Shown here piece after piece: positions 1 through 64,000 of a stretch of DNA of 64,000 nucleotides; within the stretch, counting starts at the first letter, position 1; the number at the start of each line of letters is the position of its first letter. The notes below the pieces were generated by a model that saw only the letters and a list, made by a program, of their open reading frames with translations, made no database searches and was not told the DNA's origin. Source of the DNA: Aquabacter sp. L1I39 (GTDB lineage Bacteria > Pseudomonadota > Alphaproteobacteria > Rhizobiales > Xanthobacteraceae). Position numbers and translations under genes: made by a program. The stretch covers positions 2,464,385 through 2,528,384 of the forward strand of contig NZ_CP072392.1 of NCBI RefSeq assembly GCF_017742835.1. Direction: 5' to 3'.

Positions 1-1
1 C

Positions 2-682
2 TCGCTGAACCCGGCCTATACGATCGGCAACCAGCTCACTGAGGCGCTGACCTGCCACCGCAAGGTCTCCATGCGCGAGGCCACGGACCGGGCCGTATAT
101 CTCTTGGAAAAGGTGGGCATCACCGCCGCCGCCCGGCGCCTGTCGCAATATCCCCACCAGCTCTCAGGGGGCCTGCGCCAGCGGGTGATGATCGCCATGG
201 CCCTCATGTGCGGCCCCGAGCTCATCATCGCGGACGAGCCCACCACCGCCCTCGACGTGACCATCCAGGCACAGATCCTTCATCTCATCGCCGACCTGCA
301 GAAGGAATTCGGCATGGCGGTGATCCTCATCACCCACGATCTCGGCGTGGTGGCGCGGGTCGCCGACAAGGTGGGGGTGATGTATGCTGGCCGCCTGGTG
401 GAGACCGGCGCGGCGCGCACCCTCTTCCGCCATCCCGCCCATCCCTATACGCGCGGCCTCCTGGACTGCATCCCCGTGCCCGGACGCACCGTGCCCGGGG
501 CGCCTTTGGGCGCCATACGCGGCCAGGTGCCGAACCTCATCGGCCGGCTGGAAGGTTGCGCCTTCCGCAATCGGTGCGATCTGGCCAGCCCCGAATGCGC
601 CGGCGCCATCCCCCTTCTCCATCCCGAGCCCGCCCATGACGTGCGCTGCCTGCACGCCAGCATCCCGGAGGCCGCGGCATGA
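2..682 (+). CDS. Dipeptide/oligopeptide ABC transporter ATP-binding protein (DppD/OppD type), 5'-truncated
   Basis: This is the first cytoplasmic ATPase of a peptide-type ABC importer. The reading frame is open from the window edge, so the true start and Walker A lie outside; about 226 residues are visible. The fragment begins at the Q-loop region (SLNPAYTIG). It then shows the ABC signature QLSGG, Walker B ([12 protein letters not shown]), the H-loop (LITHD) and the oligopeptide-transporter C-terminal domain with its cysteine cluster (GCAFRNRC...C). The stop overlaps the start of the next ATPase (ATGA), which shows translational coupling. The substrate-binding protein and permeases are expected upstream, outside the window. 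Whether the substrate is a peptide, opine or other solute cannot be read here. Confidence 0.93.
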
Positions 683-1656
683 GCGACATCGTCCTTGAAC
701 TGAAAGACGTCACGCGCACCTTCCAGGTGTCGCAAGGGCTGTTCCGCCCCAAGGCCACCCTTACGGCGGTCGCTGGCGTCTCGCTCCAGGTGCGCCGGGG
801 CGAGGTCTATGCCCTGGTCGGGGAAAGCGGCTCGGGCAAGTCGACGCTGGCCAAGATGCTGCTGGGCCTCCTGCCGCCTTCGTCCGGCGAGATCCGCATC
901 GACGGCACGCCCATCGCCGACACCAACCGCATCGCGGTGGCGCGGCGCATCCAGCCCATTTTCCAGGACCCCTATTCCTCGCTCAATCCGCGCAAGTCCA
1001 TCGCCGACCTCATCGCCTTGCCGCTGGTGGTGCATGGCATCGGCAGCGCGGCCGAACGGCGCAAGAAGGTGCTGGAGATGCTGGACGTGGTGGGTCTGCC
1101 GCGCCGTCTCCTCGATGCCGGACCGAGCCAATTGTCCGGCGGCCAGCGCCAGCGGGTCGCCATCGCCCGTGCCCTCATCATGCGGCCGGAAGTGGTGATC
1201 TGCGACGAGCCCACCTCCGCGCTCGACGTCTCCGTGCAGGCGCAGATCCTCAATCTGCTGCTGGAATTGAAGCGCGAATTGGGGCTCACCTACTTCTTCA
1301 TCAGCCACAATCTGGCGGTGGTGGAGCATCTGGCTGACCGGGTGGCGGTCATGTATCTCGGCCGCTTCGTGGAGGAGCGCACGCGCGCCGGCCTCTTTTC
1401 CGGCCCGCAGCACCCCTATAGCCGCGCGCTGCTGGAGTCCGTGCTGACCCCCGATCCCGATCTCGGTGTGCCGGACACGCATCTGGGCGCCGTCTTTCCG
1501 AACCCGCTGACGCCCACGCCCGGCTGCGCCTTCCATCCGCGCTGCCCCTCCGCGCGCGATTTGTGCCAGCGCATCTCGCCCGAGGCCCAGTCGCTGCCGG
1601 ACGGCTATGCCGCCTGCCATTTCGCCACGCCGGCCGCCCTGCCGAGCGCCGCCTGA
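679..1656 (+). CDS. Dipeptide/oligopeptide ABC transporter ATP-binding protein (DppF/OppF type)
   Basis: This is the second ATPase of the peptide-type importer, 325 residues, full length for DppF/OppF. Walker A (GESGSGKST) is at about residues 48-56. Q-loop [10 protein letters not shown], signature QLSGGQ, Walker [12 protein letters not shown] and H-loop FISHN follow. The C-terminal oligopeptide-transporter domain has a cysteine cluster (GCAFHPRC...C). The ATG overlaps the stop of the preceding ATPase, as expected for a heterodimeric ATPase pair. The M20 peptidase gene starts 30 bp downstream and is probably co-transcribed, so imported peptides or N-acyl/amide compounds may be hydrolysed by its product. 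That functional link is inference. Confidence 0.94.
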
Positions 1657-1685
1657 TCTTTTTCCAGCAAGGTCCCGTTGACATC

Positions 1686-3095
1686 ATGAGCCGACAAGAA
1701 GCCGTCGCCCGCGCGGCGACCTATTTCGATCGCGGAGATTTCCGCACCGATCTGGCCCGCCGCGTCGCCATGCCCACTGAGAGCCAGACGGGGCAGAGCC
1801 TGGACACGCTGCGCGCCTATCTTACCGACGAGATCATTCCCACCGTTGGCAAGCTCGGCTTCGCCTCGCGCGTGGTGGACAATCCAGCGCCTGGCCACGG
1901 CCCCTTCCTGATCGCCGAGCGCCATGAAGCAGACGGCCTGCCCACTGTGCTGCTCTATGGCCATGGCGATGTGGTGTTCGGCCAGGATGCGGGCTGGCGC
2001 GAGGGCCTGAAGCCCTGGGCGCTGGTGGAGGAAGGCGACCGCTGGTACGGGCGCGGCACCGCCGACAATAAGGGGCAGCATTCCATCAATCTGGCCGCCC
2101 TCGAACAGGTGCTGGCCGTGCGCGGCGGGCGACTCGGCTTCAATTGCAAGCTGCTGATCGAGATGGGCGAGGAAGCCGGCTCGCCGGGCCTGCGCGAGAT
2201 GGCCCGCCAGGAGCGCGCGGCGCTCCAGGCGGACGTTCTGATCGGCTCGGACGGACCGCGCCTCTCCGCCGTGCGCCCCACCGTGTTCCTGGGATCACGG
2301 GGCGCGTTCAATTTCGAATTGGAGGTCAATCTGCGCGCGGGCGGACACCATTCCGGCAATTGGGGCGGCGCGCTCTCCAATGCGGGCACGCTGCTCGCCC
2401 ATGCCATTGCGAGCCTCGTGGATGCCAAGGGCAGGATCCTGGTGGACGGCCTCAAGCCCAAGGAGATCCCCGCTTCTGTGCGCGCTGCCTTGGATGGCAT
2501 TTCGCTGGAGCAGGGCATGGGCGATCCGGACATCGATCCGGACTGGGGCGAGCCGGGGCTCACGCCGGCCGAGAAGGTCTATGCCTGGAACACGCTCGAG
2601 GTACTCGCCTTCGTCACCGGGGCGCCGGACAAGCCCGCCAATGCGGTGCCTCCCTCTGCCAAGGCCACCCTGCAATTGCGCTTCGTGGTGGGCACCGATC
2701 CAGAGACGGTGATCCCCCTGGTGGAGGCGCATCTGGCGGCGCGGGGCCTTGGCATGGTCAAGGCGCGCCCCGCCCGCTCGGCCACGTTTGAAGCCACGCG
2801 GCTCGACCCGTCCGACCCCTGGGTCGACTGGGCGCTCGCCTCCATTGCCCGCACCACCGGCAAGACCCCGGCACTGCTGCCCAATCTCGGCGGCTCGCTG
2901 CCCAATGACGTGTTCGCCCTGATCCTCGGCATGCCCACGGTGTGGGTGCCCCACTCCTATCCCGCCTGCTCCCAGCACGCCCCCAACGAGCATTTGCTCG
3001 CCTCGGTGGCGCGAGAGGCGCTCCAGCTCATGGCGGGGCTGTTCTATGACCTGGGCGAAGAGGGCGGTGCGGTGCTGCAGGCGCGGGCGGCCTGA
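1686..3095 (+). CDS. M20 family metallopeptidase (dipeptidase/deacylase-like)
   Basis: This predicted cytoplasmic zinc hydrolase of 469 residues belongs to the M20/ArgE-DapE-carboxypeptidase G2 family. Metal and catalytic residues are visible: H93 and D95 in YGHGDVV, the bridging D127 in GRGTADNKG, the catalytic pair E162-E163 in MGEEAG, D189 in IGSDGP and a C-terminal H431/H436 in QHAPNEH. The dimerisation domain contains the typical HSGNWGG segment. I chose the ATG at 1686 over an in-frame codon at 1563 that lies inside the preceding gene. It sits 30 bp after the peptide ABC ATPase, so it probably processes an imported peptide or amide; the exact substrate is not evident. A rho-independent terminator follows. 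Confidence 0.9.
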   Translation: MSRQEAVARAATYFDRGDFRTDLARRVAMPTESQTGQSLDTLRAYLTDEIIPTVGKLGFASRVVDNPAPGHGPFLIAERHEADGLPTVLLYGHGDVVFGQDAGWREGLKPWALVEEGDRWYGRGTADNKGQHSINLAALEQVLAVRGGRLGFNCKLLIEMGEEAGSPGLREMARQERAALQADVLIGSDGPRLSAVRPTVFLGSRGAFNFELEVNLRAGGHHSGNWGGALSNAGTLLAHAIASLVDAKGRILVDGLKPKEIPASVRAALDGISLEQGMGDPDIDPDWGEPGLTPAEKVYAWNTLEVLAFVTGAPDKPANAVPPSAKATLQLRFVVGTDPETVIPLVEAHLAARGLGMVKARPARSATFEATRLDPSDPWVDWALASIARTTGKTPALLPNLGGSLPNDVFALILGMPTVWVPHSYPACSQHAPNEHLLASVAREALQLMAGLFYDLGEEGGAVLQARAA

Positions 3096-3118
3096 TCCGC
3101 CATCGCACGCCTCTCCGG

Positions 3119-3145
3119 AAAGGCCGTCCCTCGGGGCGGCCTTTT
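3119..3145 (+). terminator. Rho-independent terminator after the M20 peptidase
   Basis: The stem AAAGGCCG pairs with CGGCCTTT around a short loop that can itself form a few G-C pairs, and is followed by a T-rich tail. It sits 24 bp after the peptidase stop and just before the end of the convergent Lrp-type gene, so it may terminate both strands. Confidence 0.75.
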
Positions 3146-3162
3146 GCTTTCTGAGGGACGCG

Positions 3163-3642
3163 TCAGAAATCCAGGGGTCGATTGTCCACCACTTCCTTGA
3201 TGACGAAGAAGGTGCGGGTCTGCCGCACGCCCGGCAAGGCGATCAGGCAATTGGCATGGATGCGGTTGAAGTCCGCCATGTCGGACACCCGGATCTTGAG
3301 GAAATAGTCGAAATCGCCGGCCACCAGATGGCAGTCGAGCACGAAGCTCAAGGCCGCCGCCGCCGCCTCGAAGGCGGCGAAGCTCTCCGGCGTCGAGCGA
3401 TCGAGCACCACGCCCACCATCACCAGCGCGCCCCGATCCACCTTCTGCGGCGCCACCATGCCCCGGAAGCCGGAAATATAGCCCTCGCGCACCAAAGCCT
3501 GGGTGCGCCGGTGGCAGGTGGCCGGGCTCAGTGCCACCTTTTCGGCCAGTTCCGCATTGGACATCCGCCCCTCCTGCTGCAGGAGGCGCAGGATTTTCAT
3601 GTCGGTTCGGTCGAGCGGCTCTGCTGTGGAAGGTTCTTTCAT
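3163..3642 (-). CDS. acdR: Lrp/AsnC family transcriptional regulator, probable AcdR
   Basis: This protein of 159 residues has an N-terminal AsnC-type winged helix (LDRTDMKILRLLQQEGR, then the recognition helix around SPATCHRR) and a C-terminal RAM/AsnC ligand-binding domain. The ATG at 3642 is preferred; a TTG codon at 3654 would add four residues. The gene diverges from acdS across about 146 bp of unusually AT-rich DNA. This is the arrangement known for acdR-acdS in Pseudomonas and Azospirillum, where the Lrp-like AcdR activates ACC deaminase. The name rests on that arrangement plus family membership; direct orthology is not proven. Confidence 0.85.
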   Translation of the reverse strand: MKEPSTAEPLDRTDMKILRLLQQEGRMSNAELAEKVALSPATCHRRTQALVREGYISGFRGMVAPQKVDRGALVMVGVVLDRSTPESFAAFEAAAAALSFVLDCHLVAGDFDYFLKIRVSDMADFNRIHANCLIALPGVRQTRTFFVIKEVVDNRPLDF

Positions 3643-3788
3643 TTGTTGGACCAAAAACGAGATGAATCTGTCCGCCTACCTATCATAAGAGCGCATAGAA
3701 GGAAAATAATGCCATCATAAAGAAAGGACATTTCATCTCATCTATGGCTAGCATCCGGCCCATCAGAACACCTTCCACGGGGTCGGCC
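3643..3788. promoter_or_regulatory. Divergent acdR-acdS control region
   Basis: This is a 146-bp spacer between divergently transcribed regulator and enzyme genes, much richer in A and T than the flanking coding DNA (for example around 3686-3745). Lrp-type regulators bind degenerate AT-rich boxes in such spacers. An AGAAAGGA purine stretch at 3721-3728 lies upstream of the alternative acdS start at 3744. No box can be assigned with certainty by eye. Confidence 0.5.
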
Positions 3789-4802
3789 ATGCTCTCCAAA
3801 TTCGAACGTTATCCGCTCACCTTCGGTGCCACGCCCATCGAGAAGCTCTCGCGTCTCACCGAGCACCTGGGCGGCAAGGTCGAGCTTTATGCCAAGCGCG
3901 AGGACTGCAATTCGGGCCTTGCCTATGGCGGCAATAAGCTGCGCAAGCTCGAATACATCATCCCCGATGCGATCGCCTCCAATGCCGACACACTGGTGTC
4001 CATCGGCGGCGTACAGTCCAACCACACCCGCATGATCGCGGCCGTGGCGGCCAAGATCGGCTTCAAGTGCCGCCTGGTGCAGGAAGCCTGGGTGCCCCAC
4101 GAGGACGCGGTCTATGACCGGGTGGGCAACATCATGCTCTCGCGCATCATGGGCGCGGACGTGCGCTGCGTGGATGACGGCTTCGACATCGGCATCCGCA
4201 AGAGCTGGGAAGATGCCATCGCCGAGGTGAAGGCCGCCGGCGGCAAGCCCTACGCCATTCCGGCTGGCGCCTCCGTGCATCCCAAGGGCGGCCTTGGCTA
4301 TGTGGGCTTTGCCGAGGAAGTGCGGGCGCAGGAAGAGGCACTGGGCTTCAAGTTCGACTACATCATCGTGTGCACCGTCACCGGCTCCACCCATGCCGGC
4401 ATGACGGTGGGCTTTGCCAAGGACGGCCGCTCGCAGCGCGTGATCGGCATCGACGCCTCCGCCACCCCGGCCCAGACCAAGGCACAGGTGCTGGAAATCG
4501 CCAAGCGCACGGCGGACCTGGTGGAGCTCGGCCGCGAGATCACCGAAGAGGACGTGGTACTGGTGGAGGACTATGCCTATCCGGTCTACGGCGTGCCGTC
4601 CGAAGAGACCAAGGACGCCATCCGCCTCGTCGCCCGCCTCGAAGCCATGATCACGGACCCTGTCTACGAGGGTAAGTCCATGCAGGGCATGATCGATCTG
4701 GTGAAAAAAGGCTATTTCCCGGAAGGTTCCAAGGTGCTCTATGCGCACCTCGGCGGCGCACCGGCCCTCAACGGCTATGGCTACGCCTTTCGCAACGGCT
4801 GA
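3789..4802 (+). CDS. acdS: 1-aminocyclopropane-1-carboxylate (ACC) deaminase
   Basis: This PLP enzyme cleaves ACC, the precursor of plant ethylene, to 2-oxobutanoate and ammonia. From the ATG at 3789 it is 337 residues, matching the family's roughly 338; an in-frame ATG at 3744 would add 15 atypical residues. The hallmark block [17 protein letters not shown] ends in the PLP lysine K50, and QSNHTR at about 76-81 binds the cofactor phosphate. The pair E294 (VYEGKSM) and L321 (HLGG) corresponds to the Glu295/Leu322 pair that separates true ACC deaminase from D-cysteine desulfhydrase. Control by the divergent Lrp-type gene is likely. It is a trait of plant-associated bacteria that lower host ethylene. 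Confidence 0.96.
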
Positions 4803-4826
4803 TCGGTCACACTTTGGCCGTTGGGA

Positions 4827-4860
4827 GGGAGGCGCCTGCGGGGGACGCCTCCCTTTTTCT
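4827..4860 (+). terminator. Rho-independent terminator of acdS
   Basis: An 8-bp perfect stem (GGGAGGCG with CGCCTCCC) with an 11-nt loop is followed directly by five T residues. It lies 24 bp after the acdS stop and just before the end of the convergent MFS gene. Confidence 0.85.
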
Positions 4861-4879
4861 TTGGCCCTGCCGGATGCGC

Positions 4880-6193
4880 TCAGGACGGCCCCCGGGTGCC
4901 GATCAGCCGCCGCAGGAGCAAGGTCAGGAGCCCGGCGGCGCACACCACCGCCGCCAGCACTTCGAAGCCGGCGGTAAAGCGGCCGGTATGCTCCTTGATG
5001 AAGCCCACCAGATAGGGACCGAAGAAGCCGCCGAGATTGCCGATGGAATTGATGAGCGCGATGCCCGCCGCCGCCGCCGTGCCGCGCAGGAAGAGCGGTG
5101 GCACCGACCAGAAGGGGCCGAGCGCGCCATAAAGGCCCACCGAGGCCGCCGTCACCGCAAGGATGGCCAGGGCGTGGGAGGAGGTGTGGACGCTCGCCGC
5201 CAGCCCGACGGCGCCCAGGAAGGCCGCTCCCGCCACGTGCAGGATGCGCTCGCGGGAATGGTCGGAATGCCGGCCCCAGGCCAGCATGCCCACCGCGCTC
5301 AACGCATAGGGCAGGATCAGGATGAGACCCACCTCGCGGGTGGAATAGCCCAGCGCATGGATGATCTGCGGCAGCCACAGCCCGATGCCGTAAATGCCCA
5401 CCACGATGCCGAGATAGATGATGCCCAGCAGCAGCACCCGCCGGTCCCGAAGGGCAGGCCACAAGGCATGATGCGTTGCCGCATCGTCTCCGGCATGGTC
5501 CGCCGCGAGGCGCGTGGCGATCGCCTGTTTTTCCTGCGCGGTCAGCCAGCGGGCATCCTGCGGCCCATCCGGCAGGAAGAAAAGCACGAGCACGCCCAGG
5601 ATGCAGGCTGGCACTCCCTCAATGATGAACAGCCACTGCCAGCCGGCAAGCCCCAGAAAGCCGTGGGTTTCCAGGATCGCCGCCGACAAGGGCGCGCCGA
5701 CCGCGCTGGCGATGGGCACCGCAGCCATGAAGAGGGCGATATAGCGCGCCCGCATCGCGAGCGGGAACCAATAGCCGAGATAGAGAATCATGCCCGGCAG
5801 GAAGCCGGCCTCCGCCGCGCCCAAGAGGAAGCGCAGGATGAAGAAGCTGGTGGTGCCCGAGACCCAGGCGGTGGCCGCCGAGATCAGGCCCCAGGTGACC
5901 ATGATGCGGCAGATCCACAGCCGCGCGCCCACCCGCTCCAGCACCAGATTGCTCGGAACCTCGAACAGGAAGTAGCCGATGAAGAGGATGCCCGCACCCC
6001 AGCCATAGACTTCCGGGGAGAAGCCCAGATCGGCATTCATGGTCAGCGCGGCGAAGCCCACATTCACCCGGTCCAGAAAACTGACCAGGTACAAGAGCAT
6101 CATGAAGGGTATGAGCCGGCGCACCGCCTTCGCGAACGCCCGCGCCTCCACCTCGCTCTCATCAGATATAGCCTGATGCACGATCACCCCCAC
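4880..6193 (-). CDS. MFS transporter, anion:cation symporter (ACS) type
   Basis: This inner-membrane carrier of 437 residues has about 12 hydrophobic helices. The N-terminal block FLDRVNVGFAALTMNADLG and the following helix GYFLFEVPSNLVLERVGAR are hallmarks of the ACS subfamily, which transports tartrate, phthalate, hexuronates and related organic anions. The central loop (PDGPQDARWL...) is a typical cytoplasmic linker between the two six-helix halves. It is convergent with acdS and divergent from the FAD oxidoreductase at 6330. No catabolic partner adjoins it, so the substrate is unknown. Confidence 0.9.
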   Translation of the reverse strand: MGVIVHQAISDESEVEARAFAKAVRRLIPFMMLLYLVSFLDRVNVGFAALTMNADLGFSPEVYGWGAGILFIGYFLFEVPSNLVLERVGARLWICRIMVTWGLISAATAWVSGTTSFFILRFLLGAAEAGFLPGMILYLGYWFPLAMRARYIALFMAAVPIASAVGAPLSAAILETHGFLGLAGWQWLFIIEGVPACILGVLVLFFLPDGPQDARWLTAQEKQAIATRLAADHAGDDAATHHALWPALRDRRVLLLGIIYLGIVVGIYGIGLWLPQIIHALGYSTREVGLILILPYALSAVGMLAWGRHSDHSRERILHVAGAAFLGAVGLAASVHTSSHALAILAVTAASVGLYGALGPFWSVPPLFLRGTAAAAGIALINSIGNLGGFFGPYLVGFIKEHTGRFTAGFEVLAAVVCAAGLLTLLLRRLIGTRGPS

Positions 6194-6329
6194 CCTTGCA
6201 CGTCCCCGGCCCGCTTGTGGAGCGCCGGGCCGATGCCGTCAACGGCCTGCGCACGGCGGAGGCGATCCAACCGCAGGTGGCTGGTGCAACGCACAAAGTG
6301 TGTTGATCAATCGCATCGAACGGGCCCTT

Positions 6330-7817
6330 ATGGATGCCCTGCCTTTGCCGCCTTCCGAGTTGCCTATGCCCCCCTTCGCAGTCGCCCCCCAGCTCCCCCA
6401 TGCGCAGCAGGCGCTGGATGCCCTCGCAGCGGCGGCGGCGCGCGACGTCGCCCTGCTCGGTGACGATGCCCAAGGCTGGGTTCCGGAGCGACCAGGCGTC
6501 GACCATGACGTGCTGATCGTGGGCGGAGGGCAAACTGGCTGCGCTGTGGCCTTCGCCCTGCGCCGCGCCGGGGTCACCCGCACCAGCGTGATCGATGCGG
6601 CCCCCGCCGGACGGGAGGGCGTGTGGCGCAACACCGCCCGCATGCGCACGCTGCGCTCCGCCAAGACGCTACCTGGCCCGGAGGGGGGCATCGCGCCCTT
6701 GAGCTTCCGCGCCTGGTACGAGGCCAAGTTCGGCGCGCTGGCTTATGAGGCGCTGGTGCGCTGCGGGCGCGAGGACTGGGCCGATTATGTGGAATGGTTC
6801 CGCAAGACCGTACAGGTGCCCGTGCGGAACGAGGTCAAGCTCCTGCGCATCGAGCCGATGATCGAAGGGTTCCGCGTGCATCTGTCCGACCATGGCATCG
6901 AGACGGTGGAGACGGTGCGCAAGATCGTTCTGGCTACCGGCATGGCGGGCGGCGGCCGGCCTCATATGCCGGCGCTCCTTGCGGCCTTGCCCGCGCATCT
7001 GCGCTTGCATTCGGAACAGGAAATCGATTTTGGCGCCCTGCAGGACAAGCGCATCGGCATATTGGGGGCCGCCTCCGCCGCCTTCGACGCGGCGGCGACG
7101 GCAGTGGAGCGGGGGGCGTTGAGCGCCGATCTCTTCTGCCGCAGCCCGGACCTCAACCGGGTCAATACGCTGAAAGCCATGTCCTATGCGGGCGTGCTGG
7201 ACAATTTCCACGATCTGCCGGATGCCGCCCGCTGGGAACTGATGTCCTTCTATCGTCGCCGCGCGGTGGGGCCGATCGCCGATACGGTGCGCCGGGCGAC
7301 CGGGCTTGCGGCCTTCCGCCTTCATCTGGGCGAAGGCTGGACGGCCGCGCGCGCCCATGGCGCGGGGGTGGAGATCGTCACGCCGAAGGAGACGTATCAT
7401 TTCGACGTGGTGATTGCCGGCACGGGCTACGATGTGGACCTCTCCACCCGCCCCGAGCTCGAGGGCGTTGCAGAGCACGTCGCCCTCTGGCGGGACCGCT
7501 ACACCCCGCCGACGGGCCTTGAAAGCACAAGCCTTGGCCTCAGCCCCTATTTGGATGGCGGCTTCGCCTTCCAGGAAAAGGTGCCGGGACAAGCCCCCTA
7601 CCTGAAGGACATCCATCTCTACAACATGGCCGCCACCACCAGCCACGCCCGCGGCGCCGGCGACATCGGGAGCCTGAAACACGGCGTGCCCCGTTTGGTG
7701 CGCGCCATCAGCCGCGACCTGTTCCTGGCCGACGCGGCGCACCATGTGGCGCGGCTGAAATCCTTCGACGAGCCGGACCTCACCGGCGAGGAATATGCCC
7801 GCCCTGATGCGCCATAG
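6330..7817 (+). CDS. FAD/NAD(P)-binding oxidoreductase (flavin monooxygenase-like)
   Basis: This predicted soluble flavoprotein has about 495 residues. An FAD-binding Rossmann motif (VLIVGGGQTG) lies near residue 60. A second dinucleotide motif (IGILGAASAAFDAA) near 245 is consistent with NAD(P)H binding, as in flavin-containing or Baeyer-Villiger-type monooxygenases and SidA/IucD-like N-hydroxylases. The late motif VIAGTGYDVD also fits these families, but a complete Baeyer-Villiger fingerprint is not obvious. The start is uncertain: a GTG at 6300 would add ten residues, and no strong ribosome-binding site separates the options. It diverges from the MFS gene with 136 bp between them. Substrate unknown. 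Confidence 0.75.
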   Translation: MDALPLPPSELPMPPFAVAPQLPHAQQALDALAAAAARDVALLGDDAQGWVPERPGVDHDVLIVGGGQTGCAVAFALRRAGVTRTSVIDAAPAGREGVWRNTARMRTLRSAKTLPGPEGGIAPLSFRAWYEAKFGALAYEALVRCGREDWADYVEWFRKTVQVPVRNEVKLLRIEPMIEGFRVHLSDHGIETVETVRKIVLATGMAGGGRPHMPALLAALPAHLRLHSEQEIDFGALQDKRIGILGAASAAFDAAATAVERGALSADLFCRSPDLNRVNTLKAMSYAGVLDNFHDLPDAARWELMSFYRRRAVGPIADTVRRATGLAAFRLHLGEGWTAARAHGAGVEIVTPKETYHFDVVIAGTGYDVDLSTRPELEGVAEHVALWRDRYTPPTGLESTSLGLSPYLDGGFAFQEKVPGQAPYLKDIHLYNMAATTSHARGAGDIGSLKHGVPRLVRAISRDLFLADAAHHVARLKSFDEPDLTGEEYARPDAP

Positions 7818-7912
7818 GCCCAGGCGGATGGGACCTGGGACATCCGTGGCGGTGGGCAAAGGTGTGTTTTTTGTTGGCGGTGCGGCCGCGACCCTATATT
7901 GAAGGCAGCGAT

Positions 7913-7999
7913 GCGGGCGTGGCGGAACTGGTAGACGCAGCGGACTCAAAATCCGCCGTCCTCACGGATATGTCGGTTCGAGTCCGACCGCCCGCACCA
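7913..7999 (+). tRNA. tRNA-Leu (anticodon CAA)
   Basis: This is an 87-nt tRNA. A 7-bp acceptor stem (GCGGGCG with CGCCCGC) is followed by A and an encoded CCA. The anticodon loop CTCAAAA gives CAA, reading UUG. There is a long variable arm, as expected for leucine tRNA, and a GGTTCGAGTCC T-arm. Confidence 0.97.
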
Positions 8000-8027
8000 C
8001 TCCCCCCATGGTCCGAGGCACCGCATC

Positions 8028-8816
8028 TCATGGCGCCTCCCGCGCCAATCGGGTGCCGAGCGCAAGCTTTCCTGCAAGTTCATTGGCAGCAGCGCTGAGC
8101 ATCGCGACGCGCGAGGGCAGCTCTTCGTTCATGATGCGCGGCAGGGGGCCGGTGAGTCCCACCGAATAGAGCACCTGCCCATCCGCCTGGACCACCGGCG
8201 CGCCGAGCGCCGCGAGGCCCTCGTCCACCTCGCCGACGCAGGTGGCATAGCCCTGGGCGCGCACGCGGGCGAACTCCTCCCGGATCCAGGCCTCGTCCGT
8301 GTGGGTGTTCACCGTCAGCTTCGGGAGATCGGCGGCCAGCGCCTGGCGGATCACCGCCTCGTCCTGGAAGGCAACGATGGCCTTGCTGGTGGCGGCGGCG
8401 TTGGGGGGCATCTCGATACCAGGCTGGACATAGGAGCGCCAGCGCACCTCCGGCGCTTGCGAGGCGACAACGAAGACACGGCTGCCGACAAGCCGGGTGA
8501 CATAGCAGGCCTCGCCCGATTGTTCCGCCAGCGCCACCAAGACAGGGCGCACCAGAACTTCCAACCAACCGTCATCGGCAGTGGAATGCAGCATGCGCGA
8601 CAGGCGCGGGCCGATCACATAGGCCTTGCCCCCCTGCCCCCCCGCCGCCAGCCCCGTCTTGACGAGGCCCTTCAAGAGGCGATGGGCGGTGGTCTTTGGC
8701 AGATCCGACAATTCCGCCACGTCGGCCAGCGCCAGGCCGCCGGGAAAGCCTGCAATGAGTTCCAGGAGGCGCATGTAGCGCTCAAGTGGGCTTTCCGTGC
8801 CTGCCTCATCCACCAT
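8028..8816 (-). CDS. IclR family transcriptional regulator
   Basis: This regulator of 262 residues has an N-terminal winged helix (ERYMRLLELIAGFPGGLALADVAELSDLPKTTAHRLL) and a C-terminal IclR effector domain (GEACYVTRL, the ATSKAIVAF helix and CVGEVDEGL). The ATG at 8816 is chosen because GAGGGAG lies about 5 nt upstream; an in-frame codon at 8849 would add 11 residues without better support. It diverges from the solute-binding protein gene that opens the liv-aminotransferase-hyuBA unit, so it most likely controls that unit. Two strong inverted repeats lie in the shared spacer. Confidence 0.92.
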   Translation of the reverse strand: MVDEAGTESPLERYMRLLELIAGFPGGLALADVAELSDLPKTTAHRLLKGLVKTGLAAGGQGGKAYVIGPRLSRMLHSTADDGWLEVLVRPVLVALAEQSGEACYVTRLVGSRVFVVASQAPEVRWRSYVQPGIEMPPNAAATSKAIVAFQDEAVIRQALAADLPKLTVNTHTDEAWIREEFARVRAQGYATCVGEVDEGLAALGAPVVQADGQVLYSVGLTGPLPRIMNEELPSRVAMLSAAANELAGKLALGTRLAREAP

Positions 8817-8863
8817 GGCAACTCCCTCTCTCCCGGTTGTTGACATCACCCGGAGAGCCTTCT

Positions 8864-8908
8864 AACGTTCGTTCAATAAATAGAACGTTATTCCGATTAT
8901 CGGAATAA
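8864..8908. promoter_or_regulatory. Two overlapping inverted repeats, candidate IclR operators
   Basis: The first repeat is AACGTTC, 12 nt, then GAACGTT (8864-8889). The second is a near-perfect palindrome at 8888-8908 with 10-bp arms TTATTCCGAT and ATCGGAATAA around one central T. The two share the bases at 8888-8889. They sit between the divergent iclR-type gene and the ABC operon in otherwise AT-rich DNA. Binding by this IclR protein is inferred from position and symmetry. Confidence 0.7.
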
Positions 8909-8990
8909 GTCAAGCGAGCGGTGCAGGCGGCCAGCACGAATGTGCCGCCGCTCAATGCGCCCCCGATGCCTTTCAACAGAGGGTTCCAAG

Positions 8991-10139
8991 ATGGATTTCA
9001 CGAGACAGCAGTTTCTGAAGCTGGCGCTGGCCGCCAGCCTTGCGTCCATCGGCGCGGGCGCGGCCCTGGCCCAGCAGGGAGAGATCCTCGTGGGCGCGAC
9101 CGTGCCGATGACGGGTCCGCTCTCCCTGACCGGCAAGCAGTATCACAACTCGCTGCGCATGGCTGAACAGGACATCAACGCAGCTGGCGGCATCAACGGC
9201 CGCAAGGTCAAGTTCGTGTTCGAGGACACGCAGGCCTCCAACGGCACGGCCGTGAATGCCTTCATGAAGCTGTCTCAGGAGGTGAAGCCGTCATTTTACT
9301 TCCTGTCGAGCTATTCCACGCAGAACCTTGCCGTATCTCCCGAAGTGAAGAAAATCGCGGTGCCCGCCATGTATGCGGGCGGCGCCGACGTGGTGGCGGA
9401 GGGCGGCAATGAATGGCTGTTCCGCGTGCGCCCAGCCGACAGCGTATCCGCCGCCGGCATGGTAGAGGCGGCCAAGCTCCTGGGCGCCAAGAAGCCCGGC
9501 ATCCTCTTCATCCAGAACGATTTCGGCCAGGGCGGCGCGCAGATCGCGGCGAAGCTGCTCGAAGCCGCCGGCACGCCGGTGGTCGGCATGGAAGCCTATG
9601 GCCAGAACGACAAGGACTTTTCTGCCCAGATGCTGGCCCTGCGCAGCAAGGGGGCGGACGTGATCTTGATGTTCGTCTATCCTCAGGACGGCGCTCTGCT
9701 TCTGCGCCAGGCCAAGATGCTGGGCATGAAGATGCCGATCGTGACGTCGTCAGCCGCCTTGGTGCCGGCCGCGCTGCAATTGATCTCCCCCGGCGACCTT
9801 GAAAACGTCTCCGGCGTGGTGGACGCTTACATGGACCCGGCTGCGGGCGGTCGCATGAAGGACTTCATCGAACGCTACCGGGCCGCATACGGCATCGATC
9901 CCGATCCCTATGGCCTCGCCTATTATGACGGCGCGCTCATCATGGCCGAGGGCATGCGCAAGGTGGGCACGGACCCCAAGGCGCTGCGCGACTGGCTCGC
10001 CCAATTGCGCGACTGGAAGGGCATCGGCCATGTCTATTCCTACGATGCCAAGGGCAACGGCGTGCATGACCTGGCCGTGGTCAAGGCCAAGCCCGGCACC
10101 AAGACATTCGAGCTGGTGAAGACCATCACGGTCAACTGA
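8991..10139 (+). CDS. Branched-chain amino acid-type ABC transporter substrate-binding protein
   Basis: This periplasmic receptor of 382 residues belongs to the LivJ/type I periplasmic-binding family. A signal peptide covers about residues 1-28 (hydrophobic core LALAASLASIGAGAALA, cleavage near ALA-QQ). The mature start GEILVGATVPMTGPLSLTG is typical of this family, as is EQDINAAGGINGRKV. The ATG at 8991 is chosen because it begins the signal peptide and follows a purine-rich AGAGGG. It heads an operon with two permeases, two ATPases, an aminotransferase and HyuBA. Ligands in this family include amino acids, amides, urea and aromatic acids; the neighbours suggest a nitrogenous compound here. 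Confidence 0.93.
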   Translation: MDFTRQQFLKLALAASLASIGAGAALAQQGEILVGATVPMTGPLSLTGKQYHNSLRMAEQDINAAGGINGRKVKFVFEDTQASNGTAVNAFMKLSQEVKPSFYFLSSYSTQNLAVSPEVKKIAVPAMYAGGADVVAEGGNEWLFRVRPADSVSAAGMVEAAKLLGAKKPGILFIQNDFGQGGAQIAAKLLEAAGTPVVGMEAYGQNDKDFSAQMLALRSKGADVILMFVYPQDGALLLRQAKMLGMKMPIVTSSAALVPAALQLISPGDLENVSGVVDAYMDPAAGGRMKDFIERYRAAYGIDPDPYGLAYYDGALIMAEGMRKVGTDPKALRDWLAQLRDWKGIGHVYSYDAKGNGVHDLAVVKAKPGTKTFELVKTITVN

Positions 10140-10148
10140 CAGCTCGAA

Positions 10149-10179
10149 GCGCGGCCGGCCCGCCCCTCGCCGGCCGCGC
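10149..10179 (+). terminator. GC-rich stem-loop between binding protein and permease genes
   Basis: A perfect 10-bp stem (GCGCGGCCGG with CCGGCCGCGC) and an 11-nt loop, followed by CTTTC, lie 9 bp after the binding-protein stop. Such hairpins in ABC operons usually act as partial terminators or 3' stabilisers that keep the binding protein in excess. That role is inferred. Confidence 0.6.
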
Positions 10180-10250
10180 CTTTCAACGCCTTCGCCAGTC
10201 ACGCCCCGCCCGAAGCTCCCTTCGCGCGAATGACCCATCGCGAGCGCAGC

Positions 10251-11126
10251 ATGGCAGATTTCATCCAGTTGTTCGTCAACGGGCTCGCGCTCGGCAGCGT
10301 CTATGCGCTGGCCGCGCTGGGCTTCGTGATTGTCTATTCCGCCACTGGCGTGGTGAATTTCGCCGCCGGCCAGTTCGTGATGCTGGGCACCTTCTCGGGT
10401 GTGGCCATGATGGTCAATCTGGGCCTGCCCTGGCCCATCGGTTATGGCGCCGCCTTGTTGGCCATGGTGGCCTTCGGGATGCTGTTTTTCACCCTGGTTT
10501 ATCTGCCGCTGCGGGCCAGTCCGGTGGTCACCGTCATCATCGGAACGGTGGCGGTGGGCATCATCCTGCAGAATGCGGCGCTGCTGGGTTTCGGCTCCTG
10601 GCCCTTCCGCCTCACCTCCCCGCTGGAAGGGGTCACCCTCGACATTGCCGGCGCGGTCATCACGGCCCATGCGGCCCTCACCGTGGTGGTGACGGCGGTG
10701 CTGGTGGGCCTCATCTGGCTGCTCTTCTACCGCACGGCACTTGGCATCGGCATGCGGGCGGTGGCGCAGGACATGGAGGCGGCCCGCCTGATGGGGCTCA
10801 ACGTGAACCTGCTGCTGGCGCTGACCTGGGTGCTGGCTGCCGTGCTGGCTGGGATTGCCGGCCTTTTGCTCGGCCCCATGTGGTTCGCCGACGTGAACAT
10901 GGGCGATCCCATCGCGCTGAAAGCCTTCGCGGCGACCATCATCGGCGGGTTCGGCAGCCTGCCCGGCGCCATTGCGGGGGGCCTCATCGTCGGCCTGACC
11001 GAACTTCTGGGCGCCTCCTACATCTCCTCCGCCTACAAGGACCTCATCGCCTTTGTGGTCATGATCCTCTTCCTGCTCGTGCGCCCGCAGGGTGTGTTCG
11101 GCGAGCGCATCCAGGACAGGGGCTGA
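10251..11126 (+). CDS. livH: Branched-chain amino acid-type ABC permease (LivH family)
   Basis: This inner-membrane permease of 291 residues has about eight hydrophobic helices. N-terminal LFVNGLALGSVYALAALGFVIVYSATGVVNFA and the conserved GMRAVAQDMEAARLMGLNV loop are characteristic of LivH. The ATG at 10251 (MADFIQL) is preferred over an in-frame ATG at 10230 because family members start here. It is followed after 3 bp by LivM. Confidence 0.93.
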   Translation: MADFIQLFVNGLALGSVYALAALGFVIVYSATGVVNFAAGQFVMLGTFSGVAMMVNLGLPWPIGYGAALLAMVAFGMLFFTLVYLPLRASPVVTVIIGTVAVGIILQNAALLGFGSWPFRLTSPLEGVTLDIAGAVITAHAALTVVVTAVLVGLIWLLFYRTALGIGMRAVAQDMEAARLMGLNVNLLLALTWVLAAVLAGIAGLLLGPMWFADVNMGDPIALKAFAATIIGGFGSLPGAIAGGLIVGLTELLGASYISSAYKDLIAFVVMILFLLVRPQGVFGERIQDRG

Positions 11127-11129
11127 GCC

Positions 11130-12089
11130 ATGCGCCTGCGCCATCCCCTCCTCGCCGCCCTCGTCATCCTCGTTCTCGGCGGTCTGCTCTCCCTGGTGCT
11201 CGCCGACTACAGGCTGCGGCTGCTGAATGTGTCGGTGATCTCCGCCATCGCGGTCATCGGCTTCAATTTCGCCTTCGGCCTGGCCGGCCTCATTTCGCTG
11301 GGCAGTGCCGCCTTCGTGGGGTTCGGCGCCTATAGTCTGGCCATCCTGACCACGGCGGCGGGATGGTCGCCCTGGCTGGCCATGATCGTCGCCATCGTGG
11401 TGACCACGCTCTTCGCGACGATCATCGGTACGCCATTGCTGCGGCTGAAGGGGCACTATCTGGCGCTGGCGACGCTGGGGCTGAATGTCAGCTTCACCAT
11501 CGTCGCCACCAATTGGATCGGCCTGACTGGCGGCACCAACGGCATTTCCAACATTCCAGGGCTGAGCCTCGCGGGCTTCGCCTTCGATGACGAGCGGCGC
11601 TTCCTCTGGCTTGCCCTCCTCTTCCTGGCGGTCTGCGCGGCCATCGCCATCGCCCTCCAGCATTCGCGCCACGGCCGCGCCATGATGGCCGTGCGCGACG
11701 ACGAGACCGCCGCCCGCATGATCGGCATCGACGTGACGCGGGTGAAGATCGCGGCCCTGTGCCTGTCGGCGGCGTTCGCGGGCCTCGCCGGCGTCTTGTT
11801 CGCCACCCACATGCGGTTCGTGGCGCCGGAGGATTTCAACTACGCCCACTCCATCGTGTATCTCGCGATGCTGATCGTGGGCGGCGAGGGATCCGTGGCG
11901 GGCGCGATCATCGGCGCGGTGCTGCTGACCTTCCTGCCGGAATGGCTGCGCTTCCTGGGCGATGCCTATCTCGCCTTCTTCGGCCTGATGCTGCTGCTGA
12001 TCCTCATCTTCCTCCCCACTGGTCTCATCGGTCTCGCGACCCGTGTGCGGGACCTCGCGAAGAAGACTGCGAAGAGGTCGACGCCATGA
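11130..12089 (+). CDS. livM: Branched-chain amino acid-type ABC permease (LivM family)
   Basis: This second permease subunit has 319 residues and about nine to ten hydrophobic segments. LivM markers include FNFAFGLAGLISLGSAAFVGFGAY, the TGGTNGISNIPG segment and the coupling loop RAMMAVRDDETAARMIGID. It heterodimerises with LivH to form the membrane channel. Its stop codon overlaps the start of the LivG-type ATPase, showing coupling. Confidence 0.93.
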   Translation: MRLRHPLLAALVILVLGGLLSLVLADYRLRLLNVSVISAIAVIGFNFAFGLAGLISLGSAAFVGFGAYSLAILTTAAGWSPWLAMIVAIVVTTLFATIIGTPLLRLKGHYLALATLGLNVSFTIVATNWIGLTGGTNGISNIPGLSLAGFAFDDERRFLWLALLFLAVCAAIAIALQHSRHGRAMMAVRDDETAARMIGIDVTRVKIAALCLSAAFAGLAGVLFATHMRFVAPEDFNYAHSIVYLAMLIVGGEGSVAGAIIGAVLLTFLPEWLRFLGDAYLAFFGLMLLLILIFLPTGLIGLATRVRDLAKKTAKRSTP

Positions 12090-12823
12090 CACTGCTGCAG
12101 GCTTCTGCCGTCTCGAAGCGATATGGCGGGCTGATGGCCCTGACCGACGTGGACTTCACCGTTGCGGCGGGGGAATTCGTCGCCGTCATCGGTCCCAATG
12201 GGGCGGGCAAGTCCACTTTCCTCAACGTGCTGACGGGACTGGATTTTCCAACCACCGGAACGGTCCAATTCGAGGGCCGTGACATCACCCGCACGCCCAC
12301 CCATGGCCGCATCCGGGCGGGCCTCGGGCGCACCTTCCAGCACGGCCGGCTGTTTCCGCGCCTGTCGGTGCTGGAAAACGTCATGACCGGCGCGGCCATC
12401 CAACCCGGACGCAGCGAGCGGCAGCTGCGGGAGGCCGCCCTGGCCATTCTCGCCCGCATGGGCCTCGCGGATGAGGCGGACCGGATGGTGGGCGCCCTCT
12501 CCTATGGCCAGCGCCGCATGGTGGAATTGTGCCGGGCGCTGGCCTGCGGGCCGCGCCTCCTCCTCCTCGACGAGCCGGCCGCCGGCCTCAATCTGGGCGA
12601 GGTGGAACTGCTGATGGAGCGCCTCACGGCGCTCAGGGCGGAGCACAGCCTCGCCGTGGTCCTCATCGAGCACAATATGGGCATGGTCATGCGGCTCGCG
12701 GAGCGCATCCTGGTGCTGAATTTCGGCTGCCGCATCGCCGAGGGCACGCCGGCGCATGTGCAGCGCGATCCGGCCGTCCTGTCCGCCTATCTCGGGGAGG
12801 GCTACAGCCATGCTGGCGATTGA
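12086..12823 (+). CDS. livG: Branched-chain amino acid-type ABC ATP-binding protein (LivG family)
   Basis: This cytoplasmic ATPase has 245 residues. Walker A GPNGAGKST is near residues 38-46; signature LSYGQRR, Walker B LLLLDEPAAGLN and H-loop LIEHNMG follow. LivG-type proteins have the AAGLN version of Walker B, as here. The ATG overlaps the livM stop (ATGA). The frame extends upstream into livM, but only the ATG at 12086 gives the family N-terminus (LLQASAVSKRYGG). Confidence 0.93.
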   Translation: MTLLQASAVSKRYGGLMALTDVDFTVAAGEFVAVIGPNGAGKSTFLNVLTGLDFPTTGTVQFEGRDITRTPTHGRIRAGLGRTFQHGRLFPRLSVLENVMTGAAIQPGRSERQLREAALAILARMGLADEADRMVGALSYGQRRMVELCRALACGPRLLLLDEPAAGLNLGEVELLMERLTALRAEHSLAVVLIEHNMGMVMRLAERILVLNFGCRIAEGTPAHVQRDPAVLSAYLGEGYSHAGD

Positions 12824-13517
12824 AAACCTGGTGGTCGCCTATGGCGGCAATGTCGCGCTGCACGGTCTTTCCCTGCATGTGAGGGCGGGCGAGACGGTGG
12901 CGCTGATCGGCGCCAATGGCGCGGGCAAGACCACCTTGCTGCGGGCCATATCGGGGCTCAACCCCGTCGCCTCCGGCGCCATCCTGTTCGAGGGGCGCCC
13001 CATCACCGGCATCGCCAGCGAGAAGCGCGTGAAGCTCGGCATCGCCCAGGCGCCCGAGGGGCGGCGGATCTTTCCCGGGCTCACGGTGGAAGAAAATCTC
13101 ATCCTCGGCGCCACACCCTGGCGGCGGATGGGCCAATCGGTGGCCGACGATCTCGCTCAGGTGTTCGATCTCTTCCCCCGCCTGAAGGAACGGCGCGTCC
13201 AGCTCGGCTGGTCACTGTCGGGCGGCGAGCAGCAGATGCTGGCCGTCGGCAGGGCCATCATGGCGCGCCCGCGCCTTTTGCTGCTGGACGAACCCTCCCT
13301 CGGCCTCGCGCCGCGACTTGCGGAGGAGGTCTATGAGCGCATCCGGCAGATCGCCGCCGCTGGCCTCACCATCCTGGTGGTGGAGCAGAACACCGTGCTC
13401 GCATTCGCGGTCGCCGATCGCGGCTATGTGCTGGAAAACGGCCGCATCGCCGCCGAAGGCAGCGCCTCTTCCCTCAGACAGGACGACCGCGTCCGCCAAG
13501 CCTATCTCGGCCGCTGA
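12810..13517 (+). CDS. livF: Branched-chain amino acid-type ABC ATP-binding protein (LivF family)
   Basis: This second ATPase has 235 residues. Walker A GANGAGKTT is near residues 35-43; then the LivF-type QAPEGRRIFPGLTVEENL block, signature LSGGEQQ, Walker B LLLLDEPSLGLAP and H-loop VVEQN. The ATG at 12810 overlaps the livG end by 14 bp. With livG and the two permeases it completes a five-component importer. The aminotransferase gene follows 24 bp later, suggesting one transcript. Confidence 0.94.
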   Translation: MLAIENLVVAYGGNVALHGLSLHVRAGETVALIGANGAGKTTLLRAISGLNPVASGAILFEGRPITGIASEKRVKLGIAQAPEGRRIFPGLTVEENLILGATPWRRMGQSVADDLAQVFDLFPRLKERRVQLGWSLSGGEQQMLAVGRAIMARPRLLLLDEPSLGLAPRLAEEVYERIRQIAAAGLTILVVEQNTVLAFAVADRGYVLENGRIAAEGSASSLRQDDRVRQAYLGR

Positions 13518-13541
13518 ACCGGCGCCGACGGAGTGTCATCC

Positions 13542-14858
13542 ATGACCTATCCCGACCCCTCCTCCCGCTCCCAGGCCCTCTATAACCGCGCCCTCAAGAG
13601 CCTGCCCGGCGGCAATACCCGGACCACCGTCTTCATGAAGCCCTATCCGGTCTATGCGGCGCGGGGCGAAGGCTGCAGGGTGATCGATGTGGACGGCGTG
13701 TCGCGCATCGACTGCATCAACAATTTCACCGCCGGCATCCATGGCCATGCCCATCCCCGCCTGGTGGAGGTGGCCACCCGCCAGATCGCGCTCGGCAGCG
13801 CCTTCGGGATGCCCACCGAGGCGGAAATCGATCTTGCGGAGCTGCTCGCCGAGCGCCTCGACAGCGTCGACCATGTGCGCTTCTGCAATTCCGGCACCGA
13901 GGCGGTGATGATGGCGCTCAAAGCCGCCCGCGCTTATACGGGCCGCGCCCGCATCGCCAAGTGCGAGGGGGCCTATCACGGCTCCTATGACTATGCGGAA
14001 GTGAGCCTGGATCCTGGCCCGGAAACCTGGGGCGCCAATGCGCCGGTCTCGGTGGCCTATGCCAAGGGCACGCCGCCCAATGTGCTCGCCGACACCCTCA
14101 CCTTGCCCTTCAACGACGTGGACGCGGCGGTCAGCCTCATCCGGGAACATGGGTGGGATCTGGCCTGCATCCTGGTGGACCCCATGCCCAACCGGGCGGG
14201 CCTGGTGCCGGCGGACCGGGCCTATCTTGAGGCCCTGCGGGAGGTGTCCCGCGAGGTGGGTGCGCTCCTCATCTTTGACGAGGTCATCACCTTCCGCCTG
14301 GGCTACAAGGGGGCGCAGGGGCTGTGGGACATCCAGCCGGATCTGACCACGCTCGGCAAGATCATCGGTGGCGGCTTTCCCGTGGGCGCGGTGTCCGGCG
14401 GGGCTGAGTTCATGGCCGTGTTCGATCCCACCTCCGGCAAGCCCGCTTTGCCCCATGGCGGCACCTTCTCGGCCAATCCTGTCACCATGCGCGCCGGCCA
14501 GGCGGCCATGGAGATGCTGGACGAGGCCGCCTTCGCCCGGCTCGATGCCATCGGCGAACGCATGCGCGTCGGCACCAATGAGGCCTTCGCCCGCCATGGC
14601 GTGCCCGGCCGCGCGGTGGGCCTCGGCTCGCTCGCCAAGATCCATTTCACCGACCGGCCGGTGCGCGAATATCGCAGCGCCTACCCGACTCCGCAGGAGG
14701 CCGCGCGCCTCGCCCGCTTCAATCTGGGCCTGCTGAACCGAGGGGTGCTGGCGGCCGGCTATGGCCTGTTCGCCCTCTCGACACCCATGAGCGATGCGGA
14801 CCTCGACCATATCGTCGAGGCCATCTCCGCCTCCATCGCCGACGTGGCGGCCCTGTAG
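13542..14858 (+). CDS. Class III aminotransferase, glutamate-1-semialdehyde aminomutase-like
   Basis: This PLP-dependent enzyme has 438 residues. NSGTEAVMMALKAAR, the cofactor aspartate in LIFDEVITFR and the PLP lysine in TLGKIIGGGFPVGAVSGG place it among class III (fold type I) aminotransferases closest in pattern to glutamate-1-semialdehyde 2,1-aminomutases. The setting is catabolic, between an amino-acid-type importer and HyuBA, so it is unlikely to be the haem-pathway HemL. A role as omega- or beta-amino acid transaminase is more likely. GGAG lies 8 nt before the ATG at 13542; a GTG at 13533 is a weaker alternative. Confidence 0.88.
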   Translation: MTYPDPSSRSQALYNRALKSLPGGNTRTTVFMKPYPVYAARGEGCRVIDVDGVSRIDCINNFTAGIHGHAHPRLVEVATRQIALGSAFGMPTEAEIDLAELLAERLDSVDHVRFCNSGTEAVMMALKAARAYTGRARIAKCEGAYHGSYDYAEVSLDPGPETWGANAPVSVAYAKGTPPNVLADTLTLPFNDVDAAVSLIREHGWDLACILVDPMPNRAGLVPADRAYLEALREVSREVGALLIFDEVITFRLGYKGAQGLWDIQPDLTTLGKIIGGGFPVGAVSGGAEFMAVFDPTSGKPALPHGGTFSANPVTMRAGQAAMEMLDEAAFARLDAIGERMRVGTNEAFARHGVPGRAVGLGSLAKIHFTDRPVREYRSAYPTPQEAARLARFNLGLLNRGVLAAGYGLFALSTPMSDADLDHIVEAISASIADVAAL

Positions 14859-14957
14859 TTTCAGCCGCCCCGGTCCCGCTTCCATCCCATGAGCGACTTC
14901 GGCGGCGGCGCTCCAGGCGCCGGACGGCCCCGCTCACGCGACGAAAAGGCATCCCCC

Positions 14958-16619
14958 ATGTCGACTGCGGTCGATCCCATCACGCGCTCCGTCGTTCAGC
15001 ACCGCCTCTCCTCCATCGTGGCGGAGATGGGGGAGGCGATGCTGCGCACCTCCTATTCCCAGATCCTCAATTCCAGCCGCGACTTCTCCATCGGCATTTG
15101 CGACACCCGCTCGCGTCTGATCGCGCAGGCGGACCATATTCCCGTGCATGTGGGCGCCCTGCCCTGGGCGACGCGGGCGGTGGAGGCGCGCTTCGACGAC
15201 ATCGCCCCCGGCGACGTGTTCCTGCTCAACGATCCCTACCATGGCGGCAGCCACCTGCCGGACCTCACCGCCTTCGTGCCCGTGTTCGCGCAGGGGCGGC
15301 GCCTGCTGTGGACCATCGTGCGCGCCCACCAGAGCGACATCGGCGGCGCCACCCATGGCGGCTATAATCCGCAGGCCAGCGAAATCTGGCAGGAGGGCCT
15401 GCGCGTGCCGCCGGTCCGGCTTTATGACGCGGGCAAGCTGCGGGCGGATTTCCTCGACCTGCTGGCGCTCAATGTGCGCAATCCCCGCGACTTCCGGGGC
15501 GATCTCGCCGCCATGGTGGGCGCGGCGCATTTGGGCCAGCGCCAGCTGGAAAAGCTGTTCGCCGAATTCGGGCTCGACATGGTGGAGCGGGCCGTGGAAG
15601 CCATCCTCAATGCCGCCGAGCACCAGACCCGCGCGGTGGTGGCCGGCTGGCGGGACGGCGTGTTCGATGGCGAGGCCTTCCTGGACGATGACGGCCACAC
15701 CCGCACGGACCTGCGCATCGCCGCCCGCGTCACCAAGTGTGGCAGCGACATCGAGGTGGACCTCACCCAGTCCGATCCGCAGACCGACCGCTTCGTGAAC
15801 TCCTCCCACGCCAACACCCAGGCCGCCGTGGCCATGGCCTTCGCCTATCTGATCGACCCGCAGACGCCCAAGAATGACGGCGCGCTCCGCCCGCTGAAGG
15901 TGGTGCTGAAGCAGGGCACCATCGTGTGGGCCGATCCCGGCCGGCCGGTGACCATGTGCACCAGCCATCCCTCCAATGAAATCGTGGAAGCGGTCATCAA
16001 GGCCATGGCCCAATGCTGCCCCGATCGGGCCATGGCCGGCTGGAGCCGGCGCTTCCGGGTGGCGATCCAGGGCGAGGACCCGCGCAATGGACGGCCCTTC
16101 ATCTGGCATATGTTCCAGGCCCGGCCCGGCGGGGGCGCCTCACCGGGCGGAGACGGATGGTCGTCCATCGGCGAATGGCACACGGTGGGCGGCATCAAGT
16201 TCGGCCCCATCGAAGTGGCGGAGGCCCGCTTTCCCCTGCATTTCCGGCACCACGAATTCCGTCCCGATTCCGGCGGGCGCGGCCAGCATCGCGGCGGCCT
16301 CGGCGTGGCGCTCGATTTGGTGCTGGAGACGGAGAAGCCGGCGCTCGCCAATACGGCGGGCGATGGCACCCGCCATGGCGCCTGCGGCCTCCAGGGCGGC
16401 GAGGACGGTATCCCGCACACCTATCGCCTCCTTTCCGAAGGGCGCCCGCCCCGCCCCCTCAAGACAAAGGAAGTGGGCATCGAATTGCGCCCCGGCGACA
16501 CCCTGGCAATCCGCTCGGCCGGCGGTGGCGGATGGGGACCGCCCGAACGGCGCGCACCGGCGGCTCACGCGCGCGATCTGGCCCAGGGCCTCGTGACGAA
16601 GACCGGGAAGGAGCAGTGA
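14958..16619 (+). CDS. hyuB: Hydantoinase B/oxoprolinase family protein (HyuB)
   Basis: This is the 553-residue metal-binding subunit of the ATP-dependent hydantoinase/5-oxoprolinase/acetone carboxylase superfamily. Conserved features include MGEAMLRTSYSQILNSSRDFSIGICD, the LNDPYHGGSHLPD metal-site segment, HQSDIGGATHGGYNP and the glycine-rich end RSAGGGGWGPP. The start is set at ATG 14958 with AAAAGG 8 nt upstream; an ATG at 14889 would add a Gly/Arg-rich extension not seen in the family. It works with HyuA, whose gene begins 2 bp later, to open a cyclic amide (hydantoin, N-methylhydantoin, 5-oxoproline or another lactam) at the cost of ATP. The substrate is undetermined. Confidence 0.92.
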   Translation: MSTAVDPITRSVVQHRLSSIVAEMGEAMLRTSYSQILNSSRDFSIGICDTRSRLIAQADHIPVHVGALPWATRAVEARFDDIAPGDVFLLNDPYHGGSHLPDLTAFVPVFAQGRRLLWTIVRAHQSDIGGATHGGYNPQASEIWQEGLRVPPVRLYDAGKLRADFLDLLALNVRNPRDFRGDLAAMVGAAHLGQRQLEKLFAEFGLDMVERAVEAILNAAEHQTRAVVAGWRDGVFDGEAFLDDDGHTRTDLRIAARVTKCGSDIEVDLTQSDPQTDRFVNSSHANTQAAVAMAFAYLIDPQTPKNDGALRPLKVVLKQGTIVWADPGRPVTMCTSHPSNEIVEAVIKAMAQCCPDRAMAGWSRRFRVAIQGEDPRNGRPFIWHMFQARPGGGASPGGDGWSSIGEWHTVGGIKFGPIEVAEARFPLHFRHHEFRPDSGGRGQHRGGLGVALDLVLETEKPALANTAGDGTRHGACGLQGGEDGIPHTYRLLSEGRPPRPLKTKEVGIELRPGDTLAIRSAGGGGWGPPERRAPAAHARDLAQGLVTKTGKEQ

Positions 16620-16621
16620 CC

Positions 16622-18673
16622 ATGTACGCCATCGGCATCGATGTGGGCGGCACCTTCACGGACCTCGTGGTGATCGGACCGGACCGCAAGGCGGTCTTCG
16701 CCAAGTCGCCGTCCACCCCCGCCGACCAGTCGGTGGGTGTGATGGCCGGCCTCGAGGATCTCGCGGCGCGGATCGGGCTCACCCGCGCCGAACTCCTGGC
16801 GCGGACCACGCGGCTGGTCCACGGCACTACGGTCGCCACCAACGCGCTCCTGGAGCGCAAGGGCGCCAAGGTGGCGCTGCTGACCACGCAGGGCCATCGC
16901 GATGTACTGGAAATGCGGGAGGGCCTGAAGGGCGACCGCTACGACCTGCGCACGCCCCCGCCCGAGCCACTGGTGCCGCGCGAGCTGCGCTTCGGCGTGC
17001 GGGAGCGGATCGGGCCGGACGGCGCGGTGCGCATTCCCCTCGACGCCGCCTCCCTGGGGGAAGCGATCGAAGCCGTGAAGCGGTCCGGGGCCACATCGGT
17101 GGCGGTCTGCTATCTCCACGCCTATCGCAACCCCGCCCATGAAATCGAGACGGTGGAGCGCCTGAAGCGCGAACTGCCGGGCCTCTATGTGTCCCGCTCC
17201 AGTGATGTGTGGCCGCAGATCAAGGAATATGAGCGGGTCTCCACCACGGTGGTGAATTCCTATGTGGGCCCGGCGGTGCAGCTTTATCTGCGCAATCTGG
17301 AGCGGAGCCTCGCGGAGGCGGGATTTGCCGGCTCGCTCTTCATCATCCTCTCCCATGGCGGCATGGCGCCCGTGGAGGAGGCCGCGCGGCTGGCGGCCGG
17401 AACGGCCCTGTCCGGCCCGGCGGGCGGCATTTCCGGGTGCCGGCGCTGCGCCGAGCTGCTCGGCATTGCCGACCTCATCCCCTTCGACATGGGCGGCACC
17501 AGTACGGACATTTCGCTCATCGCCGATGGCCGCGCCATGCTGACCGCCGATGCGGGCTTGGCCGGCCAGCGCATCGCGCTCCGCAGCCTCGACATTGCCA
17601 GCATCGCGGCCGGCGGCGGCTCCATCGCAGCGGTGGATGCGGGCGGCACGCTCCATGTGGGCCCGGCCAGCGCAGGCTCGCAGCCCGGCCCCGCTGCCTA
17701 CGGCCAGGGGGGAACAGCCCCCACCGTCACCGACGCCAATGTGGTGCTCGGCACGCTTGATCCCGATGCCTTCATGGGCGGCCGGCGGCGCCTCGACACG
17801 GACGCGGCGGGGGCGGCCGTCGACACCGTCGCGGGCGCCCTTGGCATCAGGCGGGAAGAGGCCGCGGCCGGCATCTACCGGCTCGTGAACCTCTCCATGG
17901 CCGACGGCATCCGCCTGATGACCTTGCGCAGAGGCGTCGACCCGCGCCGCTTTGCCATGGTCAGCTTCGGCGGTGCAGCGGGCCTCCATGCGGTGGAGGT
18001 GGCGCGCGAGCTGGAGATCCCGCGGGTCATCGTCCCGGTGACGGCCTCCGTACTCTCCGCCTGGGGCATGCTGGCGAGTGACCTGCGCTACGAGGTGAGC
18101 CGCACCAGCATCGACACGGGCGAGGCGGATCGCGCCGGCGCCCTACGCCATGTCTTTGAGGAGCTTGAGGAGACCGCCCGCACCCGCATGCAGGCCTGGT
18201 TTGATGGCCCCATCCGGATCGAGCGCTCCGCCGAGATGCGCTATGGCGAGCAGGTGTTCGAGATCGATGTAGACCTGGACGGCCTCGACCTGAACGATGG
18301 CGACATCCTCTCCCAGATCGACGCCCGCTTCCATCGCCGCCACGAGGAGCTCTACACCTACGCCTCACCGGACCAGGAAGTGGTGTTCGTGAATGCCCGT
18401 GTCTCGGCAGTGGGAACGGTGCCTAAGGTAATGGAAGATAACGGCTTCCGCCCGGCCTCCGCGCCCCCGGCCCCGCGCCGAGCGCGCGAAATCCGCCTCC
18501 CCGCGCTGATGCGCGTGCCGGTCTATAGGTTCGAGGACCTGCGGCCCGGACACGAGGTCCATGGCCCGGCGCTGGTGGAATCGGAGACCACCACCGTTCT
18601 TATCGGCCGAGGGGACAGGATGTACGTCAATAAGCTTGGCTGGCTGGACATCGCGGTGAGCCGGAGCGCCTGA
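16622..18673 (+). CDS. hyuA: Hydantoinase A/oxoprolinase family protein (HyuA)
   Basis: This is the 683-residue ATP-binding subunit. The actin-like ATPase signature GIDVGGTFTDLVV is at residues 4-16. HGTTVATNALLERKGA, the second phosphate motif FDMGGTSTDIS and the SFGGAAGLHA block are all in place, and the C-terminal domain is complete. Activation of the amide by phosphorylation is known for this superfamily. The ATG at 16622 lies 2 bp after hyuB. The unit (importer, aminotransferase, HyuB, HyuA) resembles lactam or hydantoin degradation sets, for example caprolactamase plus omega-transaminase, but the exact pathway is inference. Confidence 0.93.
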   Translation: MYAIGIDVGGTFTDLVVIGPDRKAVFAKSPSTPADQSVGVMAGLEDLAARIGLTRAELLARTTRLVHGTTVATNALLERKGAKVALLTTQGHRDVLEMREGLKGDRYDLRTPPPEPLVPRELRFGVRERIGPDGAVRIPLDAASLGEAIEAVKRSGATSVAVCYLHAYRNPAHEIETVERLKRELPGLYVSRSSDVWPQIKEYERVSTTVVNSYVGPAVQLYLRNLERSLAEAGFAGSLFIILSHGGMAPVEEAARLAAGTALSGPAGGISGCRRCAELLGIADLIPFDMGGTSTDISLIADGRAMLTADAGLAGQRIALRSLDIASIAAGGGSIAAVDAGGTLHVGPASAGSQPGPAAYGQGGTAPTVTDANVVLGTLDPDAFMGGRRRLDTDAAGAAVDTVAGALGIRREEAAAGIYRLVNLSMADGIRLMTLRRGVDPRRFAMVSFGGAAGLHAVEVARELEIPRVIVPVTASVLSAWGMLASDLRYEVSRTSIDTGEADRAGALRHVFEELEETARTRMQAWFDGPIRIERSAEMRYGEQVFEIDVDLDGLDLNDGDILSQIDARFHRRHEELYTYASPDQEVVFVNARVSAVGTVPKVMEDNGFRPASAPPAPRRAREIRLPALMRVPVYRFEDLRPGHEVHGPALVESETTTVLIGRGDRMYVNKLGWLDIAVSRSA

Positions 18674-19150
18674 TTGTCGGCTCGCGGGACCTCAAGGCTG
18701 GAGGGTGCATCCGCGCGGAATGCGGGGACATCCGCCCGGCGCACCCTCCTTCCCCCGAGGAGGCCGCTCCCACAAAGGGCGCGCGCCTATTTTCGCTCCA
18801 TCGCGCACCCCGGGGCACGCGCGGGATGCCGACAGGTCCACAGGAGCCCCCAACCCGTGGACCGTACCCGGCCGCTTCGTTGCCCCGCGGGCGGGAGCCG
18901 GAGGCCGCGACACACCGGGCCCTTGCCAGCATTCCCGTCCTATGACGGGAAATTCCGGTCCCGTCCTGGAATATAATATTAGAAGGCTCCACCCCGCCCG
19001 CGGACGGAAGCCCGTTTGCGAGAAGGGGGCTAGCCGAGCGCGCCGCGCCGGGCATGCCGGAACGAGAACCGGGAACGTTCCCGCATCAGGTCTTGTGTCA
19101 GCCGCCCTGCCGTCGTTAAGTGGCGCTGAGGCAGGTTTTAGGGGGATGGC
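18674..19150. other. Intergenic region: hyuA 3' hairpin and LacI-gene promoter area
   Basis: This 477-bp stretch has no convincing gene. An inverted repeat GGAGGGTGC (18700-18708) with GCACCCTCC (18741-18749) follows hyuA and may end the operon, although no T-tract follows. Further on, GACGGGA and TCCCGTC near 18945-18966 form another hairpin next to an AATATAATATT stretch. A 14-bp palindrome at 19070-19083 lies near the LacI-type gene. Confidence 0.5.
19070..19083. promoter_or_regulatory. Perfect 14-bp palindrome, candidate LacI-family operator
   Basis: CGGGAACGTTCCCG is self-complementary with a central CG step, the usual form of LacI/GalR-family operators. It lies 68 bp before the start of the LacI-type gene, which suggests autoregulation. 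Binding is inferred. Confidence 0.6.
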
Positions 19151-20182
19151 TTGGACGACGGGGCGAACGAGCGACACGGGCGGGTCACCATTCACGACGT
19201 GGCGGCGGCGGCTGGCGTCTCCAAGTCCACCGTCTCCCGCATCCTGGATGAGCGCCTGCCCCGCTCCGAGAGCGACACCGCCCGCCGGGTGCGCGAAGTG
19301 GCGACGAGCCTTGGCTATGTGCGGGACGTGTCGGCCGCCAGCCTGAGGCGCGGCCAGACCCACACCATCGGCGTGATCGTGCCCCGGCTGACCGACACCG
19401 TCATGGCCATGCTGTACGAGGCGCTCGCACGGGCCTGCGCGCGCTCCGGCCGCTTCGCCATCGTGGCCACCACCGAGGACGAGCCCCGCGCGGACCGGGC
19501 TGCCGCCCAAACGCTGCTCCAGCGGGGCGTGGACGGGCTGGTGCTGTCCACCGCACGGGAGGGCGATGATTTCGCGCGCGAACTGGCCGACAGGGGGGTC
19601 CCCTTCGTTCTCGCCTTGCGCAGCGATGGCCGAAGCCTTGCCTCGGTGGGCGATGATCATCTGGGCGGCTATCTTGCCACCCGCCACCTGATCGATCTCG
19701 GCCATCGGCGCATCGGCATCATCGCCGGACCGAACTATGCGTCCTCCAGCAAGGGGCGCCTGGAGGGCTACAAGCAGGCTCTGCGGGAGGCCGGAATCCC
19801 GCAGGATCCAGATTTGGTGGTGGATTCCACCTTCGGCATCGATTCGGGAGCGGAGGCGGCGGACCAGTTGATGAACCTGCCGCAGCCCCCCACCGCCCTG
19901 TTCGCGGTCAATGACAATACTGCCATCGGCGCGCTCTCGACCCTCGCCCGCCGCGGCCTTTCCGTCCCGGGCGACGTTTCGCTGGTGGGCTATAACGACA
20001 TCCCCATCGTCAGCCGGCTGCCCATCCCGCTCACCACTGTGCGGGTGCCCTTCGACCAGATCGCCAGTTCCGCGCTGGAGCTTATGATGGGCAATCCCGA
20101 CACGCCCGGCGAACGCACGCGGCTGGCGGCCCCCACCCTCATTCCCCGTCGCTCCACCTCGGCCCCGCGACCATCGCGCTGA
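19151..20182 (+). CDS. LacI family transcriptional regulator
   Basis: This repressor-type protein of 343 residues has an N-terminal LacI helix-turn-helix (VTIHDVAAAAGVSKSTVSRILD, about residues 11-32), the minor-groove hinge region and a periplasmic-binding-like effector domain. HTIGVIVPRL, GGYLATRHLIDLGHRRIGIIAG and ALFAVNDNTAIGAL are family hallmarks. It starts at a TTG codon with a GGGGGA purine run just upstream; a nearby ATG at 19146 is out of frame. No sugar-metabolism genes adjoin it, so target and effector are unknown. A palindrome upstream may be its own operator. Confidence 0.88.
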   Translation: MDDGANERHGRVTIHDVAAAAGVSKSTVSRILDERLPRSESDTARRVREVATSLGYVRDVSAASLRRGQTHTIGVIVPRLTDTVMAMLYEALARACARSGRFAIVATTEDEPRADRAAAQTLLQRGVDGLVLSTAREGDDFARELADRGVPFVLALRSDGRSLASVGDDHLGGYLATRHLIDLGHRRIGIIAGPNYASSSKGRLEGYKQALREAGIPQDPDLVVDSTFGIDSGAEAADQLMNLPQPPTALFAVNDNTAIGALSTLARRGLSVPGDVSLVGYNDIPIVSRLPIPLTTVRVPFDQIASSALELMMGNPDTPGERTRLAAPTLIPRRSTSAPRPSR

Positions 20183-20239
20183 CGCGGCCGCATTTGCGGA
20201 CCGACCGTGGGCGAGGTTCGCCCTGGCCTGGCGGGCGGC

Positions 20240-20249
20240 TTATCTATAA
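20240..20249 (+). promoter_or_regulatory. BioR box upstream of bioR
   Basis: TTATCTATAA matches the alphaproteobacterial BioR operator consensus exactly. It lies 23 bp before the bioR start and overlaps a TATAAT-like -10 element (20245-20250), so binding should block transcription and give autorepression. Confidence 0.85.
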
Positions 20250-20271
20250 TCCCTCTCACATCAGGGACGGA

Positions 20272-20952
20272 ATGGATAACCGGATGTCACCGGATTCGCA
20301 GGAGACACGCGCCGCCCGCATCAGCCGGATCCTGGCCGAGCGCATCATTGCCGGCGAGATCGAGCCGGGGACACGGCTGCGGCAGGATCATGTGGCCGAG
20401 GAGTTCGGGGCGAGCCATGTGCCGGTGCGCGAGGCCTTTCGTAAGCTGGAGGCGCAGGGCCTGGCGGTCAGCACGCCCCGGCGCGGGGTGAGGGTCGCGG
20501 CCTTCGATCTGGCAGAGGTGAGGGAAGTGGCGCAGATGCGCGCGGCCCTGGAGGTGCTGGCCTTGCGCCATGCCGCGCCGAACCTCGCCGCGGCGGACCT
20601 CGACGCTGCCGAGGACGCCGCCCGCGCGTGCGACACCTCCGGCGACGTGCGCGCCTTTGAAGAGGCCAACCGCCGCTTCCATCGCCTCATCGTCACGCCC
20701 TGCCGGATGGGACGCCTTCTGGCCACCATTGACGACCTCCATGCGGCCAGCGCCCGCTTCCTGTTTGCCGCCTGGCGCTCGAACTGGGAGGCACGGACCG
20801 ATCACGACCACCGCGCCATCCTGGCCGCTCTGCGCCAGGCCGACGTGGACGGCGCCTGCGCCATCCTCGCGCGGCACGTCCAGTGGATCGGCCATCGCCC
20901 AGTGCTGGGAAAGGGTGGCACCGCGCGGGAGGCATTCGCCATCGTGGGCTAA
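20272..20952 (+). CDS. bioR: GntR family biotin-responsive regulator BioR
   Basis: This protein of 226 residues has an N-terminal GntR winged helix (AERIIAGEIEPGTRLRQDHVAEEFGASHVPVREAFRKLE) and a C-terminal FCD-type all-helical domain. The ATG at 20272 is chosen because AGGGA and CGGA lie just upstream; the frame extends further only through a TTG at 20194. The identification as BioR rests on an exact BioR box upstream and on the adjacent biotin transporter gene bioY, itself preceded by further BioR-type boxes. BioR represses biotin synthesis and uptake genes in alphaproteobacteria. Confidence 0.9.
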   Translation: MDNRMSPDSQETRAARISRILAERIIAGEIEPGTRLRQDHVAEEFGASHVPVREAFRKLEAQGLAVSTPRRGVRVAAFDLAEVREVAQMRAALEVLALRHAAPNLAAADLDAAEDAARACDTSGDVRAFEEANRRFHRLIVTPCRMGRLLATIDDLHAASARFLFAAWRSNWEARTDHDHRAILAALRQADVDGACAILARHVQWIGHRPVLGKGGTAREAFAIVG

Positions 20953-20953
20953 T

Positions 20954-21026
20954 TTATCTATAGTTTAATTGCTTTGCAGCGCGCGCTTATGGCTTCATCA
21001 TGGAGGGGATGTATTTTAATCTATAG
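20954..21026 (+). promoter_or_regulatory. Two BioR-like boxes in the bioR-bioY spacer
   Basis: TTATCTATAG at 20954-20963 begins 2 bp after the bioR stop and differs from the consensus at one position. TAATCTATAG at 21017-21026, 16 bp before the bioY ATG, matches at about 8 of 10 positions. They suggest that bioY has its own promoter repressed by BioR. Confidence 0.75.
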
Positions 21027-21041
21027 TTCTGAGGAGCGCTC

Positions 21042-21608
21042 ATGACACTCTCCCTCGCAGTCTCCCCGGCTACGCTGCGCAGCACCGCGCGGCAGGGCTT
21101 GGCCCTGGTGGCTGGCGTCGCCCTGCTGACGCTGAGCGCCAAGATTCGCATTCCCGTGGGTCCGGTTCCGATCACACTCCAGACCTTTGCCGTGCTTGCT
21201 CTGGCGGCGACGCTGGGGCCGCGCCTCGCGCTTGCGACGTTCGTGGCCTATCTGGGGGTCGGGGCGGCTGGTCTTCCCGTGTTCGCCGGCACGCCGGAGC
21301 GCGGCATCGGCCTCGCTTACATGGTGGGTCCGACCGGCGGCTATCTGGCGGGCTTTCTCGTGGCGACCCTGGTGACCAGTCTCGCCGCCGAGGGACGCGG
21401 CGTGGTCGCGCGGACCGGCGCCATGCTTGCGGGTCTGGGCACCATCTATGGTCTCGGCCTGGCGTGGCTCGCCCTCTACGTGCCCGCCGACAAGCTGCTT
21501 GCTTTCGGATTTACGCCCTTCATCATCGGCGACCTGGTGGAAGCGGCCCTCGCCGCCGGCCTGACGCTGGTGGTCAGCCGCGAATGGATGACGCGCCTGC
21601 TGCGCTGA
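21042..21608 (+). CDS. bioY: Biotin transporter substrate-binding membrane protein BioY
   Basis: This membrane protein of 188 residues has about six hydrophobic helices and is the S component of energy-coupling-factor biotin uptake. KIRIPVGPVPITLQTFAVLALAATLGPRLA and the VGPTGGYLAGF motif are diagnostic for BioY. No bioM/bioN genes adjoin it; solitary BioY proteins can transport biotin alone or use a shared module. Regulation by BioR is indicated by the boxes upstream. Confidence 0.95.
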   Translation: MTLSLAVSPATLRSTARQGLALVAGVALLTLSAKIRIPVGPVPITLQTFAVLALAATLGPRLALATFVAYLGVGAAGLPVFAGTPERGIGLAYMVGPTGGYLAGFLVATLVTSLAAEGRGVVARTGAMLAGLGTIYGLGLAWLALYVPADKLLAFGFTPFIIGDLVEAALAAGLTLVVSREWMTRLLR

Positions 21609-21615
21609 CGCCCCT

Positions 21616-21640
21616 GGCTGGCGCGCCGGTCGCGCCAGCC
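21616..21640 (+). terminator. Stem-loop after bioY
   Basis: A perfect 10-bp stem (GGCTGGCGCG with CGCGCCAGCC) with a CCGGT loop starts 8 bp after the bioY stop. The T-tract is poor (GCCCTTG), so termination is probable but not certain. Confidence 0.55.
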
Positions 21641-21769
21641 GCCCTTGCCGAAGGTTCAGCTGGCGCGAAAGAAGCGGGCACGGCGGGGCAGAAGTGGCCC
21701 CGAGACGCCGTTTGACCTTGCGCCGCCGGCCGCGAAAAAGTAAGCACGCTCCATGCCTCGTCGGCCTGT

Positions 21770-21846
21770 CGGAGCATAGCGCAGCCTGGTAGCGCATCTG
21801 CTTTGGGAGCAGAGGGTCGCAGGTTCAAATCCTGCTGCTCCGACCA
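21770..21846 (+). tRNA. tRNA-Pro (anticodon TGG)
   Basis: This is a 77-nt tRNA with a 7-bp acceptor stem (CGGAGCA with TGCTCCG), discriminator A and encoded CCA. The anticodon loop TTTGGGA gives TGG, reading CCA. The GGTTCAAATCC T-arm is present. Confidence 0.97.
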
Positions 21847-22287
21847 TACCCATCTTTTCCGACATCTGGGGCATTTCCGGGCGAAGGGGCGCCGGGCCGC
21901 GTGAAGGAAATGCCTTGAAAAAAGAGAGAGCGGCGCTGCGTATCCGTGAAACGCTGACGCCCTCCATGGGATGAAGCACCCCGAGGCCGCGGCGCCATCC
22001 CCGCATGCACAATCCGCTCCCGATCCTCCAAGCACCGGACGCACGCCTTGCGCCGCAGCGCCTCCGTGAAGAGGAGCGGCGCCCGCAAACCGCTTCACCT
22101 AGAGCATGCGCCGATCAGATGGCATCGCCATCTGATGGGATCACGCATTCTCTATCAATGGGTTAGAGGGCGATTCACCCATCAGATTGATTCAATCTGA
22201 TGGGATCGCGCTCTAAGCCGGTCTTCGCCACCGAACAGCAAGGGACAGAGGGAGGGCCAGTCGCGCGCCATCCATGGCGATGAGCCT
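21847..22287. other. Intergenic region with a palindromic repeat
   Basis: About 440 bp between tRNA-Pro and the porin terminator. No convincing gene is seen; short open frames here are arginine- and proline-rich and lack family features. The main content is the palindromic element at 22100-22215. Confidence 0.6.
22100..22215. repeat. Palindromic intergenic repeat element (about 116 bp)
   Basis: The element is bounded by terminal inverted repeats TAGAGC and GCTCTA. It contains one hairpin with 10-bp arms ATCAGATGGC/GCCATCTGAT around ATC (22114-22136) and another with 13-bp arms (CCCATCAGATTGA and complement) around one T (22178-22204). The segments share the word ATCAGAT/ATCTGAT. It looks like a REP/MITE-type element of the kind common in Rhizobiales genomes; no transposase is present. 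Confidence 0.75.
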
Positions 22288-22324
22288 TCAAAAACGCAAA
22301 CGGGCGGCCCTCCCGGACCGCCCG
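22288..22324 (-). terminator. Rho-independent terminator of the first porin
   Basis: Read on the minus strand, a 7-bp stem CGGGCGG/CCGCCCG is followed by a T-rich tail (TTTGCGTTTTTG). It lies about 23 bp after the porin stop. Confidence 0.7.
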
Positions 22325-22346
22325 TCAGCAACATGGGGAACTGAAA

Positions 22347-23609
22347 TCAGAAGGTGCGGGCGAACATCAGCAGGACCTGATGGGCCTTCTGGGACGACAC
22401 TGGCAGCCCGTAGCCAGTGTCCACATAGCCATTCGCCTGCCAGACATTGTAGTCATATTGCAAGGTGATCGCGAGCGGTTCCACGGGCACCCAGGTCAGA
22501 TTGGCACCCACATTGTAGTTGGTGCCGCTGGTCGCCCCATAAGCGATTTCGGCGGTGGGGTCGTTCAGGTCGAAGCGCGCATAGCCGCCAAAGAGCGCCG
22601 AGTTCCACTTGTCGTTCCAATTGTGGAGCAGCTGGCCGACCAGGTTCCAGCCGCTGACGCGGGACAAGGAACCGTTGGCATTGATGTAAGCATCCGGCGG
22701 CTCGAACTCGCCGCTGGGATTGTTCAGGCCGAGATAGGAGACAGCTCCGTCCACATAGGCCGACTGCAGGTAGAGGTTGTCACCCTCGCCGAGGAACGGC
22801 AGGTTGAACATCACACCGGCCTGCAAGGCATAACCCCAAGAGGTGGTCGTGCTGCCAAGGAAGTCCGCGGTGGTGGAGGCCACCACCTGGTGGAGGGCTC
22901 CGGAGAGCTGCCACTGCCCCCATTTTCCTTCCTGGCCGAAAGCGGCGACGAATTCCGGCATGCGTGCGCCGGTCTGGTAATTGTCGGTCACGCCGGGCCA
23001 AGCCGGGTCAGAGGGGGAGATGCCCGAATTGCGGACGGAGGCATCCTCGAGAGACGCCTTGGCGATGAAGCCGTTGGGCAGTTCCCAGGTGTAACCGGCC
23101 AAGGTGATGCGGGTGTCGTCGCCGATGGTGGCGGGGTCAGTACCCATCACATTGGCATTCGCATAGAAGTCAAAGAAGGACTGAGCGTAGCCGAAGGTGA
23201 ATCCGGCGAATTGGATATAGATGTTCCAGGGATCTGCCTCCGCCTTGTTCGGTCCGTCCGAGAACATGTCGGAGGTACGCCAGCGCAGGCGGACGTCCAT
23301 ATAGGCACGCAGGGTGCCATATTCGGTCTGCGTGCGGGAATCGACCTGAAGACCGAAGGTCGCGATGGAGTATGTTTTGTTGTTGGAACTCGGATAATCG
23401 GTGTAGGTATTATAATATCCTTCAGCCCAGGTATATCCGCCAATCCGCAGGCAGGTGTCGCTTCCGGGAACATAATAAAATCCCGGGCCTTCCGCCGTGC
23501 ACTGGCGCACATAAGTGGCTCCGGCAGCCTTGACCGGAAGATCAGCGGCCGTGGCAGCGGTAGACGCAACGCCGGCCAGGAGGGCAAGGCCCAGTCCCCT
23601 TCGTCTCAT
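22347..23609 (-). CDS. Outer membrane porin (Porin_2 family)
   Basis: This predicted outer-membrane beta-barrel of 420 residues has a signal peptide (RRRGLGLALLAGVASTAATA, mature AADLPVKAAG). It carries the alphaproteobacterial porin motif CTAEGPGFYYVPGSDTCLRIGGY with two cysteines and ends in a C-terminal aromatic (FARTF), typical for BamA recognition. The ATG at 23609 begins the signal peptide; the open frame extends upstream by 119 residues without coding features. It is a divergent paralogue of the next porin, shares its strand and has its own terminator. It mediates diffusion of small hydrophilic solutes. Confidence 0.92.
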   Translation of the reverse strand: MRRRGLGLALLAGVASTAATAADLPVKAAGATYVRQCTAEGPGFYYVPGSDTCLRIGGYTWAEGYYNTYTDYPSSNNKTYSIATFGLQVDSRTQTEYGTLRAYMDVRLRWRTSDMFSDGPNKAEADPWNIYIQFAGFTFGYAQSFFDFYANANVMGTDPATIGDDTRITLAGYTWELPNGFIAKASLEDASVRNSGISPSDPAWPGVTDNYQTGARMPEFVAAFGQEGKWGQWQLSGALHQVVASTTADFLGSTTTSWGYALQAGVMFNLPFLGEGDNLYLQSAYVDGAVSYLGLNNPSGEFEPPDAYINANGSLSRVSGWNLVGQLLHNWNDKWNSALFGGYARFDLNDPTAEIAYGATSGTNYNVGANLTWVPVEPLAITLQYDYNVWQANGYVDTGYGLPVSSQKAHQVLLMFARTF

Positions 23610-23800
23610 AAAGAACCCCCAAGCTTCGCCGCCCAAGACGGGACTCGATGCGGCGAACCCAACCAATAGCCAAGTTAATATGACATGCCCACTTCGGTCG
23701 CGCAGCGAAATTCGCCAACCGAGTCGTACTTTTGATATATTATAACATCTCTGACGACGCAACCATTGAAGCAATATCGCCGCGACCACTGTGACTATAC

Positions 23801-23831
23801 AAAAAAACCCCGGCGGTTGCCCGCCGGGGTT
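23801..23831 (-). terminator. Rho-independent terminator of the second porin
   Basis: On the minus strand, an 11-bp stem (AACCCCGGCGG with its complement) closes a short loop and is followed by seven T residues. It starts about 26 bp after the porin stop. Confidence 0.88.
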
Positions 23832-23856
23832 CTTCCCTGAGACCAGTAAGACTGGA

Positions 23857-25290
23857 TCAGAAGTTGCGCTGAGCGCGGATGCCGCCCGACCACACGTCGG
23901 CCGAACCACCATAGATGGTGGTGGGGACGCTGGAAGCGCTGCCGCCGGTGTAGGTGAGCGGCGCATCGCCGTCGACCTTCGAGTAGAGGACTTCGACGCC
24001 GAGGTCGAGGTTCTTGACCGGCGACCAGATGGTGTTCAGGCCGACCTGCCACATCTGGGTGCTGTAGGCGTTGAGGGTGTTGGTGGGCACGTCCACGGAG
24101 ACGTAGCCGCCGAACACGGCCGAACGCAGGCCAGGGGTCCAGAAGTGACGATACTGAGCCTGGATCGCCCAGCCGGACTCCTTGGAGAAGCCGGTGCCGG
24201 TCCAGATGGCGTCCGCGAGCGGATAGTAAGCGCCAGACAGGGCGTTGGCGAAGGTGCCCACGCTCAGGGTGCCGAGAGCCGTCGCGCGACCCTGGGACGT
24301 GCCAGAGAGGCCGAGGTAGCTCAGAGCGCCGTCAGCATAGTTGGCCTGGATGTACAGGCTGTCGCCGGGGGACAGCATGGGGAGCTTGAACTCCACCGAG
24401 CCACCGAGCGCCCAACCCCAGCTGTCGGTGGAGGTCGACCCGAGGTAGAACGTGCCGGGAACGGCGGTGGGGGTCAGAGCAGCGACCTGATGCAGGGCGC
24501 CGGAGAGCATCGCGGTACCCCAAGCCTGGTCGAGGCGGAGGTTGGCGACGATGTCCGGAGCAGCCTGGCCGTCCTGGTAGTTGGCATAAGCGCCGCCGGC
24601 GCCCGTGAAGGCCACGGAGGTCGCCTGGATGCCGGTCGTGCGGTTGGCGGCGTCTTCGAGGGCGAGGGTCGCCGAGAAGCCGTTGCCGAACTGCGCGGTG
24701 TAGGCCAGAGCCGTCGTCCACTGGTAGGAACCAGCGTACAGCGTGGTCATCGCGTAGTTGATGCCCGTGTCGAAGAACGACTGGGTATAACCGAACGTGA
24801 AGCCAGCGAACTGGATGAACGCGCGCTCGAAGTAGAGGCCGGAACCGGCCGGGCTACCAGCAGACGCCTGCGAATCCCAGTTCATGCCGAAGCGGATGTA
24901 CGAACGCAGCACGCCGTAATCGGTCGCGGTGCGGGCGTCCATGTCGAACACGGCGCGGGCGCGGGTCAGGTAGTCAGACGAGTCGCTCGTCTTGAACGGG
25001 TAGCCAGCGATGGCACCAGCGCCGGGCGAATTGAACTTGATCGCGCCGATGTTGGAGATCGCGGGGTTAAACGTGCCGACCGCGTTGATGTACGTGTCGA
25101 AACGGGCATAACCACCGATCTTGAGGCAGGTGTCGGTGCCGGGAATGTAATAGTAGCCCGCGCCATAAGCGGAGCACACCTTCACATATTCCACAGCCTT
25201 TGCCTTCACAGGCAGATCGGCGGCCTGGGCTCCAGCCACCGCGACGAGACCCGCCGCGCTGCCGAGGAGAAGGCTCTTCACCATCTTCAT
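23857..25290 (-). CDS. Outer membrane porin (Porin_2 family), major porin candidate
   Basis: This beta-barrel porin of 477 residues has a signal peptide MKMVKSLLLGSAAGLVAVAG ending before AADLPVKAKA. The CSAYGAGYYYIPGTDTCLKIGGYARFDTY motif follows, with QFAGFTFGYTQSFFD in the barrel and a C-terminal phenylalanine (RAQRNF). GGAGG lies 6 nt upstream of the ATG at 25290. Strong translation and termination signals and a long upstream spacer suggest high expression. It is a tandem paralogue of the porin at 22347-23609. Confidence 0.94.
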   Translation of the reverse strand: MKMVKSLLLGSAAGLVAVAGAQAADLPVKAKAVEYVKVCSAYGAGYYYIPGTDTCLKIGGYARFDTYINAVGTFNPAISNIGAIKFNSPGAGAIAGYPFKTSDSSDYLTRARAVFDMDARTATDYGVLRSYIRFGMNWDSQASAGSPAGSGLYFERAFIQFAGFTFGYTQSFFDTGINYAMTTLYAGSYQWTTALAYTAQFGNGFSATLALEDAANRTTGIQATSVAFTGAGGAYANYQDGQAAPDIVANLRLDQAWGTAMLSGALHQVAALTPTAVPGTFYLGSTSTDSWGWALGGSVEFKLPMLSPGDSLYIQANYADGALSYLGLSGTSQGRATALGTLSVGTFANALSGAYYPLADAIWTGTGFSKESGWAIQAQYRHFWTPGLRSAVFGGYVSVDVPTNTLNAYSTQMWQVGLNTIWSPVKNLDLGVEVLYSKVDGDAPLTYTGGSASSVPTTIYGGSADVWSGGIRAQRNF

Positions 25291-25806
25291 CGTGACCTCC
25301 AAAAATTTTGTTCCGAGGGAGCGAGCGCCGCTTCGGTGTGCCTGAGCACGCGAGAGAGGTTCTTGCCCCGATTCCCCTCCGACGGATTTGCGCCCAAACC
25401 GGAGAGGCGACCGGGGACTGCCCCCCTTCGTCGCAAAGCCACCATACAAAAGGCCGAACCTGGATCAACGGGCGAAAGCGCCGAAACCGCCTCTCCAGCC
25501 TGGATTTACGGGGAGTGTTGCAGGAATGGCACGCCACTCTGGCGCTACCTTATTACCTCATTTCGCCTTGGAAACACATAATTTGCCATATTTCCAGGAA
25601 AGCGGCGGGACACCCTTGGCGGGGCGTGCGGCCCGACCTCCGTGGCTGTGGACAGGCTCGGGCCAGCTTGCCGTTTGCGCTCACAGCGCCGCGATCAGGC
25701 CGAATCAAGCTGCCATCGGCACAGGGGCGCCTGCTAAGGTATTATCGGAGCTTGGCGCGCGTCTCGGGTCAGCGCCGGGGCACGTGGGGAAGAGTCTGGA
25801 GCGGGA
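25291..25806. other. Intergenic region upstream of the porin and TPR-glycosyltransferase genes
   Basis: This is a 516-bp divergent spacer. AT-rich patches near 25545-25600 (CCTTATTACCTC, CACATAATTTGCCATATTTCC) and near 25737-25747 (AAGGTATTATCGG) could hold promoters for the two divergent genes. No gene or clear operator is seen. Confidence 0.45.
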
Positions 25807-28599
25807 ATGAGTCAAGGCGAACGGCACGGCGCACAGGACGGCACGTGCGGAGCGGCACCAGGCGGCGATGCCACACTCTCCCCTGCCGATCTCGTCAAAC
25901 GGGGGGACGATTTGCTGAAGCAGGGCCAGCCGGCCCTCGCGGAACGGCTTTTCACCGACGCCTTGGATCGCGATCCCGGGCAGCTGCGGGCCTACCTGCA
26001 GCTTGCCAGCTTAGCCTCGGATCGCGGCGACACCGACGCGGCGCTCGCCTTTCTTGAGGCCGGGCTGGCCCGCAAGCCGGCAAGCCCGGCCCTGCGGCAT
26101 GCCAAGGCGAAGGCCCTTCGGCACGCCGGCCGTTTCTCGGAAGCGCGCGAAGCCATCAGCCCGCTGCTCGATCAGCAGCCCCCATTGGCGGACCTCATCC
26201 TGCAGGCGGCCGATCTCGCACGGCTCGATGGCAAACTCGAGGAAGCCGGACGGCTGCTGCGCGGGCTTGGCCTTTCGGTGAAGGGCGCGGCGGGTGAAGC
26301 GGTGCGCCTCGCGCGCGCCTATCGGGATGCCAAGAGAATGGACGAGGCCCGGACGCTCATGAAGGAGACGCACGAAGCCTGTCCGCAGGACAAGGGCGTG
26401 CTCAACCTTTATGCCGACCTCCTGGCAACCGCGGGAGCCGCCGCCGACCCGCAGGCCTTCGAGACGGTGCTGGCGCTGCGCCTGGCCGACGAGCCCCCTC
26501 ACCTGCGTACCCTGCTTGCGCTCGCGGAGCACCGCATCGCGCAAGGGCGGTCCGAAGAGGGCTCGGCTTTGCTGGCGCAGGCAAATGCCGCCCATCCGGA
26601 GGCGCCCCAGCCCTATCTGAAGCGGGCGGCCCTGCTGCGCGAGGCGGATGCCAAGGCGGCGCTGGCGATCATCGAGGCAGGATTGGCGCGCTTGCCGCTG
26701 CATGAGGCCCTGGCGCGGGAGAAGGCGCGGATCCTGACCGCTCTCGCGCGGGACGAGGAGGCCGAGCAGGTGCTTCGGTCGGTCCTCGACAGCGGTCGGG
26801 CAAGCGAGAAGTTCGCCTCGGCGCTTGGGCTGGATCTGGTCGCCGCCATCCGGCGGCAAGGGCGGCTTGACGAAGCGCGGCAAAAGCTGGGGACGGACTT
26901 TGCCACGGAGGCGCACGCGCGGGAGGGACTGCGCCTTGTGAATGATTTGCGGGCCGCAGGCCGGACGGCGGACGCCCTGGCGGTGATTCGTCTCATCCTG
27001 GAGCGCCATCCGCGGGACATCAACACCCTGCTCGCCCTCGCCGCCATCCTGCAGCGCAAGGAGGCCTACGGCGAAGCCGAGGACGTGGTGCGGCAGATTC
27101 TGAAGATCGACCCGACGCACGGGCGGGCCTATGCGGTGCTCGCGGATATTCAGGGACGCAAAGAGTCCGCCGCGGCCGCATTGGCCACTCTCGACCTGGG
27201 CTTTGCCCTCGGGCCGCCCAAAGCCGAGCTTTACGCGACTTCCGCAACAATTCTCTTCAACCGCGGTGAGGATCAGGCCGGCTGGATTCGTCTCAAGGAG
27301 GGTCTGGAGCACTTCCCCACTCATCGAACCCTGCTGCGCCTCGCCATCGACCAAAGCATCGCGTCAGGCCGCTTCGGCGACATGGAACCCCGTCTCGCTC
27401 TGCTGCCGGACACAGCAGAGGAACGATCCATGCGGCATGTCTTCAGGGCGAAGGCGGCTCTGGCGCGGCTGCAATTCGATGAGGCGGATCCGGCGCTGGC
27501 GGCGGCGGAGCGCGAAGCACCCGACAACCACTATGTCTTCATCCACCAGCTTGTGGCGGCCATGCCCCGGCTGCGCATGGAAGAGGCGCGGCGGGCACGA
27601 CGTTTCCTGCGCCACCTCGTTCGCAACGGCGACCCCGACCAGGTTCATTCCGCCCACAGGGTCCTCGGCTTCTACAGCGAGGTGTTCAACGATTTGCTCA
27701 CCGACCCGGCAGCCACGGTGGCGGGAAACGAGGCGCTGGCCCGCAACGATCTGGACAGGCTGTGTGAGGTGGCACGCGACTTTCCCGATTCGACGGGCTT
27801 GGCCGTGGCTCTGGTGGTCGCCCTACGTCGAGCTGGCCGGTTGCCCGGGCCAAAGCCCAGTCGGGCGGGCGAGGCGTTCATTCCGCGCCTCGTGCACCAG
27901 TTCTGGGACACGCCAGATATCCCCAAAGATCTCGACCCGTTCATCGAGAGTTGGCAGACGATCAATCCGGGCTGGACCTACCGCCGCTATGACATCGAGG
28001 CAGCGGCCAAGCTGCTTGCGGAACGAATGCCGGCCCCGGTCCTCAGTGCCTTCCACGCTGCCCGCCATCCGGCGCACAAGGCCGACATTTTTCGGCTCGC
28101 GGTGCTGTTGTTGCAGGGGGGGGTCTATGCGGACATCGATGATCGCTGCACGGGACCGCTCCACCAGTTGTGCGCCCGGGCAACCCTTGTCCTGCGGCAC
28201 GAAAATCTTGGGTCGATCGGCAACAATTTCATGGCCTGCCGCCCGGGCCATCCGCTCATCGGCAAGGCGCTTCTGGGCGCAGTCAAAGCGACGCTGGAGG
28301 GGCACTCGGAAGCCATATGGCTTTCCACCGGCCCCGGCCTCATCACGCGCACCTTCGCCCAGCTATATGCAGGCGACGCGGCTGTGAGGAGCGAGTTGGA
28401 GGCCCAGACGCACCTGCTCCCGGACTTCGTGCTCCGCAACTTCGTCGCATGCGGCCTGCGCGCCGTCTACAAGTCCACGGACAAGCACTGGGTGCAGCGG
28501 GATTTCGGTGGTCGGTCTACAACTGGTCGCGCCGAAACACAAACCGCGGCGGCAGCAGACGGTCCGGCTGCGCCCCTGGCGGCCGAACCCACCAATTAG
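25807..28599 (+). CDS. TPR-repeat protein fused to a DXD-type glycosyltransferase
   Basis: This large protein has 930 residues. From about 25 to 640 it consists of degenerate tetratricopeptide repeats (ADLVKRGDDLLKQGQPALAERLF, AYRDAKRMDEARTLM, AILQRKEAYGEAEDVV). The C-terminal region, about 695-900, resembles OCH1/TcdB-type glycosyltransferases: IPRLVHQFWDTPDIPKDL, HKADIFRLAVLLLQGGVYADIDD with the metal-binding D-x-D near 775-779, and NNFMACRPGHPLI. No signal peptide is seen. It probably glycosylates a surface polymer or protein, with the TPRs recognising the acceptor; the substrate is unknown. It stands alone between two divergent promoters and tRNA-Pro. Confidence 0.85.
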   Translation: MSQGERHGAQDGTCGAAPGGDATLSPADLVKRGDDLLKQGQPALAERLFTDALDRDPGQLRAYLQLASLASDRGDTDAALAFLEAGLARKPASPALRHAKAKALRHAGRFSEAREAISPLLDQQPPLADLILQAADLARLDGKLEEAGRLLRGLGLSVKGAAGEAVRLARAYRDAKRMDEARTLMKETHEACPQDKGVLNLYADLLATAGAAADPQAFETVLALRLADEPPHLRTLLALAEHRIAQGRSEEGSALLAQANAAHPEAPQPYLKRAALLREADAKAALAIIEAGLARLPLHEALAREKARILTALARDEEAEQVLRSVLDSGRASEKFASALGLDLVAAIRRQGRLDEARQKLGTDFATEAHAREGLRLVNDLRAAGRTADALAVIRLILERHPRDINTLLALAAILQRKEAYGEAEDVVRQILKIDPTHGRAYAVLADIQGRKESAAAALATLDLGFALGPPKAELYATSATILFNRGEDQAGWIRLKEGLEHFPTHRTLLRLAIDQSIASGRFGDMEPRLALLPDTAEERSMRHVFRAKAALARLQFDEADPALAAAEREAPDNHYVFIHQLVAAMPRLRMEEARRARRFLRHLVRNGDPDQVHSAHRVLGFYSEVFNDLLTDPAATVAGNEALARNDLDRLCEVARDFPDSTGLAVALVVALRRAGRLPGPKPSRAGEAFIPRLVHQFWDTPDIPKDLDPFIESWQTINPGWTYRRYDIEAAAKLLAERMPAPVLSAFHAARHPAHKADIFRLAVLLLQGGVYADIDDRCTGPLHQLCARATLVLRHENLGSIGNNFMACRPGHPLIGKALLGAVKATLEGHSEAIWLSTGPGLITRTFAQLYAGDAAVRSELEAQTHLLPDFVLRNFVACGLRAVYKSTDKHWVQRDFGGRSTTGRAETQTAAAADGPAAPLAAEPTN

Positions 28600-28808
28600 G
28601 CGTAAAGTGCCGGCGAATCAGCGCGCCCTGTCCCAGGCTCCGCAAAAAGAAGAAGAAACAAAGCCAAGCTGATGAGGCACAAGCCGTCATCGCGCCGTTA
28701 CGAGCGGACTGTGTGGGATTTGTCGAAGAGCTAGAAATGGGGGCTGGGTTTTCGTCTTCGCCTCAATCCCCGGGACCGGATTGAAACTCTGAAAACCCTT
28801 GAGTCGGC

Positions 28809-28885
28809 TGGTCGGAGTGGCAGGATTTGAACCTGCGACCCCCACGTCCCGAACGTGGTGCGCTACCAGACTGCGCTACACTCCG
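28809..28885 (-). tRNA. tRNA-Pro (anticodon CGG)
   Basis: This is a 77-nt tRNA on the minus strand. The acceptor stem pairs CGGAGTG with CACTCCG, with discriminator A and encoded CCA. The anticodon loop TTCGGGA gives CGG, reading CCG. Confidence 0.97.
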
Positions 28886-29055
28886 AACCGAGGGCCGAGC
28901 GTCTAGCATCGCCTGTTCGGGGACGCAAGGGCGATCTGGGGACAACCTCGCTTGAACCCCCATCGCCCACATGCCATAGGAGGCGCCGCCTGCCACGGCG
29001 TATCGTTACGGACAGCCATGTGACCGGCAGGCTTGGCACCAGGGAGTACTCGAAG

Positions 29056-29883
29056 ATGGCGAATGACGTCGGCGCCAGCGGGCTCATGAACGGCAAGCGC
29101 GGGCTGATTCTCGGCGTCGCCAACAATCGATCCATTGCTTATGGCATCGCCAAGTCCGCGCGCGCCCACGGGGCGGAGATCGCGCTGACCTATCAGGGCG
29201 AGGCGCTGAAAAAGCGGGTGGAGCCTCTGGCGGCGGAACTCGGCGGGCATTTGGTGGGCCATTGCGACGTCACCGACCCGGCCACCATGGACGCTGTCTT
29301 CGCTGAGACCGAGCGCCTGTTCGGCAAGCTCGACTTCCTGGTCCACGCCATCGCCTTTTCCAACAAGGACGAGCTGGACGGCCGCTACGTGGATACGACG
29401 GCGGACAATTTCAACAAGACCATGCTCATCTCCTGTTACTCCTTCACCGCCATCGCGCAGCGGGCGGAGAAGCTGATGGCGGATGGCGGGTCGCTGCTGA
29501 CCCTCACCTATTACGGCGCCGAGAAGTGGATGCCGCACTACAATGTGATGGGTGTGGCCAAGGCGGCGCTGGAAGCCTCGGTGCGCTACCTGGCGGCGGA
29601 CCTCGGCCCCAAGGGCATCCGTGTGAATGCCGTCTCGGCTGGCCCCATCAAGACGCTGGCCGCCTCGGGAATCGGCGATTTCCGCTACATCCTGAAGTGG
29701 AACGAACTGAACTCCCCTCTGCGCCGCACGGTCACCACCGACGAGGTGGGCGATACCAGCGTGTATCTGCTCTCCGATCTCTCCCGCGGCGTTACGGGCG
29801 AGGTGCATCACGTGGATGCGGGCTATCATATCGTCGGCATGAAGCATCCCGACGCGCCGGACCTCGCCCTCGTCCGGGACTAG
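29056..29883 (+). CDS. fabI: Enoyl-[acyl-carrier-protein] reductase (NADH) FabI
   Basis: This cytoplasmic SDR-type enzyme of 275 residues catalyses the last reduction step in fatty acid elongation. The cofactor motif GVANNRSIAYGIAKS is near residues 20-34. FabI's active-site spacing Y152 and Y162-x6-K169 (TYYGAEKWMPHYNVMGVAK) and the triclosan-region SAGPIKTLAASGI are present. The ATG at 29056 follows a GGGAG about 10 nt upstream; the frame is open further upstream but that part overlaps the tRNA. The two small secreted protein genes follow on the same strand. Confidence 0.96.
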   Translation: MANDVGASGLMNGKRGLILGVANNRSIAYGIAKSARAHGAEIALTYQGEALKKRVEPLAAELGGHLVGHCDVTDPATMDAVFAETERLFGKLDFLVHAIAFSNKDELDGRYVDTTADNFNKTMLISCYSFTAIAQRAEKLMADGGSLLTLTYYGAEKWMPHYNVMGVAKAALEASVRYLAADLGPKGIRVNAVSAGPIKTLAASGIGDFRYILKWNELNSPLRRTVTTDEVGDTSVYLLSDLSRGVTGEVHHVDAGYHIVGMKHPDAPDLALVRD

Positions 29884-29914
29884 CCACGTCGTCGTCGGGA
29901 CCGAGGAGTTGACC

Positions 29915-30451
29915 ATGAGTCCATCCCGCCTTTCCGCCCGGTCGCCGTCCTCCTGTCTGCGCCTCGCCGCCCTTGCCGCCGCCCTGGGCGCGGCGGCGGT
30001 GTGCGCGCCCGCACCGGCCGCGGCGCAGGCACCGCCGGATTTCCAGGCCTATCCCCTACGGGATCGGCTGCTGGGGCCGGGTGGCGCCGTGTTTCCTGAC
30101 TATGTGAACCCCTCGCTGCCCGGCATCGCCTATCTGACAGGCACCACGGGCGGCCCGAAGGGCATGGTGTTCGGCACCGCCACGGCGGACATGCTGTGCC
30201 AGGCTTCGCAGCGGCCGGTGATCCAGGTCCTTTCGGGGCCGCCGGGGGCACGCATCTCCGTGGAACCGGGCACCTTCACCGCGACGCGGACCGATGCCGG
30301 CTCCACCTATTGCCTGGGCCGGCCGGTCAGCGGGGCGGTGGTGCGCTATTCCGGCCGGGTTCCCAAGGGCGGAACCACCTTGACGCTCCGCGTGACCTAC
30401 CCGCCGCTCGGCGCCTGGTATGACCACGTGGTGCGCGTACCCGTGCGCTGA
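29915..30451 (+). CDS. Secreted protein of unknown function, paralogue A
   Basis: This protein of 178 residues has an N-terminal signal peptide (LRLAALAAALGAAAVCAPAPAAAQA). The mature part has two cysteines (DMLCQAS and TYCLG), a central VEPGTFTATRT block and a C-terminal YPPLGAWYDH segment. The same two cysteines and blocks recur in the next gene, so the two are tandem paralogues. GAGGAG precedes the ATG by about 7 nt. A TTG at 29909 is a weak alternative. No family is recognised; a periplasmic beta-rich protein is plausible. Confidence 0.75.
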   Translation: MSPSRLSARSPSSCLRLAALAAALGAAAVCAPAPAAAQAPPDFQAYPLRDRLLGPGGAVFPDYVNPSLPGIAYLTGTTGGPKGMVFGTATADMLCQASQRPVIQVLSGPPGARISVEPGTFTATRTDAGSTYCLGRPVSGAVVRYSGRVPKGGTTLTLRVTYPPLGAWYDHVVRVPVR

Positions 30452-30480
30452 CCGCGCCTGGCTTGGAGGGGGAGAGGGCC

Positions 30481-30903
30481 ATGACGAGACAGGCAATGCG
30501 TGCGAAGGCGGCCCCTGCAGGGCTGGGTGTCGCCTTGCTCATGGCCGCAGCGGCCACACCCGCCTGGGCCGAGCGCGACAATGATCCGGACGCCTATGTG
30601 GTGAATTTCTTCACCGGAGGCGGCAAGGACGGGGTGCTGTTCGCGGCCGGTACCGCGAACCAGCAATGCATCAGCCAGGGCCCGGCGCGGATCGAGGTGG
30701 TGTCCACCTCTCCAGGCGTCCGGCTCAGCGTGCAGCCGGGCACCTTCGTCGTTACCGGAACGGACTATGGCTACCTGGTGTGCCTGGGACAGCGTCTGCC
30801 GGGCGCGGTGGTCACCGGCAGCGGAAGTGGCGAGGCCCATATCCGGGTCTATTATCCTCCCGTCGGCCAGTGGTACGACCACACGCTGACCGTAGGCCGC
30901 TGA
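30481..30903 (+). CDS. Secreted protein of unknown function, paralogue B
   Basis: This protein of 140 residues has a signal peptide (AAPAGLGVALLMAAAATPAWA, cleavage before ERDN). It aligns by eye with paralogue A: GVLFAAGTANQQC, RLSVQPGTFVVTGTD, VCLGQRLPGAVV and YYPPVGQWYDH correspond in order and spacing. It lacks the longer N-terminal mature segment of paralogue A. The start at 30481 is preferred over an upstream ATG at 30463 because the signal peptide then has a normal length. The phosphatase gene starts 1 bp after its stop. Confidence 0.75.
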   Translation: MTRQAMRAKAAPAGLGVALLMAAAATPAWAERDNDPDAYVVNFFTGGGKDGVLFAAGTANQQCISQGPARIEVVSTSPGVRLSVQPGTFVVTGTDYGYLVCLGQRLPGAVVTGSGSGEAHIRVYYPPVGQWYDHTLTVGR

Positions 30904-30904
30904 C

Positions 30905-31486
30905 ATGAAGCGGCACTTTCTGGTTCGCCACGGGGAGACGGACTGGAACGTCGCCGGCCGGCTCCAGGGCCGCACCAATGTGCCGCTCAACCGCCTTGGC
31001 CGCTTCCAGGCGGCCCAGGTGGGCCGCGTGCTGCATCAGTTGGTAGGGGACGTGGCGGCGCTCGCCTATGTGTCGAGCCCCCTGGTGCGGGCAGTGGAAA
31101 CCATGCGCATCCTGCGCACCACGCTCGACTTGCCGGCGCTGGAATTCGAGCAGGACGCTGACCTCGCCGAAATCTCGTTCGGACGGTGGGAAGGCCATAC
31201 CTGGCCGGACCTGCGCCGTCGCTTCGGCGATGACGTTACGGCGCGCGACCTCGATCCGTGGAACTTCATTCCCCCCGGCGGAGAGAGCTATGTGCAGCTT
31301 GCCGCCCGTGCCGAGGCTGCGCTCGACCGGTTGCCGGGCGATGCAGTGGTGGTGACCCATGGCGGCGTCATCCGCGCCCTGCTGCACGTGCGCGCGGGCA
31401 TGCCCGCTGGCGAAGCCGCCATCCTGCCGGTGCGGCAAGGGGCGATCTATGTGCTGGCCGGCGGCATGTTCAAGGTCGCCGACTGA
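30905..31486 (+). CDS. Histidine phosphatase (phosphoglycerate mutase-like) family protein
   Basis: This cytoplasmic phosphatase of 193 residues has the catalytic RHG motif (LVRHGETDWN, His at residue 9) and the second histidine in VVTHGGVIRALL near 151. LQGRTNVPLNRLGRFQA and SPLVRAVETMRIL are typical of the cofactor-dependent phosphoglycerate mutase/CobC-like branch. The substrate is not evident: no cobalamin genes adjoin it. It is closely spaced behind the two secreted-protein genes. A hairpin (CAGGGGC/GCCCCTG, 31492-31522) follows and separates it from the convergent lipoprotein gene. Confidence 0.88.
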   Translation: MKRHFLVRHGETDWNVAGRLQGRTNVPLNRLGRFQAAQVGRVLHQLVGDVAALAYVSSPLVRAVETMRILRTTLDLPALEFEQDADLAEISFGRWEGHTWPDLRRRFGDDVTARDLDPWNFIPPGGESYVQLAARAEAALDRLPGDAVVVTHGGVIRALLHVRAGMPAGEAAILPVRQGAIYVLAGGMFKVAD

Positions 31487-31530
31487 GGTGCCAGGGGCCG
31501 CGTCGCCCGCAGGCCGCCCCTGCCCTGTCT

Positions 31531-31971
31531 TCAGCTGACCGCGACCCAGTTGCCTTCCGGGGTGCGGCAGGCGACGCCGCGCGAGAGCTGCGGCTTGCCC
31601 TGCAGGTAGATGGTGTGGGTGAAATCCCGGCAGCGGGCATAATTGGGCCGCGAATAGGCCGGACCGGCGATGACCGTGCCGTGCGCGCCATTGTCGCCCC
31701 GCCAGCCCACCGGCGAGCCCGGCCCGCCGGTTTCCAGCGCCGTGGTCTCCGCCGTCATGGCGCGCTGACGGTCGCCGTCGTCGAGCCCGGTGCCGAATGC
31801 TCCGCCCAGGAGGCCGCCCGGAGCAGCAACCAGCCCCTTGGTTTCCGGCGCTGGCGTGGGTCCGAGGCTGGCAAACATGCCCGCACCCGGCGGCTTGGTC
31901 TCGCCATCGGTCACGCAACCCGCAAGCAGAGCGGAGCCGAGCACCACAGCTGCCATCCTGCACGCGTTCAT
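31531..31971 (-). CDS. Surface-antigen-like lipoprotein (RT0821/17-kDa antigen type)
   Basis: This predicted outer-membrane lipoprotein has 146 residues. The N-terminus MNACRMAAVVLGSALLAGC contains a lipobox (LAGC). A short glycine-rich segment (GGLLGGAFGTGL) is followed by a C-terminal domain with RDFTHTIYLQGKPQLSRGVACRTPEGNW, typical of the rickettsial 17-kDa/RT0821-like surface-antigen family. I chose the ATG at 31971, which begins the signal peptide, rather than the upstream end of the open frame. It lies just downstream of the two-component kinase on the same strand but has a 105-bp spacer, so co-transcription is uncertain. Confidence 0.8.
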   Translation of the reverse strand: MNACRMAAVVLGSALLAGCVTDGETKPPGAGMFASLGPTPAPETKGLVAAPGGLLGGAFGTGLDDGDRQRAMTAETTALETGGPGSPVGWRGDNGAHGTVIAGPAYSRPNYARCRDFTHTIYLQGKPQLSRGVACRTPEGNWVAVS

Positions 31972-32075
31972 GAAGCCGTCCCCTTCAAGCCGATGCCCTT
32001 CCGATAAGCACGCGCGCGGCGGGACATCAATGCCTGACCGCCGGAATGCAGGTGGCATTTTTCGCGTCCGTCCGG

Positions 32076-33479
32076 TCACGCCGAGGGGGCGGACGGCAGG
32101 ACCAATTCGGCGCGCAGACCGCCAATGGGGGCCGTGGAGAGCTCGAGCCGGCCGCCATACAGGTCCGCCAGTTCCTGCACGATGGACAGGCCGAGGCCGG
32201 AGCCGGGCTTCGATTCGTCCAGCCGCCGCCCCCGGCGGCCCACCTCCGCGCGCTTGGCGGCGCCGAGGCCGGGGCCGTCATCGTCGATGATCACGCGCAG
32301 ATAGGTGCGGTCCGCGGGATGGCGCGGGCGCTCGGCAAACAGGCGCACCTCGATGCGCGCATGGGCCCATTTGCAGGCATTGTCCACGAGGTTGCCCACC
32401 ATCTCCTCCACGTCCTGCCGCTCGCCCCGGAAGCGCACGCTGTCGGGAGCGATGACGTCGATGGCAAGGTCCTTGCCACGGTGAATCTTCTCCATGGTGC
32501 GGGCCAGGGCGACGACGATCGAGCGGACCTCGCAGATGGTGGCCGGGGCGGCGGAGACGCGGGCAGCGAGGCGCGCCCGCTCCAGATGGTGCGCCACCTG
32601 GTCGCGCATGACGCCGGCCTGGTCCCGCACCCGCTGGGCGAGCGGATCGTCGCGATTCCCGGCCTCGTTGAGGAGGACGGAGAGCGGGGTCTTCAGGGCA
32701 TGGGCGAGATTGCCCACATGGGTACGCGCCCGCTCGACGATCTCCTTGTTGGCGTCGATGAGGGCGTTCAGCTCCGTCACCAGGGGCGAGATTTCCTCGG
32801 GATAGTCACCCTCGAGCCGCTCGGCCCTGCCGGAGCGCACCGCGGCGAGGTCGGCCGAGATGCGCGCCAATGGCCGGAGGCCGAACCGCACCTGAAGCAG
32901 CACGATGAGGAGAAAGGCGACGCCCAGCACCGCGAAAGTGCCCATCAATGCCAGGTTGAAGTGGACCATGTCCCCCTGGATCTCGCCGGCATCGCCGGCC
33001 ACGGTGACCACGAAGCGGCCGTCCTCGCCGAGATCCACGCCGCGCTCGACGGCTCGCAGCGGCTGGTGCTCGGGGCCTGTCAGATAGCCCTCGCTGACCG
33101 CACCGAACGGCCCGGCCTGCGTGTCGGGATGCAGCAAGGGCAGGACGAAGTCCGCCAGCGAGCGAGAGGTCCGCACACGGGTGGCCGCTCCATCCACCCG
33201 CGTCACCTGCCAGTACCAGCCGGACATGGGAAACAGGAACAGGGGATCGCTGAGCACCTGGGGATTGGGCATGTCGGTGCCGGGCGCTTGCGTCGCCGCC
33301 ACCTCCGCCACGATGGTCTTCAGATAGATATCGAGCCGCCGGTCGAACGCCCGTTCCACGCCGTTGCGATAGAGCGAGGAGAGAACGAAACCCACCACCA
33401 GCAGGACCGCCGCGGTGACCACCACGGCAAACAGGAACAGGCGGAAGGCAAGGGAGCCGGCCTGCGTCTTCTCGCTCAT
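32076..33479 (-). CDS. Two-component sensor histidine kinase (FeuQ/PhoQ-like)
   Basis: This membrane kinase of 467 residues has a first transmembrane helix near residues 14-34, a periplasmic domain of about 140 residues, a second helix near 180-200 and a HAMP-like linker. The phosphoacceptor histidine lies in GNLAHALKTPLSVLLNE. The ATPase domain has N box LVDNACKWA, G1 DDDGPGLG and G2 GSGLGLSIV. The gene follows its response regulator by 35 bp. The pair resembles FeuPQ of rhizobia (cyclic glucan export, osmoadaptation) and PhoPQ; which signal it senses is not shown here. Confidence 0.9.
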   Translation of the reverse strand: MSEKTQAGSLAFRLFLFAVVVTAAVLLVVGFVLSSLYRNGVERAFDRRLDIYLKTIVAEVAATQAPGTDMPNPQVLSDPLFLFPMSGWYWQVTRVDGAATRVRTSRSLADFVLPLLHPDTQAGPFGAVSEGYLTGPEHQPLRAVERGVDLGEDGRFVVTVAGDAGEIQGDMVHFNLALMGTFAVLGVAFLLIVLLQVRFGLRPLARISADLAAVRSGRAERLEGDYPEEISPLVTELNALIDANKEIVERARTHVGNLAHALKTPLSVLLNEAGNRDDPLAQRVRDQAGVMRDQVAHHLERARLAARVSAAPATICEVRSIVVALARTMEKIHRGKDLAIDVIAPDSVRFRGERQDVEEMVGNLVDNACKWAHARIEVRLFAERPRHPADRTYLRVIIDDDGPGLGAAKRAEVGRRGRRLDESKPGSGLGLSIVQELADLYGGRLELSTAPIGGLRAELVLPSAPSA

Positions 33480-33514
33480 GGCTCAGGCCGATGCGCCGGG
33501 TCTGGCGTTCCCCA

Positions 33515-34195
33515 TCAGCGTGTCTCCGGCGGAACGAGCAGGTAGCCGAGCCCGCGGACGGTCTGGATGACATCGCATTCCAGTTTCTTGCGCAGGCGCC
33601 CGACGAACACTTCGATGGTGTTGGAATCCCGGTCGAAGTCCTGATCGTAAAGGTGCTCCACCAGTTCGGCGCGGGAGACCACCCGGCCCACATGGTGCAT
33701 GAGATAGGCGAGAAGCCGGTATTCGTGGCTGGTGAGCTTCACCGGGCTGCCATTCACCGAGACGCGCCCGGACCGGGTATCGAGCCGCACCGGCCCGCAG
33801 GACAGTTCGCTGCTGGCATGGCCGGTGGCGCGCCGCAGCAGCGCCCGCAGGCGGGCCAGCACCTCCTCCATGTGGAAGGGCTTGGACACATAGTCGTCCG
33901 CGCCCGCATCGAAGCCCTGGACCTTGTCGCTCCAGCGGTCGCGGGCGGTGAGGATGAGCACCGGCATGGTCTTGCGCGATCGCCGCCAGCTTTCCAGCAC
34001 GGAGATTCCGTCGCGCTTTGGAAGCCCGATATCGAGCACCACCGCGTCATAAGGCTCGGTGTCGCCCAGATAGAGGCCTTCCTCGCCGTCAAAGGCGGTA
34101 TCGACGGCATAGCCTGCCTCGCCGAGGGCCGAGACAAGCTGCCGGTTAAGGTCCGGGTCGTCTTCGATCACAAGCAGGCGCACGACACACGTCAT
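33515..34195 (-). CDS. OmpR-family response regulator (FeuP/PhoP-like)
   Basis: This DNA-binding regulator has 226 residues. The receiver domain has the acidic pocket in LLVIEDDPDLN, the phosphorylated aspartate in AVVLDIGLPK, threonine in LILTARD and lysine in VSKPFH. The C-terminal winged helix contains LTSHEYRLLAYLM and the RDSNTIEVFVGRLRKKL recognition region, matching the FeuP/PhoP branch. The start is ambiguous: GTG at 34207 has a GAGGGG upstream, ATG 34195 is used here, and GTG 34183 would give the family-typical MRLLVIEDD N-terminus. It precedes its kinase gene. Confidence 0.9.
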   Translation of the reverse strand: MTCVVRLLVIEDDPDLNRQLVSALGEAGYAVDTAFDGEEGLYLGDTEPYDAVVLDIGLPKRDGISVLESWRRSRKTMPVLILTARDRWSDKVQGFDAGADDYVSKPFHMEEVLARLRALLRRATGHASSELSCGPVRLDTRSGRVSVNGSPVKLTSHEYRLLAYLMHHVGRVVSRAELVEHLYDQDFDRDSNTIEVFVGRLRKKLECDVIQTVRGLGYLLVPPETR

Positions 34196-34333
34196 CCTTC
34201 CAGACACGGCCCCTCAACACTCCGACCATGTCTTCAGCCAATGGAGGAGTGCGGCAGCCCTGAATCGCGTTCCTTCAATAACTTGGAAGCTAAATCAGCG
34301 GCCAGTGCTGTTCAACCCGGTGCCTGTGCGGCT

Positions 34334-34555
34334 TCACCGCCATCCGCACAGGCGACGGCCGACCGCATTATGGGCCTTCACGTCGCGGATGGTCTGGTCC
34401 GTGTCCGCAGGGGTCCAACTGATGGGGCGGGCTGCCCGGCAGAACACCTCCGTCCCGCCGCCAGCCGTCATCGGCGCGCAGGCGGACAGGATCAAGAGCA
34501 TCCCGCTCGGCGCCAAGGCGCGCCAGCCGCGCCGCCTCCAGGGCATGTGCCGCAT
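34334..34555 (-). CDS. Rz1-like outer-membrane spanin lipoprotein, embedded in the Rz-like gene
   Basis: This is a small lipoprotein of about 73 residues. The hydrophobic stretch LAPSGMLLILSAC ends in a lipobox (LSAC), followed by a short soluble part with a second cysteine (EVFCRAARPISW), as in phage o-spanins. Its first two-thirds lie inside the Rz-like gene in another frame, the classic embedded Rz/Rz1 arrangement. It follows the GH108 endolysin, consistent with a lysis role in disrupting the outer membrane. An internal ATG at 34546 is an alternative start. Confidence 0.65.
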   Translation of the reverse strand: MRHMPWRRRGWRALAPSGMLLILSACAPMTAGGGTEVFCRAARPISWTPADTDQTIRDVKAHNAVGRRLCGWR

Positions 34556-34769
34556 CGATTTCTTCCTTGCGTTGTCGATCGCGCCATCCGCGCTGTGCAG
34601 CGCGGCGGTCCACGATGAGGAGGAGGCCGGCCAGGCCGGCCATCCCTGCCGCCCGCCAGCCCAGCCGCAGTCCGGCCAGGATGACCGCCCCGCCCACAAG
34701 GCCGGCAATGATCCACCAGGGCAGACCATAGAGGAGCGCCTCGCGCACGCCCTGGGCGAGGCCGGTCAC
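34368..34769 (-). CDS. Rz-like inner-membrane spanin/holin-associated protein
   Basis: This protein of 133 residues starts at a GTG that overlaps the endolysin stop (GTGA). It has hydrophobic helices at about residues 15-55 (WWIIAGLVGGAVILAGL and AAGMAGLAGLLLIV). A charged, helical stretch rich in R, E, K and D (RDRQRKEEIDAAHALEAARLAR, broken here only by length) follows, as in i-spanins. It hosts the Rz1-like frame. The endolysin-Rz-Rz1 order is that of phage lysis cassettes. Exact class (i-spanin versus holin) cannot be settled from sequence alone. Confidence 0.65.
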   Translation of the reverse strand: MTGLAQGVREALLYGLPWWIIAGLVGGAVILAGLRLGWRAAGMAGLAGLLLIVDRRAAQRGWRDRQRKEEIDAAHALEAARLARLGAERDALDPVRLRADDGWRRDGGVLPGSPPHQLDPCGHGPDHPRREGP

Positions 34770-35623
34770 GACGTCGCCCCCGGGAGGCCGAGATCGAGGG
34801 ATCGCTCCTGCCGCCGGCGCGCCCGGCTTCTGTGCCAGGCGAGGGCAAGGCCCGCGCAGGAGGCCAGCAAGCCCGCCACGGTGAGGGCGGTGAAGACGAA
34901 GGCAAGTGTCGGGGAGCCCGAAGCCAGCGGCGCCACCTGCCGGGCGGCCTCGGCGCAGGCGGTGGCAAGCAGGCCGCCGGCGGCGGCCGCCTGTCCTGCT
35001 TCCGGCCGGGGCAGCACGCGCAGGCTGTCGAGGGGCGCCTTCCCGGCTTCCGGCATGGCCCCTCCCGTCGCGCCGCCGAGGGCCACCGGGACGGCCGGCC
35101 CACCCGCTGCCAGAGACCGCGCAGCAATGCGCACATCCGCGACCCGACGGCCCCAGCCGGTGCCGAAAACCGGCCAGGTCTTCAGCGCCCGCAGCATGGC
35201 GAGGCGGCGGTCGCACATGTCGTCGATTACCCGGCGCAGGTCCGGCGTCGCCCGCGCCGCGTCGAGCGTCAGCGCTCCCACCTGGCCGTCCGCCGCCACG
35301 CCGAGGGCACGCTGCAGCCATTTGGCAGCCTGGGCCGGGCCGGAATTCACGGCCGCGTCGAACACGCAGTAATCGAGACCCTGGGGTAGGTCATCGGCCC
35401 GTATCGCATCCCAATATTGCCGCCGGTAGATCAGGTGCAGCTCATCGTCCGCGATGCCCCGGACGGGGCGCGTCGGCTGTCCCGCGGCGCGCCGGAAGGC
35501 ATCATAGACGCGCTGGGTGATGCCGCGCATGGTCGGTCCTCCCGGGTCGGCGGGATGGTTGGAATAGCCGCCCTCATGGGCAAGCACGCGCTCGAGCGCG
35601 GGGGCGAAGCTGGACGCTGCCAC
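34766..35623 (-). CDS. GH108-type endolysin (peptidoglycan hydrolase) with C-terminal membrane segment
   Basis: This protein of 285 residues has the N-terminal GH108 lysozyme domain: catalytic Glu in LAHEGGYSNHPADPGGPTMRGIT, then YWDAIRADDLPQGLDYCVFDAAVNSGP and WLQRALGVAADGQVGALT (a peptidoglycan-binding-like segment). A C-terminal helix (TLAFVFTALTVAGLLASCAGLALAW) suggests membrane tethering. It starts at GTG with a strong AGGAGG 6 nt upstream. It stands at the downstream end of the GTA structural cluster and leads a lysis cassette with the two spanin genes. Confidence 0.88.
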   Translation of the reverse strand: MAASSFAPALERVLAHEGGYSNHPADPGGPTMRGITQRVYDAFRRAAGQPTRPVRGIADDELHLIYRRQYWDAIRADDLPQGLDYCVFDAAVNSGPAQAAKWLQRALGVAADGQVGALTLDAARATPDLRRVIDDMCDRRLAMLRALKTWPVFGTGWGRRVADVRIAARSLAAGGPAVPVALGGATGGAMPEAGKAPLDSLRVLPRPEAGQAAAAGGLLATACAEAARQVAPLASGSPTLAFVFTALTVAGLLASCAGLALAWHRSRARRRQERSLDLGLPGATS

Positions 35624-35733
35624 GCAAACCTCCTAATGTCCGGAAAGTGACGGGCTTTGGCCCGATGGTTCGGCCGATTTGCCGGGGCGCTTGCGCCAGT
35701 ACGGGCGGCCCCAGGCCACGAGAGGCATCTCGG

Positions 35734-35946
35734 ATGGAACGTGTATTGGCTTGGATCTTCATGATCCTGGCCCTGATTTGCATCACCTTTGTTTTCTATC
35801 TTCAGGTGAACGCGCTGGGCGTGCTTTACAGCTACCATCGCAGATCGAATGAGATCGACTGCCACTATTTTACTGGGACTTATTTCACCAAGATCACCTA
35901 CCACAATGCGAGGAGCTTCTGCCCCATCTGGCAGGACATTTTCTAG
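35734..35946 (+). CDS. Small one-helix membrane protein in the GTA cluster
   Basis: This protein of 70 residues has an N-terminal transmembrane helix (VLAWIFMILALICITFVFYLQV) and a short polar tail with two cysteines (IDCHYFTGTYF, RSFCPIW). GAGAGG lies about 8 nt before the ATG. It runs opposite to the flanking phage-type genes, and its base composition is visibly more AT-rich than its neighbours. That fits a recently acquired moron-type gene. No family is recognised and function is unknown; a spurious frame cannot be fully excluded. Confidence 0.6.
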   Translation: MERVLAWIFMILALICITFVFYLQVNALGVLYSYHRRSNEIDCHYFTGTYFTKITYHNARSFCPIWQDIF

Positions 35947-35965
35947 GGCTGGACCCGACCGCCCC

Positions 35966-36187
35966 TTACGCGCCCGCTGGCAGATCCGTTGGGAGAAGGT
36001 TGGCGCGCGGCAGGCTTTCAAGGCGCGGCCAAGCGGCGGCATGCTCTGGGTCCCACAGCACCCGCTCGGGCAGGATGTGGATCTCCCCGTCGGCGAGTGG
36101 CACGGGGGCAAGCCAGGCACCGGGAGAGGTCTCGCCCCGCACCGCATCGGCCTGGGCCGTGGTCAGGATTAAGAACAGGTCGCTCAT
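35966..36187 (-). CDS. Small hypothetical protein in the GTA tail-fibre module
   Basis: This protein of 73 residues starts with ATG overlapping the stop of the upstream gene (ATGA), which supports its reality. It has no signal peptide or membrane segment. Position resembles a small fibre accessory or chaperone after tail-fibre genes, but nothing in the sequence proves that. Confidence 0.65.
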   Translation of the reverse strand: MSDLFLILTTAQADAVRGETSPGAWLAPVPLADGEIHILPERVLWDPEHAAAWPRLESLPRANLLPTDLPAGA

Positions 36188-36981
36188 GGGGCGATGGCTC
36201 CCACCTTGAGAAGATAGGTGCGAAGCGCCGCGTGGAGCGCGGCATGTTGCGCCTCCGTCAGCGAAGCCCCCGCGAACACCACCGCGATCTCCGCATCGGA
36301 CATGGCGGAACCCGCGCCGGCCGCGAACAATCGCAGGATGGTGGAATTGCCCGTGGAGGCGACGGCGGCGCTATGGGTCAGCGCGCCGTTGCGGTACAGG
36401 GCCTTGGTCGCGGCATCCGCGCGGTCGGCCACCATGAGCCCGTCCAGGGCTCCGCCCGAGGGCCAGAATGTGCTGGTTCCGTCGTTGGCGCGATAATGCA
36501 GGTCATTGGAGCCGGATGTCCTGCGCTGCACCCGGCTGTTGCCACCGTAAACGTCCAGCCCCACCGCCGCCGAGGACGGGGTCAGCATCCAGGCGCCGAG
36601 CGTCATGCTGTTCTGCGCGAAGCGGAGCGTCGCGGCGGAAGGGTTGTACCCGGCCGCCTCCAGGTAAGCCGCCGTGCCGTCGCCCTTGAAGCCGCGATGA
36701 GCGGTGAAGAGGGGACTGTTATAGGCCGCCAGATCGTAAGCGGAGCTGATCCAATTGAGCCGCGCCGCCTGGGTGTCATGGGCCGCCAGCACATGCAGCA
36801 GGTCGAGGCGCGACCAGACGCCGGCCGCCACCAAGGCGCGGACGAGGGCATCGATGGCGACGACACGCCCCGCAGGTGGCGCGGCCGTCATCCGCGCCAC
36901 CAAGGCGGTGGTGGCAGGCAGGAGGCCTGCCCTTGGCCGCCAATAGGCGGCGCTCATGAGCCCGGTGCCGAGGCGGATCAT
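36184..36981 (-). CDS. Predicted tail-fibre-type protein (laminin-G-like)
   Basis: This protein of 265 residues has the look of a phage receptor-binding or concanavalin/LamG-like domain: Gly/Ser/Asn-rich beta segments (SNDLHYRANDGTSTFWPSG, YRNGALTHSAAVASTGNST) in the second half. The C-terminal helix-rich SDAEIAVVFAGASLTEAQHAALHAALR is typical of such display proteins. ATG 36981 overlaps the preceding stop. It sits in the distal tail region downstream of the TIM-barrel protein and the DUF2793 gene. Assignment is by pattern and context. Confidence 0.6.
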   Translation of the reverse strand: MIRLGTGLMSAAYWRPRAGLLPATTALVARMTAAPPAGRVVAIDALVRALVAAGVWSRLDLLHVLAAHDTQAARLNWISSAYDLAAYNSPLFTAHRGFKGDGTAAYLEAAGYNPSAATLRFAQNSMTLGAWMLTPSSAAVGLDVYGGNSRVQRRTSGSNDLHYRANDGTSTFWPSGGALDGLMVADRADAATKALYRNGALTHSAAVASTGNSTILRLFAAGAGSAMSDAEIAVVFAGASLTEAQHAALHAALRTYLLKVGAIAP

Positions 36982-37301
36982 CGGTCGGCCAGGGCATAGA
37001 AGAAGAGGCCCGTCGAGGTCCCGGTCGCCCAAATGCGCCGCAACTGCACCGGCGGCAAAGGCTGGAGGCCGGGGGTGGCGCGCACATCCACCGTTTCGGC
37101 ATCGCTGGCGGCGCCCACGGCGGTGACGCGGATGGTGGCGACGCCGCCGGACACATCGCCGGGCACATAGACCCACACGCCCTTGGCATAGGGATCAAGG
37201 TCCGCGCTGTCGGAGGGGCTCACCAGGCGCAGGGTACGGGCCGGCGAGGAGGCGGAGGGGGAAAGCGCACGCAGGGGATCGCGCGCCGCATCATAGGGCA
37301 T
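36978..37301 (-). CDS. Hypothetical protein of the GTA tail-fibre module
   Basis: This protein of 107 residues is acidic and beta-rich by appearance (VWVYVPGDVSGGVATIRVTAVG), ending in IWATGTSTGLFFYALADR. Comparable small spike or fibre-base proteins occur beside DUF2793 genes in alphaproteobacterial prophages. Its end overlaps the following gene by 4 bp, indicating a translationally coupled operon. No firm family can be given. Confidence 0.65.
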   Translation of the reverse strand: MPYDAARDPLRALSPSASSPARTLRLVSPSDSADLDPYAKGVWVYVPGDVSGGVATIRVTAVGAASDAETVDVRATPGLQPLPPVQLRRIWATGTSTGLFFYALADR

Positions 37302-37337
37302 GGTCGGTCTCCGGAAGGTGGGGGAAGGACGGCCCGC

Positions 37338-38039
37338 TCAGGCCACGGGGGCCGGGCAGGACAGGACATGAATGGCCACCCGCACCGTGCCGCCGGTGAA
37401 GCCGCCGCCATTGGCGGAGAGGCGCACGGGGGTCGCCGCGTAGAAGGCGGTCGGGCCGATGACGCCCATGTTGGAGGCGCCGGCGGAAATCCCCAGCGAT
37501 CCGCCGAACTTGGTCCGCTCGGACGCGGTGCCGCAATCATATGAGGTGGCACCCGTCACGGCGGTGATCGTGCGGGTGGAGACGCCGAGCAGGATGGCCC
37601 GGTCGGGGATCGCCATGGTGGTGGAGACGGTCGAACCCGTCAGCGCCAGGTCCTCCTCCATCACCCGCGCCTCGATGGCGGCGCCATGGGCGCTGGCGGC
37701 GAGCGGCGACACCCAGCGCGCACCATCGAACAGCAGCACGCGGCGCACATCCGCCACATAGGCCAGGAGTCCGGCAGGCAGGTTGAAAAAGTCCCAGGCC
37801 CCCGCCTCATAGGCCGCGATGCGCCCGGCCTGTCCCGCCCAGGCGCCGGTGGCGCCGGAGGGCACCAGCCAGCATTGCCCCTCCCCCGGCGCGCTCGGGG
37901 GCGTCGCCAGCGTCAGACTCTCCAGGCGGGGCTGGATGAGCGCGTCGAGGCGGCGGATGGCGTCATTGTGGGTCACATGCTTCTGCGCCTGCGCCGCCGC
38001 GATATAGGGCAAGGCAAGGCGCGCCGTGGTCTCGGCCAT
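37338..38039 (-). CDS. DUF2793 tail-fibre protein
   Basis: This protein of 233 residues opens with RLALPYIAAAQAQKHVTHNDAIRRLDALIQ, the hallmark of DUF2793. The domain carries GEGQCWLVPSGATGAWAGQAGRIAAYEAGAWDFF. In Rhodobacter capsulatus a DUF2793 protein encoded outside the main cluster forms GTA tail fibres; here it lies directly downstream of the host-specificity gene. The C-terminal half (TSYDCGTASERTKFGGSLGIS) is likely the variable receptor-facing part. Confidence 0.85.
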   Translation of the reverse strand: MAETTARLALPYIAAAQAQKHVTHNDAIRRLDALIQPRLESLTLATPPSAPGEGQCWLVPSGATGAWAGQAGRIAAYEAGAWDFFNLPAGLLAYVADVRRVLLFDGARWVSPLAASAHGAAIEARVMEEDLALTGSTVSTTMAIPDRAILLGVSTRTITAVTGATSYDCGTASERTKFGGSLGISAGASNMGVIGPTAFYAATPVRLSANGGGFTGGTVRVAIHVLSCPAPVA

Positions 38040-38075
38040 GGCGGTCTCCGTCGGGTTCGAGAAGGGATGCCGCGC

Positions 38076-41000
38076 TCAAACGGTCCGCGTGGCACTGGCG
38101 TGCGCACCCGGCCCCAGCACGGCGGAGACCTGGGCAACGCGGAAGGTGATGGCTGAGAGCGGGCTGCCGAAATCGGCGATCTCACTGGCGGCCGGATAGA
38201 GCCATTCGGGGGTCGAGACCGTCACCGCGCGCCGCACGCTTTCGCCGTCCAATATCTCAAGGCGATAGGCCTCCACCTCCTCGGCGAGTGGCGTGTCGGC
38301 GGCGTCGAAATCCCCGTCCACCCGGCTGCGGCGCACCCAGGCGAGGCGGATCCCCTCCCCCGTGCGGCGCGCGGCGAGATGGACCGGCGAGAGCGGCCGC
38401 AACGCGCGGCCACCGACGGCGCCGGACACCTCGCTCACGTCTTCATCGCCATGGTCGCGATCGGCCCGGCCCACGCGATAGATGAAGCTGCGGCCATAGG
38501 ATGAAGCGCCGGAAGCCAGCACAGCCAGGGTGCGGTCCAGCATCACAATGCGCGTTCCGGCGGGCCATGTGGACCCGCCGGCCGTTTCGGTACCCGCCTG
38601 TCCGCGCAAGAGGCCAGTGAGGGCATAGGTGCGACCTTCCAGCAGCTCGGCGTTGGTGAACTGGATCACCTCGCTCTCCCCCCCCTCGGCCATGAGGGCG
38701 AGGAGGTTGCCGCCCTCCAGCACCTGCGCTTCCAAAAGGCCTTGGAGCAATCCGCCATTCAGCTCCACCAGCAGGCGGGCGGAACGATCGAAGCGCCAGG
38801 CGGGGCCGGGCGGCAGATCCTCCAGCACCTGCCCGAGGATGGCGGGCGCGGAGAGCGCGGCAATGGCCTCGAAGCTCGCTCCATCGGAGGAACGCCAGAC
38901 TGCGAGCGCGCCCGGCCAGGGCGACACGAAGGCGGCCACATGCTGGAGCGGCACGGGATCGGTCGCCTCCAGGAGCGGCAGGTCCAGCAGTTGGAGATCC
39001 GGCGGACCCGACACCGCAGGCAGGCGCACGGTGCCGCCGCCATCGGCGCGGAGCGAGGCCTCGAACAGGTCCGGCTCGATGGAGCGGGCGCTCACCGCGC
39101 GCACTTGCGTGTCCTCGATGCGGGTGATCTCCAGAAGGCGCGTGCGCCCGTCGCAGGTCACTTCCACCACGTCCCCGGTGGCAAGCGCCAGATGGGAGGG
39201 CGGCAAGGAGAAGGTGGCGGTCTCCCGCCCCGCCCACAGATCCTGAAGCCACACATCCGCCGCCCGCCCCATGAGCGCGGCGGAAGCCACCACGGACAAT
39301 TCCGTGCGCGCCACATGGAGGCTCGCGCCGGACAGGCGGCGGGAGGCAACGGTGGCGGTGCGATAGTCGCTGGCGCCATCGATGAAGGTGAGGCCCACCT
39401 CCACCGGCAATTCGCTCTCCTGCGCCCGGGTCAAGGCGAGCGGCGCGGCGCCCTCCTCCACCACCAGATCATCCTGCGTGAGGGAGGCCACCACCGGCCC
39501 ACCGCGCGGCCGGAACGAGAGGGTGCCCTCCTGTTCCACCGCATCGAAGCCGAAGGCGCGGCCGAGCGGCTCGAGCGCGGATCGGGCGGACATGGGCCGG
39601 TCCACCAGATAGCCGTCCACCACACCGGGCAAGCTGCCCGCCTCCACCCCGCCGGCGCCATGGTCGGCGCAGATCTGCGTCACCAGGTCGGACAGCGGCG
39701 CGGTGCCCAGGCGGCCATTCAGCCAATGGCCGGTCTGCCAGTTGACGCCATCCGCCCAGAGATTGGTGGCGAGGGGAAATTCGGGATAGGGCCGCGCGTC
39801 CCAGGTCCACAGGAAGACGCAGCCTTCCTCGACCATGCGCCCACCGCCGGAGCGGGGCGGATTGTCCGCATCCCCGGCGCCGAAATCCGCATCGAAGGTG
39901 GAAAGCACAGCCTCCAGCGCCCGACGCTGGATGAGGTCGTCCCGGCGCCGGTCTGAGAAAGGCGGATAGCCGCCTTCCGACGACTTGGCATCGGGAAAGA
40001 CGCTGGGCCGGTTGCTGCCCTTGTCCACCGCCGGGCAGCCGGCCTCTATGAGGCGGATGGGCTTGCCGTTGGGCACAAAGGCGGTGGGTGATGCGGAGCG
40101 CACGCCGCCGATGCGCTCGTGATGGTCCCTCGACCACCAGGACCAGAGATCCTTTTGCCGGAAGACCCACGGCTCGTCATATGCGGCATCCGCGATGGCC
40201 GTGCGGGCCTGCGCGGCACGGGCGGCCTCGTCCGCATAGAACCAGTCGAACGCCTCGCCGGCCTTGAGATTGGCCTTCAAATAAGCGGGGTCGTGGATGG
40301 ATCGCGCCTGGGCGCGATCAAGATGGGTCGCGCCCGCCCGCCAGTCGGACAGAGGCGGATAATAGTCCAGCCCCACGAAGTCGATGGCAGGGGACGACCA
40401 CAGGCCATCAAGGGGAAAGCGCAGGTCGCCGCCGGGCAGGATCTGGGCGCCATATTCGGTCCAGTCGGCGGCATAGGAGACCTTGGTGCCGGCGCCCAGA
40501 ATGGCCTTCACATCGCCCGCCAGCGCCGCGAAGGCGGCGACCGCCGGAAAGCTGCCATCCTCCGCCCGCACCCGCGTCAGCGCGGCAAATTCCGAGCCGA
40601 TGAGGAAGGCTTCCACGCCCCCCGCCAGCGCCGCCAGATGGGCATAGTGCAGCACCATGCGGCGTAGGCTCCATTCGGCCGGGCCGAAATAATAGACCTG
40701 TCCCGCATAGACGCCGAAATCGGTGCGCGCCGCGCTGCCGAACAGATGGGCCACCTGCGTGCGCGCGCTCGCCGTGCGATCCGCACTGCCCGATCGCCCC
40801 GGCGCGGGATCGCAGGTGATGCGGCCGCGCCAGGGATAAGCGGGCTGGTCGGACGCGCCCGTCCAGGGATCGGGGCGTGCGTTGCCGGCGGGAATGTCCA
40901 TCATCACGAAGGGGTTGAGCGTCACCTTCAGGCCCCGCGCCTTGAGGTCCGCGATGGCGTGCAGCACGGAGCTGTCCGAAGGCGTGCCGCCATAGGCCGC

Positions 41001-41981
41001 CACGCCCGCGTGCCGGCTGGCCGCGCTCGCCAGCAAACGCGGCAGGCCGTTGACCATCCAGGCGGAAGGCCATGTGGCCTTGTCCAGCCGCTCCACCTTG
41101 GGACGCACCGTGCAGGCGCCGGCCCTCAGATCATCGCCGAACCAGGACACCACCAGCGAGACGCGCTCCAGGCTCGGGCACAGGGCCTGGAGATGATCGA
41201 GCGACGCGGCAAAGTCCGAGCGCGCGGTGGCCACATGGCGGTTTTCCGCGTCATAGGCGCCGGGGCCGTAGACGCGCCGCACCTCGCTCGGCTCATAGCC
41301 GAATTCAGTGGAACCGGGGATCAGCGTCACCGCCTTCAGGTGCCGTTCCAGCCGCCCCACGGCGCGCTCCACCTCCACCGTGATCTGCGGCAGACGGTTG
41401 CCGAATTTGGCGAGCGGCATGCGCTCGAACACCAGATAGGCGAGCCCCCGATAGGCCGGCGCCAGGCCCGATCCTTCCTTCGCCTCGATCCAGGGATCGG
41501 GAAGCTGGTCCTCGCTCCCCAGATGGGCGCGGATCACATAGGCGGTGGCGTCCAGCGGCTTGCCGTCCGCCCAGATGCGGCCAATGCGCGTCACCGGGCC
41601 TTCACATAAAGCGACGGCGAAATTGGCGTAGTAGGAATAGGAAATGGTGGTGGTGCGCGTGGAGGTGCGCGCGCTTTTTCCCCCCGTCGACTGCACTTGG
41701 GTGGACACCACCTCTTCGAGCCGCGTGCCCCAGATGACCTGCCCGGCCACCCGCACGCGCCCATAGATGCGCGGGATGGGCGCGCCGGCATTGGAGGTCA
41801 TGACATCGAGGTCGGACAGCCGCGCGCCCTGCACCACCTGGCTGCGCCCGCCGCCGCTCAAGGCCGCATCGGCCACCGCGCCCCCGAGCGCCCCCAGCGC
41901 CCGGCCCGCAATGGCGCCGAGCGGACCGAACAGGGCGCCGCCCACGAGCCCGCCCGCACCGCCGAGAAGCAGCGTCGCCAT
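38076..41981 (-). CDS. GTA host-specificity protein with TIM-barrel domain (RcGTA g15-like)
   Basis: This is the 1301-residue distal tail protein of the particle. A glycine-rich N-terminus (LLGGAGGLVGGALFGPLGAIAGRALG) precedes the baseplate-type domain (APIPRIYGRVRVAGQVIW). The GTA TIM-barrel-like domain spans roughly 430-760 and shows FVGLDYYPPLSDWR, RLIEAGCPAVDKGSNRPSVF and CVFLWTWDARPYPEFP. C-terminal tail-fibre-base domains follow. Length and motif order match RcGTA g15 (the megatron) and related phage tip proteins. It likely contacts the recipient cell surface. It lies 29 bp after the peptidase gene and is full length. Confidence 0.94.
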   Translation of the reverse strand: MATLLLGGAGGLVGGALFGPLGAIAGRALGALGGAVADAALSGGGRSQVVQGARLSDLDVMTSNAGAPIPRIYGRVRVAGQVIWGTRLEEVVSTQVQSTGGKSARTSTRTTTISYSYYANFAVALCEGPVTRIGRIWADGKPLDATAYVIRAHLGSEDQLPDPWIEAKEGSGLAPAYRGLAYLVFERMPLAKFGNRLPQITVEVERAVGRLERHLKAVTLIPGSTEFGYEPSEVRRVYGPGAYDAENRHVATARSDFAASLDHLQALCPSLERVSLVVSWFGDDLRAGACTVRPKVERLDKATWPSAWMVNGLPRLLASAASRHAGVAAYGGTPSDSSVLHAIADLKARGLKVTLNPFVMMDIPAGNARPDPWTGASDQPAYPWRGRITCDPAPGRSGSADRTASARTQVAHLFGSAARTDFGVYAGQVYYFGPAEWSLRRMVLHYAHLAALAGGVEAFLIGSEFAALTRVRAEDGSFPAVAAFAALAGDVKAILGAGTKVSYAADWTEYGAQILPGGDLRFPLDGLWSSPAIDFVGLDYYPPLSDWRAGATHLDRAQARSIHDPAYLKANLKAGEAFDWFYADEAARAAQARTAIADAAYDEPWVFRQKDLWSWWSRDHHERIGGVRSASPTAFVPNGKPIRLIEAGCPAVDKGSNRPSVFPDAKSSEGGYPPFSDRRRDDLIQRRALEAVLSTFDADFGAGDADNPPRSGGGRMVEEGCVFLWTWDARPYPEFPLATNLWADGVNWQTGHWLNGRLGTAPLSDLVTQICADHGAGGVEAGSLPGVVDGYLVDRPMSARSALEPLGRAFGFDAVEQEGTLSFRPRGGPVVASLTQDDLVVEEGAAPLALTRAQESELPVEVGLTFIDGASDYRTATVASRRLSGASLHVARTELSVVASAALMGRAADVWLQDLWAGRETATFSLPPSHLALATGDVVEVTCDGRTRLLEITRIEDTQVRAVSARSIEPDLFEASLRADGGGTVRLPAVSGPPDLQLLDLPLLEATDPVPLQHVAAFVSPWPGALAVWRSSDGASFEAIAALSAPAILGQVLEDLPPGPAWRFDRSARLLVELNGGLLQGLLEAQVLEGGNLLALMAEGGESEVIQFTNAELLEGRTYALTGLLRGQAGTETAGGSTWPAGTRIVMLDRTLAVLASGASSYGRSFIYRVGRADRDHGDEDVSEVSGAVGGRALRPLSPVHLAARRTGEGIRLAWVRRSRVDGDFDAADTPLAEEVEAYRLEILDGESVRRAVTVSTPEWLYPAASEIADFGSPLSAITFRVAQVSAVLGPGAHASATRTV

Positions 41982-42010
41982 GGGTCATTTCTCCGCGTCA
42001 GGACAGGCGC

Positions 42011-42448
42011 TCAGGCGCCGGGAAAGGCGAAGGCGGCGGCCAGGTGCCGGCGCCACCAGGGGGTGAGATGGGTCTCGCAGACGGCGACGCCGTCATAAGC
42101 GTGGATCATGCGATGGGGGGCGCTGAGGATCGCCGCGTGCTTCGCCGGCAGATGAGGCCGGAAACGGAAGAGCAGCACGTCACCGGGCTGCGCCGCCGCG
42201 ATCTCCACTTCCACCAGATGCCGGCGCGCGGTGTCGCGCAGCGTCTCCTGGCGTCCCGCCTCCGCCCAGTCGGGCGCATAAGGGGGAAGCGGTGCGGGCT
42301 CATCGCCCAGCACGGCGCGCCAGACGCCGCGCACGAGCCCCAAGCAATCAGCACCCGAGCCGCGCACCGAGGCGCGGTGCAGATAGGGCGTGCCGATCCA
42401 GTCCCGCGCCTCGGCGAGGATGCGCGCGCGCAGCTCTTGCGCGCTCAT
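42011..42448 (-). CDS. NlpC/P60 peptidase of the GTA tail (RcGTA g14-like)
   Basis: This protein of 145 residues is a cysteine peptidase of the NlpC/P60 fold with the catalytic Cys in GSGADCLGLVRGVWR (near residue 34) and the active-site His in AKHAAILS. It is expected to cut peptidoglycan peptides during DNA delivery. ATG 42448 overlaps the stop of the DUF2163 gene, the same coupling seen in Rhodobacter-type clusters. Confidence 0.92.
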   Translation of the reverse strand: MSAQELRARILAEARDWIGTPYLHRASVRGSGADCLGLVRGVWRAVLGDEPAPLPPYAPDWAEAGRQETLRDTARRHLVEVEIAAAQPGDVLLFRFRPHLPAKHAAILSAPHRMIHAYDGVAVCETHLTPWWRRHLAAAFAFPGA

Positions 42449-43335
42449 GACAGGCTCCCGCCGTCATAGCCGCCCTCGCCAGGCACCGCGATGGTGAGCA
42501 GGAAGTCATTGCCCGGCATGTGCGGATGGCCGCGAAAATTCACCCCGTTGGCGAACCGCGCGCGGCAGGACGAAAAGCGCTTGTCGCAGCCGGCGGTGAC
42601 CTGTGCTGCGTCGCCCGCCATCACCGTTTCCGGCGGGCGCTGCCACAGCTCCAGAATGTCCGCCCCGCTCTCCCGCAAATGGCTGCGCACCTCCAGCGAC
42701 ACGCCCGCATTGGGGCCGGCGGAAAAGGCAAGGCGGCCATGGGAAAAGGCGCCGTCCGCGTGACCGGCAAGGCCGGACACCACCAGCCGCAGCGGCCCCT
42801 CCACGGCCACCACATTCACCTCCGCATGATGGGCCGGCGCGGTCAGATCGACCCCGCAGCGGGCATCGCCGAGATCGGCATCGCACAGGGCGCCGAACAG
42901 GCGGCCGCGGGTCTGGTTCAGCGCGTCGGTCAGGGCGCGCAATTCGGCGGTGAAGGCACCGCCCTCACGCCGCACCTCGCCGAGGATCGCGCGGCGCAGC
43001 AGCATGTGATTTTCCGGCGCCGACCAGTCGATGAGGAGATGGTCCACCTCAGCCCCATCAAACCGTCCGGCGGCGAGATCCGCCTCGGTGAGGGTGGCGG
43101 CGCTCAGCGCCCCCGACACCTCCGCCCCGCTCACCGCAAGCCCTTGCGTTGACACGCTTTCCGACCCCGCGACACCGGAGGCGGCGAGGAAGGCGAGGCC
43201 GTCGATTTCAAGATCGCGGTCATGGTCGGTGAAGCCAAGCTGCAGGCCGTCGCGGCGCGTCACGCGCCAGCCATGGCACAAGGTGGTGACGCCGCCGGAC
43301 AGCTGTGCGGCGAGCGCGGAAGGGACCTGTCGCAT
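42445..43335 (-). CDS. DUF2163 GTA tail hub protein (RcGTA g13-like)
   Basis: This protein of 296 residues carries the DUF2163/phage BR0599-type pattern: LCHGWRVTRRDGLQLGFTDHDRDL near the N-terminus, then LFGALCDADLGDARCGVDL and a C-terminal KRFSSCRARFANGVNFRGHPHMPG. The conserved cysteines (CDAD...RC, C...CRARF) suggest a metal site, as in the iron-sulfur-binding hub of RcGTA. It lies between the distal tail (DUF2460) and peptidase genes in the canonical order. Confidence 0.92.
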   Translation of the reverse strand: MRQVPSALAAQLSGGVTTLCHGWRVTRRDGLQLGFTDHDRDLEIDGLAFLAASGVAGSESVSTQGLAVSGAEVSGALSAATLTEADLAAGRFDGAEVDHLLIDWSAPENHMLLRRAILGEVRREGGAFTAELRALTDALNQTRGRLFGALCDADLGDARCGVDLTAPAHHAEVNVVAVEGPLRLVVSGLAGHADGAFSHGRLAFSAGPNAGVSLEVRSHLRESGADILELWQRPPETVMAGDAAQVTAGCDKRFSSCRARFANGVNFRGHPHMPGNDFLLTIAVPGEGGYDGGSLS

Positions 43336-43365
43336 GGGGGCTCCACGGAAGGGAATGAGGGAGGA

Positions 43366-44004
43366 TCAGGGGCGGATTTCCACCACCGGAATGCGCGGGA
43401 TGGCGCCGGCCGCGAACGCGCTGAGATCCACCTCCAGGAAGTCGGTGTCGAACCGCACGGGCACGTCGAAGAGGAAGCCCGCGCTCACCCGCGCCCCGGC
43501 GGGCGGGGCATGGCCGGGCAGGAAGGTGACGAGGCCGGTTGAGGCATCGCAGGCGAAGGTGCCGGCCGCCTTTTCCCCCCCCGCCACCGCCACCCGCACC
43601 GAGCCCGCAACCGGCTTGGCGATGGCGCGCACATAGGGGGCGTGAAGGGCGCCATAGGTCTTGGCGAGCTGGAACACGCGGGTCGTGCCATCGCCGGTGC
43701 CCAGCGTCTGGTCGCCGGGTGCGAGGAGCGTGCCCGGCGGGGCGGAGGAATGGTCCAGCCGGTCGCGCCAGCGGAAGCCGTGGAGGCGCCCGCGCCGCTC
43801 CTCGAAGAAGACGAGAACCTCATGCAAGGCGGCGAAGGTTTTCACGCCCATGCCGGCATCGAACCGCCGCCGCGAATCAGCACGCCGCGTGTTGCGTTCT
43901 TCCCGGCCCGTGGCGGTGGCGACGATCTCCGTGGCCCGTTCGGGGCCGCCGGACGCGCCCAGCGCCACATCGAGAGGGAACAAAACCTCATGAAAGGTGG
44001 GCAT
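43366..44004 (-). CDS. DUF2460 GTA distal tail protein (RcGTA g12-like)
   Basis: This protein of 212 residues is a DUF2460 member: FHEVLFPLDVALGASGGPERATEIVATATGREERN and RFDAGMGVKTFAALHEVLVFFEERRGRLHGFRWRD are diagnostic blocks. It forms the distal tail ring that joins tube and hub. Upstream, the expected tape-measure gene is displaced by two plus-strand genes (44112-45718), so this gene probably needs its own promoter in the 107-bp spacer. Confidence 0.92.
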   Translation of the reverse strand: MPTFHEVLFPLDVALGASGGPERATEIVATATGREERNTRRADSRRRFDAGMGVKTFAALHEVLVFFEERRGRLHGFRWRDRLDHSSAPPGTLLAPGDQTLGTGDGTTRVFQLAKTYGALHAPYVRAIAKPVAGSVRVAVAGGEKAAGTFACDASTGLVTFLPGHAPPAGARVSAGFLFDVPVRFDTDFLEVDLSAFAAGAIPRIPVVEIRP

Positions 44005-44111
44005 AGCGTTTCATTCCTGCGAAAACTGCCACTTTTCTAATATTGGACGTCTTGACATAGTTTTCGCTGGCGCCTTGACTTTCACATCCTTGTCGAAGGT
44101 GGAGCCAGAGC
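44005..44111. promoter_or_regulatory. Divergent spacer between DUF2460 gene and the H1-like gene
   Basis: This 107-bp divergent spacer is AT-richer than its flanks. A TTGACA at 44052-44057 could serve as a -35 element for the plus-strand gene, but no matching -10 is evident. The minus-strand tail genes downstream of this point need either this spacer or readthrough for expression. Confidence 0.4.
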
Positions 44112-45044
44112 ATGGCCACGAAACCCGCAAAGACGCCCGCAGCGAAGGCGCCGACAAAGGCGCCGGCAAAGCCTGCGAAGGCAAAGACGGCAGAGCCCCC
44201 GAAGGTCGAGGCTCCTCCTCCGGCGGCACCGGTGGCCACCGCAGCGAAGAAGCCGGCGGCCAAGAAACCGGCGGCGCCCAAGGCAGCCAAGCCCGCCAGC
44301 AAGCCGGCGGCGGAAAAGGCCGCCGCTCCGCCCCCCGCCGCTCCCGTGGCCGCCGAAGCAAAGGCCGCGAAGGCGCCTGCAAAGCCGACCAAGCCAACAG
44401 CCAAGGCACCAGCAGCGAAGGCGCCGGCTCCCAAAGCTGTTTCGGCCAAAACCGCGCCCGCCAAAACCGCGCCCGCCAAGGCTGAGAGCAAGACCGCCGC
44501 CATCAAGGCCGCGGCCACCAAGCTCGCGGCGGCAAAGGCAGCCAAGCCGCCGGAGGGCAAGGCCGAAGCGAAGAAACCTGCGGCCAAGGCCGCACCAGCG
44601 AAGCCCGCAAAGGCAGAGACACCGAAAGTGGAGGCCCCCAAGGCCCCCGCGAAGAAGGCGGCGCCCAAGGCGGCCGCGAAGCCCGCTGCAAAGGCCGCTG
44701 AAGCCCCGGCACCGAAGGCGCCTGCTTCCAAGCCACCAACGGCAAAGGTGCCCGCGGCAAAGACAGCCACCAAGGCGGCGAAGCCGGCTGAGGCCAAGTC
44801 TGCGGGAGCCAAGTCTGCGGAAGCCAAGCCTGCGGAAGCCAAGGCCCCCGCCAAGGTCGCGAAGGCAGAGGCCAAACCTGCAGCCAAGCCCGTGGCCAAG
44901 CCCGTGGCCAAATCTGCTGCCAAGCCTGTTGCCGAGCCTGCCGCAGCGCCGGCGCCGAAGGTGGAGGCCAAGGCCGAAGCCAAGCCGAAGGTCGCGGCCA
45001 AGCCCAAAGCCGCAGCGAAGCCGAAAGGCGGCAAGGCGTCCTGA
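44112..45044 (+). CDS. Lys/Ala/Pro-rich histone H1-like protein
   Basis: This low-complexity protein of 310 residues is built almost wholly of K, A, P and some E, T, V in KPAAK-, PAKAP- and EAKA-type repeats, close to H1 C-terminal-like proteins and AlgP. It has no signal peptide or globular domain. Such proteins bind DNA nonspecifically. The opposite strand also has long open frames, caused by the repeats, and these are shadows. It sits on the plus strand inside the minus-strand GTA cluster, between tape measure and DUF2460 genes. A role in chromatin, DNA packaging or GTA regulation is speculative. Confidence 0.8.
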   Translation: MATKPAKTPAAKAPTKAPAKPAKAKTAEPPKVEAPPPAAPVATAAKKPAAKKPAAPKAAKPASKPAAEKAAAPPPAAPVAAEAKAAKAPAKPTKPTAKAPAAKAPAPKAVSAKTAPAKTAPAKAESKTAAIKAAATKLAAAKAAKPPEGKAEAKKPAAKAAPAKPAKAETPKVEAPKAPAKKAAPKAAAKPAAKAAEAPAPKAPASKPPTAKVPAAKTATKAAKPAEAKSAGAKSAEAKPAEAKAPAKVAKAEAKPAAKPVAKPVAKSAAKPVAEPAAAPAPKVEAKAEAKPKVAAKPKAAAKPKGGKAS

Positions 45045-45292
45045 GAGGCGGGCCTCCCGGCCCGTACCTCCCGCTTGGCCGGGCGGCTCGCCCGACCGCG
45101 CCAACTGCCCCTGCGGAGGCCCGGCATCGGGCTTTTCGCTGTGCGGCCCTTCCACTATCGTGCGGCCGAACGGCCTGGCGACCGGCCCCGCATGGAGAAC
45201 ATCCTCCCGCGACCGGGCAACGGGCCAAGTGGCTGGAGCTGTGTGTCCGAAGCATGCCATCGGGCCAGCCTCTGGCACTGTGGAGCGTGCCC

Positions 45293-45718
45293 ATGACGAC
45301 CGGCCTGATGCGGACCTTCTCCCTCGCCTGCCTCGGCTTGGCGACGACCGGCCTGGTAGCGATCAGCCTCGCGCCGGCCATCGGCCATGCGCAGGCCACG
45401 ACGCCGCTGCCATTGTCCTCCCTGACCCTCAACCCGCCTGCGTCAAGCGGAACAGCCAAGGCGGGCACCACGGCGAAGACGGGCACCGCCTCCAGCTCTT
45501 CGAGCAGCAGTGGCGGAAAGATGAAGTCGTGTGACCAGTTCGGGCCGGGCTTCGTGCTCCAGCCCGGCACCGACACCTGCGTGCGCATGGGCATGACGCT
45601 GCGCCTTGATGCGGGCACCGGCCGCACGCTCGGCAATGCACCCAATCCCGGCAACAACAATACCGACATGGGCACGTCCAGCGCTTCCAGCTCGGACGCG
45701 TGGAAGAATGCCCGCTGA
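45293..45718 (+). CDS. Secreted protein carrying the N-terminal Porin_2 motif without a barrel
   Basis: This protein of 141 residues has a signal peptide (FSLACLGLATTGLVAISLAPAIGHAQA) followed by a Ser/Thr/Ala-rich linker (a run of serines near residue 65). It then has CDQFGPGFVLQPGTDTCVRMG, which lines up with the double-cysteine motif at the N-terminus of both porins in this window. The porin barrel is absent; the end is a low-complexity tail (NPGNNNTDMGTSSASSS). It may be a reduced porin derivative or a porin-associated protein. The ATG at 45293 is set by the signal peptide. It converges on the tape-measure gene with 17 bp between stops. Confidence 0.75.
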   Translation: MTTGLMRTFSLACLGLATTGLVAISLAPAIGHAQATTPLPLSSLTLNPPASSGTAKAGTTAKTGTASSSSSSSGGKMKSCDQFGPGFVLQPGTDTCVRMGMTLRLDAGTGRTLGNAPNPGNNNTDMGTSSASSSDAWKNAR

Positions 45719-45735
45719 CAGGCCGTAGCGCGGGA

Positions 45736-46389
45736 TCACGCCCCCCGCTGCCCCCGCGCCACCGCCCGCGCCACGAGGCCCGAGAGATAAACATCGGAGC
45801 GGCGGAAGGCGCCGGGATCGGGCGTGGAGACGTTCACCACCACGGAAGTGGCGCCACCGCCGCCCTCGGTGCGCACGCCGAGCCGTCCATCGGCGCCGCG
45901 CGCCAGAGGCAGGATGGCCTCAGCGCCCCGCTCGCCCATGAGGCCGAGCCCGCCAGCCATGGGGAAATAGGTGGGCGCGGCGACCACGCCGCCTTGGGCG
46001 AAGGGGCGCACCTGAAACCCACCCGTCTCTCCCGCCAGCACGCCGCCTTGCGCGAAGGGCCGCACCGCGACGCCCGCGCCGCCATTGGAGAGCACCCCGC
46101 CCCGCGCAAAGGCGGTGCCGGACAAGAGGCCCTCCAGCAGCCCACCGACACCCTGTTCCAGCGGCTTCAGCGCCGCATTGAGGGCAAGGCTGGAAAGCCG
46201 CTGGCCGACCATGCCGATCACATCGCCCACATCCTTGCCCTTCACGGCAACGGCGGTGAAGGCATCGGCAAGGGTGGAGGCGAAGCTTCGCGTGGTGCGC
46301 TCGGTGTCGGTCAGTTCCGCGCGGAAGGCGCGGGTGTCGGCCTCGATGGCCACCGAGACAGTGTCGATAGGGGCGTCCAGCTCCGCCAT
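45736..46389 (-). CDS. GTA tail tape-measure protein (RcGTA g11-like)
   Basis: This protein of 217 residues is short compared with phage tape measures but normal for GTAs. The N-terminal helix (VSVAIEADTRAFRAELTDTERTTRSFASTLADAF) and the repeated RPFAQGGVLAGETGG-type and ARGGVLSNGG blocks, followed by GLMGERGAEAILPLARG, are typical. It sets tail length and assists DNA ejection. ATG 46389 was chosen by family N-terminus. It is the last gene before the plus-strand insertion at 44112-45718. Confidence 0.9.
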   Translation of the reverse strand: MAELDAPIDTVSVAIEADTRAFRAELTDTERTTRSFASTLADAFTAVAVKGKDVGDVIGMVGQRLSSLALNAALKPLEQGVGGLLEGLLSGTAFARGGVLSNGGAGVAVRPFAQGGVLAGETGGFQVRPFAQGGVVAAPTYFPMAGGLGLMGERGAEAILPLARGADGRLGVRTEGGGGATSVVVNVSTPDPGAFRRSDVYLSGLVARAVARGQRGA

Positions 46390-46403
46390 GGGAAACTCCT
46401 TTT

Positions 46404-46604
46404 TCAACGGGTGTCGGGAAAGCGGCGCAGGAGATCCTCCAGGCCGGCGCGATCGAGGGCGGGGGCGGCCGGCACAAACGGCCCCATGGCCGCCGCCAGC
46501 TCGCGCGGGGTCATCCGCCAGAAGGCATCGGGGGCGAGCCGCAGAAGGCCGAGGCCGGCGGCCATGGCCGCCTCCCAGGGGAAGGGCCGCGCGGGCGCCC
46601 TCAC
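46404..46604 (-). CDS. Phage tail assembly chaperone (RcGTA g10.1-like, TAC_6 family)
   Basis: This protein of 66 residues matches the small rcc01693-type family: FPWEAAMAAGLGLLRLAPDAFWRMTPRELAAAMG is characteristic. It overlaps the end of the g10-like gene by 4 bp (ATGA) and precedes the tape-measure gene. In phages such proteins chaperone the tape measure during tail assembly, and frameshifting between chaperone genes occurs in some systems; no slippery site was identified here. Confidence 0.88.
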   Translation of the reverse strand: MRAPARPFPWEAAMAAGLGLLRLAPDAFWRMTPRELAAAMGPFVPAAPALDRAGLEDLLRRFPDTR

Positions 46605-46957
46605 GCCTCCTGCGGCATGTGAGGGTCCGGCGGCACACCGCCCTCCCCCGCCGTGCCGAATGTGGCGGCGAGAAGCGCGCCCACGAGCCGCGCGGCGCCC
46701 ACCGCCCCGCCCTCGAAGCGCAGGCTCGCAACCTCTTCGGCCCGCGTCGGCGTACCCGCCCCGGAAAGGCCGGCGGCGAGGATCATCATGGCCTCGCGGG
46801 CCGAAAGCCGCCCGCGCTCCAGCCGCTCGGCGAGCGCGATCAGATCATCAGCGCCAAAGGCGGCTTCCAGCTCCGCCAGGGCACCCAAGGTGAGGACGAG
46901 AATGCGCGGGCGCCCATTGATGAGCGCCTCCACCTCGCCGCGCCGGGGATTGGCCAT
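46601..46957 (-). CDS. GTA gp10 family tail chaperone (RcGTA g10-like)
   Basis: This protein of 118 residues has NPRRGEVEALINGRPRILVLTLGALAELEAAFGADDLIALAERL, the pattern of the GTA_gp10/TAC_11 family. The ATG at 46957 follows a GGAG 7 nt upstream; a GTG at 46975 would add six residues. Likely a tail assembly chaperone acting with the next small protein. Confidence 0.9.
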   Translation of the reverse strand: MANPRRGEVEALINGRPRILVLTLGALAELEAAFGADDLIALAERLERGRLSAREAMMILAAGLSGAGTPTRAEEVASLRFEGGAVGAARLVGALLAATFGTAGEGGVPPDPHMPQEA

Positions 46958-46971
46958 GGGGCTCTCCACGC

Positions 46972-47379
46972 TCAAAGGGCGGTGAAGGTGAGTTCGCCCG
47001 CGCTTTCCAGCGTCAGGTCGAACGTCACCTCGCGATCATGGTTGGCGGCGATCTCCAGGGCGGTCACCTGGAACGGGCCGGCCACCGTGCCGAAATCGGG
47101 GATCACCACCTGGCAGGTCTTCAGCGACCCGTCGAAGAAGGCGGCGCGCACGAGAGCGTCGGAGGCGGCGTCCTTGAACACGCCGGAGCCGGAGATGGAA
47201 GCGCGCTTCACCGCCGCCCCGCCCAGCAATTCGCGCCACTGGCCGGCGGATTCGGCATTGGTGACGTCCACGCTCTGGGCGTTGAAGGCCAGCGTTCGGG
47301 AGCGCAGGCCCGCCACGGTGGCGAATGCGGTTCCATCATGGATTTTCAGCAGCAGGTCCTTGCCCTTTTGCGCGGCCAT
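46972..47379 (-). CDS. GTA major tail protein (RcGTA g9-like)
   Basis: This tube protein of 135 residues has AAQKGKDLLLKIHDGTAFATVAGLRSRTLAFNAQSVDVTNAES at the start and VTFDLTLESAGELTF at the end, the TP901-1/GTA major tail protein pattern. GAGGAGG precedes the ATG at 47379, a strong ribosome-binding site befitting a high-copy structural protein. It polymerises into the tail tube. Confidence 0.92.
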   Translation of the reverse strand: MAAQKGKDLLLKIHDGTAFATVAGLRSRTLAFNAQSVDVTNAESAGQWRELLGGAAVKRASISGSGVFKDAASDALVRAAFFDGSLKTCQVVIPDFGTVAGPFQVTALEIAANHDREVTFDLTLESAGELTFTAL

Positions 47380-47401
47380 CGCGGCCTCCTCTTGCGGGAT
47401 G

Positions 47402-47827
47402 TCAGACGGCCTCGGTGACGGCGCGGAAGCGCACCAAGGCATGGAAGGTGCGGCCCTCCTCCTCGCGCCGGATCTCGGCGCTGGTGGCGCGCAGATTGGC
47501 AAGGCGATGGCCGGACAGACTGAGGGGCGCATCATGCAGCGCCTGCTGCACGAGGTCCGCCAAGGCGTGGGCTTCCGCCCGGCCGGCGGCGCGGGACCAG
47601 ATGTGCAGGGTCAGCATCTGCTCGCTGCCCGCCTCGGTGGCGGTGGACCAGTCGGAGACCACCGCTTCGCCCAAGGTCACGAAGGGAAAGGCGGCCGTGG
47701 CGGGCGGCGCGTCATGGATGCGCGCGCCGCCCAGCGCCGCGCCGAGGGCGGCATCCGAGGCGAGGCGCGCATGAAGCGCCGCGCGCAAGGCGAGGGCCGC
47801 CTGCATGGGGGCGGGAGGCGCGCTCAT
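47402..47827 (-). CDS. DUF3168 tail terminator-like protein (RcGTA g8-like)
   Basis: This protein of 141 residues has the DUF3168 pattern ALRAALHARLASDAALGAALGG and FVTLGEAVVSDWSTATEAGSEQMLTLHIWSRAAGRAEA. In RcGTA this family caps the tail tube next to the connector. It overlaps the preceding small gene by 4 bp and leads directly to the major tail gene. Confidence 0.9.
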   Translation of the reverse strand: MSAPPAPMQAALALRAALHARLASDAALGAALGGARIHDAPPATAAFPFVTLGEAVVSDWSTATEAGSEQMLTLHIWSRAAGRAEAHALADLVQQALHDAPLSLSGHRLANLRATSAEIRREEEGRTFHALVRFRAVTEAV

Positions 47828-48105
47828 CGGCGCCCCCTCAGGTCCGCCGCCGCCGGCAGCAGCCAGGGCGTTGGCGGCGTGTCCAGCGTGCCGGTCTCGC
47901 GGGCGATGGCACCGGGATCAGCGGACCCCACCAGCACCCGGTCGCCCTGTTCCTCCACACGCGGCACGACGCCGCCCGCTTCGATGCGCTGCGCGAGGGC
48001 CTCCCCCGCCTGAAGGCGCGCGCGACGGGCGAGCGGGGCCTCCAACGCGGTGGCAAGCCGGGCGGCGAGCGCCGTGCCGCCGGAAACCGTGGCGGTGATC
48101 CTCAT
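47824..48105 (-). CDS. Small HK97 gp10-like protein between head-closure and tail-terminator genes
   Basis: This protein of 93 residues starts at ATG 48105, overlapping the stop of the head-closure gene. ITATVSGGTALAARLATALEAPL at the start and a compact end (PWLLPAAADLRGRR) resemble small HK97 gp10-like tail-completion proteins. Rhodobacter clusters do not always have this gene, but several other GTA lineages carry an equivalent. Assignment is by position and length. Confidence 0.7.
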   Translation of the reverse strand: MRITATVSGGTALAARLATALEAPLARRARLQAGEALAQRIEAGGVVPRVEEQGDRVLVGSADPGAIARETGTLDTPPTPWLLPAAADLRGRR

Positions 48106-48425
48106 GGCTGTTCCTCCCGGCAGCGGCAGCGGCTGAAACGGCCCCGATTGTCGGGATCGCTCACCGCCTCCACGGCGAAGATGCGCGTGCCCAAAACCAG
48201 CCGGTCGCCGGGCTGGAGGGTGTTGGGCGCCCGCACGGTGATGCGATGGACGAGCACGCCCACCCGCTTCTCGGCGGAGAGATCGCCCTCGGCCGAGAGC
48301 GTCTCCAGCGCGCCCCACAACTGGTCGATGGTCAGATAGGTGCGCGAAATCCCGCCCATGCCATCCGGCAGGTCGACGCCGGTCTGGTGGGAGAAGCGGT
48401 GGCGCAGGGCGCCGGGGGCGGTCAC
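48102..48425 (-). CDS. Phage head-tail joining/head-closure protein (RcGTA g7-like)
   Basis: This protein of 107 residues has the head-closure (SPP1 gp16/HK97) pattern: LRHRFSHQTGVDLPDGMGGISRTYLTIDQLWGALETLS and a C-terminal GTRIFAVEAVSDPDNRGRFSRCRCREE. It closes the connector after DNA packaging. It overlaps the connector gene at its start and the next gene at its end by 4 bp. Confidence 0.92.
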   Translation of the reverse strand: MTAPGALRHRFSHQTGVDLPDGMGGISRTYLTIDQLWGALETLSAEGDLSAEKRVGVLVHRITVRAPNTLQPGDRLVLGTRIFAVEAVSDPDNRGRFSRCRCREEQP

Positions 48426-48982
48426 AGTCGCACCAGGCGATAGGGCCGCAGCAGCGCCTCCACCGGCTCGGGCAGGCGGCCGGCGCCGGTGGCGGCGTCG
48501 CGGTTCTCATAGAGGTGCGCGGTGTGGAGGCGCACGGCCTGGATCAGGTCCGCCGGCACCTCGGCGGGCGTTGCGCCATATCCGAGCGTCAGGTCCAGCT
48601 CGATGCCGCCGAGCGTCCGCGTCGGGCGCGGGGCGCGGACGGGATCGAAGCCGATCAAAGCCGGCGCCCGGTCCCGCCGCAAGGTGAAGAGATCGAGCGG
48701 CAGCGTCGCGAAGGCGGTGCCGCTAAAGACACGGGCGGCGAGCACCGCCCGCACCGGGGCGAGCGGGGCGAGGATGAGGCCGCTCAAAGGCCAGGCATCC
48801 CGCGTCACCCGCCAGGTCTGGGTCATGAGAATGCGCCCGCTGGCGCTCTCGATGGCCTGCCGGGCGGCGGTGATGAGGGCGGCGAGAAGGCTGTCCTCCG
48901 CATCATGGTCGATGCGCAGGAAGGCCTTGGCCTCGGCAAGGGTCAGCGGCTCGGCGGCGGGGCCGGTCAGGCATTCGGGCAC
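48422..48982 (-). CDS. Phage gp6-like head-tail connector (RcGTA g6-like)
   Basis: This adaptor of 186 residues has the N-terminal gp6/phiE125-type block LTLAEAKAFLRIDHDAEDSLLAALITAARQAIESASGR. LGYGATPAEVPADLIQAVRLHTAHLYENRD is also diagnostic. It starts with GTG and GGAGG 5 nt upstream. A trypsin-like protease gene on the other strand sits between it and the capsid gene, with an 84-bp divergent spacer. Confidence 0.91.
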   Translation of the reverse strand: MPECLTGPAAEPLTLAEAKAFLRIDHDAEDSLLAALITAARQAIESASGRILMTQTWRVTRDAWPLSGLILAPLAPVRAVLAARVFSGTAFATLPLDLFTLRRDRAPALIGFDPVRAPRPTRTLGGIELDLTLGYGATPAEVPADLIQAVRLHTAHLYENRDAATGAGRLPEPVEALLRPYRLVRL

Positions 48983-49066
48983 GGAAACCTCCGGGAGGAA
49001 GCCGGACGCACGCAGCCTCCGGCGATGGAATTGACGGCGCGGCGCAGGAGGGCCAGAAAGCGGCCG

Positions 49067-49822
49067 ATGACGCCCCTCTCCTTCCTCCGCGCCCGCGCCC
49101 TTGGCGCTGCGGCCTTCGTTCTCGCGCTCGGCGCGGGTCCCGCATCCGCCATCGTGGGCGGGGGGCCGGCGCCGGCCGAGGTGGCGGCCCGCACGGTGCT
49201 CATCGTCTCGACGCGTGGCGCCTCCTGCACCGGCACGGCGCTGGCGCCGGACCTGGTGCTCACGGCGGCCCATTGCGTGAAGCCGGCGGCGGACTATGCG
49301 GTGGCGCTCCTGGGCGGCGGGGCGCCCCGGCTCATTCCGGTGACCGGCGTGGCGGTGCATCCCTCATTCGCAGACGACCAGTTCCGCACCCGCCGGCCGA
49401 CGCCGGATCTGGCGGTGATCCGCCTCGCCGAACCTCTGCCGGCGAGCATCCGCCCGGCCCGGCTCTCCACCTCCGGCCTGCCGCCCAAGGGGGCGATGTT
49501 CCTGGTGGCCGGCTATGGCATGAGCGCCGACGGAGCGGAAAAGACCGCCGGCACGCTGCGGGCGGTCTCGCTCCCTTCCATCGGCACCACGGGGGGCATC
49601 ATGGCGCGCCTCTCACCCTCCGAAGGGACGGCGGGCGCCTGCACCGGCGACAGCGGCGGCCCCGCCTTCGCGGACGGAACGGTCGCGGGCGTGGTGAGCT
49701 GGGTCACGGCGGCCGGCGGCGCGCGCGGCTGCGGCGGCGTCACCGGCATCACTTTGGTGGGCCTGTTCTCGGACTGGATCCGGTCGGCGGCCGCCAAGCT
49801 CGGGCGGCCGCTGGGGGAGTAG
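49067..49822 (+). CDS. Secreted trypsin-like serine protease (S1 family) inside the GTA cluster
   Basis: This protein of 251 residues has a signal peptide (FLRARALGAAAFVLALGAGPASA) directly followed by IVGG, the mature N-terminus of trypsin-like enzymes. The catalytic triad is visible: His in LTAAHC, Asp in RTRRPTPDLAVIRL and Ser in GACTGDSGGPAF. The expected CxG...C disulfide pairs are present. The start at 49067 begins the signal peptide; AGGAGG lies 15 nt upstream, and an ATG at 49025 would add 14 basic residues. It is transcribed opposite to the flanking capsid and connector genes, so it is probably an insertion. Confidence 0.88.
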   Translation: MTPLSFLRARALGAAAFVLALGAGPASAIVGGGPAPAEVAARTVLIVSTRGASCTGTALAPDLVLTAAHCVKPAADYAVALLGGGAPRLIPVTGVAVHPSFADDQFRTRRPTPDLAVIRLAEPLPASIRPARLSTSGLPPKGAMFLVAGYGMSADGAEKTAGTLRAVSLPSIGTTGGIMARLSPSEGTAGACTGDSGGPAFADGTVAGVVSWVTAAGGARGCGGVTGITLVGLFSDWIRSAAAKLGRPLGE

Positions 49823-50224
49823 AGGGGCCGTCACGGTTTCAGGCCCCATCCTGCTCCGCCCCGTTCCTAGCCTGCCCCTCCCAGTCGTCCTCGCGTCACA
49901 CTCCCCTTTCCCCCCTCCCCACCCCTCCCCCACTTTCGTGGGAGAGGGAGTTTTGGGCGCGTCGGCGGGTAGGGTCTCTCATCCGACCATCCACCCCGCC
50001 GCCCCTCCCCACGCCAAGCGCGTTTCCCTCTCCCGCGAGAGCGGGGGAGGGCCCGGGAGGGGGCAAAGGGCAGCGAGGGAGGGGGCCAGATGCTGGAGCA
50101 TTCAAGCGCGGCGACATCCACACCACTGGAAGCCTGCCGCTTTGCCCGACCGGCCCCCCTCCCCAACCCTCCCCCACTTCGTGGGAGAGGGGGAAAGGGC
50201 GGCCGTGCCGGAGCGGTCCCGCCG
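49823..50224. repeat. Intergenic region with CT-rich palindromic repeats
   Basis: This 402-bp stretch between the protease and capsid genes has no gene. It contains three imperfect hairpins of the family CCCTCCCC...TCCCCC-loop-GGGAGAGGG (about 49907-49950, 50025-50065 and 50155-50200). They recur at 53.7-54.4 kb and 63.1-63.6 kb and may act as terminators or mRNA-processing sites. Confidence 0.6.
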
Positions 50225-51484
50225 TCAGCTCGCCGCGAACTTCAGCAGCTTGGCGGCGTCGAAGTCCTGGATGCCGCCGCCCACACGCTTGGTGGTGTAG
50301 AACAGCACATAGGGCTTGGCGGAATAGGGGTCGCGCAGCACCCGCACCCCGGCGCGATCCACCACCAGATAGAACCGCCGGAAATCGCCGAAAGCGATGG
50401 GGAAGGCGCCGTCCGCGATGTCCGGCATCTCCTCGCATTCGGCGATGGGAAAGCCCAGCAGGCTCGCCCCCTGCCCCGCCACGGCCGGCGGGGTCCACAG
50501 ATAGGTGCCGTTCTCGTCCTTCAGCTTGCGCACCGCCGCCTGGGTGCGGCGGTTCATGACGAAGCTGGCATTCTGCCGGTAGCCGCCCTTGAGCGCATAG
50601 ACGAGGTCCACCAGCGCGTCGGAAGCATTGGTGGCGGAAAACGCCCCGGCGGCGCCGGTGGCCACATAGCCCACCTTGTCCCAGGCCCAGGCGCTCTCGG
50701 CGGCCTTGGTATAGGCCAGGAACCCCTTGGGCTTGGCCACCCCGTCGCCGGAGACGAAGGCGGCGCTCTCCTGGTCGGCGAAGGCGATGTCCACCTCCCC
50801 GGCGATCCAGGCCTCCAGGTCCACCGCCGCGTCATCCAGCAGCGGCTGGGTGGCGGCGGGCTGGGCATAGAGCTCCATGGCGGGGAAAGAGAGTTCCGCC
50901 AGCACCGGGCTGTCGGTCTGGGGGCGGGCGGCGGTCTCGGCGGCCCAGCCGGAAGCCGGGCCGGTCTTCATGAACGGCTTCTTGTAGGTGCCGCCGCCAA
51001 TGGTGATGACGGTGGCCAGCCCCCGGATGGGCGAGAGCAAGGACAGGCGCCGGCCGATCTCGTGCTCGGTCTGGGCGGGCACCAGATAGCCGCCATCGGC
51101 GCCCGAGCCCACGGTCATGGCCTTGCCTTCCATGGCCTTGGCTTCCAGCGCCTTGAGGCCGCCCGCCTCGCCATGGCGCACATAGGTCTCGAAGGCGCCC
51201 ACATGGGCATCCGCCGCGAGCGCACGGTTGGGCGCGCCGAGGCCGGGGCGGGCCGCCTTGGTGGCGAGCGCATCGAGCCGCGCCTTCTGCGCGTCGAGGG
51301 CGGCGTCGAGGCGGGCGAGCTTTTCCTCCAGCAGCACGTCGGGCGCGCCGCGCCGCTCGATCTCGGCGAGGCGCTGGTCATTGGCGGCGCGATAAGTGTC
51401 GAAGGCCACCATCAGGTCCTCATGCTCGGAAAAGGCGCCGGGGCTCGTCACCTTGGTCTCGGGGGCGGCGAAGGGATGGGTCAT
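50225..51484 (-). CDS. HK97-fold major capsid protein (RcGTA g5-like)
   Basis: This protein of 419 residues has an N-terminal scaffold-like helical domain (about 1-110, heptad-like LLEEKLARLDAALDAQKARLDAL) that the prohead protease is expected to remove. The HK97-fold capsid follows: GGYLVPAQTEHEIGRRLSLLSPIRGLATV, SGDGVAKPKGFLAY, SFVMNRRTQAAVRKLKDENGTYLW and a C-terminal LRDPYSAKPYVLFYTTKRVGGGI. ATG 51484 has TGAGGA 7 nt upstream; a TTG at 51490 is less likely. Length agrees with GTA capsids. Confidence 0.95.
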   Translation of the reverse strand: MTHPFAAPETKVTSPGAFSEHEDLMVAFDTYRAANDQRLAEIERRGAPDVLLEEKLARLDAALDAQKARLDALATKAARPGLGAPNRALAADAHVGAFETYVRHGEAGGLKALEAKAMEGKAMTVGSGADGGYLVPAQTEHEIGRRLSLLSPIRGLATVITIGGGTYKKPFMKTGPASGWAAETAARPQTDSPVLAELSFPAMELYAQPAATQPLLDDAAVDLEAWIAGEVDIAFADQESAAFVSGDGVAKPKGFLAYTKAAESAWAWDKVGYVATGAAGAFSATNASDALVDLVYALKGGYRQNASFVMNRRTQAAVRKLKDENGTYLWTPPAVAGQGASLLGFPIAECEEMPDIADGAFPIAFGDFRRFYLVVDRAGVRVLRDPYSAKPYVLFYTTKRVGGGIQDFDAAKLLKFAAS

Positions 51485-51493
51485 GGACAATCC

Positions 51494-52012
51494 TCAGGGT
51501 TGAAGGCGAACCGCCCCGGCGGGACGGGAGGCAGGAAAGGCAGCCGGCATCGCCAGGGCGAAGCGGGCCTGGGGCTGCATGGGGAAGGTCACGACGGAGA
51601 CTTCCCACAGATCGATGCGGGCGATGCGGCGCACGCGGCTGCGCGGATCGGTGCGGGCGGCGGCCGCCTTGAAGCCGATGGACAGGCCATCGAGCGCGCC
51701 GACGCGGGCAAGGTTCATCACCTCCCGCCCGCGCCGCACATCAAGGGCGAGGCGGCCGCGCACGAAAAGGCCGTGCTCGTCCTCCGCGATGTCGGTCCAC
51801 ACGCCGATGGGCTCGGCCGGATCGTGCTGGTAGAGCAGCCGCACGCCGGCCGCGCCCCGCGTTTCTAGGGAGCGGGCGAAGGCGCCGGGGGCGATGCTGT
51901 CGCGGCCGAGATCCACCCGGTCGAACAGGCAGGCATAGCCCTCGATCCAGCCCTCCGCATCCGCCTCCACCGCCCGCCGAACGGGCGGGCGCAAGGTGCG
52001 GGCAAAGCTCAT
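51494..52012 (-). CDS. HK97 family prohead protease (RcGTA g4-like)
   Basis: This peptidase of 172 residues has the U35 pattern: EGYACLFDRVDLGRDSIAPGAFARSL, catalytic His in RLLYQHDPAEPIG, Ser in LDGLSIGFKAAAA and the DLWEVSVVTFPMQPQARF end. It matures the capsid by cutting its N-terminal domain. ATG 52012 overlaps the preceding small gene (ATGA), and the capsid start lies 10 bp beyond its stop. Confidence 0.93.
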   Translation of the reverse strand: MSFARTLRPPVRRAVEADAEGWIEGYACLFDRVDLGRDSIAPGAFARSLETRGAAGVRLLYQHDPAEPIGVWTDIAEDEHGLFVRGRLALDVRRGREVMNLARVGALDGLSIGFKAAAARTDPRSRVRRIARIDLWEVSVVTFPMQPQARFALAMPAAFPASRPAGAVRLQP

Positions 52013-52197
52013 GCGGGGTCCTTTCCGCCCGCGCCGGGCTTGCGGCGCTTGCCGCGCTCCAGGCGCTCCAGAGTGGCGACGAAGTCGCGGAACACACCGC
52101 CCGGCGCCGGTGCCGGGGCTGGCGCCTGGGCGCGGCGAAGGGTGGGCCCGAGCGCGCGAATGCGCGGCGCGGGCGCCTTCTGGAAGGGGACACGCAT
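52009..52197 (-). CDS. Small GTA-cluster protein before the protease gene
   Basis: This basic protein of 62 residues has an Ala/Pro-rich middle (RRAQAPAPAPAPGG) and a helix FRDFVATLERLERGKRRK. It overlaps the protease start by 4 bp. Its position, after portal and before protease, is that of RcGTA g3.5 or a similar accessory head gene. No family can be claimed from sequence alone. Confidence 0.6.
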   Translation of the reverse strand: MRVPFQKAPAPRIRALGPTLRRAQAPAPAPAPGGVFRDFVATLERLERGKRRKPGAGGKDPA

Positions 52198-52264
52198 GCC
52201 GAATGTCTCCGAGGGAGGATGGAAGGCGAAAGGGGCGCGGGCTCAGCGGGCGCGCGGGAAAGGT

Positions 52265-52471
52265 TCACCCGTCATTGCGGGCGTTGAAGCGGGCCAGCTC
52301 CCGCACGAAGGCATCAAGCCGCTCGGTGGCGCGGGAAAGGGCGGCAAGCGCACGCACCGCCACCAAAGTGGCGCTGCCGGCCCATAAGAGAAGCGCGAGA
52401 TGGGCGAGATCGCCCCGCTCGGCGAAGGCGCGCAGAAGGGCGTCCATGGGCAGGCCCGCCGCCGGATTCAT
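52265..52471 (-). CDS. Small one-helix GTA-cluster protein (RcGTA g3.5 position)
   Basis: This protein of 68 residues has one hydrophobic helix (LAHLALLLWAGSATLVAVRAL) followed by an amphipathic stretch (SRATERLDAFVRELARFN). It starts at an ATG overlapping the portal stop (ATGA). Small proteins at this position occur in other GTA clusters (g3.5, rcc01685-type head-formation family); homology is inferred from position. Confidence 0.65.
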   Translation of the reverse strand: MNPAAGLPMDALLRAFAERGDLAHLALLLWAGSATLVAVRALAALSRATERLDAFVRELARFNARNDG

Positions 52472-53640
52472 GGATGCGGCCCATAGCCCACGGCGGCGCG
52501 CTTCTCGTCCTCGGTGAGGAAGGCGGCGGCGCCCACCCGCGCCCAGAGGTCCGCGCGCTCGGCGGAGAGCGCCTCAACCTGGTCGAGGTCCGGCACGAGA
52601 GTCAGATCCCCGCCATAGGCCGGCGCCAGCCAGGCGGACAAGGCCGCGCCGATGCGCCGGACCATGGGCAGCACGGTGAGCCGCCACAAGGCGCGGTTGG
52701 CCTCGGCATAATTGGCGAAGGTGTTGTCGCCGGGCAGGCCCAGCAGCATGGGCGGCACGCCCACGGCGAGCGCGATCTCGCGCGCCGCATTGGCGCGGGC
52801 GGCCTCGAAATCCATGTCCTTGGGGCTGAGGCCCAAAGGCTTCCAGTCGAGCCCGCCTTCCAGCAGCAGCGGCCGGCCGGCATTGGCGGCGCCCTGGAAG
52901 CTCGCCTCCAATTCCTCCTTGAGGCGCTGGAACTGGTCCTCGCTCAAGGTGCCCGCCCCGCCATAGACGAGGGCGCCGGAGGGCCGGGCGGCATTGTCGA
53001 TGAGCGCCTTGTTCCAGGCGGCCGAGGCATTGTGCAGGTCCAGCGCGCGGGCGGCGGCCTCCAGCGGGGGAAAGCCGTAATGATCGTCCAGCGGGTTGAA
53101 GGCGGCGATGTGGAGGATGGGCAAGGCGGTGCCCCCCTGCGTCTCCATCCCCTCCTGGGCAATGCGCAAGGTGCGCCCATCCAGCACATAGTCGAAGGCT
53201 TCCGGCCAGCCATCGGGGCCGGGCACCACCTTCACCCGGTCGGGCCGCAGGATGTGGATCTCGCGGGGCGCGCCGTCCACGCAGACGAGCTCCAGATAGG
53301 CATTGCCGGCCACCAGGAGATGCCCGCACACCGCCTCCACCAGGTCCGGCCCGCGCAGGCGGGGATTGGGATTGGCGAGGAGCGCCAGGAGCGGATGGCG
53401 GTCCAGCTCGCGCCCCTCTTCCATCAGCACGAACGGCACCGAGCCCGCCGCCTCGGCGACGAGGCGCACGGCGCGGTGGGCGATGGCATTGCGGGCATAG
53501 CCCTCGCGGGCAAGGCCGGCATAGTCGCAAGGCGACCAGCGCGCCTGGCCGTGGCCGAACAGGGCGACAAGCGCGGCGGTCCGGCTCGCCTTCACCTGGG
53601 GCGGACGGGGCCGGAAGGGCGCGAGAAGGGTGCGGAACAT
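52468..53640 (-). CDS. GTA portal protein (RcGTA g3-like, HK97 portal family)
   Basis: This protein of 390 residues is a portal of the HK97 family: CDYAGLAREGYARNAIAHRAVRLVAEAAGSVPFVL, HPLLALLANPNPRLRGPDLVEAVCGHLLVAGNAYLE and the C-terminal region with GVPPMLLGLPGDNTFANYAEANRALWRLTVLPM. It forms the dodecameric DNA entry ring that binds the terminase and connector. ATG 53640 is preferred over an upstream Pro-rich extension. The 822 bp upstream to terL are filled by tandem repeats. Confidence 0.94.
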   Translation of the reverse strand: MFRTLLAPFRPRPPQVKASRTAALVALFGHGQARWSPCDYAGLAREGYARNAIAHRAVRLVAEAAGSVPFVLMEEGRELDRHPLLALLANPNPRLRGPDLVEAVCGHLLVAGNAYLELVCVDGAPREIHILRPDRVKVVPGPDGWPEAFDYVLDGRTLRIAQEGMETQGGTALPILHIAAFNPLDDHYGFPPLEAAARALDLHNASAAWNKALIDNAARPSGALVYGGAGTLSEDQFQRLKEELEASFQGAANAGRPLLLEGGLDWKPLGLSPKDMDFEAARANAAREIALAVGVPPMLLGLPGDNTFANYAEANRALWRLTVLPMVRRIGAALSAWLAPAYGGDLTLVPDLDQVEALSAERADLWARVGAAAFLTEDEKRAAVGYGPHP

Positions 53641-54461
53641 GGCGGTCTCCGAAGGGGGCGGGCGATGCGGCAAAGCGGGCGCGCCCGGCGGCGGCGGTGT
53701 CGGATGTGGTTTCACCCCTTTGTCCCTTCGCCTCCCGCCCCCTCCCCGGCCCTCCCCCGCTAGCGGGAGAGGGAGGGTGGCCGGCCAGCGGCGAGGGTCA
53801 GCAAAGCATGGCGGGCGGCATAAGGCGGCGGAGCCGGCGGACGGTCCTCCTCCCCCCGCGCGACCTGCCCCCTCTCACGCCAAGCGGGGGAGGGTTGGGG
53901 AGGGGTTACAGGGGCCAGATCAGCGCCCCGGGAACGCATGGGCGCCGGGACACGGCGAGAAAAGCACAAGCCGACCGCTGGCCGCGCCGGCCCCCTCCCC
54001 GGCCCTCCCCCGCAAGCGGGAGAGGGAGGGGGACCGGCCAGCGGCGAGGGACAGCAGAACCGGCGGCCGGCATGGGGCGGCGGAACTGGGCGCACCGCCC
54101 TCCGCCCCGCGCGCCCCGCCCCCTCTCCCGCAAAGCGGGGGAGGGTTGGGGAGGGGGCAAACGGGCCAGATCAACGCCACGGCAACGCACGGGCGCCGGG
54201 ACACGGCGAGAAAAGGACCAGCCGACCGCTGGCCCCAGCGGCCCCCCTCCCCGGCCCTCCCCCGCAAGCGGGAGAGGGAGGGGGGCCGGCCAACGGCGAG
54301 GGACAGGAGAGAATGGCCGACGGCGTGGGGCGGCGGAGTAGAGGGGACGGTATCGACCCCGCGCGACCTGCCCCCTCCCCCGCAAGCGGGAGAGGGAGGC
54401 CCGGCCGGCCAGCGGACCCATGGCCGAACGGACAAGCGGACCGGCGGCCTTCCAGCGCCCC
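53641..54461. repeat. Tandem repeat array (unit about 252 bp) between terminase and portal genes
   Basis: Nearly identical segments begin with CCTCCCCGGCCCTCCCCCGC-type motifs at 53741, 53994 and 54246, giving spacings of 253 and 252 bp. Shared landmarks follow in each: a GCAAGCGGGAGAGGGAGGG hairpin, GGCCAGCGGCGAGGG, a CGCGCGACCTGCC or CGCGCGCCC-type block, then GGGCCAGATCA and GACACGGCGAGAAAA. The third copy is truncated near 54375. Long open frames on both strands here are by-products of the repeat. Confidence 0.8.
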
Positions 54462-55742
54462 TCACAGCCCCCGCACGCGGGGCGCGGGGGGGCGGGGGCC
54501 GAGGGCGAGGGCGGTGACGGCCCAGACGAGGGCGTCGAGCCGGTCCGGCGAGCGGCCGTTGGAGAGGCCCTCGGGGGCGAAGTCGCACAATTCGTCTTCG
54601 AGCGCGGGAAAGGCGCCCGCATGGCGCACACGGCCCTGCTCGTAGAGGGCGGCCACCGGCTCGGCGCGCAGATATTTGCCGCGCGTGGCGCGCACTGGCT
54701 CCACCGGGACGGCGCCATCCACCTCGGCGATGACGGCGCGCACCATCTCGCCGCCCTGGTTCACCTCCACCACGATGCGATCGGCGCAAAAGCGCTGATA
54801 GAGCGCGACCGCGCGGCTCGCCCATTGCACCGGCGTGAGGCCGGCGGCGCTGTCATCGGCCAGCACATGGACGATGCCCTCCCGGTCGATGCCGGCGCAG
54901 ACGAGGCCGCAGGCATCGGCCCCGGCACGGGAGGAAGCGGGCGGGTCCACCGCCACCACCACCCGCACCAAGGGCGGCGGGGCGGCCTCGCGGGCGGCTT
55001 CCAGGCGCGCGCGGGTCCACAGGGCGTCGGGCCGGTCCTCCAGGATTTCGCCGTCCAGTTCCTGCCGGCCGAGGCGCGTGCCGCCATAGCGGGTGAGCAC
55101 GGCGGCGAGAAAACCGGGCGCCAGAAGCCGGGCATTGTCCGCCGTGCGGGCGCGGCTCACCGCCGTGGTGGGATCGGTCAGGAGGCGCTTGACCAGGGGG
55201 GTGGGGCGCGGCGTGGTGGTGATCATCTGGCGCGGCTGGTCGCCCAGGCGCAGGCCGAATTGCAGCATGTCGAAGGTGGCGTCCGCCCGGCGCCACTTGG
55301 CCAGCTCGTCCAGCCAGGCGGCCTGAAATTGCGGGCCGCGCAGGCTTTCCGGGTCTTCCGCTGAAAAACCCTGCGCCACCGCGCCATTGGGCCAGACGAG
55401 GCGGCGGCGGGCGGCTTCCCAGCGGGGGCGCTCGTGATTGGGATGGATGGCGAGGAGGCCGGAGACGCCGTCCACCATCACCTCGCGCACATCGGCCATG
55501 GTCTCGGCCACCAGGGCGATGCGCGCGACCGGCGCGGTGGCAAACGGCGGTCGGCCGAAGGCGAGGCCCCGTACCCATTCGGCGCCCGCCCGCGTCTTCC
55601 CGGCGCCCCGGCCGCCCAGCACCAGCCAAGTGGTCCAGGGCGCGCCGCCCTGGGCGAGAGAGGGCGGAAGCTGATCGGGCCGGGCCCACAATTCCCACTC
55701 ATACAGCAAGGCGGCCATGGCGGGATCGGCCAGCAGCGCCAT
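54462..55742 (-). CDS. GTA large terminase subunit (RcGTA g2-like)
   Basis: This packaging ATPase-nuclease of 426 residues has Walker A VLGGRGAGKTRAGAEW (P-loop at about 43-50), Walker B AAWLDELAKW (D145-E146), the coupling motif TTTPRP and a C-terminal RNase H-type nuclease with Asp in VVVAVDPPAS and a late SPDRLDALVWAV. The N-terminus YEWELWARPDQLPPSL is diagnostic for the GTA/headful class. The ATG at 55742 lies 7 nt after the g1-like stop. The subunit cuts and pumps host DNA into the capsid. Confidence 0.95.
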   Translation of the reverse strand: MALLADPAMAALLYEWELWARPDQLPPSLAQGGAPWTTWLVLGGRGAGKTRAGAEWVRGLAFGRPPFATAPVARIALVAETMADVREVMVDGVSGLLAIHPNHERPRWEAARRRLVWPNGAVAQGFSAEDPESLRGPQFQAAWLDELAKWRRADATFDMLQFGLRLGDQPRQMITTTPRPTPLVKRLLTDPTTAVSRARTADNARLLAPGFLAAVLTRYGGTRLGRQELDGEILEDRPDALWTRARLEAAREAAPPPLVRVVVAVDPPASSRAGADACGLVCAGIDREGIVHVLADDSAAGLTPVQWASRAVALYQRFCADRIVVEVNQGGEMVRAVIAEVDGAVPVEPVRATRGKYLRAEPVAALYEQGRVRHAGAFPALEDELCDFAPEGLSNGRSPDRLDALVWAVTALALGPRPPAPRVRGL

Positions 55743-55749
55743 CAGTTCG

Positions 55750-56253
55750 TCAGGTGTTTTCTCCTTCGCGCAGCGCCTCAAGGCGGCGCGCAAGCTCGCG
55801 GCGGAAGGTGTCGAGGTCGAAGGCAATGGCATCCTCCCGGTTTTCCGCATCCACCGGCCGGCGGGGGCCGGAGGCGGCCTCCAGCGCCTTCAACTCCCGC
55901 AGCACCCGCGCCAGAACCGCCAGCGTGCGGGCATCGCGCTCCGCGTCGGCGGCGAGGCCATCGGTGCGGGCGAGGCGGGCCTCGATCTCGTCCACCTGCA
56001 TCTCGGCGGCGCGCCACAGGCGCTCCACCAAGGCGCGGCGGCGGGCGGGCAGGAGCAGCGAGGCGCGGCGGCTGGTGCGCCGGCGCGGCAGCGGGGCCTT
56101 GATGGCGATGCCGTCCGGGCCGGGGGCATGGTCGATCCAGTAATAGGTGCGCCCGGTGGACAGGCCCGTGCGGGCCACGATCTCATGGATGGGCACGCCG
56201 TCCTGGTAGAGGGCGCGCACGGTCGCCGCGACGCCGGGGGACGGTTCGCTCAT
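55750..56253 (-). CDS. GTA small terminase-type protein (RcGTA g1-like)
   Basis: This protein of 167 residues is the first gene of the cluster. It has an N-terminal helix-turn-helix (VRALYQDGVPIHEIVARTGLSTGRTYYWID) and a long helical region (LWRAAEMQVDEIEARLA, TLAVLARVLRELKALE), as in small terminases and RcGTA g1. It probably recognises or licenses DNA for packaging. ATG 56253 is set by family N-terminus; the frame extends to 56307. It has a helical, charged C-terminus (RRELARRLEALREGEN). Confidence 0.85.
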   Translation of the reverse strand: MSEPSPGVAATVRALYQDGVPIHEIVARTGLSTGRTYYWIDHAPGPDGIAIKAPLPRRRTSRRASLLLPARRRALVERLWRAAEMQVDEIEARLARTDGLAADAERDARTLAVLARVLRELKALEAASGPRRPVDAENREDAIAFDLDTFRRELARRLEALREGENT

Positions 56254-56452
56254 GGGGACATCCGCTCTGGAAGAAGAAAGGCCGCAGAGGCGGCGCCTCA
56301 GGCGCACCTCTTGAACATGGACAAACCCTAGCGGAGGAGCGCACCGCTGTCAAGACGTTATTCCTAGGAATTTTCACAGCCATATATGCAGGGATGACTG
56401 GCGGCCCGATGCAGGCGTGCTATGCCTTGCCTCCTGGAACAGGAGAGGCCGC
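56254..56452. promoter_or_regulatory. GTA cluster promoter region with a 12-bp palindrome
   Basis: This 199-bp spacer lies between the g1-like gene and the divergent flavin reductase-like gene. ATTCCTAGGAAT at 56360-56371 is a perfect palindrome within the AT-rich part (56355-56395), about 107 bp before the GTA start. It is a candidate operator for GTA control (GafA-type in Rhodobacter), but no matching known site could be identified. Confidence 0.5.
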
Positions 56453-57079
56453 ATGAGCGCCGTTCGGGACGTCCATTATTACGAGCCGGCCAAGGGCCAC
56501 GGTTTGCCGCACGATCCCTTCAACGCCATCGTGGGGCCGCGCCCCATCGGCTGGATCTCCACCCGCGCGGTGGACGGGACGCTGAATCTGGCCCCTTATT
56601 CCTTCTTCAACGCCTTCAACTACACCCCGCCTTTGGTGGGCTTTTCCAGCACCTCCTGGAAGGACACGGTGGCCAATATCGAGGCGACGGGGGAATTCTG
56701 CTGGAACCTAGCCACCCGCGACCTGGCGGAAGCCATGAACGCCACCTCCGCCTCGGTGGGGCCGGAGGTGGACGAGTTCGCGCTCGCCGGCCTCACCCCG
56801 GCGGAAAGCCGCAAGGTGGGCGTGCCGCGCGTAGCGGAAAGCCGGGTCTCGTTCGAGTGCCGCCTCGCCCAGCTGATCCGCCTGACCGACGCGGCCGGAA
56901 CGCCCGTGGATGCCTGGCTGAGCATCGGCGAGGTGGTGGCCGTGCACATCGACAAGGCGCTGTTGAAGGACGGCATTTACCAGACCGCTGAGGCCCACCC
57001 TATCCTGCGCGCCGGGGGACCGGCGGCCTATGCGGAGGTGAGCCCGGAGATCATGTTCGACATGCGCCGGCCGAGATAG
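56453..57079 (+). CDS. Flavin reductase family protein
   Basis: This protein of 208 residues belongs to the FMN-binding split-barrel flavin reductase-like family. VGPRPIGWISTRAVDGTLNLAPYSFFNAFNYTPPLVGFSS is the typical flavin-binding segment, with the NIEATGEFCWNLATRDLAEAMN block following. AGGAGAGG lies just before the ATG at 56453; the frame extends to 56417 without reason. It may supply reduced flavin to an oxygenase or act as a small NAD(P)H-flavin oxidoreductase. It is divergent from the GTA cluster and no oxygenase adjoins it. Confidence 0.85.
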   Translation: MSAVRDVHYYEPAKGHGLPHDPFNAIVGPRPIGWISTRAVDGTLNLAPYSFFNAFNYTPPLVGFSSTSWKDTVANIEATGEFCWNLATRDLAEAMNATSASVGPEVDEFALAGLTPAESRKVGVPRVAESRVSFECRLAQLIRLTDAAGTPVDAWLSIGEVVAVHIDKALLKDGIYQTAEAHPILRAGGPAAYAEVSPEIMFDMRRPR

Positions 57080-57108
57080 GGGGACAGGGAGGGAGCGCGC
57101 CCCACCCC

Positions 57109-57456
57109 TCAGCCTTTGAGGAAATCCGCCCGCATGGGCGTGAACACGTCCACCAGCACGCCCGGCTCCACGCAGATGGCGCCGTGATGGACGCCGGAGG
57201 GGACGTAGAAGCTGTCGCCGGCTTTCAGGCGGGCCGTCTTGCCGTCGATGGTGATGTCGAACACCCCGCTCTCCACGGAGGTGATCTGCACATGGGGGTG
57301 AGAGTGCGGCACGCCGCCCGGCCCCGCCTTGTCGAACATGACCCGCACCATCATGATCTCGTCATTATAGGTGAGGATCTGCCGGCGGACGATGTCGTCC
57401 ACCCGCTCCACCGGGGCCTCGTCGACGAGGCCGAACACGTCGCCCTTGCGGGACAT
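57109..57456 (-). CDS. kdgF: Cupin protein KdgF, uronate-ring linearising enzyme
   Basis: This single-domain cupin of 115 residues has HSHPHVQITSVESGVFDITIDG (metal-binding His and Glu) and GDSFYVPSGVHHGAI. Its pattern and length match KdgF, which converts 4,5-unsaturated uronates into linear ketouronates in pectin and alginate breakdown. AAGGAG is 7 nt before ATG 57456. It lies downstream of kduD and kduI on the same strand, separated by a repeat-filled spacer of 245 bp, which fits the pathway role. Confidence 0.85.
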   Translation of the reverse strand: MSRKGDVFGLVDEAPVERVDDIVRRQILTYNDEIMMVRVMFDKAGPGGVPHSHPHVQITSVESGVFDITIDGKTARLKAGDSFYVPSGVHHGAICVEPGVLVDVFTPMRADFLKG

Positions 57457-57495
57457 GAGATTGCTCCTTGAAATCCGTAGGGCGTTTGGATGGCC

Positions 57496-57555
57496 CCTGC
57501 CCGTCTCTTGCCGGTCCGTCTTTTGCCGGTCCGTCTTTTGCCTGCCCGTCTCTTG
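57496..57555. repeat. Four tandem 15-bp units in an A-B-B-A order
   Basis: CCTGCCCGTCTCTTG (57496-57510) is followed by CCGGTCCGTCTTTTG twice (57511-57525 and 57526-57540) and then by the first unit again (57541-57555). Units A and B differ at four positions. The array directly precedes another palindromic element. It lies between kduD and kdgF. Confidence 0.8.
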
Positions 57556-57558
57556 GCC

Positions 57559-57652
57559 GTCATGCCCGGGCTTATCCCGGGCATCCACGCCTCTGTCCTA
57601 AGCTTGCCCCGGCGGAGCCCCGTGGATGGCCGGGACACGCCCGGCCATGACG
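57559..57652. repeat. Rhizobiales-type palindromic intergenic element
   Basis: About 94 bp running from GTCATGCCCGGGCTTATCCC through CGGGCATCCACG to GGATGGCCGGGACACGCCC and CCATGACG. The two ends are complementary, and each half contains its own hairpin. Elements of this form (CATGGCCGGG...CCATCCACG) are abundant between genes in Bradyrhizobium and relatives. Confidence 0.7.
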
Positions 57653-57701
57653 CCGATGGCTCCTCACACCATACCCATCCTGCCGCGCATGGGGATCGGC
57701 T

Positions 57702-58460
57702 TTACCGGGCGAGCCAACCGCCGTCCACCGGCAGCACGATGCCGTGCACGTAGCTGGCGGCGGGGGAGGCCAGGAACACCGCCGCCCCACCCAGTTCGTC
57801 CGGCTGGCCCCAATGGCCGGCGGGGATGCGGGCGAGGATGTCGGCGGAGCGCTTGGGGTCCTCGCGCAGCGCCTGCGTGTTGTTGGTGACGAAATAGCCG
57901 GGCGCGATGGCATTCACATTGATGCCTCGCCCCGCCCATTCGCACGCCAGCAGCTTGGTGAGGCCGGCCAGCCCGCTCTTGGAGGCCGTATAGGAGGGAA
58001 TGCGGATGCCCCCCTGGAAGGACAGGAGCGAGGCGACGTTGATGACGCGCCCGCCCTTGCCATCCGCCAGCCAGCCGCGCGCAAACGCCTGGGTGAGGAA
58101 GAAGACGGACTTCAGATTGACGTCCATCACCGCGTCCCAATCGGCCTCGGTGAAATCCACGGCATCGGCGCGGCGGATGATGCCGGCATTGTTGACGAGA
58201 ATGTCCACCCGTCCGTCCTGCGTGGCCTCTTCCACCACGCGGGCGATGGGTTCGAGCGTTGAAAGGTCGGCCTTGATCGCCTGGAACGGCACGCCGGCGG
58301 CCTCCACCTCCGCCTGGGTCTCGTCCATGGCGGAGCGGCCCACCGCCACGATGCCGGCCCCGGCGCGCGCCAGCGCCACCGCGATGGCGCGGCCAAGGCC
58401 GGTATTGGCGCCGGTGACCACCGCGCGGCGGCCGGAAAGGTCAAAGGGAGACGCGATCAT
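57702..58460 (-). CDS. kduD: 2-dehydro-3-deoxy-D-gluconate 5-dehydrogenase KduD (SDR)
   Basis: This SDR enzyme of 252 residues has the nucleotide motif VTGANTGLGRAIAVALARAG, NNAG in ILVNNAGIIRRADAVDF and the catalytic SLLSFQGGIRIPSYTASKSGLAG with the Y-x3-K. Substrate-region PGYFVTNNTQALREDP is typical of KduD. It reduces 2,5-diketo-3-deoxygluconate to 2-keto-3-deoxygluconate. ATG 58460 is 3 bp after the kduI stop; a GTG at 58469 is an alternative. Operon with kduI and kdgF. Confidence 0.92.
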   Translation of the reverse strand: MIASPFDLSGRRAVVTGANTGLGRAIAVALARAGAGIVAVGRSAMDETQAEVEAAGVPFQAIKADLSTLEPIARVVEEATQDGRVDILVNNAGIIRRADAVDFTEADWDAVMDVNLKSVFFLTQAFARGWLADGKGGRVINVASLLSFQGGIRIPSYTASKSGLAGLTKLLACEWAGRGINVNAIAPGYFVTNNTQALREDPKRSADILARIPAGHWGQPDELGGAAVFLASPAASYVHGIVLPVDGGWLAR

Positions 58461-58465
58461 GGCGC

Positions 58466-59308
58466 TCACTTCAGCTGGTCCATGGCCACCATGTCCATGT
58501 CCGTATAGTCGATATTGTCGCCACCCATGCCCCAGATGAAGGTATAGGCCCGCGTGCCGACGCCGGAATGGATGGACCAGGGCGGTGAGATCACCGCCTG
58601 CCCGTCGGCCACCACCAGGTGGCGCGTCTGGTCCGGCTCGCCCATGAGATGGATGACGCGGGCATCCGCCGCCACGTCGAAATAAAGATAGACCTCCGAG
58701 CGGCGGTCATGGACGTGGCAGGGCATGGTGTTCCAGATGTTGCCGTCGTCCAGCTTGGTCATGCCCATGACCAATTGGCAGGACTTCACCACGTCGGGAT
58801 GGATCATCTGGTAGATGGTGCGCCGGTTGGCGGTGGCCTGGTCGCCCAGCACCATGGCCTTGGCCTCGGCGATCTTCACCACCTTGGTCTCGTAGCGGGC
58901 ATGGGCCGGCGTGGAGAGCAGATAGAAGCGGGACGGATTTGACGCATCGTCGGAGGAAAAGACCACCGACTTGGTGCCCTGCGCCACATAGAGCGCATCC
59001 CGGTGGCCGAGCGCGTAGGAAACGCCATCCGCCTCCACCTTGCCCGGCCCGCCAATATTGAACACGCCCAGCTCGCGCCGGTCGAGGAAGTTGGGCGAGC
59101 CGATGGTAGCCTTGTCGCTCTCCAGCGTCAGCGGGGCGTCGGTGGGGGTGGCGCCGCCGATGACGAAGCGCTCCACATGGGAATAGGTGAGTTGCACGGT
59201 GCCGGGCTCGAACAGGCCCTCCACCAGGAAATGCTCGCGCAATTCCTCGGTGTCGAAATAGCGCACGGCGTCGGGATGGCTCACATGGCGCACATCGGAA
59301 ATCATCAT
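58466..59308 (-). CDS. kduI: 5-dehydro-4-deoxy-D-glucuronate isomerase KduI
   Basis: This cupin-fold isomerase of 280 residues has SHVERFVIGGATP, FLDRRELGVFNIGGPG and the zinc-site segment NTMPCHVHDRRSEVYLYFD (two His and a Glu), then ISPPWSIHSGVGTRAYTFIWGM with a further His. These are hallmarks of KduI. It interconverts 5-keto-4-deoxyuronate and 2,5-diketo-3-deoxygluconate for kduD. ATG 59308 or 59305 start here with GAGG upstream; the open frame reaches 59377. It lies between the TRAP large permease and kduD on one strand. Confidence 0.95.
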   Translation of the reverse strand: MMISDVRHVSHPDAVRYFDTEELREHFLVEGLFEPGTVQLTYSHVERFVIGGATPTDAPLTLESDKATIGSPNFLDRRELGVFNIGGPGKVEADGVSYALGHRDALYVAQGTKSVVFSSDDASNPSRFYLLSTPAHARYETKVVKIAEAKAMVLGDQATANRRTIYQMIHPDVVKSCQLVMGMTKLDDGNIWNTMPCHVHDRRSEVYLYFDVAADARVIHLMGEPDQTRHLVVADGQAVISPPWSIHSGVGTRAYTFIWGMGGDNIDYTDMDMVAMDQLK

Positions 59309-59333
59309 AAACCTCAATGAAAGACAGGCGCCG

Positions 59334-60614
59334 TCAGCGGAAGACGGACGGCAGCCACAGGGAAACCGCGGGCACATAGGTGACGATCATCAGCACCGCG
59401 ATGGAGGCGCCGAAGAAGGGCCAGATGGTCTTCATGGCCTCGCCGATGGAAATCTTGCCCACCGCGCAGCCCACGAAGAGCACCGAGCCCACCGGCGGGG
59501 TGTTCAGCCCGATGCCCGCGTTCAGGATCAGGATCACGCCGAACTGCACGGGGTCGATGCCGAAGGCCTTGATGAGCGGCAGGAAGATGGGAGTGCAGAT
59601 GATGATCATCGGCGCCATGTCCATGAAGGTGCCGAGGATCAGAAGCAGGATGTTGATGAGCAGCAGGATCACATACTTGTTGGACGAGACCGACTTCATC
59701 AGCTCGATGACCGCCGCCGGCACCTGCAGGAAGGCCATGAGCCAGCCGAAGGCAGCGGCGGTGCCGATCACGAGGAGCACCATGGCGGTGGTGCGCACGG
59801 CGCCGAGCGTCGCATGCCAGAAGGTCGGCAGGTCCAGTTCCCGATAGACCAGAACCGTCACCAGCAGCGCATAGAGCACCGCGATGCAGGAACTTTCCGT
59901 GGCGGTGAAGATGCCCGAGCGCACGCCGCCGAAGATGATGCCGATGAGCAGGATGCCCGGCACCGCCGCCACCACGGCGCGCAGCACGCCATACCAGCCG
60001 GGAAAGACGCCGGCCGGATAGCCGCGCCGGATGGCCACCACATAAGCGGTGATCATCATGGCCGCCGCCAGCAGGATGCCCGGCACGATGCCCGCCGTGA
60101 ACAAATCGGCGATGGAAATGGTGCCGCCGGCGGACAGCGAATAGATGATCATGTTGTGGGACGGCGGGATCATCAACGCGATGATGGCCGAGTTCACGGT
60201 CACATTGACCGCATAGTCCTTGGCATAGCCGTGGCGGGCCATCTGGGGGATCATGATGCCGCCAATGGCGGAGGCATCCGCCACCGCCGAGCCGGAAATG
60301 CCGCCGAACAAGGTGGAGGCCACCACATTCACCTGGCCGAGCCCGCCGCGCAGATGCCCCACCATCGAGGCCGCCATGCCGATGAGACGGTCGGCGATGC
60401 CGCCGCGCATCATCAGGTCGCCGGCAAAGATGAAGAAGGGAATGGCCAGCATGGAGAAGGCGTTCATGCCGGAATTGACCTGCTGGAACACCACCACGGG
60501 CGGCAGGTCCAGATAGAGCACGGTCGCCAGCGAGGCGAGGCCCAGGCAGAAGGCCACCGGTGTGCCGATGAGAAGCAGGAGGGTGAAGACCCCGAACAGG
60601 ATGGTCATGGCCAT
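59334..60614 (-). CDS. TRAP transporter large permease (DctM type)
   Basis: This integral membrane protein of 426 residues has about 12 hydrophobic segments. PPVVVFQQVNSGMNAFSMLAIPFFIFAGDLMMRGGI, GLGQVNVVASTLFGGISGSAVADASAIG, LNAGIGLNTPPVGSVLF and TATESS are TRAP DctM motifs. It couples solute uptake to sodium. GGGGAG lies 8 nt before ATG 60614. It follows the small permease gene by 17 bp and precedes kduI by 25 bp, so uptake and metabolism probably share a transcript. Confidence 0.95.
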   Translation of the reverse strand: MAMTILFGVFTLLLLIGTPVAFCLGLASLATVLYLDLPPVVVFQQVNSGMNAFSMLAIPFFIFAGDLMMRGGIADRLIGMAASMVGHLRGGLGQVNVVASTLFGGISGSAVADASAIGGIMIPQMARHGYAKDYAVNVTVNSAIIALMIPPSHNMIIYSLSAGGTISIADLFTAGIVPGILLAAAMMITAYVVAIRRGYPAGVFPGWYGVLRAVVAAVPGILLIGIIFGGVRSGIFTATESSCIAVLYALLVTVLVYRELDLPTFWHATLGAVRTTAMVLLVIGTAAAFGWLMAFLQVPAAVIELMKSVSSNKYVILLLINILLLILGTFMDMAPMIIICTPIFLPLIKAFGIDPVQFGVILILNAGIGLNTPPVGSVLFVGCAVGKISIGEAMKTIWPFFGASIAVLMIVTYVPAVSLWLPSVFR

Positions 60615-60631
60615 GGCGTGTCTCCCCGGCC

Positions 60632-61162
60632 TCAATCGATGGGATGTTCGGCACCGAGCGGTACCGCGGGGACAGCCGGGGCGATCAGGTCGCACAGCAG
60701 CTTTTCAAACGAGAACAGCGCGATGAGCACGCCACCGCCGGCCAGGGGGAGATAGTCAACGCCCTGGGGCAGGTCGATGCCGGCCATCTTGGCGGTCCAG
60801 GTGCCCATGGCCAGCTCCCAGCCATAGACGGCCATGCAGAGGCCGAAGACCGTGATCAGCACATGGGTGGTCAATTGCATGACCCGGCGCAGCCAAGGCG
60901 GGGCGAAATGCAGGCCGATCTCGAAGCCCAGATGGTCGCCCTCGCGCACGCCCACCGCCGCGCCGAGCAGGATGAACCAGCTCATCAGCAGCAGGGAGAA
61001 GGGCTCGGTCCAGCTCGGAGAATCGTTGAGGATGTAGCGTCCCGTCACCTGCCAGGCCACAGCCGCGGTCATGGCGAGCAGGCCGAGGCCGGAGACCCAG
61101 AGCGCGATGCGCGAGAGCCAGCGCACGCCATGGCGCAAGGTGAGAAGAAAAGAGGAACCCAT
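60632..61162 (-). CDS. TRAP transporter small permease (DctQ type)
   Basis: This membrane protein of 176 residues has four hydrophobic helices. WQVTGRYILNDSPSWTEPFSLLLMSWFILLGAAVGVREGDHLGFE is the conserved DctQ segment. It connects the binding protein to the large permease. The start is uncertain: ATG 61162 (MGSSFLL) fits the family; ATG 61195 would add eleven residues. It lies between the binding protein and the large permease in standard order. Confidence 0.9.
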   Translation of the reverse strand: MGSSFLLTLRHGVRWLSRIALWVSGLGLLAMTAAVAWQVTGRYILNDSPSWTEPFSLLLMSWFILLGAAVGVREGDHLGFEIGLHFAPPWLRRVMQLTTHVLITVFGLCMAVYGWELAMGTWTAKMAGIDLPQGVDYLPLAGGGVLIALFSFEKLLCDLIAPAVPAVPLGAEHPID

Positions 61163-61257
61163 GTCGCGGTCTCTGGCGAGGGAAAGGTGAGCCATATGCG
61201 GCGTCCGCGTCCGAAGGCGGAGGAAAAGGCGGCCCGGCGCACCGGGCCGCCGGCACG

Positions 61258-62238
61258 TCACTGGGTGGCGCGGATGCGCTCCACCAGGCTCTTCATTTTG
61301 TCGGAGGTGACGAACTTGTCGTAGACCGGCTTCATGGCATCGATGAAGGGCTTCTTGTCCACTTCATTGATGAGCGCGCCGCCCTTGATGACGACGGCCT
61401 TGGCGTCGGCGTCGCGCTTGGCCCACAATTCGCGCATCTTCAGCGTCGCTTGCTTTCCGGCATCCTTGAAGATGGCCTGGTCGGCGGGCGTCAACTTATC
61501 CCAGGAGCGCTTGGACATGACGAACACTTCCGGCGCCATGGAATGCTCGGTGAGCGAATAGTATTTCGCCACCTCGTAATGCTTCACCGATTCATAGGAC
61601 GGATAGTTGTTTTCCGCACCGTCCACGAGGCCGGTCTGGAGCGCGGAATACAGCTCGCCGAACGGCATGGGCGTGGCATTGGCGCCGAGCGCGTTGATCA
61701 TGGCGATGAAGAGGTCCGACTGCTGGACGCGGATCTTCATGCCCTTCATGTCTTCGAGCGTCTTGATGGGCTTCTTGGAATTGTAGATGGAGCGCGCGCC
61801 GCTATCGAAGAAGCCGAGCACGATCAGGCCGTGAGGCTCGAACGCCTTGGCGATCTCCTCGCCCAGCGGGCCGTCCACCACCTTGTACATGTGGTCCACC
61901 GAGCGGAACAGGAAGGGCAGGCCCAGCACCGCCGTCTCGGGGATGAGGTTGTTGAAGGGGGCGGTGTTGACGCGGTTCAGGTCGATGACGCCGAAGCGGG
62001 TCTGCTCGATGGTGTCCTTCTCCTGGCCGAGCTGGCCGGAATTGAACACCTGCACCTTGATGCGGCCATTGGTCTTCTGCGAGACCACTTCGCCGAAATA
62101 CTTCACCGCCTCGACGGTCGGATAGCCGTCCGGATGGATGTCGGCGGACCGCAACGTCACGCTTTGGGCGGCGGCGGGCACCACTGAGGCAAGGCTGAGC
62201 GCGGCGGCCAGCGCGATGGCGTGGCGACGGGTGAGCAT
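61258..62238 (-). CDS. TRAP transporter solute-binding protein (DctP type), probable uronate binding
   Basis: This periplasmic receptor has 326 residues. The signal peptide starts MLTRRHAIALAAALSLASVV and ends near AAAQS. LRSADIHPDGYPTVEAVKYFGE, the conserved MKGMKIRVQQSDLFIAMINALGANATPMPFGELYSALQTGLVDGAENN and the ligand arginine in KIRVQ match DctP receptors. ATG 62238 has AGGGAGA about 8 nt upstream; 62244 would sit too close. With kduI/kduD/kdgF it probably imports unsaturated or free uronates. The nearby GntR-type gene diverges from it. Confidence 0.93.
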   Translation of the reverse strand: MLTRRHAIALAAALSLASVVPAAAQSVTLRSADIHPDGYPTVEAVKYFGEVVSQKTNGRIKVQVFNSGQLGQEKDTIEQTRFGVIDLNRVNTAPFNNLIPETAVLGLPFLFRSVDHMYKVVDGPLGEEIAKAFEPHGLIVLGFFDSGARSIYNSKKPIKTLEDMKGMKIRVQQSDLFIAMINALGANATPMPFGELYSALQTGLVDGAENNYPSYESVKHYEVAKYYSLTEHSMAPEVFVMSKRSWDKLTPADQAIFKDAGKQATLKMRELWAKRDADAKAVVIKGGALINEVDKKPFIDAMKPVYDKFVTSDKMKSLVERIRATQ

Positions 62239-62402
62239 GGGCATTCTCCCTAGAGATGCGGCTTGTTGGCGGAAGGACCCTTTGCGGGCCCTGTTCTTGT
62301 TGGGACCGGCGAACCGATCCAGTATGCGGCGGAGGTTGAGTTCCGCCTCGATCGGCCCTACTTGTATGGTAGTGTCGACTTGTATGCAACTATGGAGGTC
62401 CC
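62239..62402. promoter_or_regulatory. Divergent TRAP-GntR control region with repeated CTTGTATG
   Basis: This spacer lies between the TRAP binding protein and the GntR gene. CTTGTATG occurs twice, at 62361-62368 and 62379-62386, spaced 18 bp. The second forms a near-palindrome TTGTATGCAA (62380-62389). GntR/FadR-type proteins bind such T-N-G-T...A-C-A half-sites, so this is the likely operator of the adjacent regulator. Confidence 0.6.
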
Positions 62403-63074
62403 GTGGACGCCATCAGAGTCCCGACGTCCGGTTCGGCGGCCCAGCGTGTGGAGGCCGAGCTGCGGCGGGCGATCGTGACGCTGGCGCTGCCGCCGGGCAC
62501 GCGCCTGTCCGAGCAGGAGATTGCGGAGCGCGCCGGCGTCTCCCGCCAGCCCGTGCGCGAGGCGCTCATTGGCCTTGCCCGCACGCGCCTGGTGGAAATC
62601 CTGCCCCAGCGCGGCACGGTGGTGGTGAAGATCTCCGTCCGCAAGATGATGGAGGCCCGCTTCGTGCGCGAGGCCATCGAGACCGCCGTGGCGCGCCGCG
62701 CCGCCGAGGGCTTCGACCGCTCCGCCCGTGAGCGCGTCGACGATCTCCTGGACCTCCAGGCCAAGGCCGCCGCGCGCGAGGACCACGAGACGTTCCAGCG
62801 CTATGATGAGATGTTCCACGCGACGCTCGCGGAAGGCGCCGGCTGCGGCCTCGCCTGGGAGGCCATCGCGGACATCAAGGCCCATATGGACCGCGCCTGC
62901 CACCTGACGCTGGCCGGGTCCATGGCCCCGCTGGTGGACCAGCACCGCGCCATCGTCACCGCCGTGGATGCGGGCGACCCCGACGCGGCGGGCGCCGCCA
63001 TGCGCGCGCATTTGAGCGAAATCCTGCGCGCCTTGCCCCGCATCGAGGCGGAGCATCCCGATTTGTTTGAATAG
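62403..63074 (+). CDS. GntR (FadR subfamily) regulator of the uronate unit
   Basis: This protein of 223 residues has an N-terminal GntR winged helix (LRRAIVTLALPPGTRLSEQEIAERAGVSRQPVREALIGLART) and a C-terminal FCD domain with metal-type residues (RYDEMFHATLAEGAG and DQHRAIVTAVDAGD). It starts with GTG, with GGAGG just 4 nt upstream. It diverges from the TRAP-kdu genes, as ExuR/UxuR-like regulators do, and probably represses them in the absence of a uronate-derived effector. The exact effector is unknown. Confidence 0.88.
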   Translation: MDAIRVPTSGSAAQRVEAELRRAIVTLALPPGTRLSEQEIAERAGVSRQPVREALIGLARTRLVEILPQRGTVVVKISVRKMMEARFVREAIETAVARRAAEGFDRSARERVDDLLDLQAKAAAREDHETFQRYDEMFHATLAEGAGCGLAWEAIADIKAHMDRACHLTLAGSMAPLVDQHRAIVTAVDAGDPDAAGAAMRAHLSEILRALPRIEAEHPDLFE

Positions 63075-63706
63075 GGGATGTTCGGGAGCGGACGGTCCGC
63101 CGACGCCTCCCTCTCCCGCCTGCCCCCAGCATGCCCCCTCCCCACCCCTCCCCCGCTGCGCGGGAGAGGGAGCAAGGGACTGCCCGGCGAGGCGCATGCG
63201 CGCATGCGCGCCAATGGGATGAGACAGCAGCCGCCGCTCTCCCTCCGACACCGTCCCGCTCCCTCTCCCGCTTGCGGGGGAGGGCTGGGGAGGGGGAAAG
63301 GGACAAGCGACGCCAACGTAAATTCCTGGCCGCGAATGCAGCGCTCCCACCCCGCCAGGGAGGTGGCCTTCCATCGTGCTCTCGTCAGCGGTGGCCACCT
63401 CTAAGGCGAGCGCATGCCATGCCCCCTCCCCAACTCTCCGCCGCCTTTCCCCCTCCCCAACCCTCCCCCGCTTCGCGGGAGAGGGAGCAAGGACATGACC
63501 GGCGGCGCGGATGCGCTCCCGTCCGGCGGACGAATGAGGCAGAAGCCGCCGCTCTCCCCCCGACACCGTCCCGCCCCCTCTCCCGCTTGCGGGGGAGGGT
63601 TGGGGAGGGGGAAAGGCGCAAGCGACGACAGCGGACTTCCGGGACAGCGAAAACACCGCCCCCCCAATCAGGAGCGCACCCTCCGCCTTCTGCGCGCCCC
63701 TTGCCA
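63075..63706. repeat. Intergenic region with two direct copies of a CT-rich palindromic unit
   Basis: This 632-bp stretch has no gene. Two similar segments of about 165 bp begin near 63135 and 63450 (matching words 315 bp apart: CCTCCCCCGCT at 63147 and 63462). Each carries two hairpins (GGGAGAGGGAG and CTCTCCCGCTTGCGGGGGAGGG). Between them GAGGTGGCC (63360-63368) pairs with GGCCACCTC (63393-63401). The units resemble those at 49.9 and 53.7-54.4 kb. Confidence 0.75.
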
Positions 63707-64000
63707 TCACATCACCGCGCCGATCTGCCAGGGCACGAATTCCGCGTCCCCATAGCCCAGCGCCTCGGACTTGGTGCGCGCGCCTGAGGCCACGCGCACC
63801 AGGAGGTCGAAAATCTCCCGGCCCTTCTCCTCCAGCGACACGCCGTCGAGGACATCGCCGCAATTGATGTCCATGTCCTCGGTCATGCGGGCATAGATGT
63901 CGGAATTGGTGGCGAGCTTCAAAGACGGCGTGGGCTTGCAGCCGAAGGCCGAGCCGCGCCCGGTGGTAAAGGCGATAAGGTTCGCCCCGCCCGCCACCTG
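63707..64000 (-). CDS. uxaA: Altronate dehydratase-type UxaA, C-terminal part
   Basis: Only about 98 C-terminal residues are visible; the gene continues beyond the window edge. GGANLIAFTTGRGSAFGCKP, DMDINCGDVLDG and ASGARTKSEALGYGDAEFVPWQIG are typical of the large domain of altronate/galactarate dehydratases (UxaA/GarD superfamily). In this setting, next to KduI/KduD/KdgF and a TRAP uptake system, altronate dehydratase of the hexuronate pathway is most likely. Galactarate dehydratase is possible. Confidence 0.85.
   Translation of the reverse strand, partial: QVAGGANLIAFTTGRGSAFGCKPTPSLKLATNSDIYARMTEDMDINCGDVLDGVSLEEKGREIFDLLVRVASGARTKSEALGYGDAEFVPWQIGAVM

Follow-up and report, generated by a model that had tools for sequence, protein, structure and literature searches.

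Known gene transfer agents and their regulation

The mechanistic work on gene transfer agents (GTAs) cited here rests on Rhodobacter and Caulobacter. The genes of RcGTA, the agent of Rhodobacter capsulatus, are described as lying at five loci (PMC11409702), and DUF2793 has been named as a GTA tail fibre (PMC10883770). In Caulobacter crescentus (CcGTA), the GafZ element lies between the -35 and -10 elements and GafZ is reported to act in anti-termination (PMC11150451). Caulobacter also needs GafY. In Hyphomicrobiales, split gafA loci have been described in which a GafZ-type gene lies beside a MucR gene, with GafY directly upstream (PMC9638019). RcGTA-type clusters are already known and common in Hyphomicrobiales, and finding another one is ordinary as such.

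A head-tail cluster in Aquabacter sp. L1I39

The window analysed here, a 64,000-nt stretch of the Aquabacter sp. L1I39 genome (GCF_017742835.1, NZ_CP072392.1), contains at 34334-56253 what is, judged from its sequence, a complete and intact RcGTA-type GTA cluster of a Xanthobacteraceae genome, limited by the start of g1 at 56253 and the end of an Rz1-like ORF at 34334. Gene calls combined with Pfam, PHROGs and NCBIfam scans show g1 to g15 in the canonical order, on the minus strand and without internal stops.

The head genes begin with g1 (55750..56253), a small-terminase-like HTH protein assigned by its position and by similarly placed homologs in relatives, for which the Pfam and PHROG scans gave only a weak HTH and no Pfam family above the cut-off. 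It is followed by the large terminase g2 (54462..55850; Terminase_6N/6C), the portal g3 (52468..53640; Phage_portal), which matches 6te8_A (E 1.5e-126) and 6tba_1A (Rcc01684; E 1.7e-126) in the PDB, and g3.5 (52265..52471), which has homologs in the corresponding position in relatives. A small conserved ORF between g3.5 and g4 (52009..52197; 48-98% identity in Aquabacter, Azorhizobium and Xanthobacter loci) precedes the prohead protease g4 (51494..52012; Peptidase_S78) and the HK97-type major capsid g5 (50225..51484, start codon inferred; Phage_capsid, best PDB match Rcc01687).

The neck and tail genes comprise the gp6-type head-tail adaptor g6 (48422..48988, start inferred; Phage_connect_1, PDB match Rcc01688), the head completion or stopper protein g7 (48102..48425; Phage_HCP), an HK97 gp10-like connector assigned by a weak PHROG match (47824..48105; E 0.0011), the DUF3168-type tail terminator g8 (47402..47827; Tail_completion_gp17, best PDB match Rcc01690), the tail tube g9 (46972..47379, start inferred; Phage_tail_2, best PDB match Rcc01691), both TAC proteins, namely g10 (46601..46975; GTA-gp10, Phage_TAC_11) and the tail assembly chaperone g10.1 (46404..46604; Phage_TAC_6, rcc01693 family), and the tape measure g11 (45736..46422; PHROG tape measure). 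Beyond these lie the distal tail protein g12 (43366..44004; DUF2460, TIGR02217 Rcc01695 family, best PDB match Rcc01695), the baseplate hub g13 (42445..43335; DUF2163/BR0599, TIGR02218, best PDB match 6tba_7A), the NlpC/P60 peptidase g14 (42011..42448; TIGR02219) and the TIM-barrel megatron g15 (38076..41981; GTA_TIM), which matches 6tba_8A over its full length (1043 bits). The RcGTA protein itself is the best PDB match for eight of the nine GTA proteins tried (capsid, portal, g6, g8, g9, g12, g13 and g15); the ninth, g7, had no match among the solved structures in the PDB.

In the TerL tree, all 73 GTA-type sequences form a group without the seven phage TerLs (support 0.948), a count that leaves out Holosporaceae L080 and takes the GenBank 'phage' records L162 and L163 as GTA; with L080 retained, four phages fall within the GTA group. 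The capsid tree places 72/73 on the phage-free side at a support of 0.22 and does not separate GTA from phage. The phages in these trees were eight, picked from database matches.

The genes g12-g15 adjoin the same pair of conserved host genes, a response regulator (33515-34207, minus strand; Pfam) and a histidine kinase (32076-33479, minus strand; Pfam), in 20/20 relatives, which were hand-picked from 80 loci, are mostly the closest ones and also underlie the promoter and GafZ counts below. Compared with P-9, dN/dS is 0.05-0.19 across g1-g15, with the gp10-like ORF (0.38) as the exception; values against A. cavernae are higher (0.09-0.57), all below 1. Of the eight PF00589 integrase matches in the genome, none lies in the window, and the nearest is ~60 kb past its end.

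The original prediction of a near-complete Rhodobacter-type GTA cluster is thus borne out by the gene order, the RcGTA matches in the PDB, the TerL tree and the shared neighbours, and so are the canonical order g1-g15, the intact capsid, portal and terminase genes and the window free of a visible integrase. Of the trees that it named as a check, the TerL tree agrees; the capsid tree, which fails to tell GTA from phage, counts on the other side. Most junctions were said to be coupled by 4-bp overlaps, which is too strong: with the starts chosen in this analysis, 10/23 junctions have one. The claim that the cluster lies on one strand holds for the GTA genes but not for three plus-strand genes within it.

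Taking together the gene order, the RcGTA matches, the TerL tree, the shared neighbours and low dN/dS with the GafZ gene and GafZ-type promoter discussed below, we consider it very probable (about 0.88) that the cluster is a vertically inherited, intact GTA of the RcGTA type, which would be expressed via GafZ at the promoter before g1. A working DNA-packaging particle made from this cluster is plausible.

The promoter before g1 and the reversed genes

The putative promoter before g1 (56325..56353, minus strand), a candidate GafZ-binding element identified by its core match and by comparison with relatives, consists of a consensus -35 TTGACA overlapping the palindrome CAGCGnnnCGCT, a 17-nt spacer and a -10 TAGGGT. 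The complementarity of the palindrome is 0.81 at its true centre vs 0.09-0.20 when slid. The exact core has a single match in the whole genome; with one mismatch allowed, nine further sites appear (three for the control), none of which scores above 11 with a promoter matrix. Among the relatives, 17/20 contain the exact core, always including a copy upstream of the GTA, and extra copies number five, against six for a reversed control pattern. The matrix, whose training set comprised 16 of the sites that it later found, leaves 37/75 loci without a site, including Rhodovulum and most Hyphomonadaceae loci.

By its place, this promoter resembles the GafZ-binding element of CcGTA, for which a palindrome between -35 and -10 and a single GafZ-type site are likewise reported (PMC11150451, PMC9632790); however, the -35 there is AATCAT, and the sequence of the palindrome differs. 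Being readable in many Hyphomicrobiales, the element makes it possible to test directly how general GafZ-type anti-termination is, and may also tell which of these genomes could still make particles. A perfect palindrome just upstream, ATTCCTAGGAAT, was considered as an operator and dropped, since among the upstream regions scanned the perfect form occurs only here and in P-9 and a single match is close to what chance would give in the window.

The three plus-strand genes, a further difference from RcGTA, sit in the gaps between g5 and g6 (1236 bp) and between g11 and g12 (1731 bp). The first contains a secreted-looking, trypsin-like S1 protease (49067..49822; Trypsin E 1e-25, with His, Asp and Ser motifs), found in 17/80 loci, always between g5 and g6 and on the opposite strand. 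The second contains a short porin-like protein (45290..45718; Porin_2 E 5e-7 over 52 residues), with a similar ORF in the corresponding position in loci of P-9, Azorhizobium and Xanthobacter, and a Lys/Ala/Pro-rich H1-like protein (44112..45044; 40% A, 23% K), which matched no Pfam family and has an ORF like it at the same place in 12/12 Aquabacter, Azorhizobium and Xanthobacter genomes and in 0/8 others among the 20 relatives. We propose that all three could be genes of the host, each transcribed from a promoter of its own, that came to lodge in the cluster. The protease was also considered as a LypA or LypC homolog and rejected; as it shows a trypsin domain only, the link to LypABC (PMC13236601) is one of analogy.

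The reversed genes raise the question of how a long operon can be transcribed past genes that are read in the opposite direction. Under the GTA reading favoured above, the palindromic promoter before g1 would be where, in some cells, GafZ loads on RNA polymerase, which could then pass terminators and the reversed genes and express the whole set for head, neck/tail, baseplate, fibre and lysis. TerL would package host DNA into the particle, the set of DUF2793 and d1-d3 fibre proteins would attach it, and the GH108 endolysin and the spanins would release it. The best-surviving alternative to a single anti-terminated transcript, possible if not favoured, is a division into three units (g1-g5, g6-g11 and g12 to lysis) with promoters of their own. 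Such promoters at g6 and at g12 are conceivable because both start head-to-head with a reversed gene, ~80-110 bp away (48988/49067 and 44004/44112). Against this, the matrix scan of the window gave no further GafZ-type site above threshold, and one preceding g6 or g12 was rejected; a consensus scan found no promoter at 43-57 kb, a null that is weak since the same scan missed the promoter before g1.

GafZ and GafY

A DUF6456/GafZ gene above the cut-off is present in 21/21 genomes (this one and the 20 relatives). In this genome, the GafZ-type gene is standalone, in contrast to the fused GafA of RcGTA, and adjoins a MucR gene, as in the split gafA loci; GafY is directly upstream of GafZ in 16/21 genomes, again in line with PMC9638019. 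A difference from the split loci is that the DnaA-like gene is lacking from the type to which this genome belongs, a type that the same source mentions as occasional exceptions. The wider genome had originally been proposed as the place to look for regulators: GafZ was found there, but GafY was not, nor was it found in P-9. Given that Caulobacter needs GafY, the failure to find it counts against the reading of a GafZ-driven GTA.

A GTA that no longer works, having lost GafY, taken in unrelated genes and begun to move towards deletion, appears unlikely. GafY was not detected, and in 4/6 genomes of the order examined, the S1 protease is left beside the response regulator and histidine kinase genes after apparent loss of the cluster; on the other hand, every gene is intact and dN/dS has stayed low since divergence from P-9, itself without a detectable GafY, and both the promoter and GafZ are kept. 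We retain the intact, GafZ-expressed GTA as the preferred reading. Tentatively, and with more doubt than confidence, the observations could be joined: GTAs of Hyphomicrobiales would share one dedicated GafZ-loading palindromic promoter, processive anti-termination from it would permit conserved reversed host genes, the consensus -35 would have made GafY dispensable here, and the protease would outlast a deleted GTA. If so, GafZ would activate the GTA of this lineage with no need for GafY.

Fibre and lysis genes

The fibre and lysis genes form one cluster with the head-tail genes, in contrast to the five loci of RcGTA, with which the DUF2793 tail fibre family and an endolysin-type lysis are shared. 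All are on the minus strand: the DUF2793 tail fibre (37338..38039; Pfam and PHROG family scans), the tail-fibre-like d1 (36978..37301; PHROG tail fiber, E 1e-6), the fibre-region protein d2 (36184..36981; PHROGs of unknown function) and its small partner d3 (35966..36187), which overlaps d2 by 4 bp and is 55% identical to a prophage copy. The lysis genes encode a GH108 endolysin (34766..35623; Glyco_hydro_108, PHROG endolysin) and an Rz1-like spanin (34334..34729; PHROG Rz-like spanin, E 4e-11), whereas CcGTA has LypABC (PMC13236601). On reading the sequence, the endolysin has a hydrophobic stretch at its C-terminal end, and an Rz-like ORF overlaps the Rz1-like one in another frame.

The protein d2 is common to a resident prophage-like region, suggesting a route by which the host range of a GTA could change. 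An ordinary temperate prophage or remnant merely resembling a GTA is very improbable: every cluster gene is of phage type, d2 is so shared and a lysis cassette is attached, but the window is without integrase, the neighbours are the same in 20/20 relatives, TerL groups with GTAs rather than phages, and the capsids of the two other portal/capsid regions of the genome are distant (36-37% identity).

Direct repeats in the TerL-portal gap

Horizontal exchange between this GTA and that of P-9 was considered, dS against P-9 being lower in the cluster than in the response regulator and histidine kinase genes, and dropped because identity along the chromosome around it is just as variable (69-95%). 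Between TerL and portal lie three GC-rich direct repeats with palindromes (53738..54399; ~252-bp spacing), resembling terGTA by their place; GC-rich direct repeats are reported at this position in CcGTA as well (PMC11150451, PMC9632790). The idea of terGTA as a general feature was dropped: of the Xanthobacteraceae gaps examined, this one and that of P-9 alone have clear long repeats, and a few others have weaker ones. The REP-type palindrome of these repeats also occurs at 63.1-63.6 kb of the window.

Cluster content and distinction from prophages

The window (C1:2464385-2528384) lies inside a single contig of 5,388,224 bases. Its minus strand, from 56253 to 34334, encodes an RcGTA-type g1-g15 set, followed 3' of g15 by a DUF2793 fibre gene, three small fibre-region genes, a GH108 endolysin and overlapping Rz-like/Rz1-like ORFs. 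The canonical set named in the original prediction is borne out by the gene calls, by Pfam, PHROGs and NCBIfam scans, and by a search of solved structures in which RcGTA's own protein is the top match for the capsid, portal, g6, g8, g9, g12, g13 and g15; g7 has no match in that search, and the small terminase g1, without a family match, is named from its position and the g1 of relatives. No gene of the cluster contains an internal stop, and portal identity makes Aquabacter sp. P-9 (97%) the closest named relative. GTA clusters are already well known in Hyphomicrobiales (PMC9662315, PMC9638019), the order that includes Aquabacter (Xanthobacteraceae), and this cluster adds a member with a few features worth testing.

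The separation from phages holds for TerL: all 73 GTA-type sequences, among them that of the window and those of two GenBank "phage" records, form one group without the seven phages (support 0.948) when the Holosporaceae sequence L080 is left out, whereas with L080 kept, four phages fall inside the GTA group. The corresponding split in the capsid tree has a support of only 0.22. As originally noted, no integrase is visible in the window, which contains none of the eight integrase matches of the genome. Elsewhere the genome has two prophage-like portal/capsid regions that are distinct from this cluster: the one at 4.57 Mb has an integrase ~5.4 kb from its portal, and the one at 3.12 Mb only a sub-threshold integrase match ~20 kb off.

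The two GenBank "bacteriophage" records, L162 (MW462191.1) and L163 (MW091529.1), are the nearest "phage" matches by TerL and capsid, and look like pieces of bacterial chromosomes. In L162, the GTA cluster is followed by a regulator annotated as PhoP; in L163, by a response regulator and a kinase (Pfam) annotated as antibiotic efflux proteins. A second g15-like match set found outside the GTA of Ancylobacter moscoviensis (G013:C5:480880-485358) is perhaps a GTA-related prophage.

Conservation and selection

The response regulator/histidine kinase (RR/HK) pair adjoining the cluster (32076-34207), Pfam-confirmed in the window, comes after g12-g15 in all 20 relatives that we selected from 80 GTA loci; DUF2793 was found in 19 of these relatives and a GH108 match in 13. 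Against P-9, dN/dS is 0.05-0.19 across g1-g15, except for the gp10-like ORF (0.38); the stretch compared for g11 contains one stop in P-9, which may fall outside the true frame. The DUF2793 gene gives 0.15, the small fibre-region gene d2 0.39 and the S1 protease 0.17, and against A. cavernae the cluster genes range from 0.09 to 0.57. In four Xanthobacter and Rhizobium-group loci (L008, L019, L044, L046), insertions of ~2.8-6.1 kb lie between the portal and g3.5 or the prohead protease of the GTA.

A shared promoter upstream of g1

Upstream of g1, at 56325-56353 on the minus strand, lies the promoter TTGACAGCGGTGCGCTCCTCCGCTAGGGT, whose core, TTGACAGCGNNNCGCT, has a single exact match in the genome. 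With one mismatch there are nine sites (three for a control pattern), for which the full promoter matrix gives no score above 11. The exact core occurs in 17 of the 20 relatives, each having a copy upstream of the GTA, and extra copies number five, compared with six for the reversed control pattern. The matrix, trained on 16 of these core sites, finds a site upstream of TerL with a score above 17 in 38 of 75 loci. Of these 38, 22 are outside the training set (one with a site identical to a training site) and include Stappia, Kaistia, Rhizobium and Hoeflea; no such score is reached in the remaining 37, among them Rhodovulum and most Hyphomonadaceae loci. On 219 control pieces, the 95% point is 7.4 and the maximum 43.1, a value identical to that of locus L014's true promoter and taken to be that promoter itself.

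The palindrome arms of 40 distinct sites, picked with the same matrix, are complementary in 0.81 of their cells about the true centre; with the centre slid, the value is 0.09-0.20. One pair reads G-C at 25 sites and C-G, with the bases exchanged, at five, and has lost its complementarity at ten. A GGA-N6-TCC motif, imperfect in this genome, stands directly upstream at most of 34 sites and resembles the GGAA-N4-TTCC reported for RogA (PMC9632790). In the Caulobacter GTA promoter, GafZ requires a palindrome between -10 and -35 (PMC11150451), and we infer that the g1 promoter is a candidate GafZ site. Caulobacter GafZ was also shown to anti-terminate past three repeats of 150 bp that follow TerL (PMC11150451). 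Similarly, the TerL-portal gap of the window has three GC-rich repeats; the long repeats are clear only in this genome and P-9, and their palindromes are also present elsewhere in the window. Among the papers listed by a literature search on GTAs and GafZ, with a minority of subscription papers in its scope, there was no recognised account of a shared Hyphomicrobiales GTA promoter.

REP-type palindromes form arrays at 63146-63600 and 53750-54400 and occur at 50026. In two loci (L032:383-411 and L027:502-1195), another g1-type promoter copy (TTTACAGCGTGAYGCTG...) precedes the GTA promoter by ~7 kb; that of L027 lies immediately before an HTH-protein gene that reads like a second g1.

GafZ and GafY

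Of the activator pair sought in the rest of the genome, GafZ is present and GafY was not found by locus, alignment or PF08299. A DUF6456 (GafZ) gene scores above the cut-off in all 21 genomes, one with an additional weak match, and in this genome lies 2.6 Mb from the GTA cluster. The DnaA-like GafY is encoded directly upstream of gafZ in 16 of the 21 loci; the five without it there include those of this genome and P-9. When nine whole genomes were searched with a GafY alignment, four yielded GafY, and in the other five, this genome and P-9 included, the best matches were only DnaA-sized; PF08299, which does recognise Xanthobacter GafY (E 1.5e-13), finds only DnaA in this genome. Given that a split gafA has been reported in Hyphomicrobiales, together with occasional loci that lack the DnaA-like gene (PMC9638019), a gafZ locus without GafY is not new as such. 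Because P-9 also lacks GafY and the GTA genes are under selection between the two genomes, the GTA is probably activated either independently of GafY or through a diverged version of it.

Between gafZ and mucR, divergent from gafZ and in the position that gafY holds elsewhere, record L164 contains a 93-residue ORF (6047-6328) without a Pfam family, with a P-9 match of 86% over 70 residues.

Reversed genes and a likely deletion scar

The original "one strand" description does not hold, since genes for an S1 protease (49067-49822), a porin-like protein (45290-45718) and an H1-like protein (44112-45044) sit reversed, on the plus strand, inside the cluster. The trypsin-like S1 protease, between g5 and g6, combines a signal-like N-terminus with the motifs TAAHC, DLAVI and GDSGGP. 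Of the 80 loci, 17 have the protease at this site in the same orientation, among them Azorhizobium, Xanthobacter, Ancylobacter, Chelatococcus and Bosea; the remaining loci have no S1 match or their sequence stops short of the site. In a survey of 297 genomes of the order, the protease (E 1e-20) occurs in at least 36 and a GTA-like capsid (E 1e-90) in at least 194. Among the matches listed, 21 of the 36 S1-bearing genomes also have a capsid match; in all 16 with capsid coordinates the two genes are on opposite strands, less than 5 kb apart in 15 and 7.8 kb apart in the other.

Six of the 15 S1-bearing genomes without a capsid among the matches listed were inspected. In four (L197-L200), the protease lies 0.6-2.5 kb from the RR/HK pair in the relative orientation of the window, with no GTA gene at E 1e-3 within a 19.5-kb stretch; this arrangement is likely a deletion scar, the cluster having been removed around the protease. 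The other two have no close RR/HK copy nearby, one showing only weak matches (25-37%).

All 12 Aquabacter, Azorhizobium and Xanthobacter genomes compared carry the Lys/Ala-rich H1-like gene in reverse ahead of g12, and none of eight others does; the porin-like ORF adjoins it in the window and in several genomes of these genera. Extra genes within some GTA clusters have been noted in general terms (PMC9765227), and among the papers listed by our searches on GTAs with host taxa, trypsin and histone, and on GafZ, with a minority of subscription papers in their scope, there was no recognised account of these reversed genes.

Possible exchange in the fibre region

The d2 gene (36184-36981) has a counterpart in this genome's own 3.12-Mb prophage-like region, with 60% identity (317 bits); the d2 of the P-9 GTA gives 64% (306 bits) and that of A. 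cavernae 43%. When this genome is compared with P-9, one flank of d2 (DUF2793 and d1) is 91-95% identical and the other (d3 and the endolysin) 73-79%. Judging from these sequence comparisons, the simplest reading would be an exchange, in either direction, between the GTA and a prophage.
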